From Aristolochia californica (Eukaryota > Streptophyta > Magnoliopsida > Piperales > Aristolochiaceae), in NCBI GenBank assembly GCA_029961685.1, contig JARWKL010000012.1:4317807-4381806 (forward strand): a stretch of DNA of 64,000 nt, in the 5' to 3' direction. Positions within the stretch are counted from its first letter, which is position 1, and every line of letters starts with the position of its first letter. The notes beneath the pieces were generated by a model, which did not search any database, was not told the DNA's origin, and saw nothing but the letters and a program-made list of their open reading frames with translations. The position numbers and the translations under genes are program-made. Shown piece after piece: positions 1 through 64,000 of the stretch.

Positions 1-705
1 ATGTAATACACCACCCCCATCTGTGCTTCAACCCCAGCAATTGTGCTTTGTTGGTCTGGGGCATTGTTGTATATTTTTAAAGCCGTTTCAAGCAACTTGA
101 GTGCCTGTTCAGGCTCATTCATAGACTCATAGATGGCAGAAACATTAGTTAGAAAACTTCCAATCTCCTCACTAGGGATCCCAGGGGTAGGCTTACTGTA
201 AATGCAGAGAGCATTCTCACAGTAAGATTTTGACTCTCTTATTTGACCAGTCATGTTATATAAATCTGCTAAACGAACAAAGATTGAAGCCTCAGTCGGA
301 TGGTTGCCTCCTTTGGTGGACTTGAAAGTAGTAAGGGCTTTCTGATAGGCAAACTCAGCCTCATTGTATCGAGCCAAAGCTAGATAGGTATCTCCAAGGC
401 TACAGTCCACTGAAGCCACCCTTGGATCCTTTTCTCCCAATACTTGGTTATGGATTTCCAGGCCCATCTTGTAACACTATATGGAATTTTCAAGTTGGCC
501 GACCATTGCATGATTAGCACCCCATTGCATATGGCCAGTAAATTTGGCAAGAGCATGCTCCTGACTTCATATAAGTTGGGAATTTCAATTGAGTGCTCAA
601 GATAGGGGATAACCTGACTGTACTGTCCCAAGCTGCAGTATATTGCTGCTACCACATGCAAACACAACACCAGCTCGAAGCTTGGGTTCCCATCAATAGA
701 AAAAC
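1..705 (-). pseudogene. Kinesin-light-chain-related TPR protein fragment, captured cargo of element A
   Basis: The minus strand encodes tetratricopeptide repeats typical of plant kinesin-light-chain-related proteins. Readable blocks in order are PSFELVLCLHV (near 690), QEHALAKFTGHMQWGA (near 540), CYKMGLEIHNQVLGEKDPR (near 450), VASVDCSLGDTYLALARY (near 400), then FAYQKALTTFKSTKG and repeats out to position 1. It is broken three ways: a frameshift near 570, an in-frame TAG near 480, and a direct join of DPRV to ASVD near 420. Intact relatives, as I recall them, have about 70 more residues at that join. No intron interrupts it. The intact protein is a TPR scaffold thought to link microtubules with cell-wall synthesis machinery. 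Its position downstream of an LTR, primer site and leader marks it as transduced rather than resident. Confidence 0.75.
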
Positions 706-715
706 AATTCATCCA

Positions 716-1140
716 CTGAATTATCTGAACCCTACTCTGAATACCCAATAAAATTTTATCACGAACAGTCACCCCTGGTTGAAGAAATTTGACAAACAGT
801 GGACGAACAACATACCAAACATCCAAAAGATTAAACACGAGGTTGTCAATTGGATAATGAATATTCACACTGCTGTTGTTCTCGTCGATAGGAAAATAAA
901 GCAGCAACCAAAAATATTTTTTGATCATGCCCGGCACCCCCTGAAAAATTCCTTCTCAGAATACATACACACAAACCCTAATTCCATTAATTGAGCACTG
1001 TTGCTCTGCTACACAGGACAGAGAACCTTTGTCCACAATTTTTGAGCAGCGTTCTTGCTGCTTATCCTCTTGGAGGCCCTTCAACCGCATGGAACCACCG
1101 CTTTGACCTAAAAATAGATGACGTTTCATAAGCTTACCCC
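716..1140 (-). repeat. Leader segment shared by elements A, B and I
   Basis: On the minus strand this segment contains a phrase equivalent to a run of CAGCAAGAACGCTGCTC followed by GGTTCTCTGTCC, then a stretch beginning GAGAACAACA. Recognisable relatives lie at about 13945-14450 on plus in element B and about 60955-61440 on plus in element I. The order of blocks is the same in all three. Conceptual translations share a pattern like MYxARxLFxxFL, reminiscent of the start of a pentatricopeptide motif, so the segment may come from the 5' part of a host PPR transcript; that identity is inference. Confidence 0.6.
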
Positions 1141-1950
1141 CAATTTTGTTGGAGATGGTTCCCCAGTGGGCTTCTGAGGGCGAGGTTGAGGCTGAGAATG
1201 AGAATCTGGAAGCTAGAGCCCACCAGACTTGTTTCCGACGACACTTCCTCTTTTTCTGGTGGACTCTTATTTCTTCCGGTGCTTGTAGATTTTCGGAGAC
1301 AGAGGAGGGATGGCCTAACTAATTCGTCGTGACCGAGTTAGATTGGAATGCTTCCGTCTACTGTGCAGGAAAATTTTCTGCTGGCCGTGAGAATGGATTT
1401 TGGGAGGTCTAACCCAAATCAGCCTTGACTGACGAGATTGTGGCCGCATACCCCTCTGATTTCGGATTTCCAGGGTCCTTCTTGGAGATTTTTGAGGCCC
1501 ATGTAGTCGGATTTGGGGTCGTACCAGTATCGTCCACTACTGACGACGTTTTGGTAGAAAACCCTGTCGAATGCCCCAAATCTTGGTCCCTGCTGTCTGG
1601 CTTTGGATCTCCCTGCGGGGAAATTTTGAAAGTTTTTGAGGCATGGCCTTTCTACTCGTCTAAAACAGCATCTGCCTCTTCTGCAGGGACTTTGTCTGGT
1701 AAACAGGATGAAATGGTTAATTTGTCTTGCTGGTGACCTGTTTTCACGTCCAAGAAAGCTTCTCGATCGACTGCCTTAGTGTGTATTTTGTGCTCGGGGG
1801 TTTGAGGTCGTATGACCTTTTCTGCGAAAGCTAGTAGCTTCCTTGCAAGAAAAATTTTCACGCATTTCTCTTCAATGCCAATCCACCGCATTTCTCTGAT
1901 TTCTTTGTGCATCGCCATCCATTCTTCTGGGGATATAGAATGGCTTATTG
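1141..1950 (-). pseudogene. gag-like leader of element A
   Basis: Immediately inside the primer site the minus strand reads a peptide beginning S-H-S-I-S-P-E-E-W-M-A-M, matching the starts in element B (MSDSPSQEKWIAM) and element C (MSQDEWMAM). The start codon is lost here: the ATG of B and C is ATA. An open stretch continues to about 1652, with a charged block (FLARKLLAFAEKVIRPQ) that has a counterpart in C (LARKQLASVEKVTRPEI). Further down the match to B and C continues at DNA level, including a phrase around CACCAGACTTGTTTCCGACG, but stops interrupt the frame. There is no zinc knuckle or recognisable capsid domain, so gag is only an assignment by position. Confidence 0.5.
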
Positions 1951-1957
1951 TAGTCCC

Positions 1958-1969
1958 GCTCTGATACCA
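1958..1969 (-). promoter_or_regulatory. tRNA-iMet primer-binding site of element A
   Basis: The plus strand reads GCTCTGATACCA, the exact complement of TGGTATCAGAGC, two bases inside the LTR boundary. This is the minus-strand priming site for reverse transcription from initiator methionine tRNA. It fixes the element's orientation and the inner LTR edge. Confidence 0.85.
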
Positions 1970-1971
1970 GT

Positions 1972-2375
1972 TGTTATGGTCCCAGATCTGACACATGGTT
2001 TCGTTGTGAAGGTTCCGGTTCGGCCTTGGAGAATTGTAGAACAACATGGTGGAATTGTAGGGAGACATCGAGAGGAAGATGAAAATCAAGCGAAGTTTGA
2101 AAACCCTAGAGCTCGTTGTGGAGAACTCTAAGCTTGTTTAGCCTAAAAATAACCTAAAATCAATGCTTGTTTTTCTCATTACTTTTACCCCTTAAATAGG
2201 GTTCACCTTGTTAGGTTTTAAGATAAAATATTACAAAAATACCTTGTGAATAAAATATTCCAAAAATACCCTTATAAATAAAATATTCCAATAAATACCC
2301 CGTGGCCTAAAACTGAAATAAATAAAGTAAATTAAATAAAAATAATAAAATAATAATGTTATTGTGTTCATGACA
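1972..2375 (-). repeat. 5' LTR of element A
   Basis: About 404 bp. In element orientation it begins near TGTCATGAACACAATAAC and ends ACCATAACA next to the primer site. It contains repeated GGTATTTTTGGAATATTTTAT-like units and ACCCTATTTAAGGGGTAA, a likely TATA region. The same blocks occur in the solo LTR at 5521-5948 and in the element B LTR, so the three belong to one family. Confidence 0.75.
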
Positions 2376-3797
2376 GACCAACGCATCTCCACACCACCAC
2401 AACAACACTGGATAAGCAAGATCATGGGATTCAATTTTACCGTCAAACACAAACCTGGTCCCTTGAACTAAGCCACTGATGCTCTCCCGTCGCTCAGACG
2501 AAGCCTTGCAACTTGCAGCCATCAGCCAGCCCACGCCTCTGCTGTTAGAGTCCATCTGCAAGGAGCACCAGACCACACCAGAATTACAACAGCTGTCTCA
2601 GAGAATTACAGCAGGCCAGATGGCGTCTAACAGGTCCCTCCATGAGCATCTCATCCTTTACAAATGGCGCATCTACCTAGTGCATTCTTCTCCCTTGGTG
2701 CTGAGTATCTTATCAGCTTATCATGACAACACGCATGAGGGACTCCACAAAACTTTATAGAGGATACACGGAGATTTTTATTGGGCTGGATTGAAATCTC
2801 ACGTAGTAGAATATGTTGCTGCGTGCCTGGTGTGCCAGCGCAACAAGGCTCACCATTTATCTTCGGCTGGGGTGCTCCAGCCCCTCGACCTTCCCACTCA
2901 GGTATGGTCCGACCTCTCTATTGATTTTATTGAAGGCCTTCCGAGAGCAGCGGGGAAATCCATACTTTTTGTCATGGTTGACCGCCTTTCCAAGTATGCC
3001 CACTTCATTCCCATGGCCCATCCATATACAACAGCCACTGTCGCCCAAGTTTTTTTTGACAATATTGTGCATCTCCATGGCATTACCGAGTCCATCGTCA
3101 GTGATCGTCGGGGCCTTGTGGGGGACAGCCCCAAGAAATGGGTTCAATGCATTAGCTGGGCCGAGTATTGCTACAACACCTCATTTCATACAACCTGACA
3201 AGAAACACCTTTCAAAATTCTCTATGGCAGGGACCCACCCTGTTTGCTCTCATATACCAAAGGATCTACCCGAGTGGAAGCAGTTGTTCATGCCCTGCAG
3301 AGTAGAGACCAACTGTTAGCAAATGCACTCGAATGCCTTCGGAAAGCTCAGGCCTGCATGAAGCTCCAGTATGACCAACACCACCGAGATTTGCAATACC
3401 TTCCTGATGACTTTGTCTGGCTTCCTCTCCAGCCATACCGCCAACACTCCATTGCCGGTACTCGCCACAAGCTTTCACCCAAGTGGGACATGTTGCCTAT
3501 CAGCTCCAACTGCCACCAGAGTCCCAACTCCATGATATTTTCCATGTTTCCCTGCTCAAGCCTCTCAGGGGACCAACACCTCAGTCCATCCCTGATCTGC
3601 CGCCGATAGAGGACGGTAAGGTCTCTCTCACTCCGCTCAAAATTCTGAAGACTCGACAACTTGCGGACATCACCCAGATTTTGGTTCAGTGGTCACATAC
3701 TTATCCTATTGACACTAGTTGGGAAGAACTACAGGTGTTCCAGCACGTCTATCCTTCCTTCGAGCTTGGGGACAAGCTCTTTGCCCAAGGGGGGAGT
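2376..3797 (+). pseudogene. pol: Ty3/gypsy pol fragment (RNase H end, integrase, chromodomain-like tail), element O
   Basis: The reading starts inside RNase H (PPQQHWISKIMGFNF), exactly at the right edge of element A. It continues through the integrase zinc-binding region (HDNTHEGLH ... CLVCQRNKAHHL), the first catalytic Asp (DLSIDFIEGLP), and FVMVDRLSKYAHFIPMAHPY. The second catalytic block is cut short after SIVSD and jumps to GDSPKKWVQ, so the segment carrying the catalytic Glu is missing. Frame changes follow near 3200 and 3480; the last frame gives [12 protein letters not shown] and ends ELGDKLFAQGG before the polypurine tract at about 3787-3799. It cannot encode an active integrase. Confidence 0.85.
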
Positions 3798-3799
3798 GA

Positions 3800-4284
3800 T
3801 GTTATGGACTCGATAGCCGAACGAGTCATCCAAAGGCGACGCGGTAGAGTGGGAACTCAGAGAAGATCACTCAATTACTTAGGACTTATGTTTTGAGTTA
3901 ATTCAGCTCATAGAGCATGTAACCCATAATGGCAATTCTGTAAAACTGTAATTAGTCCTCAACGTGTAGCTTAAGAGGATGGAAGAAATGAAAATGCAGC
4001 AAGTTGAATTTGAAACAAAACAATGTCAAGGTTCTCCTCCGACGAACCTAGGTTGCGGACTCCCTCCAAGAGTCGTAGGTTACGGTCTCCCTCAGAGCCG
4101 GGTTATACCCTCCACTTTAGTCCATTTTTGACCACTCTCTCTTCCTTCTCTCCTATCGTCATTCACCTAGAACTCAAAAACATAGGCAGACTAGGGTGAC
4201 CACAGCACCCTGGTGCTGAACCTGAGCTGAATGAAAACCTCCCCTTCCATCGGGTTACTCGGTCCATGGTCAGAGACAATAACA
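3800..4284 (+). repeat. 3' LTR of gypsy O
   Basis: About 485 bp, from TGTTATGGACTCGATAGCCG to GAGACAATAACA, directly after the purine tract AAGGGGGGAGTGA. Its start and end match the LTR at 33592-34084, so O and L are members of one family. The 5' LTR is not in the window. Confidence 0.8.
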
Positions 4285-5520
4285 GTGTTGGTCTTGGTGG
4301 CTTCTTAAGAGGGCAGGTGAAGAGGGAAGGTGAATTGAATATTTCAAATTAAAAGCTATGTAAGGCATGTAAATAAAATGTCATGCAAATTCGCAATTTC
4401 AATGTAAAATAAACATTCACACACCATAACACAAGGATAATTTTTGTTATCAGTGTTCCCCTAATGGTATTCACTGCCCAAGAACCTTTGCTTCGGAAAT
4501 TCCACTATTTTTAAGCTCTAATAACTGAAATTTACACAAAGAGATTCAAACTCTCTTTAAGCCACGTGTACCTCAATACACACTTTTAACAATCTCAATC
4601 TCCCAAAGAGATTCGCTACATTCTAGCTCTAGTTAACCATTTCTATCTAGATTTAATAGGTTCTCGATGAACCTTTCACAAAGTAAAATTAAAGAAAATA
4701 ATGGAAAGTGTAATGAATTTTTCAAGGCTAAGGCCCACTCTTTCACTCTAAAACACTTTTGAGATGTTTTTCAAATTTGAGGATAAAAGTTCAAAGGTTT
4801 TGCCAATAAATTCTCATTAACTTCTCAATGCATGCTTTTTTGGGGGTATTTATAACTTTTCCAAGCCAAACTAGATGTTTATTGTCAGTTTGCAAAAATC
4901 AAATCGTTGATTGATCAATCACTATAAAGTGACTGATCGATCAATCAATCATAATGGCTCTTTTTGTGTTAGGATGTCACTAATTGATTGATGGATTGAT
5001 CTATTAATATGTTACCATTGGTCTTGAAAAGTTAAGTTGATTGATCATTGTGAGGGGATAATTGATCAATCAAAACTCCCTCTTGCTATGCAATGCAAGT
5101 ATGATCGATTAGTGAGCGTCCTAAGATCGATCATGCTTTATGTCCTTGACTAGCAAGATTCTGCTTGATTGATCAATCATGTAGGATGATCGATCATTCC
5201 TTGTGAAATTCACTTGACTTGACAGTATTTATCGATCAATTCAAATGGGATGATCGATTATGCGTTATAGCATGATATGGCCATGTTCTAGATGATCGAT
5301 CAATCAACTAAGGTTGATTGATCATCATTTATATTCTTGGCCTGCACACTCCTAGATGATCGATCATTGGCAGAGATCGATCATTCTAGTGCCAGTTCAA
5401 TTAAGTTGTCTTTTAAAGCATGGGAATAATTTTATCTAAGTGCTCTAACATGTTCCAAGAGATGTTTATTATGTTTCTAAACATGTTTATATGCAATGTA
5501 TATCCTAAAGCTCCACATAC
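4285..5520. other. Non-coding repeat DNA, probably a retrotransposon LTR or untranslated region
   Basis: No supported reading frame. The stretch starts with a purine-rich phrase (GAGGGAAGGTGAATTG) of the kind often seen beside LTRs of large copia elements, and contains AT-rich text plus the GATCGATC array listed separately. Text after the solo LTR (5954 onward) appears to continue the same unit. I could not assign it to a family. Confidence 0.4.
4908..5390. repeat. Eight-unit array of paired GATCGATC-type palindromes, about 63-bp spacing
   Basis: Palindromic motifs of the form TGATYGATCA occur in pairs about 20 bases apart. The pairs begin near 4908, 4981, 5037, 5101, 5165, 5231, 5293 and 5356, giving steps of 73, 56, 64, 64, 66, 62 and 63 bases. 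DNA between pairs is not conserved, so this is not a simple tandem repeat. Motifs vary (GATTGATCAATC, GATCGATCATTC). Function is unknown; each pair could fold into a hairpin. Confidence 0.7.
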
Positions 5521-5948
5521 TGTTATGCACGCAATAACATTATTATTTTAGTTGTTTTATTTAATTTACTTTATTTTATTTCAGTTTTAGGCCATAGGGA
5601 TATTTTTGGAATTATTTATTAATAGGGATATTTTTGGAATATTTTATTCATAGGGATATTTCTGTAATATTTTATTAAACCCTAACAGGGTGAACCCTAT
5701 TTAAGGGGTAAGAGTAATGAGAAAAGGAAGCATTGAAGTATTAAGAATTAGGTTAAATCTAGAGTAAAGAGGCTTAGAGTTCTCCTCAACGAGCTCTAGG
5801 GTTTTCAAGCTTCCCTTTGGCTTGATCTTCGTTTTCATCTTCCCCATGTCTCCCTACTACCCCTACGGTAATGCTTGGAAGACCCGTAACCCGTGGCAGA
5901 CTGCAGATCCTCCCAAAGAATCCTTGTGTCAGATCCGGGACCGTAACA
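5521..5948 (+). mobile_element. Solo LTR of the A/B element family
   Basis: 428 bp, beginning TGTTATGCACGCAATAACAT and ending GGGACCGTAACA. It is bracketed by the 5-bp duplication CATAC at 5516-5520 and 5949-5953. Internal blocks match the LTRs of element A (1972-2375, inverted) and element B (12919-13252): three GGATATTTTTGGAAT-type units, then ACCCTATTTAAGGGGTAA. A single LTR with intact TSD and no internal region is the expected product of recombination between the two LTRs of a full element. Confidence 0.9.
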
Positions 5949-5953
5949 CATAC

Positions 5954-6727
5954 ACCATTGTATATAAGAAGGGAGATAGGAAAGCTCTCTTACATTTGTG
6001 ATTGAGTTTTGATATATGACTTTTACACTTAACTTGGGTCTTCTTGTTGTCTTCTTCTTTTTTGGGTGTTTCTTCAAGAGATGTCCTTAAATGTTTCTTG
6101 AGGTATTGAGTAAGCTTGATCATTTTTAAGCTTTAGAACTCGAGATGCATTGACTCTTGAAGATAAAGTATATGAAATACTTAGTTTTGTAAATTATCAG
6201 CTCTATTAAGTTTTATTATCAACAAAACCAATAAGGGAGTCAACCTATGGTGAACACATTGAAGGCCACCTACTCGAATTGTTCTCGATCAAATGGATAT
6301 AGGGGAGAGAAAAACCTCGGGTTATAATTTTCCACATGTACAACCAGATGAGCAAGGCACACAAAGGCATGAAAAATGAAGCATTACATAATGGCTAAGT
6401 GATTGAACTTCCCCTACTCGAAAAATAAGAAAAAGAACTCTTTGTAAGTGCTCCTTTGATCAATCACTCAAATGACTAGTTCAAATAAAGTTGAACACCC
6501 AAAATAAAAGAAGGCATCTTGTGAACATCAACTGACCGATCCAGAGCCATCCAAATGGCGAGTTCTTGAAAAAGGTGCATAACGAGATTAAAGGCTTGGA
6601 TTTGGTTAAGATTGGTGTTCAAAACTTGTAATCGGACTATCTATATGATTTACAACTTATAAAAAGATTTTTAAATACTGAATTTAACTTGGCCACAAGA
6701 AAGTCTCTTTGTAATCAACTCCATAAC
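5954..6727. other. Non-coding DNA between solo LTR and Cop3
   Basis: No coding signal. The text just after the solo LTR (TATATAAGAAGGGAGATAGG) probably continues the repeat interrupted at 5520. From about 6270 to 6727 nothing was recognised. Confidence 0.35.
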
Positions 6728-9245
6728 ACTACGTGTACCCTTTTGCTACTGAACGGGATTTGAGATGGGCCTCAAAACCATTCGGATTATGCTTCATAGC
6801 AAAGACCCATTTACAACCCACGAGTTTCTTACTAGGAGGAGGTAGAACCAAGGCCCAAGTCTGATTTTCATATAAAGCAGTCTTTCCTCTTCCATTGCCA
6901 CCTTCCATCCTGGATGTTTTAGGGCCTTCTGATATGACTTTGAGGAATAGACTCATAAGAAATAGATGCAAGAAAATGGCAACAAGAAGGAGACAAAATA
7001 TGGTAAGAAACAAAATTAGATATAGGGTGAGAGGTAGATGGCCTAGTACATATCCGAGGTTCTTTTAGGAGAACAATAGCCACAAATGTAGTAACAACCA
7101 ATGCTTCAGGGGGCTGCATGAACTGAAGAAAGACCTGGAGGAACATCCTTAGAGGAGTAAAAAGATTTATCTTCAAATAAAGTGACATCCTTGGAGACAA
7201 CCATTCTATGAAGAGAGGGGTTATAACAAACATATCCTTTTTGGGTGTGAGAGTAACCCAAAAGGATAGATACACTTACTAGACTTCATATCTAACTTAC
7301 TTTTCTGTGAGGATGTGACATAAATGAAACAAGTGCAACCAAATACCTTCAAGGGAAGGGAAAAAGGATTTTCATCCAGAAATAATAAGGAATATGGAGA
7401 CTTATTATTAAGTATGGAGGATGAAAACCTATTATTGAGAAAACATGTAATGAGAATTGCTTGTGACCATTAAAAGTAGAACACATTCATGGAGTTAAGA
7501 AGGCCACAAGCCACCTCAAGAAGATGTTAATTCTTTCTTTTAGTTATACCATTCTGTTGAGGGGTGTAAGCACATGACGTCTGATGGATAATGCCATTAT
7601 CCTTACATCACAGAAGGTTTGAAACTCTCCTAACATATATTCTTTGGCATTATCAGAGAGAAGTACTTTTGACTTATGACTGAATTGAGTTGAGATCATG
7701 GCATAAAATTATTTAAAAATAGAAAGGATTTCAGATCTATCCTTGAATAAAAATAGTCATGTAACTCTAGTAAAATTATCAACAAATGTAATAAAGTGCT
7801 TATCTTGAGAAATATTTGAAATACTCAAAGGTCCCCATACATTAGAATGAACCAAGAAAAAAGGAGAAACACTTTTTAAGTTCGACTAGAGGAGAATAAG
7901 TAGTTCTTTGGTGTTTTCTTAATTGACACACCTCACAATTCAAAGGGGAAAGAAACTTTAAAAAAGGAAACAAGTGCTGAAGTGATGGCAATGACAAATG
8001 CCCTAATCTATTGTGCCATTGTTGTGTCTCTGTCTGAGAAATAGAAGCCGCAGTCACTTGAGGAAAATTAAAGTAATAGAGAACCCCTTTTTCATGGCCT
8101 CCACCAATCACTTACTTCATCGCCAGATCTTGAAAAACACAGGAAGAAGGGGGAAAAGTAATAGAACTATTAAACTTCTTGGGTAACTGGCTTACAAAGA
8201 ACAAATTTAATGGAAACTGATGAACAAATAAGACATTAGTAAGTTAAAGTGTGGGAGTAGTAGAGAAGGATCTCCCAAGGACATTGGTTTGGGATCCATT
8301 TTCTATGGTAACAAATTTATTTGGTAGACATGGAGACAAATAATGTAAAAGACTTTTATTACCTATAAGGTGCTTAGAGGCCCTAGAGTCAATTATCCAA
8401 GATGCAGAAAATGATGTAGTATAAATCATACCTGAGACAGTAGTAGTAATGGTTGTAGTGGAAGAAGATGTGGTTGTGGGTACCATCAGGGTTTTCAACC
8501 TCTGCAATAGATCAAAGTCATCATCTAAGACCATTCCTTCCCTATCTGTGACTCGGTTCTTTCTTCATTCTTTTCAGTATTATTAACCTAGGTCTGATTG
8601 GCAATAGCTCAATTAGGTTTGTCATGAAGTTTTCTACAAGAATCAACTAGATGATTTAATCCTCCATAATGAGTGCACACTCAGTTATCAGTCCTTGAGG
8701 AGCTTGAACGAGCTCTACCACCTCTTCCTCTACCTTCTCTAGAATTTCTACTGTGCCCTCTGTTGGTTGGCTTTGTACCCCAGTAACAAGAGTACATAAC
8801 TAAAGATATCTCAACTTGAGGAGTGGAAGAAGGGTCTGGAATCCGAAGTAGTGTGGCATTTAAATCATCAAAGGATGGAAGTGTTGTGGAGCTGAGAAGT
8901 TGTGATTTAGCCACCTCTAGCTATGGCTTGATATTGGCCAAACAAATAGGTGCTACTAAAAATTCTTGTAACTTTTCTTGAACTGATATATCAATTGAAT
9001 ATGGCTAAACAATTTTCCACTCCTGAATAAGCCCTCTGAACTGGGCCAAATACTCATGCAACTTCTCTCCCGGTTTCATAGTGAACATAGTCTGAAAGAC
9101 ATCATACAACTTTTGAAAGTTCTCGATACTGGAGTATAATTTGGCATAAGTCTCCCATATTTTCTTTGCCATTTCAAGGTGGACAACATTATTTGCCATA
9201 TACTCTTCCATACTTTCCTTGTGAAGAAAGACCACAAATCATGAG
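6728..9245 (-). pseudogene. pol: Ty1/copia gag-pol fragment, element Cop3
   Basis: Minus-strand order from the right: gag (MANNVVHLEMAKKIWETYAK, 9005-9235); arginine/glycine-rich gag tail (8681-8914); protease (SWIIDSRASKHLIGN, 8244-8534), where the usual DSG triad reads DSR; GAG-pre-integrase (WHNRLGHLSLPSL ... CEVCQLRKH, 7842-8111); degraded integrase; and the start of reverse transcriptase (GCKWVFAMKHNPNGFEAHLK, ending near 6729). Stops and frameshifts separate the blocks. Both ends are truncated and no LTR remains. It lies head to head with Cop2 and is close to it and to Cop1 in sequence. Confidence 0.85.
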
Positions 9246-9661
9246 ATAAGTTCTTAATTTTTTTTATTACTTCATATTATTGGTTTCCAAATTTAGAAGA
9301 TGATTTAAAGATGAGTATGTGAATATTTTTCATCTTTCGAGATTGTGGATATGAATGCCTCTCGATCTAGAAGAAGCTATCAAAATAGTTTTGTTGGTTT
9401 GGAATTTTTGTTAATCGAGACCAATCCATGATCAGATTGTTGATTTTTTTTTTTTTTTTTTTTTTGTGTGGGAACAATAGTCCCCTAATATAGAAGATTG
9501 ATATTGAGTCTCTTATGAGTGGTATTTATTAAGGAAAAAATTCAGAATAATGATTTAGCATCAATTCTAGGGTTCTCCATGCATCGAGTTATTTGAAGAG
9601 TACTACTTGGTGTTTTTATTAGAATTTTTTTTGGAGACTTATTTTCGTTGAAGGGCCTATC
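9246..9661 (+). other. Probable 5' untranslated leader of Cop2
   Basis: AT-rich, with a T run near 9449-9470, ending directly at the ATG of Cop2 gag. I find no primer-binding site or LTR, so the 5' end of Cop2 seems to have been lost at the junction with inverted Cop3 near 9245. Confidence 0.4.
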
Positions 9662-10600
9662 ATGGCTGAAGAGAATTTGAATATCAAAGGTGATATACTG
9701 AGAATTACCACTATATCCTTACGAGGGGTATCAAATTTTATGAGTTGGTCCACATCGGTTCGGAGCGAAGGTTTCTTATTACAAAGGACCTACTTGATCA
9801 CCTTACCAACCGTGGACCACTTATTGATGAAGAAGACATTTTTTTATAAAAAATGGTTGAAAAATGATACCTTGGTGATTAGTTGGCTAATCAACAACCT
9901 GGAAGAACATGTCTCCAACAATGTCATCTATATTGACACTACAAAACAAATTTGGAAGACATGTTCCAAGTTGTACTCTAGCCGGGATACTCTACATAGA
10001 CCATATGATATTCTCAAAAGGTTGTTGAATACTAAACAAGGAGAAAATATCTATGAGTACTTGGCCCGCTTTAGAGGCTTTCTTCAAAAGTGGAAGTTAT
10101 CTCAGCCTTCAACCACATATATTTCTATCCAAGACAAGTAGAAGGAAACACTAACTACTGCTATTTGCCTTGTAAATATTAAACCACATCTTGAGATTGC
10201 CAAGAGTCAACTTCTGAGTGCTTATGTTGTCCCCATGTTTGATGATGTATGTGCAACACTACTCCGTATTCTAGACATTTCTTCCTCCATAGAAGTATCA
10301 TCCGCTATGTATTCAGATCATAGGGGAACATCATCTGACCGCGGCTGAGGCCTAGGCAGAGGTTATAGAGGAGGCCGAGGAAGAGGTGAAAGGAATGACT
10401 TCAACAGAGCAGATGGGAAAGAAAGTACTAATTGTAAGAAATTTGGCCACATTGTAGATCAATGCTATTTCAAGGAATGTAGTTATTGTGGACAATATGG
10501 TCATTATAGAGAAATATGCTATGAAGCAAATGGCAAGTCAGAATTGACAAAGGCTAATCAATTTTTTGTAAGTGACACAAAAGAGGAACAACCCACAAAA
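9662..10600 (+). pseudogene. gag: Cop2 copia gag with zinc knuckle
   Basis: The first frame (9662-10140) is a copia gag of about 159 residues: MAEENLN start, then VSNFMSWSTSV, VISWLINNLEEHVSNNVIY and YEYLARFRGFLQKW. A TAG at 10139-10141 interrupts it, but the same frame continues (TTAICLVNIKPHLEIAKSQL), followed by an Arg/Gly-rich stretch and two cysteine motifs. The second, CSYCGQYGHYREIC, is a good CX2CX4HX4C knuckle; the first has lost its leading Cys. A TGA also sits in the Gly-rich part. It would package element RNA if intact. Confidence 0.8.
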
Positions 10601-10729
10601 TAAGAAGCACAATTTTTTTTTTACTGATGAAGAGTATGAGCTATTTTAGAAAATGAAGACAATGTTGAGTTCTTCTTCTAGTTCCTCAACCACTACTGCT
10701 GCCACCACTGTTTAAGGTATGCTATCTGC

Positions 10730-11100
10730 CTCATCTTCATCCGGGATAATTGACTCAGGAGCCTCCAAACATCTTACAGGTAATAAATATTTATTACATT
10801 CTTTATCTCCGTGTCTCTCACACAAGTTTGTTACCATAGCTGACAGTTATCAAACCAAATTCCAAGGGAAATGATCCACTTCTGTCACACCATCACTTTC
10901 ACTCACTGATATTCTATTCATTTCTATTTTCCACTTGAATCTATTATCTGTTAGTTAGCTGACAAAATATTTTAATTGCTCTATTACCTTCTCACCAACT
11001 TCATGTGTATTTCAGGATCTTATAACGAAGCATGTGATTGTAGAGGCCATGAACAAGGGGGGTTTTACTTCCTGGACATGTCAAAAATAAATATGGCTTC
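10730..11100 (+). pseudogene. pol: Cop2 protease and GAG-pre-integrase remnant
   Basis: Reads IIDSGASKHLTGNKY, with the retroviral-type aspartic protease triad Asp-Ser-Gly intact, unlike Cop1 and Cop3. It runs to HVIVEAMNKGGFYFLDM, the start of the pre-integrase region, then stops near 11108. Stops occur at about 10873 and 10957. Confidence 0.75.
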
Positions 11101-11113
11101 CACCAGTTAATAC

Positions 11114-11704
11114 ATGCATAAACCACAACTTAGTCATTGGCAAGCACTTGAAAGGTTATTACAATATCTAAAAGGAGCTCCAGGAAGAGTTTTTCTCTAT
11201 AAAAATCATTGTCACTTCAACATCGAAGGATTCTCAGATGTAGACTGGGCCAGATCCCCTAATGATAGGAAATCAACTTTGGGATTTTGTACGATGGTTG
11301 GAGGGAATTTCGTTGCATGGAGAAGCAAGAAGCAAAATGTAGTAGCACAGTCTAGTATAGAAGCAGAATACAAAGCCATGGGACACACTGTTAGTGAACT
11401 CCTATGGAAAATATATCTTCTTACTTAATTGGGATTCTACAAAGAAACACCGATGGATCTATATTGTGATAATCAAGCAACAATACACATTACATCAAAT
11501 CCAGTCTTCCATGAAAGAACAAAGCATATTGAAGTGGACAACCATTTTATACTAGAAAAGTTCCAAGCGAGACTTTTATCTCTAAAACATATATCATCAC
11601 AAAGTCAAGTTGCAGATATTCTCACCAAGCCGGTGACTCACAAGATTATGTCTACCATCTGCAACAAGCTAGGGATCTACGATGTTTTCTCACCCCTAAC
11701 TTGA
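11114..11704 (+). pseudogene. pol: Cop2 RNase H, joined directly to the pre-integrase region
   Basis: Copia RNase [65 protein letters not shown] and DILTKPVT. The Asp-Glu-Asp positions (SDVDWA, EAEYKA, CDNQA) are present. One stop (TAA at 11426) splits it. It starts just 10-20 bases after the pre-integrase fragment, so all of integrase and reverse transcriptase, roughly 2 kb compared with Cop1, is deleted. Confidence 0.85.
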
Positions 11705-11711
11705 GGGGGAG

Positions 11712-12309
11712 TGTTACAATGTGGGACCCACCATGAGAACATGGGAAGCCAAGAAGAGTCCTCACAAAAGCTAGCACGAGCTAAGAGATAAGAAGTACAA
11801 ACTGAAATGAGTTAGAAGACTTAAAGATCAAGTGGACCCACAAAGATACAACGAGCAGGTAATCTTATCAATATGAGTTGGAAGATCCTGTGGGACCCAC
11901 AAGGATACGACCACAAGCTAGCCTCCTATCTTATGTCCATATTATTGAAGAAGAGTTATAGTTCAACTTATAATAGACCTCTAGTACATTGTGTTATCTT
12001 TTCATGATAGATTTATCTTAGAGAGTTAGAGTTGGAATGTAATTAGGATATTTAAAGGTTAATTGTATAAGGACTTCCTCTACTATAAATAGAGGTGTTG
12101 TAATTCAGAATTAATCAAGTTCTATAATTCTTCTTGAGTAAATATCTCTCTCATTGCTTGGCGCACACCATTCTTCTCTTCTTCCCTTTCTCTACCCGAG
12201 AGATTTTTTCCCCTTTTCTTATTCTTCTTTCTCTATTCTCTTGCTCGGAATATTGGAAAAGGGATCCTAAATTCAACAAAGTTCTTATCATGGGATCCTA
12301 AATTCTACA
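11712..12309 (+). repeat. 3' LTR of Cop2
   Basis: Begins TGTTACAATGTGGGACCC right after the purine tract CTTGAGGGGGAG and ends GGGATCCTAAATTCTACA, the same terminal phrase as the Cop1 LTR. A TATA region (CTACTATAAATAGAGG) lies near 12081-12096. No partner LTR is present. Confidence 0.75.
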
Positions 12310-12918
12310 TTCTCTAAATAGATCTCATTCAAGTCAGAAAGTTTCTAAAAATAAAAGTGAGCTTCTAAAGATTCTTTCCAGTTATTTATATTCATAAAAA
12401 AAAAATTCCAAGATCAAGAGATACTTTCCTAACATTATTTATTAGAATCAGAAACTTCCAAAGTATAGAATTTGAGATACTTTCCAGATTTTGTTTAAGC
12501 AAGAAATCACCAACCTTCCAAGAATAGAACTCGAGAAAGTTGCTGGAATTTGTCAATAAATAACATCAACTTTCCTAAAATAAGATTCAGTGATCACACA
12601 TGGGATCTTGTCTAGTTGGGGCCAAGAAGGATTCAGAAGCATTCCACTTCGATTATGAATTTCAGAACCAAACGTTCTTCCCTTTTTCCAACAAAGAACA
12701 ACCAAGAGCACCTAATAGCATGACTTCAACCAGTCACTAATCATTCTCATATCAGCCTCTTGATTCAGCAAATCAACTTTCTTGTTTTCAAAACATAACA
12801 TTCTCAATCCATCCACAAAATTTCCGAACCAAATAGCTGCAAATAACCACTCAAAAAATACTATTATCAGTCTTCTTCAAACTGAATAACTAGCCTGTAT
12901 TCTCATGAACCGAGCTAT
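12310..12918. other. Unrecognised DNA between Cop2 and element B
   Basis: No coding frame, LTR end or conserved repeat recognised. Several degenerate AACTTTCCAAG/ATACTTTCC phrases recur, giving a weak repetitive texture. Confidence 0.3.
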
Positions 12919-13252
12919 TTTTTATCACGCAATAACATTATTAAAAGTGTAATTAATTATTTTTTTAATTTACTTTATTTTATTTCAGTTAAAGAATTAA
13001 TAGGCCACATGGGTATTTTTGTAATATTTTATCTATAGGGGTATTTTTGTAATATTTTATCTGGAACCTTGTAAGGGTGAACCCTATTTAAGGGGTAAGA
13101 GTAATAAGAAAATAGAAACATTGAATTAGAGTAAACAAGGGTTTTGAGTTCTCCTCAAAGAACCTAGGGTTTTCAAGCTTTTCTTTGACTTGATTTTAGT
13201 CTTTCTCTTCTTCCTCCCTACGAGTCCATGTGTTAGATCCAGGACCATAACA
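12919..13252 (+). repeat. 5' LTR of element B
   Basis: About 334 bp. The start is worn (TTTTATCACGCAATAACATT compared with TGTTATGCACGCAATAACAT in the solo LTR); the end is GGACCATAACA, two bases before the primer site. It contains two GGGTATTTTTGTAATATTTT units and ACCCTATTTAAGGGGTAAGA, as in the solo LTR and element A. Confidence 0.75.
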
Positions 13253-13254
13253 AT

Positions 13255-13266
13255 TAGTATCAGAGC
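13255..13266 (+). promoter_or_regulatory. Primer-binding site of element B
   Basis: TAGTATCAGAGC, one mismatch from the initiator-tRNA complement TGGTATCAGAGC, two bases after the LTR end. Confidence 0.75.
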
Positions 13267-13275
13267 GGGAATACA

Positions 13276-13940
13276 ATGAGCGATTCGCCATCCCAAGAAA
13301 AATGGATTGCCATGCACGATCAATTGGAAGAAATACGCGCATGGTGTTTTCCATTAAAATTTTTGCAAGGGAGAAACTCGCTGCTGCAGAAAAGGTCATA
13401 CGACCTAAACTCGCTTGAGATGCTGTCTCGGACAGGCAGAAAGGCCAAGGGCCAGAAAATTACACCATCTCTGAGCACTAAATATGCACTGAATAAAAGT
13501 CATCAAACGCTGTCTCAGGCTGGAAGCAAGGGCCAAAAAAATTCAAAGTCTTTCCAGTGGCGGGTACATCCGAAATTGGGGACACAAATCTGAAATCGGA
13601 CTTAGAACTTCCGAAATTAGACGGCGAGGACCCCGATTTTTGGAAATCAGATGGGTATTCCACAACCCCTTCTCACGAGAAGCCATAAGTCTTCCACAGG
13701 TGACACAAACAAATTCGAGACACCTCCGTCTCGAAAAATCGCCAAGCGGAGAAGCCCCTAAAGGGTGTTGTTTGCCGTCGAAAAAAGCTCAACTGGCAAC
13801 CAACCGCAATGTATTTTCGCCAGGGTCCGTCATTCCAACAGCCGGCAAGGCGAGGAGAAAATGGGAGATAGGGCGATGAGAGCAAGGGGCACCACAGTGG
13901 AAGACGAATTTTGGGGGTAACCTTCTGAAACACCATCAAT
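13276..13940 (+). pseudogene. gag-like leader of element B
   Basis: An ATG ten bases after the primer site opens a 105-residue frame (MSDSPSQEKWIAMHDQLEE) ending at 13593, rich in Lys, Ser and Gln. Beyond it the frame is broken, but DNA similarity to the leaders of A and C continues to about 13940. The opening motif, position after the primer site and basic composition are shared with C. No zinc finger or capsid signature is visible; it might supply only packaging signals. Confidence 0.5.
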
Positions 13941-13944
13941 TTTT

Positions 13945-14450
13945 AGGTCAAAACGATTTTTCCATGGGGTTGATGGGGCTCCAAGGGACTGAGCAGAAGC
14001 AACGCTGCTCAAAATTTGGAGACGGAGGTTCTCTGTTCCGTGAATCAGAGAAATAAAGCACTTTTTCTAAAATTTTGGCTTGTGTATCTGAATTACGAGT
14101 TGGAAATTTTTTAGGGATTCTAGGGGTGATAGAATTTTTTTTTATGGGTGTTGTTTTATTGTTCTACTATTGAGAACAACATCAATGAGCCTGCTCTTGG
14201 TCAAATTGACAATGGTGAGCTGCAATTTTTGGGCCCCATGTATGATGCTCGGGCCCTGTTAGAAGAAATTTTTCTGTTCGGTGGGAGTTCTGAATACGAG
14301 ATTGAAGTGTTTAATTTTTTGGATGTTTTGTATGATGCTCAAGCCCTGTTCATAGAAATTTGTTTATTCAATGGGAGTTCTGAATATGAGAAGGGAGCCA
14401 ACGTGGAAAAAAATGGAGAAAATTTTTTTTGGGTGTGCTGGGAATGGTTT
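13945..14450 (+). repeat. Leader segment shared with elements A and I, element B copy
   Basis: Starts near GGGGTTGATGGGGCTCC, passes CAGAAGCAACGCTGCTC and GAGAACAACATCAATGAG, and includes two partly repeated blocks (ARALLEEIFLFGGSSEYE and AQALFIEICLFNGSSEYE), pointing to a local duplication of about 110 bases. The element I copy at about 60955-61440 has one such block. Confidence 0.6.
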
Positions 14451-14499
14451 TGTGAATGAATGATTTTTTTGTGGCTGGGTTGTACAGTCTAACTCAATT

Positions 14500-15050
14500 T
14501 CCAATTTCTGCTGCTGTTGCATTCTTGGGTTGGACAGGAGAGCCAATTTCTATTTTTAAATTTGCTGCTACTGTGGCAATCCAGAAATGGACTCAACTGA
14601 AAAAAAATATAACCGGTTAGAAGTGATGAAGATGAGCAACACCTAGAATATGTAGAAAATGAAAATGAATCACAAGGTACATCTATAGCTCATGAGAATT
14701 AGGGACATGTTGCAGTGATTACGACTGTTCAGATCTGTGAACACAAGTTGGCAAACAGAAAACTGATAAGTCCATCTTTAGGCCAGCAGCATAGCAGTGT
14801 TTATTGGAAGAATGAAAGTTCCACCCTCAATCCAATGCATTGCTGGATTGTACGACAATGTTTTGACACTGCAAAACACAGTGCTGCCAACAGTGCAACT
14901 GCTGAACACAATGCTGATAATTCTGCGAGTAGTAGCAGCAGTGACTTATGGTGCACAATTATCTATTGTTTTGGGCACAATAGATACTCCTCTGCAGGAT
15001 GTAGCTAATTTTGGCCAGACAAGGACAACAACAAAATAATTTTTGTTCTT
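14500..15050 (+). pseudogene. Anonymous cargo block of element B, also present in element D
   Basis: Shares with D (minus, about 45100-45570) a VAFLGW phrase, QICxxKLANR, PSLGxQHSSVYWKN and xxCIAGLYD, followed by the motif GAACACAGTGCTGCCAACAG. Neither copy is in one frame, and I do not recognise the source protein. Since B and D have different LTRs yet share this cargo, it was either passed between elements or captured twice from the same transcript. Confidence 0.5.
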
Positions 15051-15610
15051 ACTGCATGTACCAATAGTGGAGCTCTTGAGCCCAAGATGATGCTGATATT
15101 TAATATTGTTGCTGCTATTGCAGTGAAGATAAGGGCACCCTAGCAGAAACTACAAACTGAAAAATATAATGCAGTTGAGCACCACTTGGAAAATTTTGAC
15201 TTTGACCAAATGAGACAAGACTTGAATGTGCATGTGCATGGGGGGAACATTGATGCTGCTCGTGGTGTATTTAATGAATTACCAGCCATTGATCTTATCT
15301 CAATTGAAATCATATGTGGCAGAGGGGTTGTCTTTGGTAAAGATTGTCTTAATACCATTGATTTTGAGAAGTTGTTGGCAGATAGGGAGACTCTCAATGA
15401 TGAAGGTTCTCTTGGCCATATTTTGAATGTTATGCTATAGGGGATGATTTTTATGGCTGTTGACGGGAAAAATATTAAATTCTGGACGGCGTCTGAACAG
15501 AGTATCAGTGTTGCTGCTGTTTTGACACTGTAGAACACAGTGCTGCCAATAGTGCCACTGCTGAAAACAATGCTGATAGTCCTGAGAGTAGAATCAGTAG
15601 TGCCTTATGA
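14868..15610 (+). repeat. Direct repeat of an 80-bp cargo motif inside element B
   Basis: A segment beginning CACTGCAAAACACAGTGC at about 14868-14949 recurs at about 15523-15608 with the same order of bases and a few substitutions. A single related copy lies in element D around 45140-45200 (minus). The unit encodes nothing recognisable; it may mark sites where cargo was joined by template switching. Confidence 0.6.
15186..15440 (+). pseudogene. PPR-like cargo fragment in element B
   Basis: An 84-residue open frame containing HGGNIDAARGVFNELPAID, which resembles the start of a pentatricopeptide repeat; the remainder is not recognisable. PPR proteins bind organellar RNA. One partial motif is weak support, but another PPR fragment is captured by element D and a PPR-like phrase ends the cargo of element I. 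Confidence 0.35.
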
Positions 15611-16059
15611 AGTCCATGATGTTTTCTATTTGGGAGAGGCTCATGAGTTCTTCCACCAAAAATAGTGTTGTTGTGCCAAGGACACCATGCTTCCAGAGAG
15701 CCAAGGACACAGTGCAGCTATGGCGGTGCAAAACACAATGCAGCCCAACAGCCACGCAAACAGTGATGCAGTGGCAGTGCTGAATGAAATAGGTGATGTT
15801 CATTCTGAAAATCTAAATAACTCTTTGGCTGTAATTGCACAGATGCTCCAGAAATTTTTTTATGTCTTTGATAGCCTTAGTGTTGGGGTTGGATCGTCCT
15901 GCATCCTTAGAGACCGCTGATGGTTTTCCAGCCCATGTTAGCATGCGGGTTTGAAAGATGCAAGTATGCTCTTCTAGGTTTCCAGAAATTGTGCCAATCA
16001 GAACTATGAAACAACAAGGTTCTTCTAGCCCTCAAGCTGTTACCGCTGTTGCTGCCACT

Positions 16060-16233
16060 ATACAAATAGGTGATGGTGTTGGTGAAATCCTCTTTATGAG
16101 AAGTTCAGTTGTAGAGCAGAAGGCATTACCATTTCTGGGTGTATTCATCAATTTTACTGCTGTTGGTGTGGACCCTTCTATAATGGGCATAGATAAACTT
16201 GTTGCAATTTCTGCTGCAATGAAGGCACTGTCT
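16060..16233 (+). pseudogene. 3-ketoacyl-CoA thiolase fragment, captured cargo of element B
   Basis: About 58 residues match the central to C-terminal part of plant peroxisomal 3-ketoacyl-CoA thiolase: IGDGVGEILFMRSSVVEQKA, then LGVFINFTAVGVDPSIMGI and VAISAAMKAL. The enzyme performs the last, CoA-dependent cleavage step of fatty-acid beta-oxidation. The fragment lacks the active-site Cys, His and C-terminal Cys regions, so it is non-functional. No intron interrupts it, as expected for cDNA. It sits in a 110-residue frame (15958-16290) whose ends are not thiolase. The 3' side reaches a run of eight A within 100 bases. Confidence 0.65.
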
Positions 16234-16319
16234 GAGGAAGTAGTTCCTACATTCCATGTCATGGTGCTTTACCGTATTGGGGTGATCTAAAGCAAGTTAT
16301 ACTGGCAGTGTAAATAAAT

Positions 16320-16327
16320 AAAAAAAA
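16320..16327 (+). other. A8 run at the 3' edge of element B cargo
   Basis: Eight A preceded by TGTAAATAAAT and followed by CTCAGGTGGAA, just before the gypsy pol tail. Elements C and D have A8 and A9 runs at the equivalent boundary, and C also has a TCAGGTGGAA phrase nearby. This may be the residue of an mRNA poly(A) tail. Confidence 0.45.
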
Positions 16328-16345
16328 CTCAGGTGGAATCCTCCA

Positions 16346-16407
16346 GTTTTGTCGTCCATAGGGCTGACACAGATACCGTGGATGCTACTTGGGAACAGGT
16401 GGAAACG
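16346..16407 (+). pseudogene. pol: Terminal residue of a gypsy pol
   Basis: Encodes VDATWEQVET, the last conserved phrase of the gypsy pol C-terminus in this window (compare ATWEDVETF in element F), directly before an LTR. Element D keeps the same tail at about 44332-44450 (minus). It is either the 3' end of element B or a remnant of a neighbouring gypsy copy. Confidence 0.6.
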
Positions 16408-17286
16408 TGTTGTGGACTCAATCGCACACCGAGTCACTCAAAGGAGGAGACAATGACTCAACGAGTTCAGCAGTTTTATAATTCATATTTTATATTGCTT
16501 TAAGTATGATTTTTCATTAAGTATGTAAGGATTATGTTCGTAGGGGTAGTATGGGTATTTTTAGCCCTAAAACACTTATGACGTCAAACCCTATTTAAAG
16601 GGAAAGAAAATAGAGAAAAGGCAAGCATTGAAAATTAGGTTAAACAGGCATGGAAGTCACCTTGATGAGTTCAAGGGTTAGAGATCTCCCATGAAGGTAT
16701 CGAGGTATAGATTTTCCTCAAAAATCTGCATATCCTACTATCACTCTTGATCCATTCTCCATTGATTCATATCGAGCAAGGGAGGGAGACTTTCTGTCCC
16801 TTTTTCGAGTTCAAAGAGAGGCTTCAGCCTCCTCTTCATCACGAGCAAGAAGAGAAGGCTTTCATCTCTCTTATTGAGCCAGAATTGAGAGATTTTATTT
16901 CCTACTTAACGAGTAGCATCAGGCAGGTCTCTTTCTAGCATTGAGTCCAACAAGAAGCTAGGAAGGAGCTTCCCAATGTAGGCGAAGGGCTACCCAAGCT
17001 AGGAATACAATCCTAGCACGAGCAGCAGCAAGAAGAGGAGTGAAACCCTCTTGCCGTGGTCAAGAAAAGGTAACCCTTTCCCTCTACCCTTCATGTTCAT
17101 CGTATCTGGGTTCTTGACCTATATCGAGCACCATATTACCTTCATCAAAGAGAGTGTTTACCACTTGATCAAGATCAGTCCAAGAAAGGGTTTTCTCTGA
17201 CCTTATCGAGTTCAGCAACACACTCCTAGTGCTGGAGCCTCAGATCCCATGCTGTGTTACTTGATCCATGACCCGGGACCGTAACA
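16408..17286 (+). repeat. LTR of gypsy K
   Basis: 879 bp from TGTTGTGGACTCAATCGC to GGGACCGTAACA. Its opening (GAGTCACTCAAAGGAGGAGACA) is shared with the J LTRs, so K and J are one family. It has a pol tail on its left and a primer site plus gag on its right, meaning it served as 3' LTR for one copy and 5' LTR for the next, or the left copy has been replaced. Confidence 0.8.
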
Positions 17287-17289
17287 ACT

Positions 17290-17301
17290 TGGTATCAGAG
17301 C
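17290..17301 (+). promoter_or_regulatory. Primer-binding site of gypsy K
   Basis: Perfect TGGTATCAGAGC three bases after the LTR end. Confidence 0.85.
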
Positions 17302-17309
17302 AGGGTAAC

Positions 17310-18306
17310 ATGGGGGATACATCTTGCAATGAAGAACTTCAAACCAGGATGCAAAAGATGGAGGATAGCATGGAGGTAGCACAACCACTGCTAAGAAAAG
17401 TTTGTGGTTTGGAAGTAGAGATGAAGCGAATCAGTAGCATGATATCTGATCAATGGGCAGAGAGACAACATAGCCCAAAGACGAGGGAGGTGACTCAACC
17501 GTACAACTGGAGAGCGGAGCAGTGGCTTGGACGCTCTACTATCCAAGGACCACAGAATGGAGGCACAATACCAAGGTACACAAAATTTGATTTTCCTAAT
17601 TTTAATGGGTCAGTGGATCCCTTAATTTGGTTGCATAGATGTGAGAATTTTTTTTAAATCAAGGGACTGCTGAGTGGGATAAGGTGCAACTAGCCTCCTT
17701 CCATATGATAGATGAAGCCCGGTTATGGGTTCACTAGGTGGAACTAGAGAGACCAGTGCTGGATTGGGGTGAATTTAAAAATTTATGCACAATCAGATTT
17801 GGTCCTCCCGCCCACAGCAACCCCCTGGGAGATTTAGTTCCATTGAGATAAACTAGATCGATTGAACAATTTTAAAAATAGTTCCAAGAAAAGTTGGCTC
17901 GTGCTAGCGGGTTGGTACGGGTCGACCAGAAGGTCTCCCCATGAATCTCTGAGGATAGAGCTTGAACTCCTTTTCCCACCTGATTTGGCTCGGGCAATGA
18001 ATTTCACCCGGGCAATGGAACAACGACTACGGTTGCAGCAACATAAGCCGGGTTGGCAAGGTGAAAGGAACACATCCTCCACTTGGCAAGGGCGCCGCTA
18101 TAATTTGTCTTAGGTGACACCCCCTGCATTACCTTCCTCCAAACATAATCCGAATATGGGTCTGGTAGCCGATACACGCTCTAGTAATTTACCGCCACAA
18201 TATATCAAAAACTTAACAAGTGTAGAGATGGCAGAACGGAGGTCCAAGAATCTATGCTACAACTGCGATGAATAGTACCGGGTGGGGCACCAATGTAAAA
18301 GGTTGT
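17310..18306 (+). pseudogene. gag: Gypsy K gag, 5' part, interrupted by Cop1
   Basis: Begins MGDTSCNEELQTRMQKMEDS with a coiled-coil-like N-terminus, then the retrotransposon gag core: GGTIPRYTKFDFPNFNGSVD, LIWLHRCENFF, DWGEFKNLCTIRFGPP and NPLGDLVPLR. It carries many stops (for example after ENFF near 17656 and after WVH near 17735) and frameshifts. The zinc knuckle begins at about 18255 (LCYNCDE) and is cut by Cop1 after CKRLL. Homologous to J and F gag. Confidence 0.8.
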
Positions 18307-18702
18307 TGTTGGAAGATGGGCTCAAGCCCACGAGCTCAAGATAAGAAGCCCACACGTCAAAGGAGTGGCATATGTGTAAAATATGGTACTTTCCATAAAG
18401 ATGGCATAGAAGTGTAAATATGTGTTCCTTTTATGTCTTTTGTTTTATCAAGTTGTAGCCCTAAGGGCATTGTAAAACTATAAATAAAGGCATTGGCTAA
18501 GAGGTAGGGCATTGAAGCACTCTCCTCTCTTTCCAAAAATTCGTCCAGCCCTCATTTTTCTTTATCTTCCACGTTCTTCTTCTTCTCCCTTAATCCAAAC
18601 TCTCTCCTTCCACGTTCTTCTTCTTCTCTTCTCCTTCTCTCTTCTTCTTCTTCTTCTTTCTTGTTGATCTAAAGTTCTTTTCATGAGATCCTAAATTCTA
18701 CA
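18307..18702 (+). repeat. 5' LTR of Cop1
   Basis: 396 bp, TGTTGGAAGATGGGC to CCTAAATTCTACA. The 3' half has CTTCTTCTT-rich tracts, where most differences from the 3' LTR lie. Confidence 0.92.
18479..18486 (+). promoter_or_regulatory. TATA box of Cop1 LTR
   Basis: TATAAATA within ACTATAAATAAAGGC, about 225 bases before the LTR end; conserved in the 3' LTR and in the M LTR. Likely sets the start of the element transcript. Confidence 0.6.
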
Positions 18703-18714
18703 CGGTATCAGAGC
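18703..18714 (+). promoter_or_regulatory. Primer-binding site of Cop1
   Basis: CGGTATCAGAGC directly abuts the LTR; the first base differs from the usual T. Confidence 0.8.
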
Positions 18715-19593
18715 AAAGAGTTGAGGATCTCTTCATGGAGCGATTATGAAATCTGTTCAAGAATTTGTAAAAGGAGTTCAGTCATGAAGAGATAAGTTCA
18801 TTCTCTTCTTATTTATGTTTTTTCATTTCCTTTTCTTATTTACATACTCCTTTTTACTATTTTTCTTTACTTCTTGAATTTTGAGTCACATCAAGTCAAG
18901 ATAAATCTTTATATGTTGTAAATCAATTACAAGAGTGATGTTATAATCTTGACTCCTTGTAAATCAATTACAAGGGTGATCAAAATCATTTGTTGTTTGC
19001 ATCTTATTAAGATTGATGGGTGAAATTTAATTACCTTTATGTAATTTGGATCCATCTCATTTGAGGTAGAATTCCAACACATGTTGTTGTATCTTCTCCT
19101 ACTTAAGGTTGCTCATGGGTTTGTGTTATGTTGTCGGATGCCCATTATATGTTTGATGAAATTCCAACAGTCATTTACCCTTTGTAGTTCCGTTTTTTTT
19201 AACTTCAACAATTGAATTTGTTTTTACATTGAAGTCTCCCATGAACTGAAGATAAATCTCTTCCAAGTGTCTTGGTTTGTCATTAAATCTTCTCTAAATT
19301 TTTGTCTATTGCTCGTTTGTGTTGGAGTTTGGATTAAGGCTTAATCGGTTGCATCTAATTTCTTCTCTTTGTTCTTATGAATACAAGAGAAGTTGAGTGA
19401 TGGCTGGATGTTATTATCACTTTATAAAGGCACAAATTTGTTGATAATTTGGTGCTTGCCCTTGTGAAAGAAATTGATTCTTGTTATCTTTTGTTGGTGA
19501 TTGATTTGGTCTATGGGTTCTTCAAATTACATTGAGTAATTGTTCTTTGAAGAAGGCCTTTTCCCTTGACCTCCATATTTTACACTCCTCATC
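18715..19593 (+). other. Untranslated leader of Cop1
   Basis: Nearly 900 bases between primer site and gag start, AT-rich, without a credible frame. It probably holds packaging signals. It contains two near copies of GTAAATCAATTACAAG around 18917 and 18958. Confidence 0.5.
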
Positions 19594-20630
19594 ATGGAGA
19601 TTGGATACAATAGTAATAAGAGTGATATACTCTGTATTACTATAATTCCACTTAGAGGTCTCTCCAATTACATGAGCTGGTCACAATCGGTTCGGAGGGT
19701 TCTTATTACTCGTGACCTCTTGAGCCACGTTGTTAACTTTCCTCCTCCGATTGATGAAGAAGATGCGTCCTACCACAAGTGGGTTAAGGATGATAACATG
19801 GCGATAAGTTGGCTCATCAATAGCATGGAAGAGCAGGTGGCCAATAATGTGGTCCACTTGGCAACCGCAAAGAACATATGGGATACTTGTGCCAAGCTTT
19901 ACTCAAGCACTGCTTCATTACAAAAAATATATGATGTCTTACAAAACATGCTGCATACGAAACATGGAGATAATATTCATATTTTTGGCACGATTTTGAG
20001 GTCTTCTTCAAGAATGGAAACTAGCTCAGTCATATTCCACTGATATTGCCGTTCAAGAACGACAAAGAGAAGCTTTGGCAGCTGCCATTTGCTTATCGAA
20101 TATTAAACCATACCTTGAGGTGGCCAAAATTCAGCTTCTAAGTTCTTCTGCTCTTCCATCCTTCGATGATATTAGTGCTACATTACTTCGGATACCGGAT
20201 CCATCCCGTCCTTCTCCTATTGATGCTCCATCGGCGATGTTCTCTGGAAATCGGGGAACATCTTCCTCATCTCGAGGACGGGGCAGAAATATGAGAGGGG
20301 GTCGAACTATGAGAAGGGCTGAAAATAGAGGTGGTAGAATGGGTCAGAATTCTTTCCGTACTGAGCCTCAACTTTGCACTTATTGTGGCCGTCAGAACCA
20401 CCTTGTGGCATCATGCTGGAAACTCCATGGCAAGCCTGATTGGGCCATAGCTAACCCAGTCTCAGTTAACGTTGAGAAAAATGAAGATAAGGCTGAATCA
20501 TCATCCGAAAATGTGACTCTTACGGCTGAGGACTATGCTGCATTTCAAAAAATGAAGTCCTTCATGGAATCATCTATTCCCTCATCATCTACTGCTGCCA
20601 CTACTATTGCCTCAGGTATGCTTTCTTCCT
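19594..20630 (+). pseudogene. gag: Cop1 gag with zinc knuckle
   Basis: Starts MEIGYNSNKSDILCITI and follows the copia gag pattern (GLSNYMSWSQSVRRVL, ISWLINSMEEQVANNVVHL, IYDVLQNML). A frameshift near 19985-20050 ends the first frame; the rest continues in the next (AAAICLSNIKPYLEVAKIQL), with an Arg/Gly-rich region and a single knuckle CTYCGRQNHLVASC (CX2CX4HX4C). The start is supported by similarity to Cop2. Confidence 0.88.
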
Positions 20631-20639
20631 CTTCTTCCT

Positions 20640-20920
20640 CTTCCTCTTGGATCATCAACTCCAGGGCCTCCGAACATCTATTAGGTAACAACACTTGTTG
20701 CAATCCTTATCTCCTTGTTATCATCATAAATTCATTACGATTGCTGATGGTACCCAAACCAAGGTCCTTGGCAAAGGTTCCTCCTCTCTTACTTCATCTA
20801 TTCCCCTTCAAGATGTTTTGTTTGTTCCTCAATTTCTTTTAAATTTACTCTCGATTAGCCAATTGACCAAACAATTAAATTTCTCTATCACCTTCTCACC
20901 GTCTTCTTGTGTCTTTTAGG
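20640..20920 (+). pseudogene. pol: Cop1 protease, catalytic motif lost
   Basis: The active-site phrase reads SWIINSRASEHLLGN, where the catalytic Asp-Ser-Gly is Asn-Ser-Arg. A frameshift near 20690 then shifts the remainder (FITIADGTQTKVLGKGSSS, QDVLFVPQFLLNLLSISQL). A stop sits at about 20918 before the next block. Inactive on two counts. Confidence 0.85.
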
Positions 20921-20928
20921 ATCTCACT

Positions 20929-21780
20929 ATGAAGCGGGTGATTGGTGGTGGCCATGAAAAGGGGGGTTTGTACTACTTCACTCTTCTACCATTAGCTGCA
21001 TTATCGTCCACTACATCTGAGGCCCAACTTTGGCACAACCGACTTGGTTATCCGTCTAACCCTTCACTTCGTTCTTTGGTTCCATCTTTAAAAGGACTTT
21101 ATAATTTCAATTGTGAGGTTTGTCAATTAAGTAAACATGTCAGGAGTACATATTCTCCTCGTCTTACAACTACAAGTACTCCTCCGTTTGAGCTAATACA
21201 TTCTGATGTATGGGGCCCTTTATGTGTCTCAAATATTTCCCAAGTTAAATATTTTGTCATTTTTGTTGATGATTTTACTCGAGTGACTTGGTTATATCTA
21301 TTTAAAGTGCTTTCCGAAATTCTTTCTTTGTTTAAAAATGTTCATGCTTTGGTCTTGACACAATTTGGGAAGAAAATTCAAACCCTTAGATCTGACAATG
21401 CTAAGGAATACATGTCTCATGACTTCAAATCATTTTGTGAGAGTAATGGGCTTATTCATCAAACATCATGTGCCTATAATCCTCAAAAAATGGTGTTCCT
21501 GAAAGAAAGAATCGTCATCTTCTTGAAGTTGCTTGGGGCCTCCTCTACTCCATGAAGGTACCCTATTTGTATTGGCCTCATGCTATACTTACAGCATGGT
21601 TTCTCATTAATAGGTTACCTTCATCAATCCTTCATCATAAAACTCCTTACTCTGTGATATTTAATGGTGAAGATGCTTTTTCTCTTCCTTTGAAAGTGTT
21701 TGGATGTACATTTTTTTTCATGTTACATCTCCACAAAAAAATAAACTTGATCCTCGGTCTATGAAGTGCATTTTTTTGGG
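20929..21780 (+). pseudogene. pol: Cop1 GAG-pre-integrase and integrase
   Basis: Pre-integrase GGGHEKGGLYYF, zinc-binding LWHNRLGYPS ... CEVCQLSKH (HHCC), then catalytic Asp in LIHSDVWGPL and the second Asp in TLRSDNAKEYMS. A frameshift at about 21485 precedes the catalytic Glu, which lies in another frame in GVPERKNRHLLE-like text. Downstream YWPHAILTAWFLINRLPSS and KVFGCTFF belong to the integrase C-terminal region, with another frame change near 21720. Confidence 0.87.
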
Positions 21781-23110
21781 ATACTCTCACACCCATAAAG
21801 GTTATGTCTGTTACAATCCTCCCCTTGGGAAGATGTTTATCTCTAGGGATGTGACTTTCTTTGAGGACACTCCCTTCTACTCCTCCCATGATGCTCCTTC
21901 AGGATGGACTTGTCCTTCTACTACTCCTTGTCTGCTTGTGCCATTCAATCTTGAAGTGGATCCATCCCCTGATGCACCGGCCGTACCTTCACCTGTGGAG
22001 TTGTCGAATCCACCCGAGGTAAGTCCTTCTCCTCCTATGTATGGGCTTGAATTTGATACTCGGCCTATTGCTTTAAGAAAAGAACGTCTCTCCTGTACTA
22101 CTTCGCATCCTATCTCAAATTTTATGTCTCACCATCGCTTGTCTTCCGAGTGTTTTCAGTTTCTTGCGTCCCTTTCTTCTACTTCCGTTCCGCAGTCGTA
22201 TCAGGAGGCCCTGAGACATCCAGGATGGAAGGCGGCTATGGATGAAGAAATGCATGCCTTATACGAAAACTTAACCTGGTACTTAACATCACTCCCGAAA
22301 GGTAAAAGACCGGTTGGTTGTCGATGGGTTTTTTTGGTGAAACATAATCCAGATGGATCGGTTGCTCATCTTAAAGCTCGACTGGTTGCTAAGGGCTATA
22401 CGTAGTGCTATGGGATAGATTATGAGGAGACCTTCTCTCCTGTTGCAAAATTGAATTTGGTACGCATCATCTTATCTATTGCTGCTAACTCCTTATGGCC
22501 CGTCTATCAGTTGGATGTTAAAAATGCTTTTTTAAATGGTGATATCAGTGAGGAAATTTATATGGTTCAACCACCTGGTTATGTGGTTGAGGGGGAGTCA
22601 GTATGCCAGTTAAAAAAGTCTTTATATGGGCTTAAGCAGTCCCCTCGGGCTTGGTTTGATAAATTTAGTCAAACACTCCTACGGTTTGGTTTTCATCAGT
22701 GCTCAGTTGATCATTCTGTATATTATAAAGATACGATCAAAGGGAAAATATTATTGGCCATATACGTGGATGATATTATCTTAACCGGTGATGATGCTTT
22801 GAGAATACAAGAGGTGAAGCAGATGATATGTCAGGAATTCAAGACTAAAGACCTTGGTATGTTTAAATATTTTTTGGGTATAGAAGTTCTTCAATCCAAA
22901 CATGGGATAATATTGTCTCAAAGGAAATATGTCTTGGATCTCCTTGAAGAAAAAAGAATGAAAGGTTGTAGACTAGTTGACACACCTATGGATACAAATG
23001 TAAAATTATGTGCCACAAATGAAGAAGATATTGATATTGGCAAATATCAAAGACTCGTGGGAAAACTGATTTATCTTAAGGTAACTAGGCCAGACATATC
23101 ATATGATGTA
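21781..23110 (+). pseudogene. pol: Cop1 reverse transcriptase
   Basis: A linker (CIFLGYSHTHKGYVCYNPP) leads to RT: GCRWVFLVKHNPDGSVAHLK, then a TAG after AKGYT (22403), CYGIDYEETFSPVAKLN, QLDVKNAFLNGDISEEIYM, SLYGLKQSPRAWFDKF, the catalytic IYVDDIILTGDD, and LGIEVLQSKHGI. Apart from the one stop, the 22451-23296 frame is long and intact, including the YVDD core. Confidence 0.92.
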
Positions 23111-23730
23111 AGTGTGGTGAGTCAATTCATGCCCAAACCACAAATTACCCACTGGCAGGCTTTAGAGAGAATATTACGTTATCTAAAAGGAGCTCCAGGA
23201 AGAGGATTGCTGTATAAAAAACATGGGCACTTCAACATAGAAGTCTTCTCAGATGTAGATTGGGCTGGATCTCCTGATGATAGAAAATCTACATAAGGAT
23301 ATTGTACTCTGGTTGGAGGAAACTTGGTTACATGGAAAAGTAATGGAAAAGTAAGAAGCAAAATGTGGTTACAAGATCTAGTGCCGAAGCAGAATACAGA
23401 GCTATGGCCCATACCGTTAGTGAACTTTTATGGATCTGGACCCTTCTTACCAAACTAGGTTTTTATAAAAAGGGGTCCATAAATCTGCATTGTGATAATC
23501 AAGCAGCCATTCATATCACTTCAAATCCAGTTTTTCATGAAAGAACTAAACATACTGAAGTGGATTGTCATTTTATACGGGAGAAGTTTCAAGCAGGAAT
23601 AATCTCTCTCAAACACGTGTCATCTCAAGAGAAAGTAGATGATATTCTCACTAAACCCGTTACATCTAAAATCCTATCGTTTATATGTGGCAAGCTGGGT
23701 ATTTATGATGTCTTTTCTCCTCCAGCTTGA
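23111..23730 (+). pseudogene. pol: Cop1 RNase H
   Basis: HWQALERILRYLKGAPGRGL and FSDVDWAGSPDDRKST, then a TAA at about 23294. An 11-bp tandem duplication (TGGAAAAGTAA at 23333-23343 and 23344-23354) shifts the frame before [38 protein letters not shown] and DDILTKPV, ending [10 protein letters not shown] next to the polypurine tract. Confidence 0.9.
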
Positions 23731-23738
23731 GGGGGAGT

Positions 23739-24128
23739 GTTGGAAGATGGGCTCAAGCCCACGAGCTCAAGACAAGAAGCCCACTCGTCAAAGGAGTGAC
23801 ATATGTGTAAAATATGGTACTTTCCATAAATATGGCATAAAAGTGTAAATATGTGTTCCTTTTATGTCTTTTGTTTTATCAAGTTGTAGCTCTAAGGACA
23901 TTGTAAAACTATAAATAAAGGCATTGGCTAAGAGGTAGGGCATTGAAGCACTCTCCTCTCTTTCCACAAATTCGTCCAACCCTCATTTTTCTCTTTGATG
24001 CAACCCTCTTCTCCCTTAATCCAAACTCTCTCCTTCCACGTTCTCCTTCTTCACTTCTCCTTCTCTCTTCTTCTTCTTCTTCTTTCTTGTTGATCTAAAG
24101 TTCTTTTCATGAGATCCTAAATTCTACA
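23739..24128 (+). repeat. 3' LTR of Cop1
   Basis: 390 bp, preceded by the purine tract CTTGAGGGGGAG (23727-23738). Differs from the 5' LTR by scattered substitutions and a rearranged CT-rich stretch. Confidence 0.92.
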
Positions 24129-24660
24129 GTTGTTTTGGCTCGAAGTGGATGAATCAAATGATATAGAGGATAAGGATGATATTTTTTAGGAGGAACCACC
24201 GGCGATTTATTTGCATGCTATTACTGGGCAGAAATTTGCCCAAACTATGCAAGTCCTAGTCCTCGCCCAGGAGTTTGTGGGACTAGTGGATTCCGGCAGG
24301 ACACACAATTTTTTGAGCTTAACAGCAGCGCAACATCTTCAGTTACAAAATCCTTCCTCATCTGATAGCCACCGCGTCAGTGGCCAATGGGGAGAAAGTC
24401 CCTAGATATGGGATCAGTAAGGCGGTAACTTTTTTCGTTGGATTTACTTTATTTAATGCTGAATATTTTGTCTTACCCTTGGCTGGCTTTGATATGGTGT
24501 TAGGCATTAAATGGTTGCAAACATTGGGACCCATTCTGTGGGACTTTTCGGCTTTAACTATGAGCTTTGTGTTGGCCGATAGTGAAGTGCTTTTACAGGG
24601 CTATCAGGTGGACAAGGCCCACAACATCCACACCTTCCACACACAAGACTCCCCAGACAG
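24129..24660 (+). pseudogene. pol: Gypsy K gag end and protease, continuing after Cop1
   Basis: Resumes K after the insertion: an acidic linker, the pepsin-like site in shifted frame (FVGLVDSGR where relatives have LVDSGSTHNF), then VANGEKVPRYGISKAVTFFV, FVLPLAGFDMVLGIKWLQTL and FVLADSEVLLQGYQ. Near 24660 the sequence flips into minus-strand gag of J2, so K has no RT here. Confidence 0.8.
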
Positions 24661-25787
24661 TTCTTCCTGTATCATCTCCTCTGTCACCCCAATATCATCA
24701 ACTTCATCCACTTCAAACCAAAAATATCTTTTGCACTGATGACTAGCCCAATACGGTTCATCACATTTGTAACATAGATTTTTGGACCACCGTTCTGCCA
24801 TCTCAGCACTTGTCAATTTTTGTATGTACTGAGGTGGATGACTGCTCAATCTCGTATCCCCTGGTAAAGTATTGGTCGGAGTGTGTCTGGGAGGAGGTGT
24901 TGGGGTTTGAGCCCCCTGAGTATAATTGAGCCTGCCCTGCCAGGTGGAGGAAGTGCTCCTCTCCCCTGACCATAGTGGTCGTCTGTGCTGGACCTTCTGT
25001 CGCCATTCTAAAGCACGAGCTATATTCATAGCGTTGGATAAGTCAATAGGTGCATGGAGCACCACCTCAAGCTTCAATGACTCAATCAGACCTGCTGTAA
25101 ATAGCGCAACTTGTTGATCCCCTCGTACTAAACCGCTTGCTCGTGCTAATTTTTCCTGGAACAGTGTTTGATATTGCTCCACGGAACCGGTTTGTCGTAA
25201 AAAAACCAAATCCCCCAAAGGGTTGCTGTAAGCCGGAGGACCAAAACGAATAGAGTATAAATTCTTAAATTCATCCCAATCAAGAACCGGTCTATCAACC
25301 TCAACCTGCTGATACCAAAGTTGTGCTTTCCCTAGTAAGTGGAAAATAGCCAACTGCACTTTATCAAAAGCTGCTACTCTTTGATGGGCAAAATTTTTTC
25401 ACATCGATACAGCCATATCAAAGGGTCTTCTGACCCATTATAAGTAGGGAATTCCAGTTTAGTATACCAGGGTACAGTGCCTCCCCCTTGGTTGAAGTGT
25501 CCCCCCAGAATAAAGGGTCCTTGCTGGCCAGATAAACTCATGCGCCTGGTAAACTCATCTCCCCCTCTGTTCTGTGAATGGTCCCCTCCTCTCTACTCTG
25601 GAATTGTGTTCCTTCTAGTAATCAGACCATTCTCCATACTATCCATCCTTCCATTCAAGGTTTCCATACCGAGAGTGAACTTCTACTCCAATGCAGCAAA
25701 TTTTCTATCATTCTCTACCTTTGCCTATGCGGCCTTTGAGAATTGCTTCAAGCATTTCATGGGTGTTGATCTCTGCCGGGTTACCCT
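24660..25787 (-). pseudogene. gag: Gypsy J2: partial second gag sharing an LTR with J
   Basis: The minus-strand frame 24604-25359 is the longest intact gag in the window: FHLLGKAQLWYQQVEVDRPV, DWDEFKNLYSIRFGPPAYSN, LDLVFLRQ-type text, a Ser/Thr/Pro-rich linker and a full knuckle NLCYKCDEPYWASHQCKRYF. The N-terminal part (to the primer site at 25788-25799) is frame-broken. The reading ends in an inverted junction with K near 24660, after VTEEMIQEEL. Confidence 0.8.
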
Positions 25788-25799
25788 GCTCTGATACCA
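25788..25799 (-). promoter_or_regulatory. Primer-binding site between J2 and the left J LTR
   Basis: GCTCTGATACCA, perfect complement of TGGTATCAGAGC, three bases from the LTR. It shows that the left J LTR is also the 5' LTR of J2. Confidence 0.85.
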
Positions 25800-25802
25800 A
25801 GT

Positions 25803-26610
25803 TGCTATGGTCCCTAGCCATGGATCTAGTAACTCGGTGAGGTACTAATGAATCCAGCACTGTTCTTAATCACGTGTTTTTTTTTGTGAAAAGAACTCTC
25901 TGATCTCTCTACTTCCATGTTAGGATTGAAAAGAAGTTTCATTTTCTCAATTATAGATGCAACCAACTAAATAAGGGACTGTTTAAGGACCCAAACATGA
26001 AACCCCACTTTTATAGCTCACGTCAAGAAGTAGGGTTTCTAAAATTCATGCACCTACTGCTGCTGTATGCAAAAGACAATCTATAACCCTGCTAAACTCG
26101 TAAAAGAGAATTATAAATACCTCTTGAAGATCCCTCTCCACCAGCAAATCGAAAGCCTCCACCTTTGATGTAAAGACCCACTCAAACCCTCCTCTTCCTC
26201 CTGGTTCGTGAACGAGATAGGCTTCCCTTGCAGCTCAGAAGAGAAAGATAATTCCTCTTCTTCCTCCTCTCACGATCCCCTTAGAGACCCTCCAATGGAT
26301 TCACTAAACAACCAGAGAAAGTTCACGCCAAGAACCCTAGAATAGGGAGCTCGAGCAAGAACTTAATTACCCTAATTTACTCTAAATCCGAACTTACTTT
26401 ATTTCTGCTTCCTTACCCCTTAAATAGGGTAATTCACGTCAAGATAGGTTAGGGTTATAAAAATAAACTATACCCCTACCTCCAAGTCTTATTACATAAT
26501 CAATAAGATTCGAAATAAAAGTAACCTAAATATTAAAAGTAAAAGTAGGTGACTCAGTGAGTCATTGTCTCCTCCTCTTAGTGACTTGGTGTGTTATTGA
26601 AGCCATAACA
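25803..26610 (-). repeat. 3' LTR of gypsy J, shared with J2
   Basis: 808 bp. In element direction it starts TGTTATGGCTTCAATAAC and ends GGACCATAGCA. Over 90 percent identical by eye to the 31025-31808 LTR. It contains a polyT/polyA patch near 25880 that differs between copies. Confidence 0.85.
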
Positions 26611-26619
26611 TCTGGCTCC

Positions 26620-27400
26620 CCTTAGAGAAAGAGCTTGTCCTCAAGCTCGTAAGCTGGATATACATGTTTGAAGGTCTCTAACCTCTCCCATGTAGCGGCA
26701 TCCAGATCTGTAGCGGCATCCGGATCTATAGCGGTCCACTGCTCGAGAATGTCCCACTGATCATCAGTCAAATGCGCCCGTAACACCGCGTAGGGTGTCA
26801 GAATGACGTGGCATTAGTCCACTGGAGGAAGGAATGGAGGGGAAGTAGGTGGCGGCCCCTTGTGAGGTTTCAGGAGTGAGACATGAAACACATCACGCAG
26901 CTTCGCAGTGTCTGGCAATTGCAGTTGATACGCCACTTGCCCTATACGTCGAACAATGGCGAAAGGCCCAAAATACTTGGGGGAGAGCTTTTGGTGCGAC
27001 GGTCCCATGAGGGATTGCTGTCGACACTGTCGGAGGCGTAGCCAAACATAGTCCCCAACCTCGTAAGAGACATCCCGGTGTCCCTTGTTGTATGCACTTG
27101 TCATCCGGTCCTAAGCCCGTTGGAGACGATCGGTAATAGTCTTCAACACCTGATCACGATCCATGAGCACCTCATCAATGGCATCCACGCGGGTGGAGCC
27201 TCTGGTATAAGAGATAAGTCATGGGGGATCCCTCCCATAAAGACCCAGAAAGGAGAGGTGTGCAAGGCTGAGTGGAAGGAAGTGTTATAACAGTATTCTA
27301 CCCATGGTAGCCACTGAACCCATTGTTTTGGGTGATCTCCAAAAAATCACCTGAGATACATTTTGATGGTCTGATTAACCACCTCGGTTTTTCCATCCGT
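26620..27400 (-). pseudogene. pol: Gypsy J integrase C-terminus and chromodomain-like tail
   Basis: Reads TDGKTEVVNQTIKMYLR, preceded by a stop in place of Gln at about 27401, so the catalytic Glu is present but out of reach. Then [38 protein letters not shown] and [15 protein letters not shown], ending with the ATWERLETF phrase. Near 26694-26735 an 18-bp unit is repeated in frame (DPDAATDLDAATWE). Confidence 0.85.
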
Positions 27401-27841
27401 CTAAGGATGAAAGGCGGAGGAAAATTTCAATTTAGTGCCACTGAGACGAAAAATTTCCCTCCAAAAAGTACTCGTGAATACCGCGTCCCGATCACTGACA
27501 ATAGATTCTGGGATGCCATGTAAGCGGACAATATGCTCCAGGAAAGTATGGGCCACGCGAGCTGCCATGTAGGGGTGAGCCATCGGAATAAAATGACTAC
27601 ACTTGGAGAACCGATCAACCACCACGAACAAAATGGATTTCCCGGCTGAGAGTGGAAGACCCTCCTCAAAGTCCATAGAAATATCTGCCCAGACCTGAGT
27701 GGGGAGGGCGAGAGGCTGTAGAAGACCCGCTGGACTCAAATGCTCGGAATTTTTTCGTTGACATACCTGACAGTCGGAGACATATGTGGCAATGGAGGTC
27801 TTCATAGCCAGCCAATAAAAATCTGCCCGAATACACAACAA
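27401..27841 (-). pseudogene. pol: Gypsy J integrase core
   Basis: A 146-residue open frame: DCQVCQRKNSEHLSPAGLL (zinc-binding end), first catalytic Asp in ADISMDFEEGLP, FVVVDRFSKCSHFIPMAHPY, second Asp in ESIVSDRDAVFTSTFW. It stops just after SSAFHP. Upstream a stop near 27842 separates it from the remainder of the zinc finger (HDFTHEGLQK-like). Confidence 0.88.
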
Positions 27842-27952
27842 TGTTTTCTGTAACCCCTCATGTGTAAAATCATGATAAGCCGATAGAATGGCTGGAATAA
27901 ACTCGGATGTGGGTGGAAGGTAAATCCTTTGTTTGTAACAAATGAGTGAATC

Positions 27953-29113
27953 CTAAACGGACCACTTAGCATCCAACTGCCCATCTAAAATCTTGCTGCG
28001 CAGCTCCTGTAGTTCTGGAAGTGTGACATGTGCATCGCACACCATGTCTAGGATGAGGAAACGTGTCTGGCTAATGGCATATATGAGCTGCTGTTGTTCA
28101 AAATGCCTAGACAAGGCATCTGCCACTTTGTTTAGTCTTCCCGCACGATACTCCACAGAGAAATCAAAGCCCATCAACTTACTGATCCAATGTTGTTGTG
28201 GTGATGTAGTGAGGCGCTGCTCAAGTAAGAACTTGAGACTATAATGATCAGTACGGATGAGAAAAGTACGACCCCATAAATAAGGCCGCCAGTGTTGGAC
28301 CGCCTTGGCCAACCCGATCAACTCTCGTTCATAGGCAGCCAATTTATGATAATGAGAGGCCAACTGTCGAATGAAATAAGCAATGGGGTGTGAGGTCTGT
28401 TGTAACACAGCCCCAATGCCCCCACTAGAAGCATCACATTCTACCAAAAATAAGTCATCAAAATTCGGAAGCTGTAAAATTGGTGTAGATGCAAGGGCAC
28501 CCTTAAGTGCGTCAAATGCCTGCGTGGCCTGCTTGTTACAATGAAAGGACATCTTCTTGAGGAGGTTTGTCACTGCTAATGGGCCATAACTACGAATAAA
28601 CTTTCGGTAATAGCCTGCCAAACCCAAAAATTCGTGTAATGCTGAACAAGACTGAGGTTGTGACCACTCACTAATGGCCTGAATCTTCTCAGGATCCACA
28701 GTGACCCCCTCATGGGAAATAATGTGGCCCAAGTTAGCAACATGAGATGCCCCAAAGGAGCATTTGGACTTCTTCAAATACAATTGATGTGAGGGTAATA
28801 AATGAAAGACAGTCCTCAAATGTGCTAAATGGTCATCTCGAGACTTGCTATATATGAGTATATCATCAAAAAATACAAGTACGAATTTCCGAAGGTAAGA
28901 ACTAACTACCTCATTCATCAGCGCCCGGAAAGAAGGAGCATTTGATAACCCAAAAGGCATGACATCAAATTCAAAGTGGTCGTGATGTGTTTGGAACGCT
29001 GTCTTTTCAATATCTGCGGGATGCATACGAATCTGATGATAACCAACCTGTAAGTCTAATTTTGTGAAGACCCATGACCCATGTAGCTCATCGAGGAGCT
29101 CCTCCACCACCAT
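27953..29113 (-). CDS. pol: Gypsy J reverse transcriptase and RNase H
   Basis: A 386-residue uninterrupted frame. RT runs from about residue 10 (GSWVFTKLDLQVGYHQIRM) through MPFGLSNAPSFRALMNEV and the catalytic [15 protein letters not shown] (FDD in place of YVDD, usual for Ty3/gypsy) to KKSKCSFGASHVANLGHIIS. The connection and RNase H follow: LGLAGYYRKFIRSYGPLA, FLVECDASSGGIGAVLQQ, AAYERELIGLAKAVQHWRPY, IRTDHYSLKFLLEQRLTTS and NKVADALSRH. The N-terminal RT part before residue 1 continues on the DNA to about 29250 (RFCVDFRELNA-like) but is interrupted by a stop at 29126, so the frame is not a complete pol. Confidence 0.93.
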   Translation of the reverse strand: MVVEELLDELHGSWVFTKLDLQVGYHQIRMHPADIEKTAFQTHHDHFEFDVMPFGLSNAPSFRALMNEVVSSYLRKFVLVFFDDILIYSKSRDDHLAHLRTVFHLLPSHQLYLKKSKCSFGASHVANLGHIISHEGVTVDPEKIQAISEWSQPQSCSALHEFLGLAGYYRKFIRSYGPLAVTNLLKKMSFHCNKQATQAFDALKGALASTPILQLPNFDDLFLVECDASSGGIGAVLQQTSHPIAYFIRQLASHYHKLAAYERELIGLAKAVQHWRPYLWGRTFLIRTDHYSLKFLLEQRLTTSPQQHWISKLMGFDFSVEYRAGRLNKVADALSRHFEQQQLIYAISQTRFLILDMVCDAHVTLPELQELRSKILDGQLDAKWSV

Positions 29114-29129
29114 AATTGGAAACTAATCT

Positions 29130-29958
29130 TTCACTGTCTGCGCGTTCAATTCCCGATAATCCACACAAAAGTGCCAAGTCCGATCATGTTTCTTCACGAG
29201 CAGAACTGGGGAAGAGAAGGGGGATCTACTGCTGCTAATAAGGCCCTATTGTAGCATCGCCTGGCATTGTCTCTCGATCTCATCTTTCTGGAGTTGAGGA
29301 TACCGTTATGGACGAACAACTACCACATCTGACACTGGTATCAAACATATCCGGTGATCACAATGTCTCAAAGGGGGAGCCCTGTAGGATCACAGAAACG
29401 GTCGGCGAACTCATCAATCATACTTTCTGAATTATCCGGGCTAGTCAGAGAAAGAATGTGATGTTGCTTATCCGTCTGACTTCCTTGTAGGAGTACTTGG
29501 CTACCATGTAGGACAAAACTCATTGTCAATGCAGAGAAGTCCCACAAAATGGGTCCCAATGTTTGCAACCATTTTATTCCCAACTCTATATCAAAACTAG
29601 CTAGAGGAATAACAAAAAATTCAGCATGAAACAAAGTAGTGCCAATTGAAAAATATACCGCCTTGCTGATTCCGTAGCTAGGAACATTTTCCCCATTGGC
29701 CACTAAGACTATGGCTGTCAGATGTGGGAGAATCTATAACTGTAGGTGCTGAGCCGCCGTCAAACAAAAAAAATTATGGGTGCTCCCTGAGTCCACTAGT
29801 CCCACAAGTTCCCAATCAAAGACCTGAGGTCTGACTTGCATGGTTTTGGGCGATTTCTGATCAATAATTGCATGCAAGGAAATCTCCAACGGTTCTTCCT
29901 CTAGCATCTCCTCTGTCACCTCAATATCATCAACTTCATCCACTTCAAGCCAAAACAA
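29130..29958 (-). pseudogene. pol: Gypsy J RT N-terminus and protease
   Basis: Two protease frames: 29734-29958 with ELVGLVDSGSTHNFFCL (intact Asp-Ser-Gly) and 29368-29703 with VANGENVPSYGISKAVYFSI and IPLASFDIELGIKWLQTLG. They are separated by a stop near 29704. The beginning of RT (frame-broken) follows toward 29130. Confidence 0.85.
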
Positions 29959-31009
29959 TCTTTTGAACTAATGACCAGCCCGATACGGTTCATCATAGTT
30001 GTAACACAGATTTTTGGACCGTCGTTCTGCCATCTCATCACTTGTCAATTTTTTTATGTATTGAGGTGGATGACTGCTCGATCTCATATCCCCGAGTCAA
30101 GTATTACTCAGAGTGTGTCTGGGAGGAGGTGTTGTGGTCTGAGCCCCCTGAGTATAATTGCTCCTACCCTGCCAGGTGGAGGAAGTGCTCCTCTCCCCTG
30201 ACCATGGTGGTCATCAGTGTTGGACCTGCTGTCGCCGTTCCAAACACGGGCTATATTCATAGCATTGGATAAGTCAATAGGTGCATAGAGCTCCACCTCA
30301 AGCTTCAATGACTCAGTCAGACCTGTTGTAAATAGCGTAACTTGTTGATCCCCTCATACCATATCGCTTGCTCGTGCTAATTTTTCCTGGAACAGTGTTT
30401 GATATTGCTCCACAGAACCGATTTGTCGTAACAAAACCAAATCCCCCAAAGGGTTTCTGTAAGCCGGAGGACCAAAATGAATAGAGCATAAATTCTTAAA
30501 TTCATCCCAATCAAGAACCGGTCTATCAACCTCAACCTGCTGATACTAGAGTTGTGCTTCCCCTAGTAAGTGGAAAATAGTACCTTGTACTTTATCATAA
30601 GTTGCTACTCTTTGATGGGAAACATGTTTTTTGCATCGATACAACCAGATCAAAGGATCTTCTGACCCATTATAAGTAGGGAATTCCAGTTTAGTATACC
30701 GGGGTACAGTGCCTCCCCCTTCGTTGAAGTGTCCCCCCGGAATGAAGGGTCCTTTTTGGCCAGAGAAACTCGTGTGCCTGGTAAACTCATCTCCCCCTCT
30801 GTTCTATGAAAGGTCCCCTCCTCTCTACTCTGGAATTGTGTTCCTTCCAGTAGTCAGACCAGTCTCCATGCTATCCATCATTCCATTCAAGGTTTCCATA
30901 CCGAGAGTGAACTTCTCCTCCAATGCAACGAATTTTCTATCATTCTCTGCCTAGCCTTTTAGGATTGCTGCAAGCATTTCTTGGGTGTTGATCTCTGCCG
31001 AGTTACCCT
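29959..31009 (-). pseudogene. gag: Gypsy J gag
   Basis: Same domain order as J2 gag but with more damage: core (NPLGDLVLLRQIGSVEQY-like, EKLARASD), linker, knuckle text (LCYNYDEPYRAGH), where the second Cys is replaced by Tyr. Stops occur near 30355 and 30547. It starts close to the primer site at 31010-31021. Confidence 0.75.
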
Positions 31010-31021
31010 ACTCTGATACCA
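31010..31021 (-). promoter_or_regulatory. Primer-binding site of gypsy J
   Basis: Plus strand ACTCTGATACCA, one mismatch from the complement of TGGTATCAGAGC, three bases from the 5' LTR. Confidence 0.8.
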
Positions 31022-31024
31022 AGT

Positions 31025-31808
31025 TGTTATGGTCCCTAACCATGGATCTAGTAATTCGGCGAGGTACTGATGAATCCAACACTGTTTGAGGTTTTTTAAT
31101 CACGTTTTTGTGAAAAGAACTCTCTGATATCTCTTCTTCCATGTTAGGATTGAAAAGGAGTTTCCTTTTCTCAATTATAGATGCAACCAACCAAATAAGG
31201 GACTATTTAAGGACCCAAACTTGAAACCCCACTTTTATTGCTCACGTCAAGAAGTAGGGTTTCTAAAATTCATACACCTATTGTTGTTGTACTCAAAGAG
31301 ACAATCTATAACCCTCCTAAACCCGTAAAAGAGAATTATAAATACCTCTTGAAGATCCCTTTCCACCAGCAAACCGAAAGCCTCCACATTTGATGTGAAG
31401 ACCCAAGCAAACCCTCCTTCTCTTCCTGCTGGTTTGTGAAAGAGATAGGCTTCCCTTGCAGCTCGGAAGAGAAAGACCCTCTCACGATCCCCTTAGAGAC
31501 CCTCCAATGGATTCACCAAACAACCAGAGAAAGTTCATGCCAAGAACTCGAGCAAGAACCTAATTACCCTAATTTACTCTAAATCTGAACTTACTTTATT
31601 TCTGCTTCCTTACCCCTTAAATAGGGTAATTCACGTCAAGATAGGTTAGGGTTATAAAACCCAACTATACCCCTACCTCCAAGTCTTATTTACATAATCA
31701 ATAAGATTCAAAATAAAAGCAACATAAATAATAAAAGTAAAAGTAGGTGACTCCATGAGTCATTGTCTCCTCCTCTGAGTGACTCGATGTGCTATTGAGT
31801 CCATAACA
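31025..31808 (-). repeat. 5' LTR of gypsy J
   Basis: 784 bp. In element direction TGTTATGGACTCAATAGCAC to GGACCATAACA. Contains TACCCTATTTAAGGGGTAAG, a probable TATA region, near 31608-31628. Confidence 0.87.
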
Positions 31809-33591
31809 TTGGGGCGATACTTCAACAGTCTCTCCACCCCATTGCCTACTTCAGCCACCAACTTGCTGTTCATCTCCATAAGTTACCACTCTATGAAAGG
31901 GAGTTAATTGGCCTAGCAAAGGCAGTCAGTCATTGGAGGCCATATATATAGGGCCGCTTCTTTATCATCCGAACAGACCACTGCAGTTTGAAATTTCAGT
32001 TGGAGCAACGTATCACAACTTCTCCACAACAACATTGGATTACAAAGCTCATGGGATATGATTTTACTGTGGAACACAAGGCAGGGGCCTTGAACAAAGT
32101 GGCAGATGCCCTATCCCGTAAATCAGAAGAGCCAGTGCAAATTGCTGCCATTACTCACCCCACGCCACTATTGCTGGATTCAATCAAGGAGGTCCACCAA
32201 CGTACACTTGAAATGCAGGAGTTAGCCAAAAAAATTGCAGAGGGCACCATGTCTTCCCATTGGTCAATTCATGATCATATCATTTTATACAAGCACCACA
32301 TCTATTTATCATGACAATTTCCCTTGATAGCCATGGTAGTTTCAGCATACCATGAGAGTGCCCATGAGGGCCTCCTCAAAACATTGCAGAGACTACAAGG
32401 GGATTTTTATTGGGAAGGGATGAAATCAAATATTGCCAAGTATGTGGTTGAGTGCCAGGTGAGCCAGAGGAACATGACCGAACATTTAATTCCCACGGGG
32501 ATATTTCAACCACTCAAGCTTCCAACACAGGTTTGGTCCGACATTTTTATGAATTTCATTGAAGGACTTCCTAAGGCTTCCGACAAGTCTATTATTTTTG
32601 TGGTGGTTGATTGGTTTTCTAAATATGCACACTTTATTCCATTGGAGCATCCGTATACAGCAGCAAAGGTCGCTACCATCTTCTTCACAAATATTGTTCA
32701 TCTCCACGGCATTCCGGAATCAATTGCTAGTGATCCGATGTGGTATTTACCAGTCATTTTTGGAGAGAGTTGTTTCGCTTATTTGGTACAAAACTCAAAT
32801 TCTCTTCTGCCTATCATCGGCAAATAGATGGCCAGGCTGAAGAGGTGAACCGCACCATTGAGATATACCTAGGGTGTCTGGTGGGGGACACTCCTAAATG
32901 GTAGGTGGATTGCCTTCCTTGGGCGGACTACTGCTATAATACCTCTTTTCACACAACATTACAGGCCACGCCCTTCCAAATCCTCTATGGCAGGGAGCCC
33001 CCTCGACTACTTTGTATGCTCAAGTGTCCACAAGGGTGGACACAGTGGACCAAGCCCTCATCAATCGTGATCATTTACTATAATCTGCTTCCCTCAGTCT
33101 TTAGCAAGCCCAAGCACGTATAAAATCTTATTAAGATCAGCATCACCGTGATATTCAATACAACCAGGGTGATTTTGTATGGCTGCGTCTCCAGCCCTAT
33201 CGGAAACACTCCATTGTAGGTACTAGGCATAAGCTCTTGCCAAAATATTTTGGCCCCTTCCAGATTCTCCAGCAAGTGGGACAGGTAGCGGATAAACTCC
33301 ATCTACCTCCAGAGTCCAAGCTTCATGACCTCTTTCATGTTTCCGTGCTAAAGCCGTTAAAGGGTCCAACAACACTATCCATACCTGCTTTACCCTCTAT
33401 TGAAGATGGTAAAGTTGATCTCACTCCTCACAAAATCTTGAGTGCTCGACAGCTAGATGACCGAAGAGAACTTCTGGTTCAATGGACCCACTCGAATGCT
33501 ATAGAGGCTACATGGGAAAATCTAGCAGTCTTTAAGCACGTCTACCCTACATTTGAGCTTGCAGACAAGCTCTTTCTCCAAGGGGGAGTGA
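31809..33591 (+). pseudogene. pol: Gypsy L pol fragment (RNase H, integrase, chromodomain-like tail)
   Basis: Starts mid RNase H at the edge of J (IGAILQQSLHPIAYFSHQL), continues FIIRTDHCSLKFQLEQRITT and NKVADALSRKSEE, then integrase zinc region (HESAHEGLLKTL ... CQVSQRN, where the first Cys of the second pair is Ser), FMNFIEGLP where the catalytic Asp is Asn, and ESIASD. After about 32740 the frame collapses. The last frame (33237-33608) gives PKYFGPFQILQQVGQVADKL, FHVSVLKPLKGP and FKHVYPTFELADKLFLQGG. Confidence 0.87.
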
Positions 33592-34084
33592 TGTTATGGA
33601 CTCCATAGCAGGACGAGTCATCCAGAGGCGATGTGGATGAGTTGGTGACTCAAGGGAGCAATGAGGTACCTAGGCCTTTTATATAGGCATTATATGTTCT
33701 TTATTTCCTTGTTGAGAATAGGAAGCCACAAATGGCATTATTGTAATAATATGTAGCTAGAACTCTGGCATGATGACCTTATAAGGTTAATGCAAATGAG
33801 AAGGTAAGCAAAAAATTAATCAAGGATCTGAGTTCTCCTCTAACTTACCAGTGTCGGTGTTCCCCTGGAACCCAAGGTGCAGGTTTCCCTTCGAAGAGCC
33901 TCAGTATCCCTCTCATCCCCTCACCATCGAAGATCATCCTCCTTCCTCGTCTATTCCATTGTTCTTCCCAAATTCATAATCATAGGTAGGCCAAAAAGAT
34001 CTCGACGGCCTGGTTTTGCCCCCGAATTGCAAGAAGATCTCTCCCATCGTCGAATCACTCGGTCCATGGTTAGAGACCATAACA
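33592..34084 (+). repeat. 3' LTR of gypsy L
   Basis: 493 bp, TGTTATGGACTCCATAGC to GAGACCATAACA, after the purine tract AAGGGGGAGTGA. Same family as the O LTR (3800-4284). It is followed directly by copia M with CTCAG, probably the right-hand TSD; the left partner is lost. Confidence 0.85.
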
Positions 34085-34853
34085 CTCAGTGTTATGGGAT
34101 AGATTATGAGGAGACTTTCTCTCCAGTTGCAAAACTGAACTCGCTACGTATCATCCTCTCTATTGTTGCTAACTCATCTTGGTCAGTATATCAGCTCGAT
34201 GTAAAAAATGCATTTTTAAATGGTGATATAAGCGAAAACATTTATATGGTCCAACTACCAGGATATGTGGTTGAGGGGGATTCCATATGCCGGTTAAAGA
34301 AATATTTATATGGGCTTAAACAGTCCCCTCGGTTGATAAATTCAGTCAAGCGCTTCTATGATTTGGCTTTTATAGGTGCTCCGTTGATCACTTAGTATAT
34401 GTTAAAGATACTATAAAAGGGAAGATATTATTGGTCGTGTATGTTGATGATATTATCTTGACTGGAAATGATGCTCATAGTATACAAGAAGTGAAGAATA
34501 TGATATGTAAAGAGTTCAAGACTAAAGATTTGGGTAAGCTCAAATATTTTCTGGGTATAGAAGTCCTTCAGTTAAATCATGGAATAGTATTGTCTAAAAA
34601 AATACATCTTAGATCTTCTTGAAGAAACAGGAATGAAGGGTAGTAGACCAGTTGATACACCTATGGATGCAAATGAAAAATTGTATGCCACAACTGGAGA
34701 ACATGTAGACACTGGAAAATATCAAAGACTTGTGGGAAAAGTGATATGTCTCACAGTAACCAGGCCAGATATATCATATGTTGTGAGTGTGGTAAGCCAA
34801 TTCATGCACAAACCACAAATTACTCACTGTCAAGCATTGGAGAGAATACTATG
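34085..34853 (+). pseudogene. pol: Copia M reverse transcriptase, interrupted by element C
   Basis: Close relative of Cop1. Starts inside RT at CYGIDYEETFSPVAKLN, then YQLDVKNAFLNGDISENIYM, LYGLKQSPR (deletion and frameshift after this), VVYVDDIILTGNDA, LGIEVLQLNHGI, a frame change, and VDTPMDANEKL ... QITHCQALERIL, where element C is inserted. Upstream pol is missing because gypsy L is inserted there. Confidence 0.9.
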
Positions 34854-35151
34854 TGATATGCCCGGATCTAACACAGGGAGGAAGACGATGAATAGGAAGG
34901 ATCGATGTGAGGTTTTGAGCTTTTGAATGAGCTCCCCCTTAGGTCTTGTGAGAGGGAGAACCTGACCTCGTTTAATCTACTGTTTAATCTACTGAAATTT
35001 ATTTTCCCATTCATTACCTTACGATGCATACAAATAGTTCACGCCAACAAGAGTTTAGGCAAAAATTACAAAAATGCCCCTGAGGTATATTTAAACCCAA
35101 ATAGAATAAAACAGAAAATAAACTAAATGACTACTTAACTGACTCAGTCAG
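34854..35151 (-). repeat. 3' LTR of element C, inner part diverged
   Basis: Matches the right LTR closely from TGATATGCCCGG (plus strand) for about 298 bases to GACTCAGTCAGGGT, then differs (GAGTTCGCTCTGTGAGTCG versus AATTGACTCAGCCATGG). The expected inner end CCATAACA is absent, so this LTR is truncated or rearranged at its 5' end in element direction. Confidence 0.85.
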
Positions 35152-35202
35152 GGTGAGTTCGCTCTGTGAGTCGTAGGTTAGGTTCCACCTGAAAAAAAAC
35201 AA

Positions 35203-35210
35203 TTTTTTTT
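35203..35210 (-). other. A8 run at the 3' edge of element C cargo
   Basis: Eight A in element orientation at the end of the cargo, followed shortly by T8 and TTCAGGTGGAA. Same relative place as the A8 in B and A9 in D. Confidence 0.45.
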
Positions 35211-35215
35211 ACTGG

Positions 35216-35530
35216 TCAAGTATTGGAAAGCGTGTCGACTGTCGCTACATCTCGCCCAACAGCAACGCTGCCCTCCCTCAGTCCTAGACTTAGTATTCCA
35301 ATACCACAACCAACCTCCAGAACAATTGCATGGCTCATGAGGGAAGAACTGTCAACTGTTGGGGTACATTCATCTCGGTCATTTGCGTCCTCGCCAAAAC
35401 TATGAAAAAATGCATCCTCCGACATGAATGGTTTCAGATCTAATGTCTTCCCTTCAGGGATAGAGGCACCAGCAGTGCCAACAGTGACAATATGGAAGGA
35501 TACTTCTGCTGAATTGCCTCCAAATTCTCC
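35216..35530 (-). pseudogene. Unidentified cargo in element C
   Basis: C-terminal half of a 198-residue open frame. It reads VGTAGASIPEGKTLDLKPFM and IVLEVGCGIGILSLGLREG. The glycine-rich phrase resembles a Rossmann-type methyltransferase motif, but one motif is not enough for a call. It directly continues the HSP90 piece in frame. Confidence 0.35.
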
Positions 35531-35692
35531 AAATTCAAATACTGAGGTTGTGATGAAAATTACCTCATAGTCCTTCTTGGTGAGCCTCGCAAGGACTGGA
35601 GATTTTTCCAACTGTGCCATGCTAGGCCCAGTAATGTAAAAGATGTTCTGCTGCCCTGGTGTCATTCGAGAAATGTACTGATCCAGTGATGC
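35531..35692 (-). pseudogene. HSP90 (endoplasmin-type) fragment in element C
   Basis: About 54 residues: ASLDQYISRMTPGQQNIFY, then QLEKSPVLARLTKKDYEV and IFITTSVFEF. This is the middle-domain region of HSP90s; the wording SLDQYISRM and LEKSP is closest to the ER-resident form (GRP94/endoplasmin) as I recall it. The intact protein is an ATP-dependent chaperone of about 800 residues; ATPase and dimerisation domains are absent here. Flanking residues in the same frame are unrelated. Confidence 0.75.
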
Positions 35693-35937
35693 TATCATGA
35701 AGGCAGCCTTATACCAAACCATCAATCTATTTGTGAAGATCCTTTGAGTACCCTGATTTATCAATGGGAGCAGAGTCGGAGTAGAGCGCCTTGTCTTCAC
35801 CAGCCAGACCAATCTTGTAAGACCATTTTTTTTATGCCAAGTCTATGGTGTTGTTCCCACGGATCAACATAACTGGGCCACCAACAATTCCAGAAACGGC
35901 CTCTGGTTGTCTTTCATCTGCTAATTTACCAAAATTT
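35693..35937 (-). pseudogene. Unidentified cargo between HSP90 and CBS pieces of element C
   Basis: Reads LADERQPEAVSGIVGGPVML, a TAA, then LVKTRRSTPTLLPLINQGTQ and NRLMVWYKAAFMI. Protein-like composition but no family recognised; one stop and one frame change. Confidence 0.35.
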
Positions 35938-36390
35938 GCTTGAGGTAATCATCCAAAGTGACAACTCCAACAACTTCACCATTGCCATCAACCACCATAG
36001 CCATATGTTTTCCAAGGCGGAACTCATTCAGCAGATTCTAGACCGGCATATTGTCCTACACAAAATAATTCCCTTCAAAAACAGGAAATCTGGACCATGG
36101 ATACTTCATTGTCAAGTCATGTAAAACATGTATTGCAGCATTAGCATCAATGGCAATCACATCTCGTAGATGAGTCATGACCTCTCTCACATGTTTTTGT
36201 CACAAACAAGACATATTTTGTATGATATCCTGCCAAAATACTGCTTCTGAACCATGTAATTCAGTTCCACGTCGCAACAGACCTAAGATCTCATCTCGGG
36301 TCACAGTTGGCTCACTGACTACCTCCACACCCATTAATTTCATTATCTCAACTGACAGAAAGTTGAACATCCTAACTGCAACAATCTCCT
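35938..36390 (-). pseudogene. DUF21/CBS-domain protein fragment in element C
   Basis: Minus-strand reading: MFNFLSVEIMKLMGVEVVSE, TVTRDEILGLLRRGTELHG, an in-frame TGA near 36200, HVREVMTHLRDVIAIDANA, SRFPVFEGNYF, two TAG codons, then NLLNEFRLGKHMAMVVDGNG and EVVGVVTLDDYLKQ. The order DUF21 end, EELKLMLRG-like linker, REVMTP-like CBS1, then LLREFR...MAVVLNEYGG..GIVTLEDV-like CBS2 matches chloroplast or membrane CorC/CNNM-like transporters. The linker between the two CBS motifs is shortened. Intact relatives bind adenosyl ligands through CBS pairs and are linked to divalent-cation transport. Confidence 0.65.
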
Positions 36391-36726
36391 GATGATTCAG
36401 CTCAAACCGTCCCTTTAATTTTCGTATCACCGTTGACCTAGCTCCAACAGCTTTAGAAAGAAGTTTGGCATCTCCAGTTCGGTTGGTCAAGCTATCAACA
36501 TTTGCACACACACTGGCAGCAGTACTGTCAGATTCCACCTTCACATCGGCAACAAGTGCAAGAGGCCTATACACACTGCTGTCCACATTGTCTTTTGTAA
36601 ATTTGGCCGCTGAACCAAACCCAGCAGCATCGATAGCACGCCCATCAGTAGTTTCAGCAGTCAACAATTTATATTGTGTTGTTGTCTACCCGGTTTGGTG
36701 CTGGAAGCTTGTCCCCCCATTTCTTT
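36391..36726 (-). pseudogene. Unidentified cargo in element C
   Basis: Open frame with KFTKDNVDSSVYRPLALVAD and RTGDAKLLSKAVGARSTVI. It looks like true coding sequence by composition, but I do not recognise the family; part may belong to the N-terminal side of the DUF21 protein. Confidence 0.35.
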
Positions 36727-36975
36727 ACAATTTCCAAAAGCTTTCGAACATCTTCTAGGAGCGAAGAATCCATTATCATATCCAAGTGCTGCCACAACTC
36801 TTGGTTCATTGAAGGTCATCCCGGTCTTCACTCTGTCACCAAATGTCTTGTAACAAAAATCTTCAAAATCTGCAAAATCTTTTACAACGTTTTGGCTCAA
36901 CAGGCCTTGATATTTCTTCTCCAGGGCATCAGGAAGATCATAGTAATACAAATGTGCATAAGGAGTGATTCCTCT
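36727..36975 (-). pseudogene. GH1 beta-glucosidase fragment in element C
   Basis: About 83 residues in frame with the preceding GH35 piece: GITPYAHLYYYDLPDALEKK, VVKDFADFEDFCYKTFGDRV, then MTFNEPRVVAALGYDNGFFA. The TFNEP motif contains the family-1 acid/base Glu. Intact enzymes are about 500 residues and hydrolyse beta-glucosides; the nucleophile ENG region is absent. Plant GH1 genes have many introns, but none interrupts this stretch, pointing to a spliced-mRNA origin. Confidence 0.85.
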
Positions 36976-37221
36976 AACATCCACAGTAGTTGAAACTTGC
37001 TCAAGGAGTTTAGTTGCAGTAAGATCAACCTTCTTACCAGTGGCCACATCCGTGAACTGTTCAACTTTCCATACCCATTCGGCCTTACTCGATTTCTTCA
37101 CCGTCAGGGATGATGGAGTTGTAATCTTTGCTGTGTTGTGGACTACTTGCTTAGAGGCAGGAAGAACACTAACAGACCAGCCAGGAAGATGATACTCATT
37201 TCCCCACCCAATTTGGAAATT
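36976..37221 (-). pseudogene. GH35 beta-galactosidase fragment in element C
   Basis: About 82 residues: GWGNEYHLPGWSVSVLPASK, VVHNTAKI, KAEWVWKVEQFTDVATGKKV and LTATKLLEQVSTTVDV. This is the segment of plant cell-wall beta-galactosidases after the catalytic barrel (LPPWSISILPDCK-like, then LLEQ..T.D.TDYLWY-like). It is cut exactly before TDYLWY and joined in frame to the GH1 piece, producing a chimeric 206-residue frame (36661-37281). Confidence 0.75.
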
Positions 37222-37239
37222 GGGTTCCCTCTGTTCTGC

Positions 37240-38227
37240 TGAGAGGTGCTTTGCGAGTGGGAGGTGGTGGTCGGGAGTCACATCCCACCGGACTTGTTTC
37301 CGACGGTGCCGACGGAACCTCCTCCATATCCGGTGGTGAAGGGTAGCCCTTTGGGGCTTCGCCGCTGTGGATTTTTCGTGACAGAGGGCTTAGAATACCC
37401 TTCCGATGTCCCCATATCGTCGTCACCGCTATTTAGCTTTGGATATCCTTGCGCGAAAATCTTGAATTTTTCTGAAGCATGGTCCAAATCTCCGTCGCCG
37501 CGGTTCGGCCTTGTATTTCCTTGCAAGGAAATCTTGGATTTTTTGAAGTATGACCTCTCTACCCGTTCAGATATGAGGTTTCCCCCAAATCTTCCGCAGG
37601 GCCTTCGGCTGGCAAATGGGACAAAATTTTGGATTTTTCCGGTCCATGGCCTGTTGCCCTGGCCGAGACAACTTCTGCTACTTTCTTTCACGTACATCCT
37701 GCTCGGAGATTTCAGGTCGTGTGACCTTTTCTACGGAAGCCAATTGCTTCCTTGCAAGCGTCGTCATTTCGGAAGGACGAATAGAAGAAGGGTTGATTGC
37801 GCCCTTCTGTGGTGCGGGAAGAATTTCTGCTGTTCGTGAGAAGGGAATTTGGGAGGTCAAACCCAAATCAGCCAGGATCGACGAAGGTGGTGCTGAATAC
37901 CCTTCCGATTGCGGAATAGCGGAGGCCCCGATGTCGAATGTTGCCACCGCTAGAGAGACAGTGCGATCGCTGAAGTTTTTGACCACCGACATCCATTTGG
38001 GTCTCCTGCCCATCCGAGGTAGAGCCCGAAAAAAGCTGCTGGAGAGACAGAGCCAGTTTCTTTCGTGCAAAAATTTATTTAGTGTAATCTGCTCATCATT
38101 CCCGCATTCTCTCCCCAATCTGGAAGAGAGGTGTCCTCGCCCATGCTCTTTCCATTTCTCTGTCCACCGACCTCCATTCATGGAAGGACAGTTCTCTTTC
38201 CATCGCCATCCATTCGTCTTGGCTCAT
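37240..38227 (-). pseudogene. gag-like leader of element C
   Basis: An ATG ten bases inside the primer site opens MSQDEWMAMERELSFHEW, about 43 codons, ending in two stops. Other frames then carry protein-like text: a 167-residue frame (37678-38181) with ILADLGLTSQIPFSRTAEIL and LARKQLASVEKVTRPEI, and a 139-residue frame (37278-37697) with NPQRRSPKGLPFTTGYGGGS. Counterparts exist in A and B. It is probably one ancestral gag-like protein, now frame-broken. Confidence 0.5.
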
Positions 38228-38236
38228 CGTGTTCCC

Positions 38237-38248
38237 GCTCTGATACCA
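38237..38248 (-). promoter_or_regulatory. Primer-binding site of element C
   Basis: GCTCTGATACCA, perfect initiator-tRNA complement, three bases inside the 5' LTR. Confidence 0.88.
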
Positions 38249-38251
38249 AGG

Positions 38252-38609
38252 TGATATGCCCGGATCTAACACAGGGAGGACTACGATGAATAGGAAGGAT
38301 CGTTGTGAGGTTTTGAGCTTTTGAAGGAGCTCCCCCTTAGGTCTACTAAGAGGGAGAACCTGACCTCGTTTAATCTACTGTTTAACCTACTGAAATTTTC
38401 TTTTCCCATTCATTACCTTACGATGAATACAAATAGTTCACGCCAACAAGAGTTTAGGCAAAATTAAAAAAAATGCCCCTGAGGCATATTTAAACCCAAA
38501 TAGCATAAAATAGAAAATAAACTAAATGACTACTTAATTGACTCAGTCAGGGTAATTGACTCAGCCATGGTGTCTCAGCCTGACTTGGCTCACTATTTGG
38601 TCCATAACA
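38252..38609 (-). repeat. 5' LTR of element C
   Basis: 358 bp. In element direction it begins TGTTATGGACCAAATAGT and ends CCGGGCATATCA. Confidence 0.9.
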
Positions 38610-39155
38610 CTATGATACTTAAAAGGTGCTCCAGAAAGAGGATTGCTATATAAACAACATGGTCACTTCAATATAGTAGGCTTCTCAAATGCAGATTGGG
38701 CTAGATCACCCAATGATAGAAAATCTACGTTTGGGTATTGTACCCTTGTTGGGGGGAACTTGGTCACATGGAAAATCAAAAAGCAAAACGAGGTTTCAAG
38801 ATCTAGTGTTGAAGCAGAATACCGAGCTATGGCCCACACTGTAAGTGAAATTTTATGGATAAAGACTCTTCTTACAAAATTGGGATTTTATAAAGGAGGC
38901 TCTATGGGCCTACATTGTGATAATCAAGCAATTATTCAAATTATATCAAATCCAGTCGTCCATGAAAGAACTAAACATATTGAAGTGGATTATCATTTTA
39001 TACGGGAAAAGGTTCAAGCAGGAATAATTTCTCTTAAGTATGTTTCATCTCAGGAGACATTAGCTGATATCCTCACCAAACCGGTAATATCCAAAATTCT
39101 TTCTTATGTAGGTGGCAAGCTGGGTATTTATGATGTATTTTCTCCTCCAACTTGA
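38610..39155 (+). pseudogene. pol: Copia M RNase H
   Basis: Continues the copia frame after element C: YLKGAPERGLLYKQHGHFN, FSNADWARSPNDRKSTFGYC, SSVEAEYRAMAHTVSEILW, CDNQAIIQIISNPVVHERTK, DILTKPVISK and [10 protein letters not shown]. The 170-residue frame is open to its natural end. The first Asp region reads SNADWA where relatives have SDVDWA. Confidence 0.92.
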
Positions 39156-39162
39156 GGGGGAG

Positions 39163-39543
39163 TGTTGGAAGATGGGCTCAAGCCCACAAGCTCAAGGCTA
39201 GAAGCCCACAAGTCAAAGGAGTGGCAAAGTGGTTATTTATGGTATGTTCCATAAGGATGGCATGAAGATGTAAATACATTGTCTTAGTATGTCTTTTAAT
39301 CTATTGAGTTGTAACCCGACAGGCTTTGTAACACTATAAATAAGAGCATTGGCTAAGAGGTAAGGCATTCAAGCTTTTTCCTCTCTTTGAAAAACGTCCA
39401 GCTACCCTCTCTTCTCCCTTGACACATTGTCTCATTCCCTTAATCCAAACTCTCCTCTCTAACATCCTTCTCTTTTCTCCCTCTTCTCTCCTTCTTCTTC
39501 CACGTTAACCTAGAGTCATTCTCATGGGGTACTAACTTCTATA
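39163..39543 (+). repeat. 3' LTR of copia M
   Basis: About 381 bp, TGTTGGAAGATGGGC to TACTAACTTCTATA, after CTTGAGGGGGAG. Same family as Cop1 LTRs, with several indels. Gypsy N RT begins immediately after it, so M was inserted in N. Confidence 0.87.
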
Positions 39544-40519
39544 TTTTTCAAAGTCACATGTCACCTATCTCAGCCATATTATATCCATGCCAGGGTCACT
39601 GTTGATCCTAAGATGATTCAAGCAGTTAACAATAGGCCACAACCTCATAATAGCTCAGCTTTGAGAGGATTTTTGGGCCTAGCCAGATACTACCACAAAT
39701 TCATCCAAAATTATGGGCCCTTGGCAGCACCATTGACCAGTCTCCTCAAGAAAAATTCCTTTATTTGGAATGATGAAGCCACACAGTCCTTCCAAGCCTC
39801 AAACTAGCTCTCGCCTCCACACCCGTACTACAACTTCCCAATTTTGAGGACTTATTTGTGGTCGAGTGCTACGCATCTTGTGGGGGCATAGGGGCCGTCT
39901 AACAACAGCACTCCCACCCCATTGTATATTTTAGTAGGCAGTTGGCATAACAACACCACAAATTGGCAACGTATGAACGGGAATTAATCGGTTTGGCCAA
40001 GGTTGTCCAACACTGGTGACCTTACTTATGGGGTTGTGCATTTCTCATTTGCACTGATCATTAAAGCCTTAAATTTTTACTTGAACAGTGACTCACTACT
40101 TCTCCACAGTAGCATTGGATCAATAAGTTGATGGGATTTGATTTTTTGGTGGAGTACCACTCTGGGAGATTAAACAAGGCCGCAAATGCCTTGTCACGGC
40201 GTTTGGAGAACCATCAGCTCATCTATGCTATCAGCCAACCTCGTTTCCTCATATTAGACTTGGTTAGGGAGGCACATGCCACTATTACTACCCTATAGAA
40301 GCTGCACAAAAACATTACAGAGGGGACGATGGATTCTAAGTGGTCTATCCAGGATTCACTTATTTTCTACAATATGCGGATATATATACCACACACTTCC
40401 AAGTTGGTTGCAGCAATCCTCTCTACCTACCATGACAGCACTCATGAAGGCATCCAGAAAATATTGCATTGCACTCTGGTAGATTTCTATTGGTAGGCCA
40501 TGAAAACCACCATTGCAAT
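39544..40519 (+). pseudogene. pol: Gypsy N RT/RNase H fragment, left half
   Basis: Starts SKSHVTYLSHIISMPGVTVD (RT end), then FLGLARYYHKFIQNYGPLAA and LLKKNSFIWNDEATQSF. After a TAG near 39805 the RNase H continues in several frames with many stops (LPNFEDLFVVECY-like, LTTSPQQHWINKLMGFDF-like) to the start of integrase (FYWXAMKTTIA). Interrupted by F at 40519. Confidence 0.8.
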
Positions 40520-41442
40520 TGTAAGGATCCCTGGTCATAGATCGTGTAACACTGCATGGGACGGATAGATCCAGCGCTGAGAGAGAAGCTCTTCCACATC
40601 TGTTCTGGTGCTGGTTGTAGACAAAACCCTCCCTAGATTACTCGACCCGGTCTGAATAGCAGCCACTTGCTGTTCTCAGCTGGGAGTGGGTATTAACCCA
40701 CATGTGTGCTCGTTTAGCAGGGGAAGCCGTAGACTGCTGGGCTTGGCTAGATCTGGGCAGCACCACCCTTCTGCTCTCGGTGGAAATGGGTAGCCACCAA
40801 TGTTATGCTCAGCTATAGAACAACAGTGGACTGCTGGGCTTGGTGAGATCTGAACAGCAGTACCCTGCTGTTCTTGGCGGAAAACCGGGCAGCACCTCGC
40901 TGGTCGGCTGGCTAAAAAATGAACAACTGTACCTGCTCTGTTCGCTGGAAGGGGGCTGTAACCTCCTTGCTCTTTCTCGACTAAAACAGAACAATACCAC
41001 ACCACATTGCTCGTCGGAATGAAACGGTAAGCCCTGCTCTACTGTAAGACAAATTGAACAACAACACTTGAAACCAGTGAACAGGTCCGTGCTGCTATTC
41101 TGGGTTGGACTTCTGTAAAACGAAAGCAAAAGGGGTGAAGAAGAAGAGATCAGAGGGATAACTAGAGCTCAATGGGGAACTCCAACCCTAAGTTCGTCAA
41201 GGAGAAATTGAGATCCTGTTTTTGGCAAAAATAACACTTGTCTCTTCATATTCCATCTTCCCTCCTACATATGCTTGATGCGAACCATAGTTTAGGGCAA
41301 AAATTACAAGAATGCCCCTGAGGCATATTTACTCCTAACTGAAATAAAAATAGAAATATAAACTAAAGGACTCAGTACTTAGTACTCAGTCGGTCAGCCA
41401 CGGTGCCGCTGAGTTACACGGCTCGCTATCGAGTTCATAACA
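40520..41442 (-). repeat. 3' LTR of gypsy F
   Basis: 923 bp, plus-strand TGTAAGGATCCCTGGTC to GTTCATAACA. Rich in AACAGCAG/GAACAACA phrases. It is about 55 bp longer than the 5' LTR because of internal insertions around 40830-40900. Confidence 0.85.
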
Positions 41443-42520
41443 TCATTCTCCCCCTAGAGAAAGAGCTTGTCCTCAAGCTCGAAGGTAGGATAGGCCCTGA
41501 GAAATGTCTCCACATCTTCCCATGTGGCCGTCACTGCATCTGTGTTAGTCCACTGGATGATAACTACCCACTTGTTATGAAGTTGGTGGGCTTGCAAGGC
41601 TGTGGCTGGAGAGAAAATAACACGCCCCTCCTTTACTGGTGGTAAGAACAGAAGCGGAGAGAAAATAACACGCCCCTCCTTTACTGGTGCTAGACCATGA
41701 AGGTTTTGAGGAGGGAAACATGAAAGACGTTGTGAAATTGAGCGTCTGGTGGAAGTTGCAGCTGGTATGCCTCTTGGCCAATGCGCTGGAGAACCAAAAA
41801 GGGGCCAAAGAATTTTGGAGATAGCTTGTGGCGGGGGCCAAACAGAGACTGTTGACGGTAGGGTTGGAAGTGAAGCCACAAATATTCACCAGGTTGTACG
41901 TCACATCGTGATGGCCCTTGTCATAGTAGGATTTCATCCTGGCCTGAGTGTTCTGGAGACGTTGGGTGGCTGCTAGAAGTACCTGACCACGGTCCAGTAG
42001 TGCCTAGTCAAGGGTGTCAACTCGGGTGGAATCGGCATATAGGACAGCAACCTGGGCAGATCTCTATCATAGAGGACCTTGAATGGCGTGGCTTGCAAGG
42101 GAGTATGGAAGGACATACTGTAGAAATATTCAACCCAAGCGAGCCATTCCAGCCACCATTGCGGGCGGTTGCCCACAAAGCACCGTAAGTACATTTCCAC
42201 CGTGTGGTTAACAACCACAGTCTACCCATCGGATTGCGGGTGATAAGAAGAGGAAAATTTCAGCTTTTTACCGCATAATCGAAAGAACTCTCTCCAAATG
42301 TGACTGGTGAAGTCCGCATCACGATCGTTCACAATGGACTCTGGAATGCCATGCAAATGAACAATATTGTCAAAACAAATTTGAGCGATGTGTGATACGG
42401 ATGAGCCAAAGGGATAAAGTGAGCATACTTTGAGAATCTGTCAACCACCACTAATAGGACGGATTTTTCAAAAGCTTTGGGAAAGCCATCAATGAAGTCC
42501 ATAGATAGATCAGCCCAAAC
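41443..42520 (-). pseudogene. pol: Gypsy F integrase C-terminus and chromodomain-like tail
   Basis: Frames give HSHIRYNPGEYLW-like text, [50 protein letters not shown] and ATWEDVETFLRAYPTFELED. A tandem duplication around 41600-41690 repeats a GAGAAAATAACACGCCCCTCC unit. The integrase core (MDFIDGFPK-like, FSKYAHFIPLAHPY-like) is spread over frames with stops. Confidence 0.8.
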
Positions 42521-43943
42521 CTATGTGGGAAGGGCGAGTGGTTGAAGGACGCCCGTTGGTGATAAATGATCAGCCTTGTTGCATTGACAGGTATGACACG
42601 AGGCTATGTACTCAGTAATTGCGGACTTCATGCCTTGCCAATAAAAATCAGCCCTAATCCGATTCAACATCTTTTGAACACCCTCATGAGTGCTATCATG
42701 GTAGGTAGATAAAATTACGGCAACCAAGGGAGAGGAGTGCAGTAAATACATGAAATTGCCATACATAATGGTGTTGTCATGGATAGCCCACCTGGAGTCC
42801 ATGGTTCCCGCTGTGTTCTTCTGAGATAGCTCCAGAAGAGCTGGGTTAGTCCGCTGGTCTTCTTTAATGGAATCGAGCAAGAGAGACCTTGGTTGTCTAA
42901 CCGCATAGACTTGTTGCGGTTCCTCCATACGTCAGGATAAGGCATCAGCCCCCTTGTTCAATTTGCCCGGCTTGTGTTCCACTGTGAAGACAAACCCCAA
43001 TAATTTGTGAATCTAGTGTTGCTGTGGAGAAGTCGAGATGTGTTGTGCTAGCAGAAATTTGAGGTTGTACTGGTCAGTGTGGATGACTAAAGTGTGTCCC
43101 CACAAGTAGGGCCACTAGTGTTGAACCGCCTTGGCCAACCCAATCAGCTCGCGCTCACAAGTGGGTAATTTCTGGTGAAGTGCTGCTAGTTGCCGATCAA
43201 AATATGCAATGGGTGATGTGTTTGTTGTAATACCACCCTAATACCGCCCCCTATAGCGTCACACTCCACGACAAATAGGTCCTGAAAGTTCGGTAATTGT
43301 AGGACTGGAGTGAAAGCTAAAGCCTGCTTGAGTGCCATGAAAGATTTCGTTGCTGCATCCTCCCAAACGAAGGTGTTGCGCTTGAGAAGATTAGTCAATG
43401 GACTGACTAGTGGACCATAATTCTGTATAAATTTCTGATAATAGCCCGCTAGCTCCAAAAATCCTCTTAAGGCTGAAATGTTGTGCAATTGAGATCAGTT
43501 GGTGATTGCTGTAATTTTTTCTTGGTCCACTGTGACGCCCTCTGTTGAGATGATGTGGCCAAGATAGGCCACTTGGGCCTTCCCAACTGAACATTTGGAG
43601 CGTTTCACGAAGAGCTGATGTGCTCGGAGGATTTGGAAGACAAGTCATAAGTCTTTGAAATGTTGTGTACTTGATTTGCTATAAATAAGAATATCGTCAA
43701 AGAAAACCAACACCAATTTGGGGAGATAATCACGGAATACCTCATTCATCAAAGCCTAAAAGGTGGATGGTGCATTGGATAAAACGAAAGGCATCACCAC
43801 GAAATCGAAGTATCCATGGTGAGTACAAAATGGGGTTTTCTTGATATCTGGCATATGTATTCTGATTTGGTGTTAGCCCAATCTCAAATCCAGCTTGGTA
43901 AAAATTGTTGACCACTGAAATTCGTCCAATAGCTCATCCTCTA
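42521..43943 (-). pseudogene. pol: Gypsy F RNase H, integrase N-terminus and RT end
   Basis: The 42521-42928 frame holds the integrase zinc region (YHDSTHEGVQKML ... CHTCQCNKADHL). The 43186-43488 frame holds ALRGFLELAGYYQKFIQNYG and VVECDAIGGGIRVVLQQT. RT end ([12 protein letters not shown], VTVDQEKITAI-like) lies between 43490 and 43800 with stops. Cut at 43943 by element D. Confidence 0.85.
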
Positions 43944-44331
43944 TGGTTAAGGTCCCTCGCCATGGATCGAGTCACTCGGTGATCTCCTCCTGGCTCCAGG
44001 TTTGAATCCGACCATGGAAGATGTTTGGGATTTTTAGAACGCTCTGTGGTTGAGAAGAATCAAGCTTTCGAAAGAAGCTTGCACCTTGGACCTCATTGGG
44101 AGAGAGTATATGATCTCAGACTTTAGACTAATGATCAATGCTTAATTCTATTCAAGCCTTCGTCCCCCTTATAAGAGAGGACTAGGGTTCGAGTACAAAG
44201 CAAAGGCCAATAACAAGGCCCATGAAAAGAAGGAAAATTACATCTAAACCATCAAAGTGCTTAAACCCAAAAATTACATGATTTACCCATGGCGTCTACT
44301 AATCACTCGACCTGCTATAGAGTCCATAAGA
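43944..44331 (-). repeat. 3' LTR of element D
   Basis: About 388 bp, plus-strand TGGTTAAGGTCCCTCGCC to GAGTCCATAAGA; the outer end is mutated (CATAAGA for CATAACA). Confidence 0.85.
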
Positions 44332-44450
44332 TCACCCCATCCTAGAGAAAGAGCTTGTCCTCGAGCTCAAAAGTAGGGTCTGTATGTCGATGTTTCCACC
44401 TGTTCCCAAGTAGCCTCCTCGGTAGCTATGTTCACCGTCTGGACGCCCAA
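44332..44450 (-). pseudogene. pol: Gypsy pol tail retained at the 3' end of element D
   Basis: Minus strand reads IATEEATWEQVETS, then a frame slip and ELEDKLFL-like text, next to the 3' LTR. It matches the pol tail of F, J, K and L. It is the only pol remnant in the element. Confidence 0.75.
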
Positions 44451-44476
44451 AATTGGTGCATTACCCTTAGTAACCA

Positions 44477-44485
44477 TTTTTTTTT
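44477..44485 (-). other. A9 run at the 3' edge of element D cargo
   Basis: Nine A in element orientation, between the last cargo text and the retained pol tail. Compare A8 in B (16320-16327) and C (35203-35210). Confidence 0.45.
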
Positions 44486-45100
44486 CAAATGTAGGGATGT
44501 GTTCCGAACGTCGCTACATGCCCCCAAGCAGCATCTCTACTCTCACTCCATCTTGGACTGGTGTGAACAGCCCCCCATGGCGGCCCCCCATTGGCAAGGT
44601 TGCACTGTCTACACTCTGCCAGCATGGCAGCAACAACATCATGACCAGCCCCCTGCGATTGAGAAGACTCAACAGCACTGACCCCCTCCATTTGCTCCAC
44701 CTTGAAACACTCAGGGCCTGAAACCATCACGAACAACAAGATCAGCATGGTGACGATGTATGGATGGTTGTACCATTTCATAGTGAAGTGCCAAGAGCAA
44801 GATTGCTTCCCTCATAGAACTATCCAGGCCACATGTGTCCGGTAATTCAGATGAGCAATCAGGTAGCGGAACAACACTATGAAGCCCATTGCATGCTTGT
44901 TCCTCATTACCATCATCAGCAGAGAACCCAACTTTCCATGAAATCAACCAGTTGTTCCTTGTCCAAAATCCAGACAGTTCAAGTTGCTGCTCACTGGCAT
45001 GGAGTACAGGAAACACCACTCCATACGTACATTCCATGTTATTGGTGAGCACTACCACTGTTGTTTGAATCCATGTCGGATGAAATTCAAAATGCAGAGA
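44486..45100 (-). pseudogene. Unidentified cargo of element D
   Basis: Overlapping open frames on the minus strand (up to 156 residues, 44711-45181) with hydrophobic stretches (KAVLIVPVAVSIVVSF) and protein-like composition, but no recognised family. It probably contains parts of one or more further transcripts. Confidence 0.35.
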
Positions 45101-45570
45101 GAAGTGATGAAAGGATACCACTATGCTGACTGCAACAGGAACTATGAGCACTGCTTTCAGCAGTGCCACTGTTGGCAGCACTGTTTTCTGCCATGGCGTC
45201 GTACAAACCAGCTATGCATTGGATGGAGCTGGAACAAAAGGTAGAACTTCCATTCTTCCAATAAACGCTGCTATGTTGCTCGCCTAAAGATGGACCTATC
45301 ATCTGTTGGCCAACTTGTTTGCACAGATTTGAATAGCATGTCCTTGATTCGTAGGAGCTATAAATGCAACCTGTGATACATTTTCCTGTCATACATATGC
45401 TAGGTATGGCTCCTCGTCATCACTTCGAACCAGTTTTATTTTGTTCTGTGGAATCCATTGCTGCATTGCCACCACCGTAGAAATTTAAAAAATGGGAAGT
45501 GGCCCACCTACCCACCCCAAGAATGCGACAACAACAGAAATTTGAAAGTGTTGAACCCATTGCTGTATTG
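45100..45570 (-). pseudogene. Anonymous cargo block of element D, shared with element B
   Basis: Contains VVVAFLGWVGGP, NLCKQVGQQMIGPSLGEQHS, SVYWKNGSSTF and SIQCIAGLYD, and the motif GAAAACAGTGCTGCCAACAG, in the same order as in B (14500-14960). Source unknown. Confidence 0.5.
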
Positions 45571-45636
45571 TCACAGCAACAGGAACTAAAATCCTGACTG
45601 ATAAGCCGACAAAGCTATCTACTTGAGCCTCTACTG

Positions 45637-46081
45637 TCTGCCCTTTCTCTCTTAACCTCTGAATGACACATTGAGCATCTTCTGATCTCTTTTCAACCAA
45701 CCCAATAAAAGTAGCAACAATTGGTGAATGCCCAGCCTCCAACATCTCAATGCCAAATCCAATCCCATCTTCTAGCTGCTTCCCTTGACACAATCCATGA
45801 AGAAAAACTATATAGCTGAAAGCATTGGAAGAGATACCAATTGTCTACATTTTCCTGAAAACCCCTTGTCCATCTTCAAACTTTAGTGCCTTGCAGCAGC
45901 CGTCCACCGTAGCCATATAGATTACAATTTCAGGGATTGTACCCTTTTGACGCATGAACCCAAATAGCTTCATAGTGCTTTGAATCAACCCGTCCGTGCA
46001 TAGGCCATCTAGCACTGCAACGGCATTGGGGATGAGCCCCATTGCTTTCATTTTTCTGAAATGCATTTCAGCATCTTGAGG
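45637..46081 (-). pseudogene. Pentatricopeptide-repeat protein fragment in element D
   Basis: About 148 codons in one frame with a single in-frame TAG at 45845-45847. Repeats read DAEMHFRKMKAMGLIPNAV, LDGLCTDGLIQSTMKLFGFM, GTIPEIVIYMATVDGCCKA, GISSNAFSYIVFLHGLCQG and FGIEMLEAGHSPIVATF, at near 35-residue spacing, the signature of P-class PPR proteins. Wording is close to a small Arabidopsis PPR protein I remember as At4g38150-like, but I cannot verify it. PPR proteins bind RNA in mitochondria or chloroplasts. Confidence 0.82.
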
Positions 46082-46924
46082 TGATGGATTCGGTGAAGCA
46101 GCTACCTGTAGTTCAGAGTCTTTGGTGGAATTTGCCTGCATGGAATTTGCTGTTGTCTGGGTACAGTGTTTGTGATGACCAAATTCAAGTAAATTCACCT
46201 CAGAATATATACAAGTAGCATCCATATCATCCAAAAAAATTAAAACAACTTTTTGAAATGGACTGTTACTGTTGGTAAAATGACCCGAAACAGCCACCCT
46301 TTTTCTGTCTTCATGCACCACAATCGAATATGTACCCTGCCCCTATGCAAAAAAATTGTTGACGGGAGATATAACAAAGGCCCTCTGCTGCTTGAATTGT
46401 AAGATGGCCATGATTCTAGAAAGATTAATTAATCGTGTTGGCGTTGCTGACCAGTTAACAACATCACGTTGCGTCTTTAATTCGAACAACTCCCCAACAT
46501 TAGGAGCCCCATTGGAGCATGGAGAAATAGGTTCATAGATAGAGAGGGTTGCACGCTCCACTGTAAGAAAGTGTGGAATGGCAATTGCATACCTGATTTT
46601 GTGCCTAGCAACCATGAATGGAAGTCCGTTTACAATACCACTATCAAGGGCTTCATCTTGTGGAAGCCGTTTCAATTCGAAATCCTCTGGGCGAGACCTC
46701 TCTTCTTTTACTAGGGCCACGATTTCTACTTTGACATCAAAATTTGTGGGTTTTTGTGTTTTTCGGTTAGTATAAGCCATCAATGATGCTTGTCTAGATT
46801 TTTCATGCCCCTTGCCAACTTTGAGCCCGTCGAGCCTGATTTGTTGCCGATGGCGAATAGCATGAAGGAGTGGCCAAAATTTAGAACCTTTCTGCTTAAC
46901 AATGAACATGTGTTTTGGTTCCAC
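46082..46924 (-). pseudogene. Unidentified cargo of element D upstream of the PPR piece
   Basis: A 193-residue open frame (46343-46924) with VNGLPFMVARHKIRYAIAIP and GELFELKTQRDVVNWSAT, then text to the PPR block. It could include host coding sequence or degenerate gag. Not recognised. Confidence 0.35.
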
Positions 46925-47085
46925 TCTCCAAGCAACTCTCCAATTCGAAGATTGAGTTGAAGAATAGTCTCCCGAAGCTCCATAACTTCAGTTTGGATTG
47001 CGGCGGTTTGGGTCTGTCCTTCAATCCGAACTTCCTCCACTAAATTGCACCAATCATTTGGAGAAGAAGAATCGCCGATGGTGGT
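46780..47085 (-). pseudogene. gag: gag-like N-terminus of element D
   Basis: Just inside the primer site: SSPNDWCNLVEEVRIEGQTQ, then IQTEVMELRETILQLNLRIG, a coiled-coil-like stretch similar in style to the start of K and J gag. It continues into basic text without a capsid core. Confidence 0.45.
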
Positions 47086-47102
47086 CCTATCAGATACCAC
47101 GT

Positions 47103-47489
47103 TGTTAAGGTCCCTTACCATGGATCGAGTCACTCGGCAATCTCCTCTTAGCTCCAGGTTTGAATCCGACCTTGGAAAATGTTTGGGATTTTTAGAATGC
47201 CCTATGGTTGAGAAGAATCAAGCTTTCGAAGGAAGCTTGCACCTTGGACCTCGTTGGTAGAGAGTATCCAATCTCAGACTTTAGACTAATGATCAATGCT
47301 TAATTCCATTCAAGCTTTCGTCCCCCTTATAAGAGAGGACTAGGGTTTGAGTACAAAGCAAAGGCCAATAACAAGGTCCATGAAAAGAAGGAAAATTACA
47401 TCTAAACCATCAAAGTGCTTAAACCCAAAAATTACATGATTTACCCACGATGTCTACTAATCACTCGACCTGCTATGGAGTCCATAACA
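47103..47489 (-). repeat. 5' LTR of element D
   Basis: 387 bp, plus-strand TGTTAAGGTCCCTTACC to GAGTCCATAACA. The adjacent primer site (47088-47099) is TATCAGATACCA, three mismatches from the initiator-tRNA complement. Confidence 0.87.
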
Positions 47490-47916
47490 ACCACTGGTAT
47501 GGGAAACTTGACTTTGATGGTTTTTGCATTGACCTCCCTCTAGTCCACACAGAATCGCCATGTGCCATCATGCTTCTTAATTAGTATAACCGGCGAAGAA
47601 AAGGGGGAAAGGCTGTTGCGGATAAGGCCCTGTTCCATCATGGTCTTGCACTGCCGTTTGATTTCATCTTTCTGGAGGTGTGGATACCTATAGGGTCTAA
47701 TCACCACTGCATCTAATATGGCTTTTAAACAAATTTGGTGGTCATAGTGCCTCAATGGGGGGAGCCCGGACGGCTCCCGAAACAAGTCGGTGAACTCCTT
47801 TAGTAACCCTTCCTTGTTGCTTGCAAGTGGTTGCTACTCGTGTAATAGGTAGACTTGGGGGGTGGCTGTAGCATGACTACCCCTAAATAGCACTGGTTTG
47901 CCTTCCGACACAAAGC
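47490..47916 (-). pseudogene. pol: Gypsy F RT N-terminus
   Basis: Minus strand: CLKAILDAVVIRPYRYPHLQ, KDEIKRQCKTMMEQGLIRNS and SPFSSPVILIKKHDGTWRFC, the start of gypsy RT. Cut at 47490 by element D just before the catalytic region. Confidence 0.87.
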
Positions 47917-48222
47917 TCATTGCCACAAAATTGGGCCTAATGTTTTCAACCACATAACCCCGAGGACCGTATCAAATCCGGCTAGAGGAATGACAAAAAC
48001 TTTAGTGGTAAAGTGAGTGTTACCAATGGAAAAATGTACCTCCTTACTGACCCCGTAGCTCAGAACCTTCTCACTATTGGCGACTGAGACCATGGTAATT
48101 GGGTGGGGTTGGATCCCAAGTTGGAGGTGTTTCGCCATTGTCATGTTGAGGAAGTTGTGTGTGCTGCCCGAGTCCACTAACCCCACCAGTTCCTGGTCAG
48201 TAACCTTGACTCGCACTTGCAT
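47917..48222 (-). pseudogene. pol: Gypsy F protease
   Basis: A 101-residue frame: ELVGLVDSGSTHNFLNMTMA with the intact Asp-Ser-Gly, VANSEKVLSYGVSKEVHFSI and FVIPLAGFDTVLGVMWLKTL. The domain looks complete, though upstream and downstream frames are broken. Confidence 0.88.
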
Positions 48223-49337
48223 GATTTTGGCCGACTTTTGTCCGTTAATGGCATGTAAGGAAATTTCTGGTTCAACCTCCTCTATAGTATCCTCGGTTGG
48301 TTCTTCTTCCTTTGCTCACGCTTCCAACTCCAACCAAAGCAATCTTTTACATTGGTGGCTAGCCCGGTAAGGTTCGTCACAACTATAGAAGAGGTTCTTC
48401 AATCTTCGGTCAGCCATTTCCATCCCGGTTAATTTCTTCATATATGGGGGTGGTGAGTTGCTGGTTCTAGTGGGTACTGCCACAGTATGTCCAGTAGTAG
48501 TTTTGGGTGGTGGCGCTGGTGGCCCTATCACTGGAGGTGAATAATTCCTCCCCCCTTGCTACCTGGGTGCACTAGTTCTCCCCCTTTGCCAGCCACTCCT
48601 CCTATTCTGAATGTGATGTCTTTCTTCCATTGCCCGAGCCAAATTCACAGCTCGCCCCAAATCAGTAGGCGCATGGAGCTCCACCACCAGCTTCAACAAA
48701 TCATTAAGCTCTTATGTGAATAGATTTACATGTTGGTCTCTTTGAACTAGGTGGCTGGCTCGAGCTATTTTTTTCTGAAATTGAGTTTGGTATGCTTCCA
48801 CCGAACCGGTTTGTCTTAACAAGACCAAGGCCCCCAAGGGGTTGTTGTACGCTAGCGGTCCAAACCGTATCATGCATAGCTCTTTAAACTCTTCCCAATC
48901 CACGACCAGGCAGTCCAGTTCCACTTGATGGAACCAGAGTTGAGCTTCATCCAACAAGTGGAAAGCAGTTAAGCTCACCTTATGCATGTCAGATGTGCCT
49001 TGGTGGGCAAAAATATTTTCACATTTGTGTAGCCAAATTAAGGGGTCGACAGACCCAGTGTAGGTGGGGAAATCAAGTTTGGTGTACCTGGGTACTGACC
49101 CTCCACCTTGTGCCGGTAGACCATTGCGCCCAGAATGTTGTTCTTCCCCTCTTCTATAAGAGTGTTCTTCCATCTTTTGTGTGGTGTCTGGGGGTCGGTT
49201 TAATCCAGCCACAATCTCAGAGACTCTACTAGTGATCTGTTCCATCATTTCTGCCATTCAAGCTACATTTTGTGCCCTCAATTCTCTGGCAAGGTTTCTC
49301 AGCTCTTCACTTTGGGACAAGTCCCCCATGTTACCCT
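48223..49337 (-). pseudogene. gag: Gypsy F gag
   Basis: The frame 48712-49257 encodes MAEMMEQITSRVSEIVAGLN, then GGSVPRYTKLDFPTYTGSVD, WEEFKELCMIRFGPLAYNN and FQKKIARASHLVQRDQ, the retrotransposon gag core. After a stop near 48712, the knuckle frame 48316-48531 reads LFYSCDEPYRASHQCKRL, where the first Cys of the usual CYKC is Phe. Confidence 0.87.
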
Positions 49338-49349
49338 GATCTGACACCA
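49338..49349 (-). promoter_or_regulatory. Primer-binding site of gypsy F, variant
   Basis: Element-strand TGGTGTCAGATC, two mismatches from TGGTATCAGAGC, three bases from the LTR. It could reflect mutation or another tRNA. Confidence 0.65.
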
Positions 49350-49352
49350 AGA

Positions 49353-50219
49353 TGTTAGGATAACTAGTCATGGATCGTGTAACACGGCGTGGGATGGATA
49401 GATCCATTGCTGAGAGACTTCTTCAATGTCTGTTATGGGCTGGTTTTGGACAGAACCCTCCCTGAATTACTCGACCCGGTCTGAATAGCAGCCACTTGCT
49501 GTTCTCAGCTGGGAGTGGGTATCAACTCACTGGTGTGCTCATTTAGCATGGGGCAGCCGTAGACTGCTGGGTTCAACTAGATCTGGGTAGCAGCAGCCTG
49601 CTACTCTCGGCGGAACTGTTTAGCCTCCAATGTTACGCTCGGCTACAAAACAGAAGTGGATTACTATCTCAGTGGAAAACCAGGCAGCACCTTACTGGTT
49701 GGCTGGCTCAAAAATGAACAACAACACCTACTCTACTCACTGGAAGGGGGCTGAAACCTCCCTACTCTTTCTTGACTAAAACCGAACAACAACACACTCT
49801 TCAGAATGAAACGGTAAGCCCTGCTCTACTGTAAGACTAACCAAACAACAACACTTGAAACCAGTGAATGGGTCTGTGTTGTTGTTCTGGGTTGGACTCT
49901 ATAAAATGGAAGGAAAAGGGGCGAAGAAGAATAGATCAGAGGGATAACTAGAGCTCAATGGGGAACTCCAACCCTGAGTTTGGCAAGGAGAACTCAGGAT
50001 CCTTTTTTTGGCCAAAATAACACTTGCCTCTTCATATTCCATCATCTCTCCTACATATGCTTGATGCCAACCATAGTTTAGGGAAAAAATTATAAGAATG
50101 CCCCTGAGGCATATTTACTCTTGACTGAAATAAAAACAGAAATATAAACTAAGGGACTTAGTACTCAATGACAGCCACATTGTCGCTGAGTTACATGGCT
50201 TGCTATTGAGTTCATAACA
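49353..50219 (-). repeat. 5' LTR of gypsy F
   Basis: 867 bp, plus-strand TGTTAGGATAACTAGTCATG to GTTCATAACA. Confidence 0.87.
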
Positions 50220-51135
50220 AAAACATATGTCACAGCCTGCTAGGTATGTCAACGCAACAAGACTGAACACTTAAGTCCAACAGGTCTTCTTCAGCCTCTC
50301 ACGCTCGCTACATAAGTCTGGGTTGATATTTCTATGGACTTCGTTGATGGTCTTCCCCAGACATCCGGCAAATCGGTATTATTTTTGGTGGTCAATAGGT
50401 TCTCCAAGCATGCCCATTTTTTTCCTATGGCACACCCATATATAGCATACCGAGTGGCACAGAACTTCCTCGAGCATATTCTCTGCATAGCATTCCAGAA
50501 TCCATTGTCAGTGATCGGGAAGTGGTCTTTACCAGCACTTTATGGTGGGAATTTTTTCTTCTGAGCGGCACGAAGCTGAAATTTTCATCCTCATATCATC
50601 CTCAGACAGATGGCCAAATAGAGGTGGTTAACTACACCGTAGAGATGTATCTACGGTGCCTTGTGGGCTATCATCCTAAAAATTGGGTTTAGTAGCTACC
50701 GTGGGACGAGTATTGTTACAACACTTCCTTCCATTCAGGGTTCTATATGATAGAGATCCTCCTAGGCTTCTCTCTTATACTCCAGGTTCCACCCGTGTGG
50801 AAGCAATTGATCAAGCCCTCATGGACCGCGACCAAGTACTGTAGAATATTACAGATGGCCTCCTGAGATCACACATTCATATGAAAGATTTCTATGACAA
50901 GGGGCAAAGAGACGTCTCGTACGAGGTGGGGGACGACGTTTGGTTATGACTCCAACCGTACAGACAACACTCCATTGCAGGACCGTCGCACCATAAACTC
51001 TCACCAAAGTACTTTGGGCCTTTCCCCATTATTCGGGGCATGGAACCAGTGGCCTATCAGCTGCAACTTCTAGCCATGGCCAAGCTGCACGATGAGTTTC
51101 ATGTCTCCCTACTAAAACCTTGTCAGGGCCCTAGC
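50220..51135 (+). pseudogene. pol: Gypsy N integrase and chromodomain-like tail, right half
   Basis: Resumes gypsy N after F: integrase zinc end (AACATATGTCACAGCCTG encodes TYVTACQVC-like text), DFVDGLPQTSGKSVLFLVVN, FSKHAHFFPMAHPY, then frame changes and stops; later [27 protein letters not shown] and [12 protein letters not shown]. It ends near 51135, where the text flips to the complement of a pol tail (CTTGTCCTCAAGCTCGTAA). No 3' LTR follows. Confidence 0.78.
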
Positions 51136-51186
51136 TTGTCCTCAAGCTCGTAATCTGGGTAGAATTGCGAAGGAAAGGAGTGGAAA

Positions 51187-51224
<38 letters not shown>

Positions 51225-51690
51225 GTGGGGGGGCAGATCTTGAGGATTCAATAGGAAACTGAGTCTTCCAAAGGAGGCGCACTAGGTCACTGAGTTAATT
51301 GCTTTATTTCCATATTTTTTTTTAAAATTCCTTTTTATGCATTATTTAAGTTAAATTTTCGTAGAGGCATAATTGTAAAAATGAAACCCTAAAACTATGT
51401 TGGCATCAACCCTACTTAGAGGGGAAGGATAACGAGAAAAGGTAAGCCTTGAATTATGTTAAACAGGGTTAAGAGTTCTCCTTGATGAGCTCTAGGGTTT
51501 GGAGGTCTCCTTAAGGGGGAGGGTTTGTACAAGTCCTTTACCCTAATCTTCCTCCTCTTTTCTCCAAATTCGTCACTCTTCCTCTTCTCCTCCTAAAACT
51601 TTCTCTCCACAATATTTCTTCTTCTTCTCACCCCTTAATCTTCTTCTACTATGATTATACATCATGGAATCCTAAGTTTCAACAACTCTC
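51136..51690. repeat. Mosaic LTR debris with a G34 run
   Basis: After an inverted scrap of gypsy pol tail there are 34 consecutive G (51190-51223), then a GGATTCAATAGGAAACTGAG phrase like a worn gypsy LTR start, ACCCTACTTAGAGGGGAAGG, and finally a CT-rich stretch ending GGAATCCTAAGTTTCAACA, like a copia LTR end. It appears to be a join of two LTR types. Confidence 0.5.
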
Positions 51691-54671
51691 AATCTTGAAT
51701 TAAGTCATGAGCATAAGCACCGATGGCTTGTTGGATATTGTGCTATAGAGAGATATTTGAATATGCTTAGTACAACTCATATCTGCCTATAAATGCAAAT
51801 GACAGTTAGACATTCACTCAATCATTAAGGAAGATATCGAATCCAACATAGTGAAACCCATGGATATCTTTAGAAAACTACATTAGATCTACGTCAAGAT
51901 CTGAAAAACTTGAAATGTGAATCTAGACTTGAGCATAATTGTAAAATCAAATTGTGCTTTTCTAGATGTGATTACTTATATAGTCCATTCCTGCTAATCC
52001 CTTGAGCTTGGAGACATATAGGCATATCCCTATAAAACTAAAAAGTCTAAATGTGCTAGAATGTGTGTGAATATCTTGAACTGAAATTTGAATTAGACAT
52101 GAGCATCAAAACTCAAAAGCTAAGAAATTAGAGTCAATTTTCTCACCTTATAAGCAAATCATTCAAAAGAAATCAAATCTTCATTAACATGAAAGCCATC
52201 CCTAAATTTCTTTAAGCATTGAGCCATAGAATATGAAATTCTGCTTATGTAGTGTTATGCTTGATATGCCTGTTACATGCTTGCCTCTATAAAGAGTTAA
52301 ATGGATGAAAGTGTGTTGATGTTTATGCCTTGAGAAGTGAGATCATTGGCGCATCTCTATCATGCTCCATTATTGAGCATTAGAGTACATCCATGTAAAA
52401 CTCAAGAGATCAATGATTGGCAATAAGTTAAACCCCTTTAGGAATTGGGTCTTATTGTAAATCTAGTAAATTTAACATCATGACCATATAACCTAAGATA
52501 TGACAAATCTTAGGATGAATTCCCTTCTATGAGACTCAATAAGATTGAAAATATCCCTTGGAAATGAAAATGAGGACCTTGAAGTGAAATTAGGAGGAGA
52601 AGAAAATCTTTCCAGATGATTTAATAATTCCAGTGACACAAACATTCAAATTCTTTTGGCACTCTAAAATGAATTAACCAAGAAAAGTAGACAAAAGAAA
52701 AAATTAGAAATAAATTGTTAGAACAAATCATCCAAAGGAGTAGGAGTCATCCAAAAGTGGCATGTAAAATTCAGAATTCGTCAACACTAATCAACAAAAT
52801 GAAGGGTGGAATGATAGATCAAACAAATAAAAACAATGGGTTCCAAAAAGAGGCCATTCAGTATAGTTGATTGGACAGAGAGTCGAACATAACCCTAAGG
52901 CTGAAATTGGAGAATTGTCTAGACAGAAAGCTTCCAACCGAATGATTACTTTTAGGTGTCAAATAGTTCAATGGAATTTGAAGATTAGAAATTGGCTACT
53001 AACATTGAAGAGAGTTTGATTTGTGAGGGCATTCATGAAAAGTGTTTCAAATTGCATCAAAAAGCTAAGGAAGGATTGGTAAAGTAGGAAATGAAATCAC
53101 CTAGGAAAATCCTTACAAGATTAGATCCCTATAGAAATTCCCTTTAAATGAAGTCGTTGCTTTCCTTTAGCCCACCAAATATTTCATTTTGATGAAATTA
53201 GATAATTTAGGATTGCCCATCTAAATAGTGACTTCTTTTACAAGGAGAAGAAGTTAAATTGGAGGATACAAATCAGAGGCAAGAACCTAAGGAAAGTTCT
53301 TTAGGCATAAAATACCCTAGAAAGTTCATGAATAGTGAAGCCAAGAAATCAAGAATGTTGAAAGAGCTATCAAGCCCCAAGTATAGGATAGTAGAAGGGG
53401 AAAAAGAGTAATGGATAGAGTAGACAAACCAAGTGAAGAAGTTCAAAGAGATCATCATTTAAAAGAACGAGTCTATTAGATACAAAGGGCTAACAAAATA
53501 GGGGAAGAATGAGATGAAAAGAGCTCAAATTTTGAAGAAAAAGAGAGAACTTGTGAGTGGAGAAGGCAGATCGAGCTGGACCATCTATACAACTACAGAA
53601 TGAGGATGAAAGTGATGTGGAGGAAGAAGGAAATTTAACTATAAAAATAATGAGGATGAAAAAAATGATGTGTGAATTCTAAAGATTGAATAGTTAGAAA
53701 GCAATCCCCTCCATAGAAAATGAGAAAGTGCAAGAGGAATGATAAGAAGGAAATTGACGAAAGAATTTCAACTCTGAGGATAGTAACAATAGAAGAACTA
53801 GTTAGAAAGGCAGCTATAAGTTGGTCCTTAGTAATTATCAACATATGGAGATTTGTAGGCATCTATCGGTCACTTAATGAGATTCATTTTAACTATTGTG
53901 AATGATTTGCCTATTATTCTTTAATGTGTTTTGAAATCCTTGGGTTCATTTGTATGATTGTATGCCTTCATGACTTGAATGCTAGAATATTGTCTTGTAT
54001 ATGTGTCAATTTAAGGAAATGATCACTAATAAACAAAACACTTTGGTCATGAAGAAGAATAAATAGAGAAATGTGATACAACTTAAATTTAGAGATCTTA
54101 ACATATCATTTGAAGTCTGAAGAGACAAGAAAGATAGGAGACAACAAAAAGGGAAATCAATGCTGCAAAAAAAAAACGACATTTCAAAACCCCTTACAAG
54201 TTTGAGAAAATGGATAAAAGAATTAATGAGATAGGAAAATGACAAGGAAATAGGTGAAGAGGTAGAAGTGACTTGAGATTAAGAAAGATGAAAATGAGGT
54301 TGGTAGGGCCCAAAATATAGAAAATGCATGAGAGGAAAAATTCAAGAATCAAGATGAAGACAAAAAAGAGGAAATGAAACCCCAAAAACCCATAAATGGA
54401 ATAAGTTATGGGAAGGAGAAATCCAAAAATGGAGTAGTAAGGAAAGGATAATGGAGCCCAAAAAGAAGAAAATTACCTTAGACAGGAGATGACAAAGGGA
54501 ACACCCATAGGAGGAACAAAATTAGCCTCAAAGAAACCCATAGGGAGCACTGAAGGAGGATGAAAAATAGCATCTAAGGAGCCAATTTTAGCTCAACTCC
54601 ACAAAAGGAGCTAAACCCCAAAATTGAGTAGGGTGAACGTGATTCGTTATAAGTGAATGTTTGAATGAAAC
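51691..54671. other. Unrecognised AT-rich DNA
   Basis: Nearly 3 kb without a supported gene. Short open frames on both strands have low-complexity Phe/Ser/Leu or Lys/Glu composition, as expected from A-rich DNA. The plus strand is markedly purine-rich from about 52550 to 54600. It may be an old element or intergenic DNA. Confidence 0.35.
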
Positions 54672-54676
54672 AAGGT

Positions 54677-55048
54677 TGTTAGGAATTAGATGCCCTAATT
54701 CCAAACTGACAAGAACAATAATAATAATCACAAAGAAGAAAAACGCAAGCAAGAAAATACAACAAGATTTATACAGGTTCGCCCCAAGGTGAGACTACAT
54801 CTTGTCTTTCGCCGCTGCAGTAATCCACTATGAAGATAAAATTATTTACAAGAAAAATCGCACACACTTACAGGTGTTTTTATCTATCCTCTCTCAGGCT
54901 GCAACTCAAAGCCCTTCTCTGTGATGATAAAACCCTAATAGCGGCGCTCCCAAATTTAAAGGAAAAATTAGGGTAACCACAATACAAGAGTGAAATCCCT
55001 AAACCACCCTTAATGAAATAACAATCAATATATTGTGGACCTTCCAGG

Positions 55049-55079
<31 letters not shown>

Positions 55080-55165
55080 TTTCAACCCCCACAACGACCT
55101 TACCTAGAAGGTCAGTCCGCGTAGTGACTCAGCGTAAGGCGTTGATTAGGCTCTACAACTTAACA
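54677..55165 (+). mobile_element. Second solo LTR, TSD AAGGT, with C24 tract
   Basis: 489 bp, TGTTAGGAATTAGATGCC to CTACAACTTAACA, bracketed by AAGGT at 54672-54676 and 55166-55170. It contains GATTTATACAGGTTCGCCCC, like the GATTTACGTGGTTCG box common in plant copia LTRs, and a run of 24 C at 55056-55079. No internal region. Family different from the first solo LTR. Confidence 0.85.
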
Positions 55166-55170
55166 AAGGT

Positions 55171-55988
55171 AAGATTTTAAATTTCTAAATCTCCCTATTT
55201 TAGTTGGAATCAGGTCTTCAGAATTCTGAATCAACAAAAGTTTACTATCCTTTTTATTTTTTATTACTTTCTTACATTCATTTTACCTAGTTCATCTTTG
55301 TTCTCACTGAACCAAGTAAGGCTTGTTGTTCTTTTGTTTTTCTATTCTTTCTTGTTTTTTTCACTCATTTTTTTCTCCAGCTATGAGGCTTTGATTGGAT
55401 TTGAGTGAGTGGACGGAATTTGTTGTTATTTTTCGTCATTCATTTTGGTTATGGATATTATCTAATAGATTGGGTATACACCTTCATGTAGTTTGTTAGA
55501 TATCTAGTGCTCATAAATGGATCAGACTGGATGGTACTATATCTAAACCAAACTTGATCTAGTTGTGATTGTAATTAGAAAGCCTCTTTCACAACTAATA
55601 AGCCTAAAATATTTTTACACTTATCCTAAAACGACTATCCAAGTTAGTAAGCCACTATCCAATTAGTGAATCTAAAATTTTTTAATTCATTCAACTATGT
55701 GAGACTACGTTTTTCATGAATCTAAGATCATTTTACTCATTGATCTCTGTGTCAGTGTTCTTTAACAATATCTATGCAATTGAATTACCAATCTATTGAT
55801 TTGATGATGTAATTTGTTCTTAAATTTTTTTTTCTATGTTTTGGGGATGTTAATGTGTTCAATTGTCATGTTATAATTTTTTATTCTAAACCTATTTCTA
55901 GTATGTGAGATTCTAGAGTAAATATTTCCAAAATATAGAATTTCATAGTATGTGAGACAACTAGAATTCTTATACACATTTCTAAATG
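55171..55988. other. AT-rich DNA without recognised features
   Basis: No coding signal or repeat family identified. Confidence 0.35.
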
Positions 55989-55993
55989 ACATA

Positions 55994-56426
55994 TGTTGAA
56001 TTTATGGAAAAGAGAAATACTTCATTGACTTATTATAATCAGAGTACATGAACCTCTATTTATAATAGAGGAAGGTAGTAGAGTCCAATTACAATAAAAC
56101 TACCTTTGTCCCAATTATACCCAAATTCTAACACTTCAAGATAAGTCCTAGCATAATTAAATAACTCAATATAGATAAAATAAAAACATAACTCAAATTA
56201 GAACTCTTCTAGGACGTTACCATAAGATAAAGATGCATTTGTGATTCCTTCTTAATCTTCCAACTTATGTGATAAGGATGCCAGCTCGTGGTAATCATGG
56301 TGGGTCCTACTTCTTATGGGCTTGGACCCATCTTGTGGGTCTTCTTTGGTCGTGTGACCCATCTTATAATACTCTTAGATATGTGTGCCTTCCTTGGTCA
56401 TGTGGGTTTGGGTCTATCTTCCAACA
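55994..56426 (-). repeat. 3' LTR of element G
   Basis: 433 bp; in element direction TGTTGGAAGATAGACCC to CCATAAATTCAACA. About 34 bp longer than the 5' LTR, through an insertion around the GGTGGGTCCTACTTC region. A TATA-containing palindrome lies at 56053-56071. Confidence 0.88.
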
Positions 56427-56520
56427 CTCCCCCTCAAGCTAGGTGTGAGAGAACAACATGAACTCCCAGCTTGCTGTAAATGATGTATATAATATTTTTT
56501 GTATAAAATGGCACATCTTC
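56427..56520 (-). pseudogene. RNase H C-terminal remnant and polypurine tract of element G
   Basis: CTTGAGGGGGAG (element strand, 56427-56438) is the polypurine tract. Just upstream, about 20 codons end YSKLGVHVVLSHT, the normal C-terminus of the copia RNase H seen in Cop1 ([13 protein letters not shown]). Its retention suggests that this DNA is needed in cis for plus-strand priming. Confidence 0.65.
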
Positions 56521-58327
56521 CAATATGCCTTCATCTTCCAACACTCCCCCCCCCCCCCCCCCCCTACGCTATTGCGCCCTTCTATGAGGCCCTGCTGGCA
56601 TAATATAAGTGAGAATTAAAATCACTTCAAGTCCTATGACATTGCTCTTTAATCCAGATGTTAGATGTTCGGCACACTCCTATCTTCTATAGGTAGTGGG
56701 TCTATACGCTGTTCGAAAGTGTAATAATAAAAAACTCATCCATCATCGTGTCCCTCCACATGACAACTACTCTCAAGTGGTAGGAATAATAAAAGTCATT
56801 ACAGGAGGGGGGGGGGGGTTAGTGGGTTTATTTATAATGGTGTCCCAATCCGGACACCGACTCTCATGGTATCCCAATCGTGATTTTTTTGAGAGTTAAA
56901 TTTATCATGGTGTCCCAATCCGGGCACCGACTCTCATGGTGTCCCAACCATGATATTTTTTAGAGTCAAATAAATTATGGTATGAGAAAAGGTACTGAGG
57001 CCACCTCTTCTTCAATAATAATGTCTCATCATAAGAGACATAATAGCAGCAACTGTAATATAACACGGCTGTCTTCCAATATATATAACTCGAACCAAAA
57101 TAATAAACCTTGTAGAAGGAAGGACCCATGAAATAATCATAATCAGATATAAATATTTTTTTCTTAGATGCAGAAGCTTCATCTTTTGTGCTACCTCTTT
57201 CTTGAATATTTTGTTCACATAAACTTATCCACAACATATGGAATAAAATACTTCTTCCTTGTACTTCTTCTACTTCTCCCCCTCAAGCTGGGAGGTAATG
57301 GCAATAATCCCAGCTTGAACCAAATATCATAGATGCAGCAATAAGCCCAAATAATAGAGATATATAAATAAGCCCTCAAACCAGGGAGCAGTGAAATATT
57401 TTTCTGATATATCAACTCAAAAAGTAGCACAAAACAATTGGCATAAATTCGGATTTTTCAATACAACAGAATACTAGCATGACCTTTTATTCTTCTAATG
57501 CGAATATATCTTTAAATATAGATCAGATTGACATGAAATTTTCTCCTTCTGAAACTAGACTTAAATACCTTTCATCCAAGTATAAATTCTCTTCATAAAA
57601 TATAATTATCAGACTATAAATAATCTGATAGATTTCGGTCTTTGTCATCTGGCAAAACTAAGTACTGTTTTTTTTTTTTTTCTAGAATGACCATTGACTC
57701 TTCCAAGATCAATATCTCCTTAGAAAAAAATCATACTGAGAATTGGTTGAATAGGTAAGAAAATAGACTTACAAATATTTCTTTTGATGTATAATTCTCC
57801 ATATAAAGTCTCTTTCTTGATAGCATAAAATACGTCGAAAATTGAAGTTTTCTATTGCCGCTCGAACCTCTTTTTCAATCTGACCTTTGTTGCTTCAAAT
57901 ATCGATTTCTCTTTGTAGATAACTCAGATAAAAAAAAATAGGTAAGAGAATAGACTTTAAGATCTTTCTTTTGATTTATATTTATCCATATAAAGTCTAG
58001 TTTTTTATTGCAAAAAATACCTCGGAATCGGAAGCTTTCTGCTGCTGCTCGAACCTTTTTGCAATCTGACCTTCGCTTATTCAAATATCGATATCTCTGT
58101 GTAGATAAATCCGATTGGAAAAAAAAAATTAGAAAGTAGACTCAAATATCTTTCCATCAATATATAATTTGAAATATGAAAAACTCCGTATAGAGGTAAA
58201 AAATATAAAGAAAACTATGGGTGTAGGGATTGTAAAAAAATAACTATAAACCTAGACATATGGTTTAGGGTTTAGAGAAAATGATCTCATTATCTCTGTG
58301 GGTTGACCAAGTCAACTCACAGAACTA
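56439..58327 (-). repeat. Non-coding internal region of element G
   Basis: Contains a second LTR start beside a C19 run (56546-56564), two 70-bp tandem units (about 56829-56970, with GGTGTCCCAATCCGG), a G12 run (56807-56818), a further polypurine-like CCCCCTCAAGCTGGGAGG at about 57278, and roughly three divergent tandem units of about 190 bp between 57690 and 58180. An inverted relative of 57100-58300 occupies 63010-64000 in element H. Confidence 0.65.
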
Positions 58328-58339
58328 GCTCTGATACCA
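58328..58339 (-). promoter_or_regulatory. Primer-binding site of element G
   Basis: GCTCTGATACCA, perfect initiator-tRNA complement, flush with the LTR. Confidence 0.88.
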
Positions 58340-58738
58340 TATTGAATTTATGGAAAAGAGAAATACTTCATTGACTTATTATAATCAGAGTACATGAACC
58401 TCTATTTATAATAGAGGAAGGTAGTAGAGTCCAATTACAATAAAACTACCTTTGTCCCAATTACACCCAAACTCTAACACTGAAAGATAAGTCTTAACAT
58501 AATTAAATAACTCAATATAGATAAAATACAAACATAACTCAAATTAGAACTCTTCTAGGACATGACTATAAAATAAAGATGCATTTGTGAGTCCTTCTTG
58601 ATCTTCTAAATTTATATGATAAGGATATCAGCTTGTGGTAATCATGGTGGGTCTTCTTTGGTCGTGTGACCCATCTTATAATACTCTTAGATATATAGGT
58701 TTTCCTTGGCCGTGTGGGCTTCGACCTATCTTCCAACA
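58340..58738 (-). repeat. 5' LTR of element G
   Basis: 399 bp; in element direction TGTTGGAAGATAGGTCG to CCATAAATTCAATA. TATA palindrome at 58399-58417. Confidence 0.88.
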
Positions 58739-58743
58739 ACATA

Positions 58744-60350
58744 AATATAATATTAATGTGATTAATTGAATCTATAAATAATTACATAAATATTAATTAA
58801 CCAAAATACGTAATTATAGCCCATATATCAATATTTTATCATCATACTAAATATTTAAAAAATTATTATAAATAAAATTTTATAATTTATTGATAATAAT
58901 GATGAATCAACTGTAAAAAATTTCATCTAAAAGTATTACTATTATTAGGAAAAAAAATTATTAGATATAATTTTTTATATTTTCTATTAGCACGTACCAA
59001 CACCCAAATACACCAATTAATCATTTAAAAAAAGGAGGAGACGGAAGCGACCGTCTCCCAAGACCCAGTTGCGGCCTGGACCAGTTGGTTCTCGTGCTCA
59101 TTTCTTTTATTCGTGATCTTGTTGAAGATAGTGCGCGTGTTACTTTCAGAAGATGGACCCATGAGACGTGTGCGACGCTCGGCTCCACGCTAGTCAAAAG
59201 TTCGGCCGTCGATGTTGAATACTTTGATGCACAGATTCTTTTACATCAACGTCAATGTCTTGTCCATCGATCAGTTTAGCTGACATACTACGGTTTTGAC
59301 CTGTTACTAAATTACAAAATAAGGACTTTAGCTATTTTGGCACTTTAATGATATAATATTCTTACTGATTTAGGAAACTTAAGAATCGATAATGTCATGA
59401 CGATCGTCACACTCATCAGGATAATGGAAAATAACACCCATCAGAATATTTTAATTCACTAGTCCGACCTTTAAGTCACAATTTTTTAAGTTCTATTTCA
59501 CACTAAGGTGTGTAGGAAACTAGGGAGAATTCACTAAGTTCTAATTTATAACTTATTTTAAATTAATTAATTTTTAAAACAAAATATATTATGAAAATCA
59601 CAGACTAAATTATTAATTTTTATTTTATTATAAAGCACCATATGATTCATTACGAGTAAGTATTTTAATAAGAGATCTATTTGTTATTTATTAGTGCATA
59701 TTTATTTTTAAATAAATATTTAATATATTTAGTCCAAAACAAACTTACACTATTTAATATTTATTTAATTAATTCTTTTGAAATTTCATGATTATTCATC
59801 TTTATTTATTTAAATCAAGTAAAATAATTATGAATTTAATTCTAAACTATATCAAAATTCAAATTTGTGTTATAGATTAATGGAGAATTTTCAAATAGGA
59901 CCTTAATAAATGTCATATTTCCAAATACAACCGAGTAGATGCTGTAATTTTTTAATGACCAAATTCTTAATACAACTAGTGAATTCCTTAAAATTCGTAG
60001 GGTAAGAGTCATATATTTGAATCTAACGAACAAGAGACAAGCAACCTCACCAACGAAGAGTTTGTTCATGTCCTTAGTCACCAAAACACAAGATTTCCCC
60101 ATGAAAGTTCCAAACTTAGAGGGGTTACTTTACACAAATGTGGAAGATGAGAAGAATTTTTTTGGGAAAAAAGTAAAAAAAATTCTTGGATCTCTTCTTG
60201 ATTGTCACCGATCATTGTTACCTTATTATGCTTCTTAATAATTGCTTTCACACTTTGCTTTCATAGATATGTTTATTTGCACCTTTTTTACGCAAAAATT
60301 GAAGCTACTAGGTATTTATTATTACAATTGTGATCTAAAAAAAAATTAGA
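58744..60350. other. AT-rich DNA with nothing recognised
   Basis: Very AT-rich (for example 58750-58990), with one GC-richer island at about 59040-59280 holding a 64-codon frame of no recognisable family. No tRNA, LTR or transposon ends seen. Confidence 0.4.
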
Positions 60351-60646
60351 AGGTATTGAAGAGTAGGTATGAAAGAGCCTTATATGACTCTCACAAAAAG
60401 AAGTCTCATAGAGAATAATTAATAGGGTTGAATCTTATAGGAGTCTCATGAAAGAAAGTCTCACATGAATGCCTTTGTTAAAAGTGTTTTAGATATTTTA
60501 GTTTCCATTAATGTTTAGTTGTTCAATTATTTTAGGACTTGCCTTTAAGGGAACTTTGGATTTACTTGGGACACGATAAATAAAGGCTCATTATACTTTG
60601 TTATAATTAAGTCAATGAACTATTTATCTTTTTTAGAAATTTAATA

Positions 60647-60658
60647 TGGTATTAGAGC
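60647..60658 (+). promoter_or_regulatory. Primer-binding site of element I
   Basis: TGGTATTAGAGC, one mismatch from the usual site. Confidence 0.7.
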
Positions 60659-60779
60659 ATGTTTTGTTAGTAGACTTGGTCAACCCATAGAGATAATGTG
60701 ATCATTTTTCGTATATGTCATCTTTATTAGCTTAGGTTTGAATTCTTCTTTTTCTTCCTCATTGATGTGTTCGAGTCCT

Positions 60780-61440
60780 CTTTTTCCCCAACTCTTCAGA
60801 TAGCCGCCGAGGTCCCTCATTCTGATAGCCGGCAAGGCGAGGAGAACATGGGAGAGAGGGCGACAAGAGAAAGGGGAACCACAATTGAAGACATGGGGTC
60901 GATAGTAGGAAGAGAAATCAAGACCTGTGAGAGACGATAAGGAGAGAATTGAGGGTAAGTTTCTGAAATGCCCTCGAATTTTATTACAAAACACATCTCT
61001 CATGGGGGTAATGGGGCTCAAAGGGGTTGAGCAGCAGCAACGCTGCTTGAATTTTGGGGACGGGGGTTTTCTGCTCCATAAAACAGAGCAACAGAGCGAT
61101 TACTCCAATTTTTACGGAATTCCGATTTTTGGGTCTGAAATGCAAGAAGGGAATTTTTTGGGGATTTCGGGAATTGTAGAAAAATTTCATTTGGTGATTT
61201 ATTTTTGTTGTTGATGAGAACAACAACAATACGTCTGTTCTTTGTCAAACTGAAAACATTGTGCTTCATTTTTTGGGTGATATGTATGTTGCTCAGTCAT
61301 TGTTCGTGGCATTTCTTCCTCCTAGTATGAGTTCTTGAGATGAGATAAGAAAAATGGAAGAGGCTGGGTAGTTGTTTGATGAAATTCATGGAAGAAAGGG
61401 GGAGTACTGCCATTCTATGCTAAGGAGTTTGATGATTCTC
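60780..61440 (+). pseudogene. Captured leader/PPR-like segment in element I
   Basis: Blocks in order: AGCCGGCAAGGCGAGGAGAA, as in B at about 13841; CAGCAGCAACGCTGCTTGAA, as in B at 13993; GATGAGAACAACAACAAT, as in B at 14170 and A near 880. Translation ends in GQLFDEIHGRK, similar to a PPR helix. In A and B the segment sits in elements with gypsy-like LTRs; here it lies in a copia-type context. Confidence 0.55.
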
Positions 61441-61445
61441 GGAAT

Positions 61446-61588
61446 GGGGGGGGGGGTGTGTGTTGGCATCGACCGGATTGGGGTTGTTTGCGCTATGGCC
61501 GGAGGGGCAAACGACAGTGACAACGGTTAGACTCAACCGTGACAAGAGGAGAGCGAAAGAAGCGAGGGGGGGGGGGGGGGGGGGGGGG
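61446..61588 (+). repeat. G11 and G23 homopolymer runs with intervening GC-rich DNA
   Basis: G11 at 61446-61456 and G23 at 61566-61588. The second run is followed directly by TGTTGGAAGATATCG, a copia LTR start, so the run stands where a polypurine tract should be. Confidence 0.7.
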
Positions 61589-61599
61589 TGTTGGAAGAT

Positions 61600-61694
61600 A
61601 TCGAGGACTGCCATTTTATACAAAAAGATCTTATACATCATCTGTAGCAAGCTGGGATTTCATGATGTTCTCTCACCCCCAGCTTGAGGGAGAG
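61600..61694 (+). pseudogene. Copia RNase H C-terminal remnant and polypurine tract of element I
   Basis: LYIICSKLGFHDVLSPPA then TGA, followed by the purine tract CTTGAGGGAGAG. It equals the end of Cop1 and M RNase H. No earlier RNase H is present. Confidence 0.75.
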
Positions 61695-62219
61695 TGTTGG
61701 AATATGGGTCCAGCCACACGACCAAGGAAGACCCACATATCTAAGAGTGTTGGATGATGGGCCCAAGCCCATAAGAAGTAGGACCCACCATGATTACCCC
61801 GAGCTAGCATCCTTATCACATAAGTTTGAAGATCAAGAAAGACTCATAAAGATAACCCTAAGCTAGTTGGAAGATTAAGAAGGATTCACAAAGATAACCC
61901 CAAGCTGGTTGTAAGATCAAAAGGACTCACAAGGATAACCCCAAGCTGGTTGGGAGATCAAGAAGGACTCACAAAGACAACTTTATCTTATGGTCACGTC
62001 CTAGAAGAGTTCAAGTTTGAGTTATGTTTGTCTTTTATTTATATTGAGTTATTTAATTATGCTAGGGCTTATGTTTAAGTGTTAGAGTTTGGGTATAATT
62101 GGGGCAAAAGTAGTTTTATTGTAATTGGACTCTACTATCTTCCTCTATTATAAATAGAGGTTTATGTACTCTGATTATAATAAGTCAATGAAGTATATCT
62201 CTTTTCCATAAATTCAATA
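61695..62219 (+). repeat. 3' LTR of element I, with 42-bp tandem units
   Basis: 525 bp, TGTTGGAATATGGGTCC to CCATAAATTCAATA. Four tandem units of about 42 bp (starts 61824, 61866, 61908, 61949; core AAGATCAAGAAGGACTCACA) make it longer than G and H LTRs. TATA palindrome at 62142-62160. Confidence 0.82.
62142..62160 (+). promoter_or_regulatory. TATA box inside a perfect palindrome, element I LTR
   Basis: CCTCTATTATAAATAGAGG: arms CCTCTATT and AATAGAGG with loop ATA. Exact copies occur in H (62931-62949) and, inverted, in both G LTRs (56053-56071 and 58399-58417). It probably positions the transcription start for the family. Confidence 0.65.
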
Positions 62220-62597
62220 GTGGGGCATCGTCGAGCCGTTGATCAGGTGTAAACTATTTACAAAATTACACAGAGACTGTAGGTGATTAGAACTCTACAA
62301 TTTGAGTCTATCTCTAATTCAATCACTAGTTATTTTTATCTCTATCATTATCTTTATATTTATTACTAAGTTTATCTTTATCTCTATCACTTCCTTCATC
62401 CTCTCTTATCTTCCTGTTATTTATCTCGACGACGCAACCAACTTTTCAATATCTGGTTTAATTATCTAATCCCAGAAGCAAGAAGCAAGAGAAGGCATGG
62501 CATGCTTCCAAAGCACATTGTGGATGTTCTTGCAGCCCAAGAGAAGTAAATCTTTCACTTAGATAACTAATTCAAAGCGGACATGAATACAGGAGTT
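62220..62597. other. Spacer between elements I and H
   Basis: No gene. Contains a TTATCTTTATCTCTATC-like low-complexity stretch around 62320-62400. GAGTT at 62593-62597 may be the left TSD of element H. Confidence 0.35.
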
Positions 62598-64000
62598 TGT
62601 TGGAAGATGGGCCCAAGCCCACACGACCAAGGAGGTCATATATTCAAGAGTGTTGGAAGATGGGCGCAAGCCCATAAGATATGGATGCACTATGATCACG
62701 AGCTAGTGGGACTCACCATGATCATGTGAGGTGGCATAAGAAGTCTTACAGAGCTAAAATTATTATGGAAGCCGGTCTCACAGAGGAGTTTCAGTTTAGA
62801 GGTGTTCTAGTCATGTTAGTCTTCTATTTATATTGGGTTATTTAATTATGCTAGGACTTATCTTTAAGTGTTAGAATTTGGGTGTAATTGGGACACAGGT
62901 AGTTTAGTTGTAATTGGACTATACTACTTTCCTCTATTATAAATAGAGGTTCATGTACTCTGATTATATTAAGTCAAAGAAGTATTTTTCTTTTCTATAA
63001 ATTCAACATGGTATCAGAGCAGGTTTTGTGATCCTTTTCTGATATATTATATCTAGTAGTTTAGGTTCGTATTTATCTTTTTTTCTCTTTGCAATCCAAT
63101 ACCCATTGTTTGCTTTGTGTTTTCACCTCTATACTAAGCTTTTTATATTGCATATTGTATACAAATGGAAAGATATTCGAGTCTACTTTCCAAGGAAAAA
63201 CTTTTTTTTTCCCAATCGGAGTTATTTACAAAGAGAAATTGATATTTGAAGCAATGAAGGTCAGATTGCTAAAGAGGTTCGAGCAGTGGTAGAAATAAAG
63301 ACATGTAAGTCTATTTTATGCTATCAAAATGAGACTTTCTATGAAGAATTATATATCAAAATAAAGACATGTAAGTCTATTTTCTTACCTATTCAACCAA
63401 TTCTCGATATGAGTTTTTATAAGGATATAATGATCTTGGAAGAGTCAATGGTCATCCTGGCAAAAGGAGAAAGAGTACTTAGTTTGGCCAATTTACATAG
63501 ACCAAAATCTATCAGATTATTTATCTCAAAATATTTATATTTTATAAAGAAAAGTTATACTTGTATGAAAGGTATTTAATTATAGTTTCAGAAGGAGAAA
63601 ATTTCATGGTAATCTGATCTATATTTAAGGATATATTCACATTGGGAGAATCAAAGGTTATACTGGTATCTTATTGCATTGAAAAATCCAAATTTAAGCC
63701 GAATTATTTCATGTGTCCTTATTACTCTTAAGGACTTTCATTATTTACCAATTATCTACATCTATACTACTACAAATTTGGTACATGTTATTTGGGCTTA
63801 TTACTACATCTATGTTATTTGGTTCAAGCTGGGATCATTGCCATTACCTCCCAACTTGAGGGGGAAAAGTAGAAGAAGTACAAGAAAGAGGTATTTTATA
63901 TATTGTGGTAATTTTAATGTGAAAAAAATATTCAAGAAAAGGGAGACCACAAAAGATAAAGTTTTTGCATCGAAGAAGAAATTTTTTTAGCAATGAAAAT
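62598..64000 (+). mobile_element. Element H: plus-strand relative of G, cut by the window end
   Basis: 5' LTR 62598-63008 (TGTTGGAAGATGGGCCC to ATAAATTCAACA), perfect primer site 63009-63020, then internal DNA that is the inverted counterpart of G internal text, including GGTTCAAGCTGGGATC and CTCCCAACTTGAGGGGGAAA near 63823-63870. The G LTRs lie inverted to this one, so G and H form a long inverted repeat about 6 kb apart. No coding domain recognised. Confidence 0.8.
63009..63020 (+). promoter_or_regulatory. Primer-binding site of element H
   Basis: TGGTATCAGAGC, perfect, flush with the LTR. Confidence 0.88.

Follow-up and report, generated by a model that had tools for sequence, protein, structure and literature searches.

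The 64-kb window of Aristolochia californica DNA analysed here (the whole stretch of 64,000 nucleotides) contains the LTR elements A to E and a solo LTR, whose parts are listed in Table 1. An initial annotation had described A to D as a single family of LTR retrotransposons with initiator-tRNA primer sites that had taken up four independent loads of host gene pieces. When scored against a tRNA-iMet-type primer-site consensus, the sites of A (1958–1969, adjoining the LTR) and C matched at 12 of 12 positions; B, as well as E (site at 60647), carried one mismatch, and no site was found in D at up to two mismatches. LTRs were present as a 5' copy in A and as pairs in C and D. A 3' LTR of B's own family was not found, and the LTR downstream of B, at 16408, is part of a different gypsy element whose primer site lies at 17290. 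The structural description was confirmed in part.

Table 1. LTR elements of the window, their modules and their host-derived cargo.
Feature	Position	Strand	Details
Element A, 5' part, runs off the window	1–2375	−	5' LTR, primer site, leader, segment S, TPR cargo
A captured TPR fragment	3–476	−	TPR_12, 9.7e-27
A segment S, common to B and copia-type E	781–1145	−	
A 5' LTR, A/B family	~1972–2375	−	83% to solo LTR, 70% to B
Solo LTR, A/B family	5521–5947	+	perfect CATAC target duplication
Element B	12922–16424	+	5' LTR, primer site, leader, S, T, thiolase cargo, pol tail
B 5' LTR	12922–13251	+	75–82% to LTR regions of 18/20 fetched loci
B primer site and leader	13252–13420	+	primer site 11/12, 1 mismatch
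B segment S	13818–14250	+	
B segment T, common to D	14495–14923	+	74% over 440 columns
B captured 3-ketoacyl-CoA thiolase fragment	15955–16287	+	PDB search, 2.4e-20
B pol tail remnant, common to D	16327–16406	+	79%
Element C, CTATG duplications at both ends	34849–38614	−	nested in copia element
C 3' LTR, one edge degraded	34854–~35190	−	
C captured HSP90 fragment	35534–35698	−	4.9e-15
C captured CBS-domain fragments	35924–36199	−	2e-5, above cut-off
C captured GH1 beta-glucosidase fragment	36754–36987	−	7e-19; intron-free exon-exon junction
C captured GH35 beta-galactosidase (GHD) fragment	37123–37203	−	1.5e-7, below Pfam cut-off; genome matches
C 5' LTR	38252–38609	−	92% to 3' copy, K2P 0.084
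Element D	43945–47488	−	LTRs ~43945–44329 and ~47105–47488, 93%, K2P 0.072
D pol tail remnant	44330–44513	−	
D segment T	45139–45550	−	
D captured PPR fragment	45848–46342	−	1e-7
Element E, copia-type	60576–62219	+	truncated 5' LTR; 3' LTR from 61697, far end approximate

Comparison of the LTRs revealed at least three LTR families among A to D. A and B belong to one family, while C has an LTR of its own, distinct from that of A/B, together with a leader related to theirs; D is nested in a gypsy element that is itself nested in another, and D lacks a clear target duplication; what it has in common with other elements is limited to cargo and tail. Modules nevertheless cross these families: segment S of A and B recurs in E (60805–61330), upstream of a copia tail at ~61640–61696, and the stretches beside the PPR fragment of D are common to two A/B-family loci elsewhere in the genome (L036 and L042). 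Since B and D have segment T in common, the four loads are not all independent.

Most of the host identities proposed for the cargo stood. The TPR, GH1, HSP90, CBS and PPR pieces were recognised by Pfam, and the thiolase piece, which Pfam did not detect, by a PDB search; the GH35 GHD piece stayed below the cut-off, and the CNNM/DUF21 neighbour of the CBS fragments was weak (0.056). The likely host source of the TPR cargo, named kinesin-light-chain-related in the initial annotation, lies at G000:C489:36523498 (88%).

The initial annotation had also reported a gag-like leader opening MS...EW.AM in A, B and C. A related leader is indeed present in all three and absent from D, with ATA in place of ATG in A, but the likeness to gag was unsupported. 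The leader pieces of A and B gave no Pfam hit, and predicted proteins yielded no relative: of 91 candidates sharing words with the query, not one reached an E-value of 1 or lower, in a set whose coverage of plant proteins is uncertain. We rejected the identification as gag.

We then searched the whole 660 Mb genome of the same organism with the primer site and leader of B. This query gave 945 first-look candidates, of which the best 40 were scored, yielding 42 matching rows at 74–100% identity. The best 20 loci besides B were examined in detail, so that the sample leans towards close relatives of B. All 20 have the leader in common, followed in copies of the family by a "scaffold" of ~1 kb, and the B 5' LTR found no match in two of them (L038 and L040). 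Paired LTRs were present in 12 of the 20 (aligned length ~320–390 bp; interiors 1.6–7.5 kb), with a divergence between partners of K2P 0.05–0.12. Taking the best among several possible ends, we found 5-bp target duplications that were perfect in 7 of the 12 paired loci and had one mismatch in the other 5, a group that includes L048, whose ends depart from the canonical TG...CA. L043, L047 and L049 are near-identical, and L043 and L047 are probably segmental duplicates because both have the same target duplication. A Ty3/gypsy pol remnant and a polypurine tract lie at the 3' end of all 12 paired loci at the DNA level; the pol tail is visible in translation in 11 of them, mostly as PTFELEDKLFLPGGV or near-identical, and is related to the tails of B and D. 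We call this tail gypsy from the same arrangement at ~3770–3830 in a gypsy element of the window; it gave no profile hit.

Between these ends the interiors vary. Among 24 interiors compared (the 20 loci and A to D), two leader modules were found in 22 and an end module in 16. When the interiors of the 20 loci and B were compared in bins, the opening 250 bp matched 17–21 of 23 others, and bins more than 500 bp in and before the end matched 0–12; some stretches have no match in any of the other 23. One locus that appeared to be an A/B–D chimera (L034) was rejected as such, as it contains a nested D-type element with both LTRs. The expectation that many copies would show differing cargo behind one leader was thus borne out in the 20 copies examined. 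Neither of the outcomes that would have counted against it was seen: the copies are not alike inside, and the host-derived fragments sit between paired LTRs flanked by target duplications.

The 20 loci contain 187 sense open segments, of which 46, picked by hand by length and look, were scanned with Pfam in 17 loci (all except L037, L044 and L049). A host domain above the Pfam cut-off was present in 24 of the 46 segments and in 14 of the 17 loci, with two or more gene families in 7 of the 17. L032 gave no Pfam hit, and L033 and L046, both unpaired, gave only gag and protease matches, in elements that we take to be nested gypsy elements. Altogether the loci carry 12 host domain families above the cut-off, 16 when the window elements are added and 17 with a further locus, L055. 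The host domains found sit in the sense strand of the element, and none of the 20 longest antisense frames, chosen by length alone, had a Pfam hit. Open segments of at least 75 aa were equally common in both strands (137 antisense vs. 136 sense), whereas longer ones were more frequent in sense (at least 100 aa: 60 vs. 78; at least 150 aa: 10 vs. 37). The scanned segments of the paired elements (the 46 of 187 being those scanned across the loci) contained no Pfam domain of an autonomous gag, protease, reverse transcriptase or integrase.

A genome-wide linkage of cargo to the five-prime modules was also tried and was rejected. For cargo we used the stronger rows (TPR, 32 of 77; glutamate synthase, 61 of 102; thiolase, 56 of 150; GH1, 16 of 55), and for the five-prime modules 211 rows (leader, 42; segment S, 40 of 41; scaffold, 129 of 150 listed). 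Of the 165 cargo rows, 14 lie within 6 kb of a listed five-prime module, 12 of these downstream on the same strand, 1 upstream and 1 in opposite orientation.

The GH1 cargo of C revealed the route by which it was acquired. The exons of the host GH1 gene (C489:41601042–41601137 and 41601610–41601783) are ~470 bp apart. At the junction L057 reads ...CTGCAG/AAAAGATTTT (slash, junction), and C and L055 run continuously across it, with exon DNA identities of 93% (80/86) and 97% (83/86), respectively. Since the cargo joins exons that lie ~470 bp apart in the host, it derives from a spliced transcript. It is the one cargo for which uptake of a spliced transcript is demonstrated; the intron test, in which the host intron was read at its downstream edge, was decisive for GH1 only, and the TPR host gene, compared with the cargo of A for introns, is one large frame. 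A 75-bp difference between C and L053/L054 was rejected as an intron, being an in-frame piece without GT-AG. L055 and C further have GH1 (95% over 255 bp) and HSP90 (91% over 164 bp) in common, with an RdRP between the two blocks in L055, and the 3.3 kb of L055 examined gave no match to the GHD and CBS blocks of C. Cargo blocks are recombined between copies.

We conclude that A, B and their many relatives most probably form a non-autonomous Ty3/gypsy-type LTR retrotransposon lineage with fixed ends and captured host loads; the interpretation of a specialised capturing lineage put forward in the initial annotation is supported for A/B, as one family with many relatives of differing cargo. On this reading, each copy retains only what it needs in cis, namely the LTRs, the tRNA-iMet-type primer site, the leader as a putative packaging signal, and the terminal portion of gypsy pol including the polypurine tract. 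Autonomous gypsy elements would supply the proteins in trans, and host mRNAs may be co-packaged in the same particle. From the anatomy of the elements, we suggest that reverse transcription would then start at the primer site, jump to the 3' end, copy the pol tail, and switch template to one or more host mRNAs and from there to the element leader. Spliced exons would in this way be placed, as a fresh load in sense orientation, between the fixed ends. Later rounds would amplify, trim and recombine the loads, also across LTR families, given that C, D and copia-type E share modules with A/B. A bolder version, in which leader and pol tail are a dedicated capture cassette, maintained by selection solely for packaging and for reverse transcription in trans, while the interior turns over by repeatedly taking host mRNAs and swapping loads between particles, including those of Ty3/gypsy and Ty1/copia, is tentative and in our estimate has somewhat less than an even chance of being correct.

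Instead of a specialised lineage, a few ancient multi-gene captures may have multiplied and later been fragmented by deletions and ectopic recombination. Several copies point this way: thiolase and glutamate synthase modules occur at dozens of places in the genome, and because these loads are high-copy many copies inherited rather than captured them; B, L032 and L040 have most of their interior in common; the GHD–GH1 junction of C recurs at three further places; and an internal TPR deletion in A seems to be common to C221:20026379. We nevertheless consider this account unlikely, since the 17 host families are different, some stretches are unmatched in all other interiors, and the comparison of L055 with C shows gene blocks replaced, which is beyond mere loss. 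Far less probable is an origin from LINE-type processed pseudogenes that landed in ordinary LTR elements and were then carried along. Intron-free exons are typical of processed pseudogenes as well, and long A runs are present in L041 (two) and L032 (one), but the host domains were found in the sense strand, with none in the 20 longest antisense frames, and A runs of at least 10 are absent from 9 of 14 paired interiors. Runs near the 3' end occupy similar positions across several elements and may belong to the pol tail; we rejected them as proof of captured poly(A) tails. Gene conversion or transduplication at the DNA level (Pack-MULE/Helitron type) would fit the mosaic modules common to different LTR families and copia-type E, but is the least probable reading in view of the GH1 load without the host intron and of ends that are LTRs with 5-bp duplications.

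Plant LTR elements are known to take up host transcripts in isolated events that concern single elements; here such uptake is apparently the habit of one family. Bs1 of maize holds exon-only fragments of three host genes (PMC13317346, PMC4717578), a likeness matched here by the intron-free GH1 fragment inside the LTR pair of C; it has been characterised as a single, low-copy element bearing one load (PMC2774510), whereas the present lineage is multi-copy with many loads. Transduced cargo is usually in the sense of gag and pol (PMC7264820), as are the host domains found here. Soybean GmaRetroS15 and other TRIMs, 30 elements in seven subfamilies, contain intron-free exon fragments and have 5-bp duplications; two hold exons of more than two genes, the elements are 1,172–1,449 bp long, and cargo is restricted to 7 of 289 subfamilies (PMC4717578), in contrast to its frequency among the copies examined here. 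With interiors alone of 1.6–7.5 kb and LTRs of ~320–390 bp, the elements described here are outside the TRIM size of ~1.2–1.4 kb. In pepper, retroduplicated NLR genes stem from spliced transcripts in mostly non-autonomous LTR elements using machinery in trans, and genes inside LTR elements number from 1,398 in rice to 3,898 in potato (PMC5664825); that study concerns one gene family, whereas the loads here come from many different host families. Host fragments in LTR elements have been counted as 672 genes in rice, 1,343 in sorghum and 425 elements in maize, the latter spread over 81 families; in the maize survey, none of the elements combined pieces from two or more standard nuclear genes (PMC2774510). 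Pack-MULEs and Helitrons likewise form families in which fragments of several genes are repeatedly acquired and fused (PMC4717578 and a review); they are DNA elements, Pack-MULEs with introns, in contrast to the LTR ends, RNA route and intron-free tested junction found here. In the open-licence literature searched, we recognised no paper describing such a lineage.

With many junctions in one lineage, template switching, microhomology and the choice of mRNAs become directly readable, and the family offers a system for studying exon shuffling, small RNAs that target donor genes, and false gene models in the annotation of plant genomes. If true, the capture cassette would be a retroviral-style, RNA-based counterpart of Pack-MULEs, which may have produced hundreds of multi-gene chimeras in one genome.

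The initial annotation had proposed a family of LTR retrotransposons that captures host genes, for which many copies with differing loads behind a common leader (the stretch after the 5' LTR and primer site) would be support; among 24 interiors compared (20 genome loci plus window elements A to D) we indeed observed fixed ends and varying loads. We queried the genome assembly containing the window (G000; 659.6 Mb, 521 contigs; window, C24:4317807-4381806) with the first 169 bases 3' of the LTR of B, which gave 945 first-look candidates; the best 40, once scored, yielded 42 matching rows at 74–100% identity, including B itself. We fetched 9.2 kb at each of the 20 best places, B excluded (given L handles such as L031). 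LTRs were paired in 12 of the 20 loci (K2P 0.052–0.124), with 5-bp target duplications, the best among several possible ends being chosen every time, that were perfect in 7/12 and had one mismatch in 5/12, including L048, whose ends are non-canonical. L043 and L047 share an identical target duplication and a nearly identical interior (~7 kb), and L049 is near-identical over the part read; from their sequences these three loci, all on C221, are probably one insertion copied by segmental duplication on one chromosome. In L034, a D-type element with both LTRs (oriented positions 2766–6937) is nested inside an element of the A/B family.

Quantification of the matches revealed that the first 250 bp of the interior match 17–21 of the 23 others in the 20 loci and B, 12 in A, 1 in D and 0 in C. 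The interior end in the 12 paired loci matches 9–14 other interiors (L048: 3), and bins past 500 bp and ahead of the end match 0–12. At a 50-bp module cut, the same two opening modules occur in 22/24 interiors and the same end module in 16/24. This end (tail) is present at the DNA level in 12/12 paired loci and in translation in 11/12, mostly as PTFELEDKLFLPGGV or near it, followed by a polypurine tract, an ending shared with a gypsy element of the window; C retains little of it.

The window is plant-type DNA made mostly of nested LTR retrotransposons. Self-comparison gave the nesting: A is inserted in a gypsy element, C in a copia element, and D in a gypsy element that splits another one. The 5' LTR of A and the LTR pairs of C and D proved real (K2P: C 0.084; D 0.072), and a related copia copy shows the empty site of C, which is flanked by a perfect CTATG duplication. 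For B, the 5' LTR (of A's family) and primer site (11/12) held, but the LTR that follows belongs to another gypsy element. Pfam and PDB searches confirmed the host cargo of A (TPR), B (thiolase), C (GH1, CBS, HSP90) and D (PPR); the GH1 piece has 4re2, a beta-mannosidase/beta-glucosidase, as its nearest solved structure (E 1.6e-31). The GH35 piece of C matched GHD (E 1.5e-7), yet under Pfam's cut-off, and the DUF21/CNNM part adjoining is weak (0.056). Segment S, elsewhere known from gypsy-type A and B, also lies in copia-type E; genome-wide it had 445 first-look candidates, and the best 6 of 40 scored, self excepted, were 87–91% identical. A gypsy gag-LTR stretch occurs twice in the same direction (89% identical), which suggests that unequal recombination produced a tandem arrangement (LTR-interior-LTR-interior).

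Positions of features in the window and of GH1 matches in the genome (unbroken: no break, or almost none, at query residue 35; broken: at or close to it)
Feature	Contig	Position	Remark
Gypsy ending	window	~3770-3830	tail, then polypurine tract
Word-rich stretch	window	4900-5400	recurring GATCGATCAAT-like words
Solo LTR	window	5521-5947	A's family; CATAC duplication
LTR after B	window	16408	5' LTR of other gypsy element; own primer site 17290
Gag-LTR stretches	window	24657-26611; 29889-31809	
LTRs of gypsy element around D	window	40520-41442; 49353-50219	
Long poly-G runs	window	~51190-51225; ~61565-61590	
Element E (+)	window	60576-62219	non-autonomous; copia tail + LTR
Segment S in E	window	60805-61330	
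GH1, unbroken	window		element C
GH1, unbroken	C511	10591739	
GH1, unbroken	C2	26117110	L055
GH1, unbroken	C13	27534985	
GH1, unbroken	C35	13332327-13332622	frame change
GH1, unbroken	C68	12065787	frame change
Host GH1, residues 5-36	C489	41601042-41601137	84%
Host GH1, residues 34-91	C489	41601610-41601783	81%
Host GH1, broken	C511	34493202/34493759	
Host GH1, broken	C489	41595193/41595725	
Host GH1, broken	C111	436	three places

For the cargo census, the 20 loci held 187 open segments of ≥75 aa in the sense direction, of which 46, chosen by length and look, were scanned with Pfam; these came from 17 loci (L037, L044 and L049 lay outside the scan). Of the 46 segments, 24 contained a host domain that passed Pfam's own threshold, with at least one in 14/17 loci and at least two unrelated host families in 7/17 (L031, L035, L036, L042, L045, L047, L050). 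The domains were Cpn60, GH3, RRM, GXGXG (glutamate-synthase type), PPR, methyltransferase, aspartate/ornithine carbamoyltransferase, metallo-beta-lactamase, GH35, ribophorin II, thioredoxin-like and thiolase; together with TPR, GH1, CBS and HSP90 of the window and RdRP of L055, a further locus related to C, the total is 17 host families. No host domain appeared in the scanned segments of L032, where thiolase is recognized by DNA similarity to B only, or of L033 and L046, which gave retrotransposon gag or protease instead. The 20 longest antisense frames of 14 paired interiors, our control, had no Pfam match at E 0.01. Sense and antisense open segments numbered 136 vs 137 at ≥75 aa, 78 vs 60 at ≥100 aa and 37 vs 10 at ≥150 aa. 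A chimeric module of GXGXG and a second sequence had 102 genome matches; frames of 526 and 535 aa (C68, C35) match the last part of this second partner only.

Blocks have recombined between copies. L055 and C have the scaffold (~1 kb after the leader), GH1 (95%) and HSP90 (91%) in common; L055 carries RdRP fragments between GH1 and a longer HSP90, and within the 3.3 kb read had no match to the GHD and CBS blocks of C. The scaffold part of C's frame is matched by 129 of 150 rows, among the matches listed. A 740-bp part of the carbamoyltransferase load is present in both L041 and L045, next to different neighbours, and L031 and L038 have 996 bp of Cpn60 load in common. Stretches around the PPR load of D and its tail recur in L036 and L042, whose own LTRs are of the A/B family and whose interiors lack a D LTR. 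The modules with thiolase and glutamate synthase recur at dozens of genome places, so that many copies will have received them by descent and not by a capture of their own.

We searched the genome with the GH1 piece of C and looked for a break at query residue 35. Six places span this residue unbroken or almost so, whereas a host gene on C489 is split there by a gap of ~470 bp, and in other close host GH1 genes the match is interrupted there or close by. At the downstream intron edge (201 bases read), C489 reads ...GTCTGCAG|AAAAGATTTTGCAG and C reads ...GTTGTAAAAGATTTTGCAG; the exon matches L055, which continues in a single 196-aa frame (GH1, E 7e-51), at 97% (83/86) and C at 93% (80/86). C and L055 read on where the host gene splits, so the GH1 load likely came from a spliced transcript. 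Of the four cargoes examined in this way (GH1, TPR, glutamate synthase, thiolase), GH1 gave the one clear junction; the host frames for TPR, 676 and 721 aa long, have no break.

Fixed ends, varying loads, one intron-free junction and recombined blocks are thus what we observed. The retained parts are most likely those that an element parasitic on gypsy particles requires in cis, with the remainder replaceable. Reverse transcription would begin at the primer site and jump to the 3' end, and synthesis could then stray onto co-packaged mRNAs and return to the leader, which would yield the observed anatomy as well as sense-strand, intron-free loads; we infer packaging, supply in trans and template switching on this basis.

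Gene capture by plant LTR elements is of a known kind, as indicated by Bs1, an LTR element with three captured genes (PMC13317346, PMC4717578), TRIMs that hold exons from as many as three genes (PMC4717578), NLR retroduplication by LTR elements in pepper (PMC5664825), and genome surveys in rice, sorghum and maize (PMC3726574, PMC2774510). Transduced extra frames are reported to occur in one or few copies (PMC7264820), and in the maize survey no element combined pieces of two or more standard nuclear genes (PMC2774510). Compared with this, the lineage described here is new in being multi-copy and in that loads from several genes are common among the copies read.
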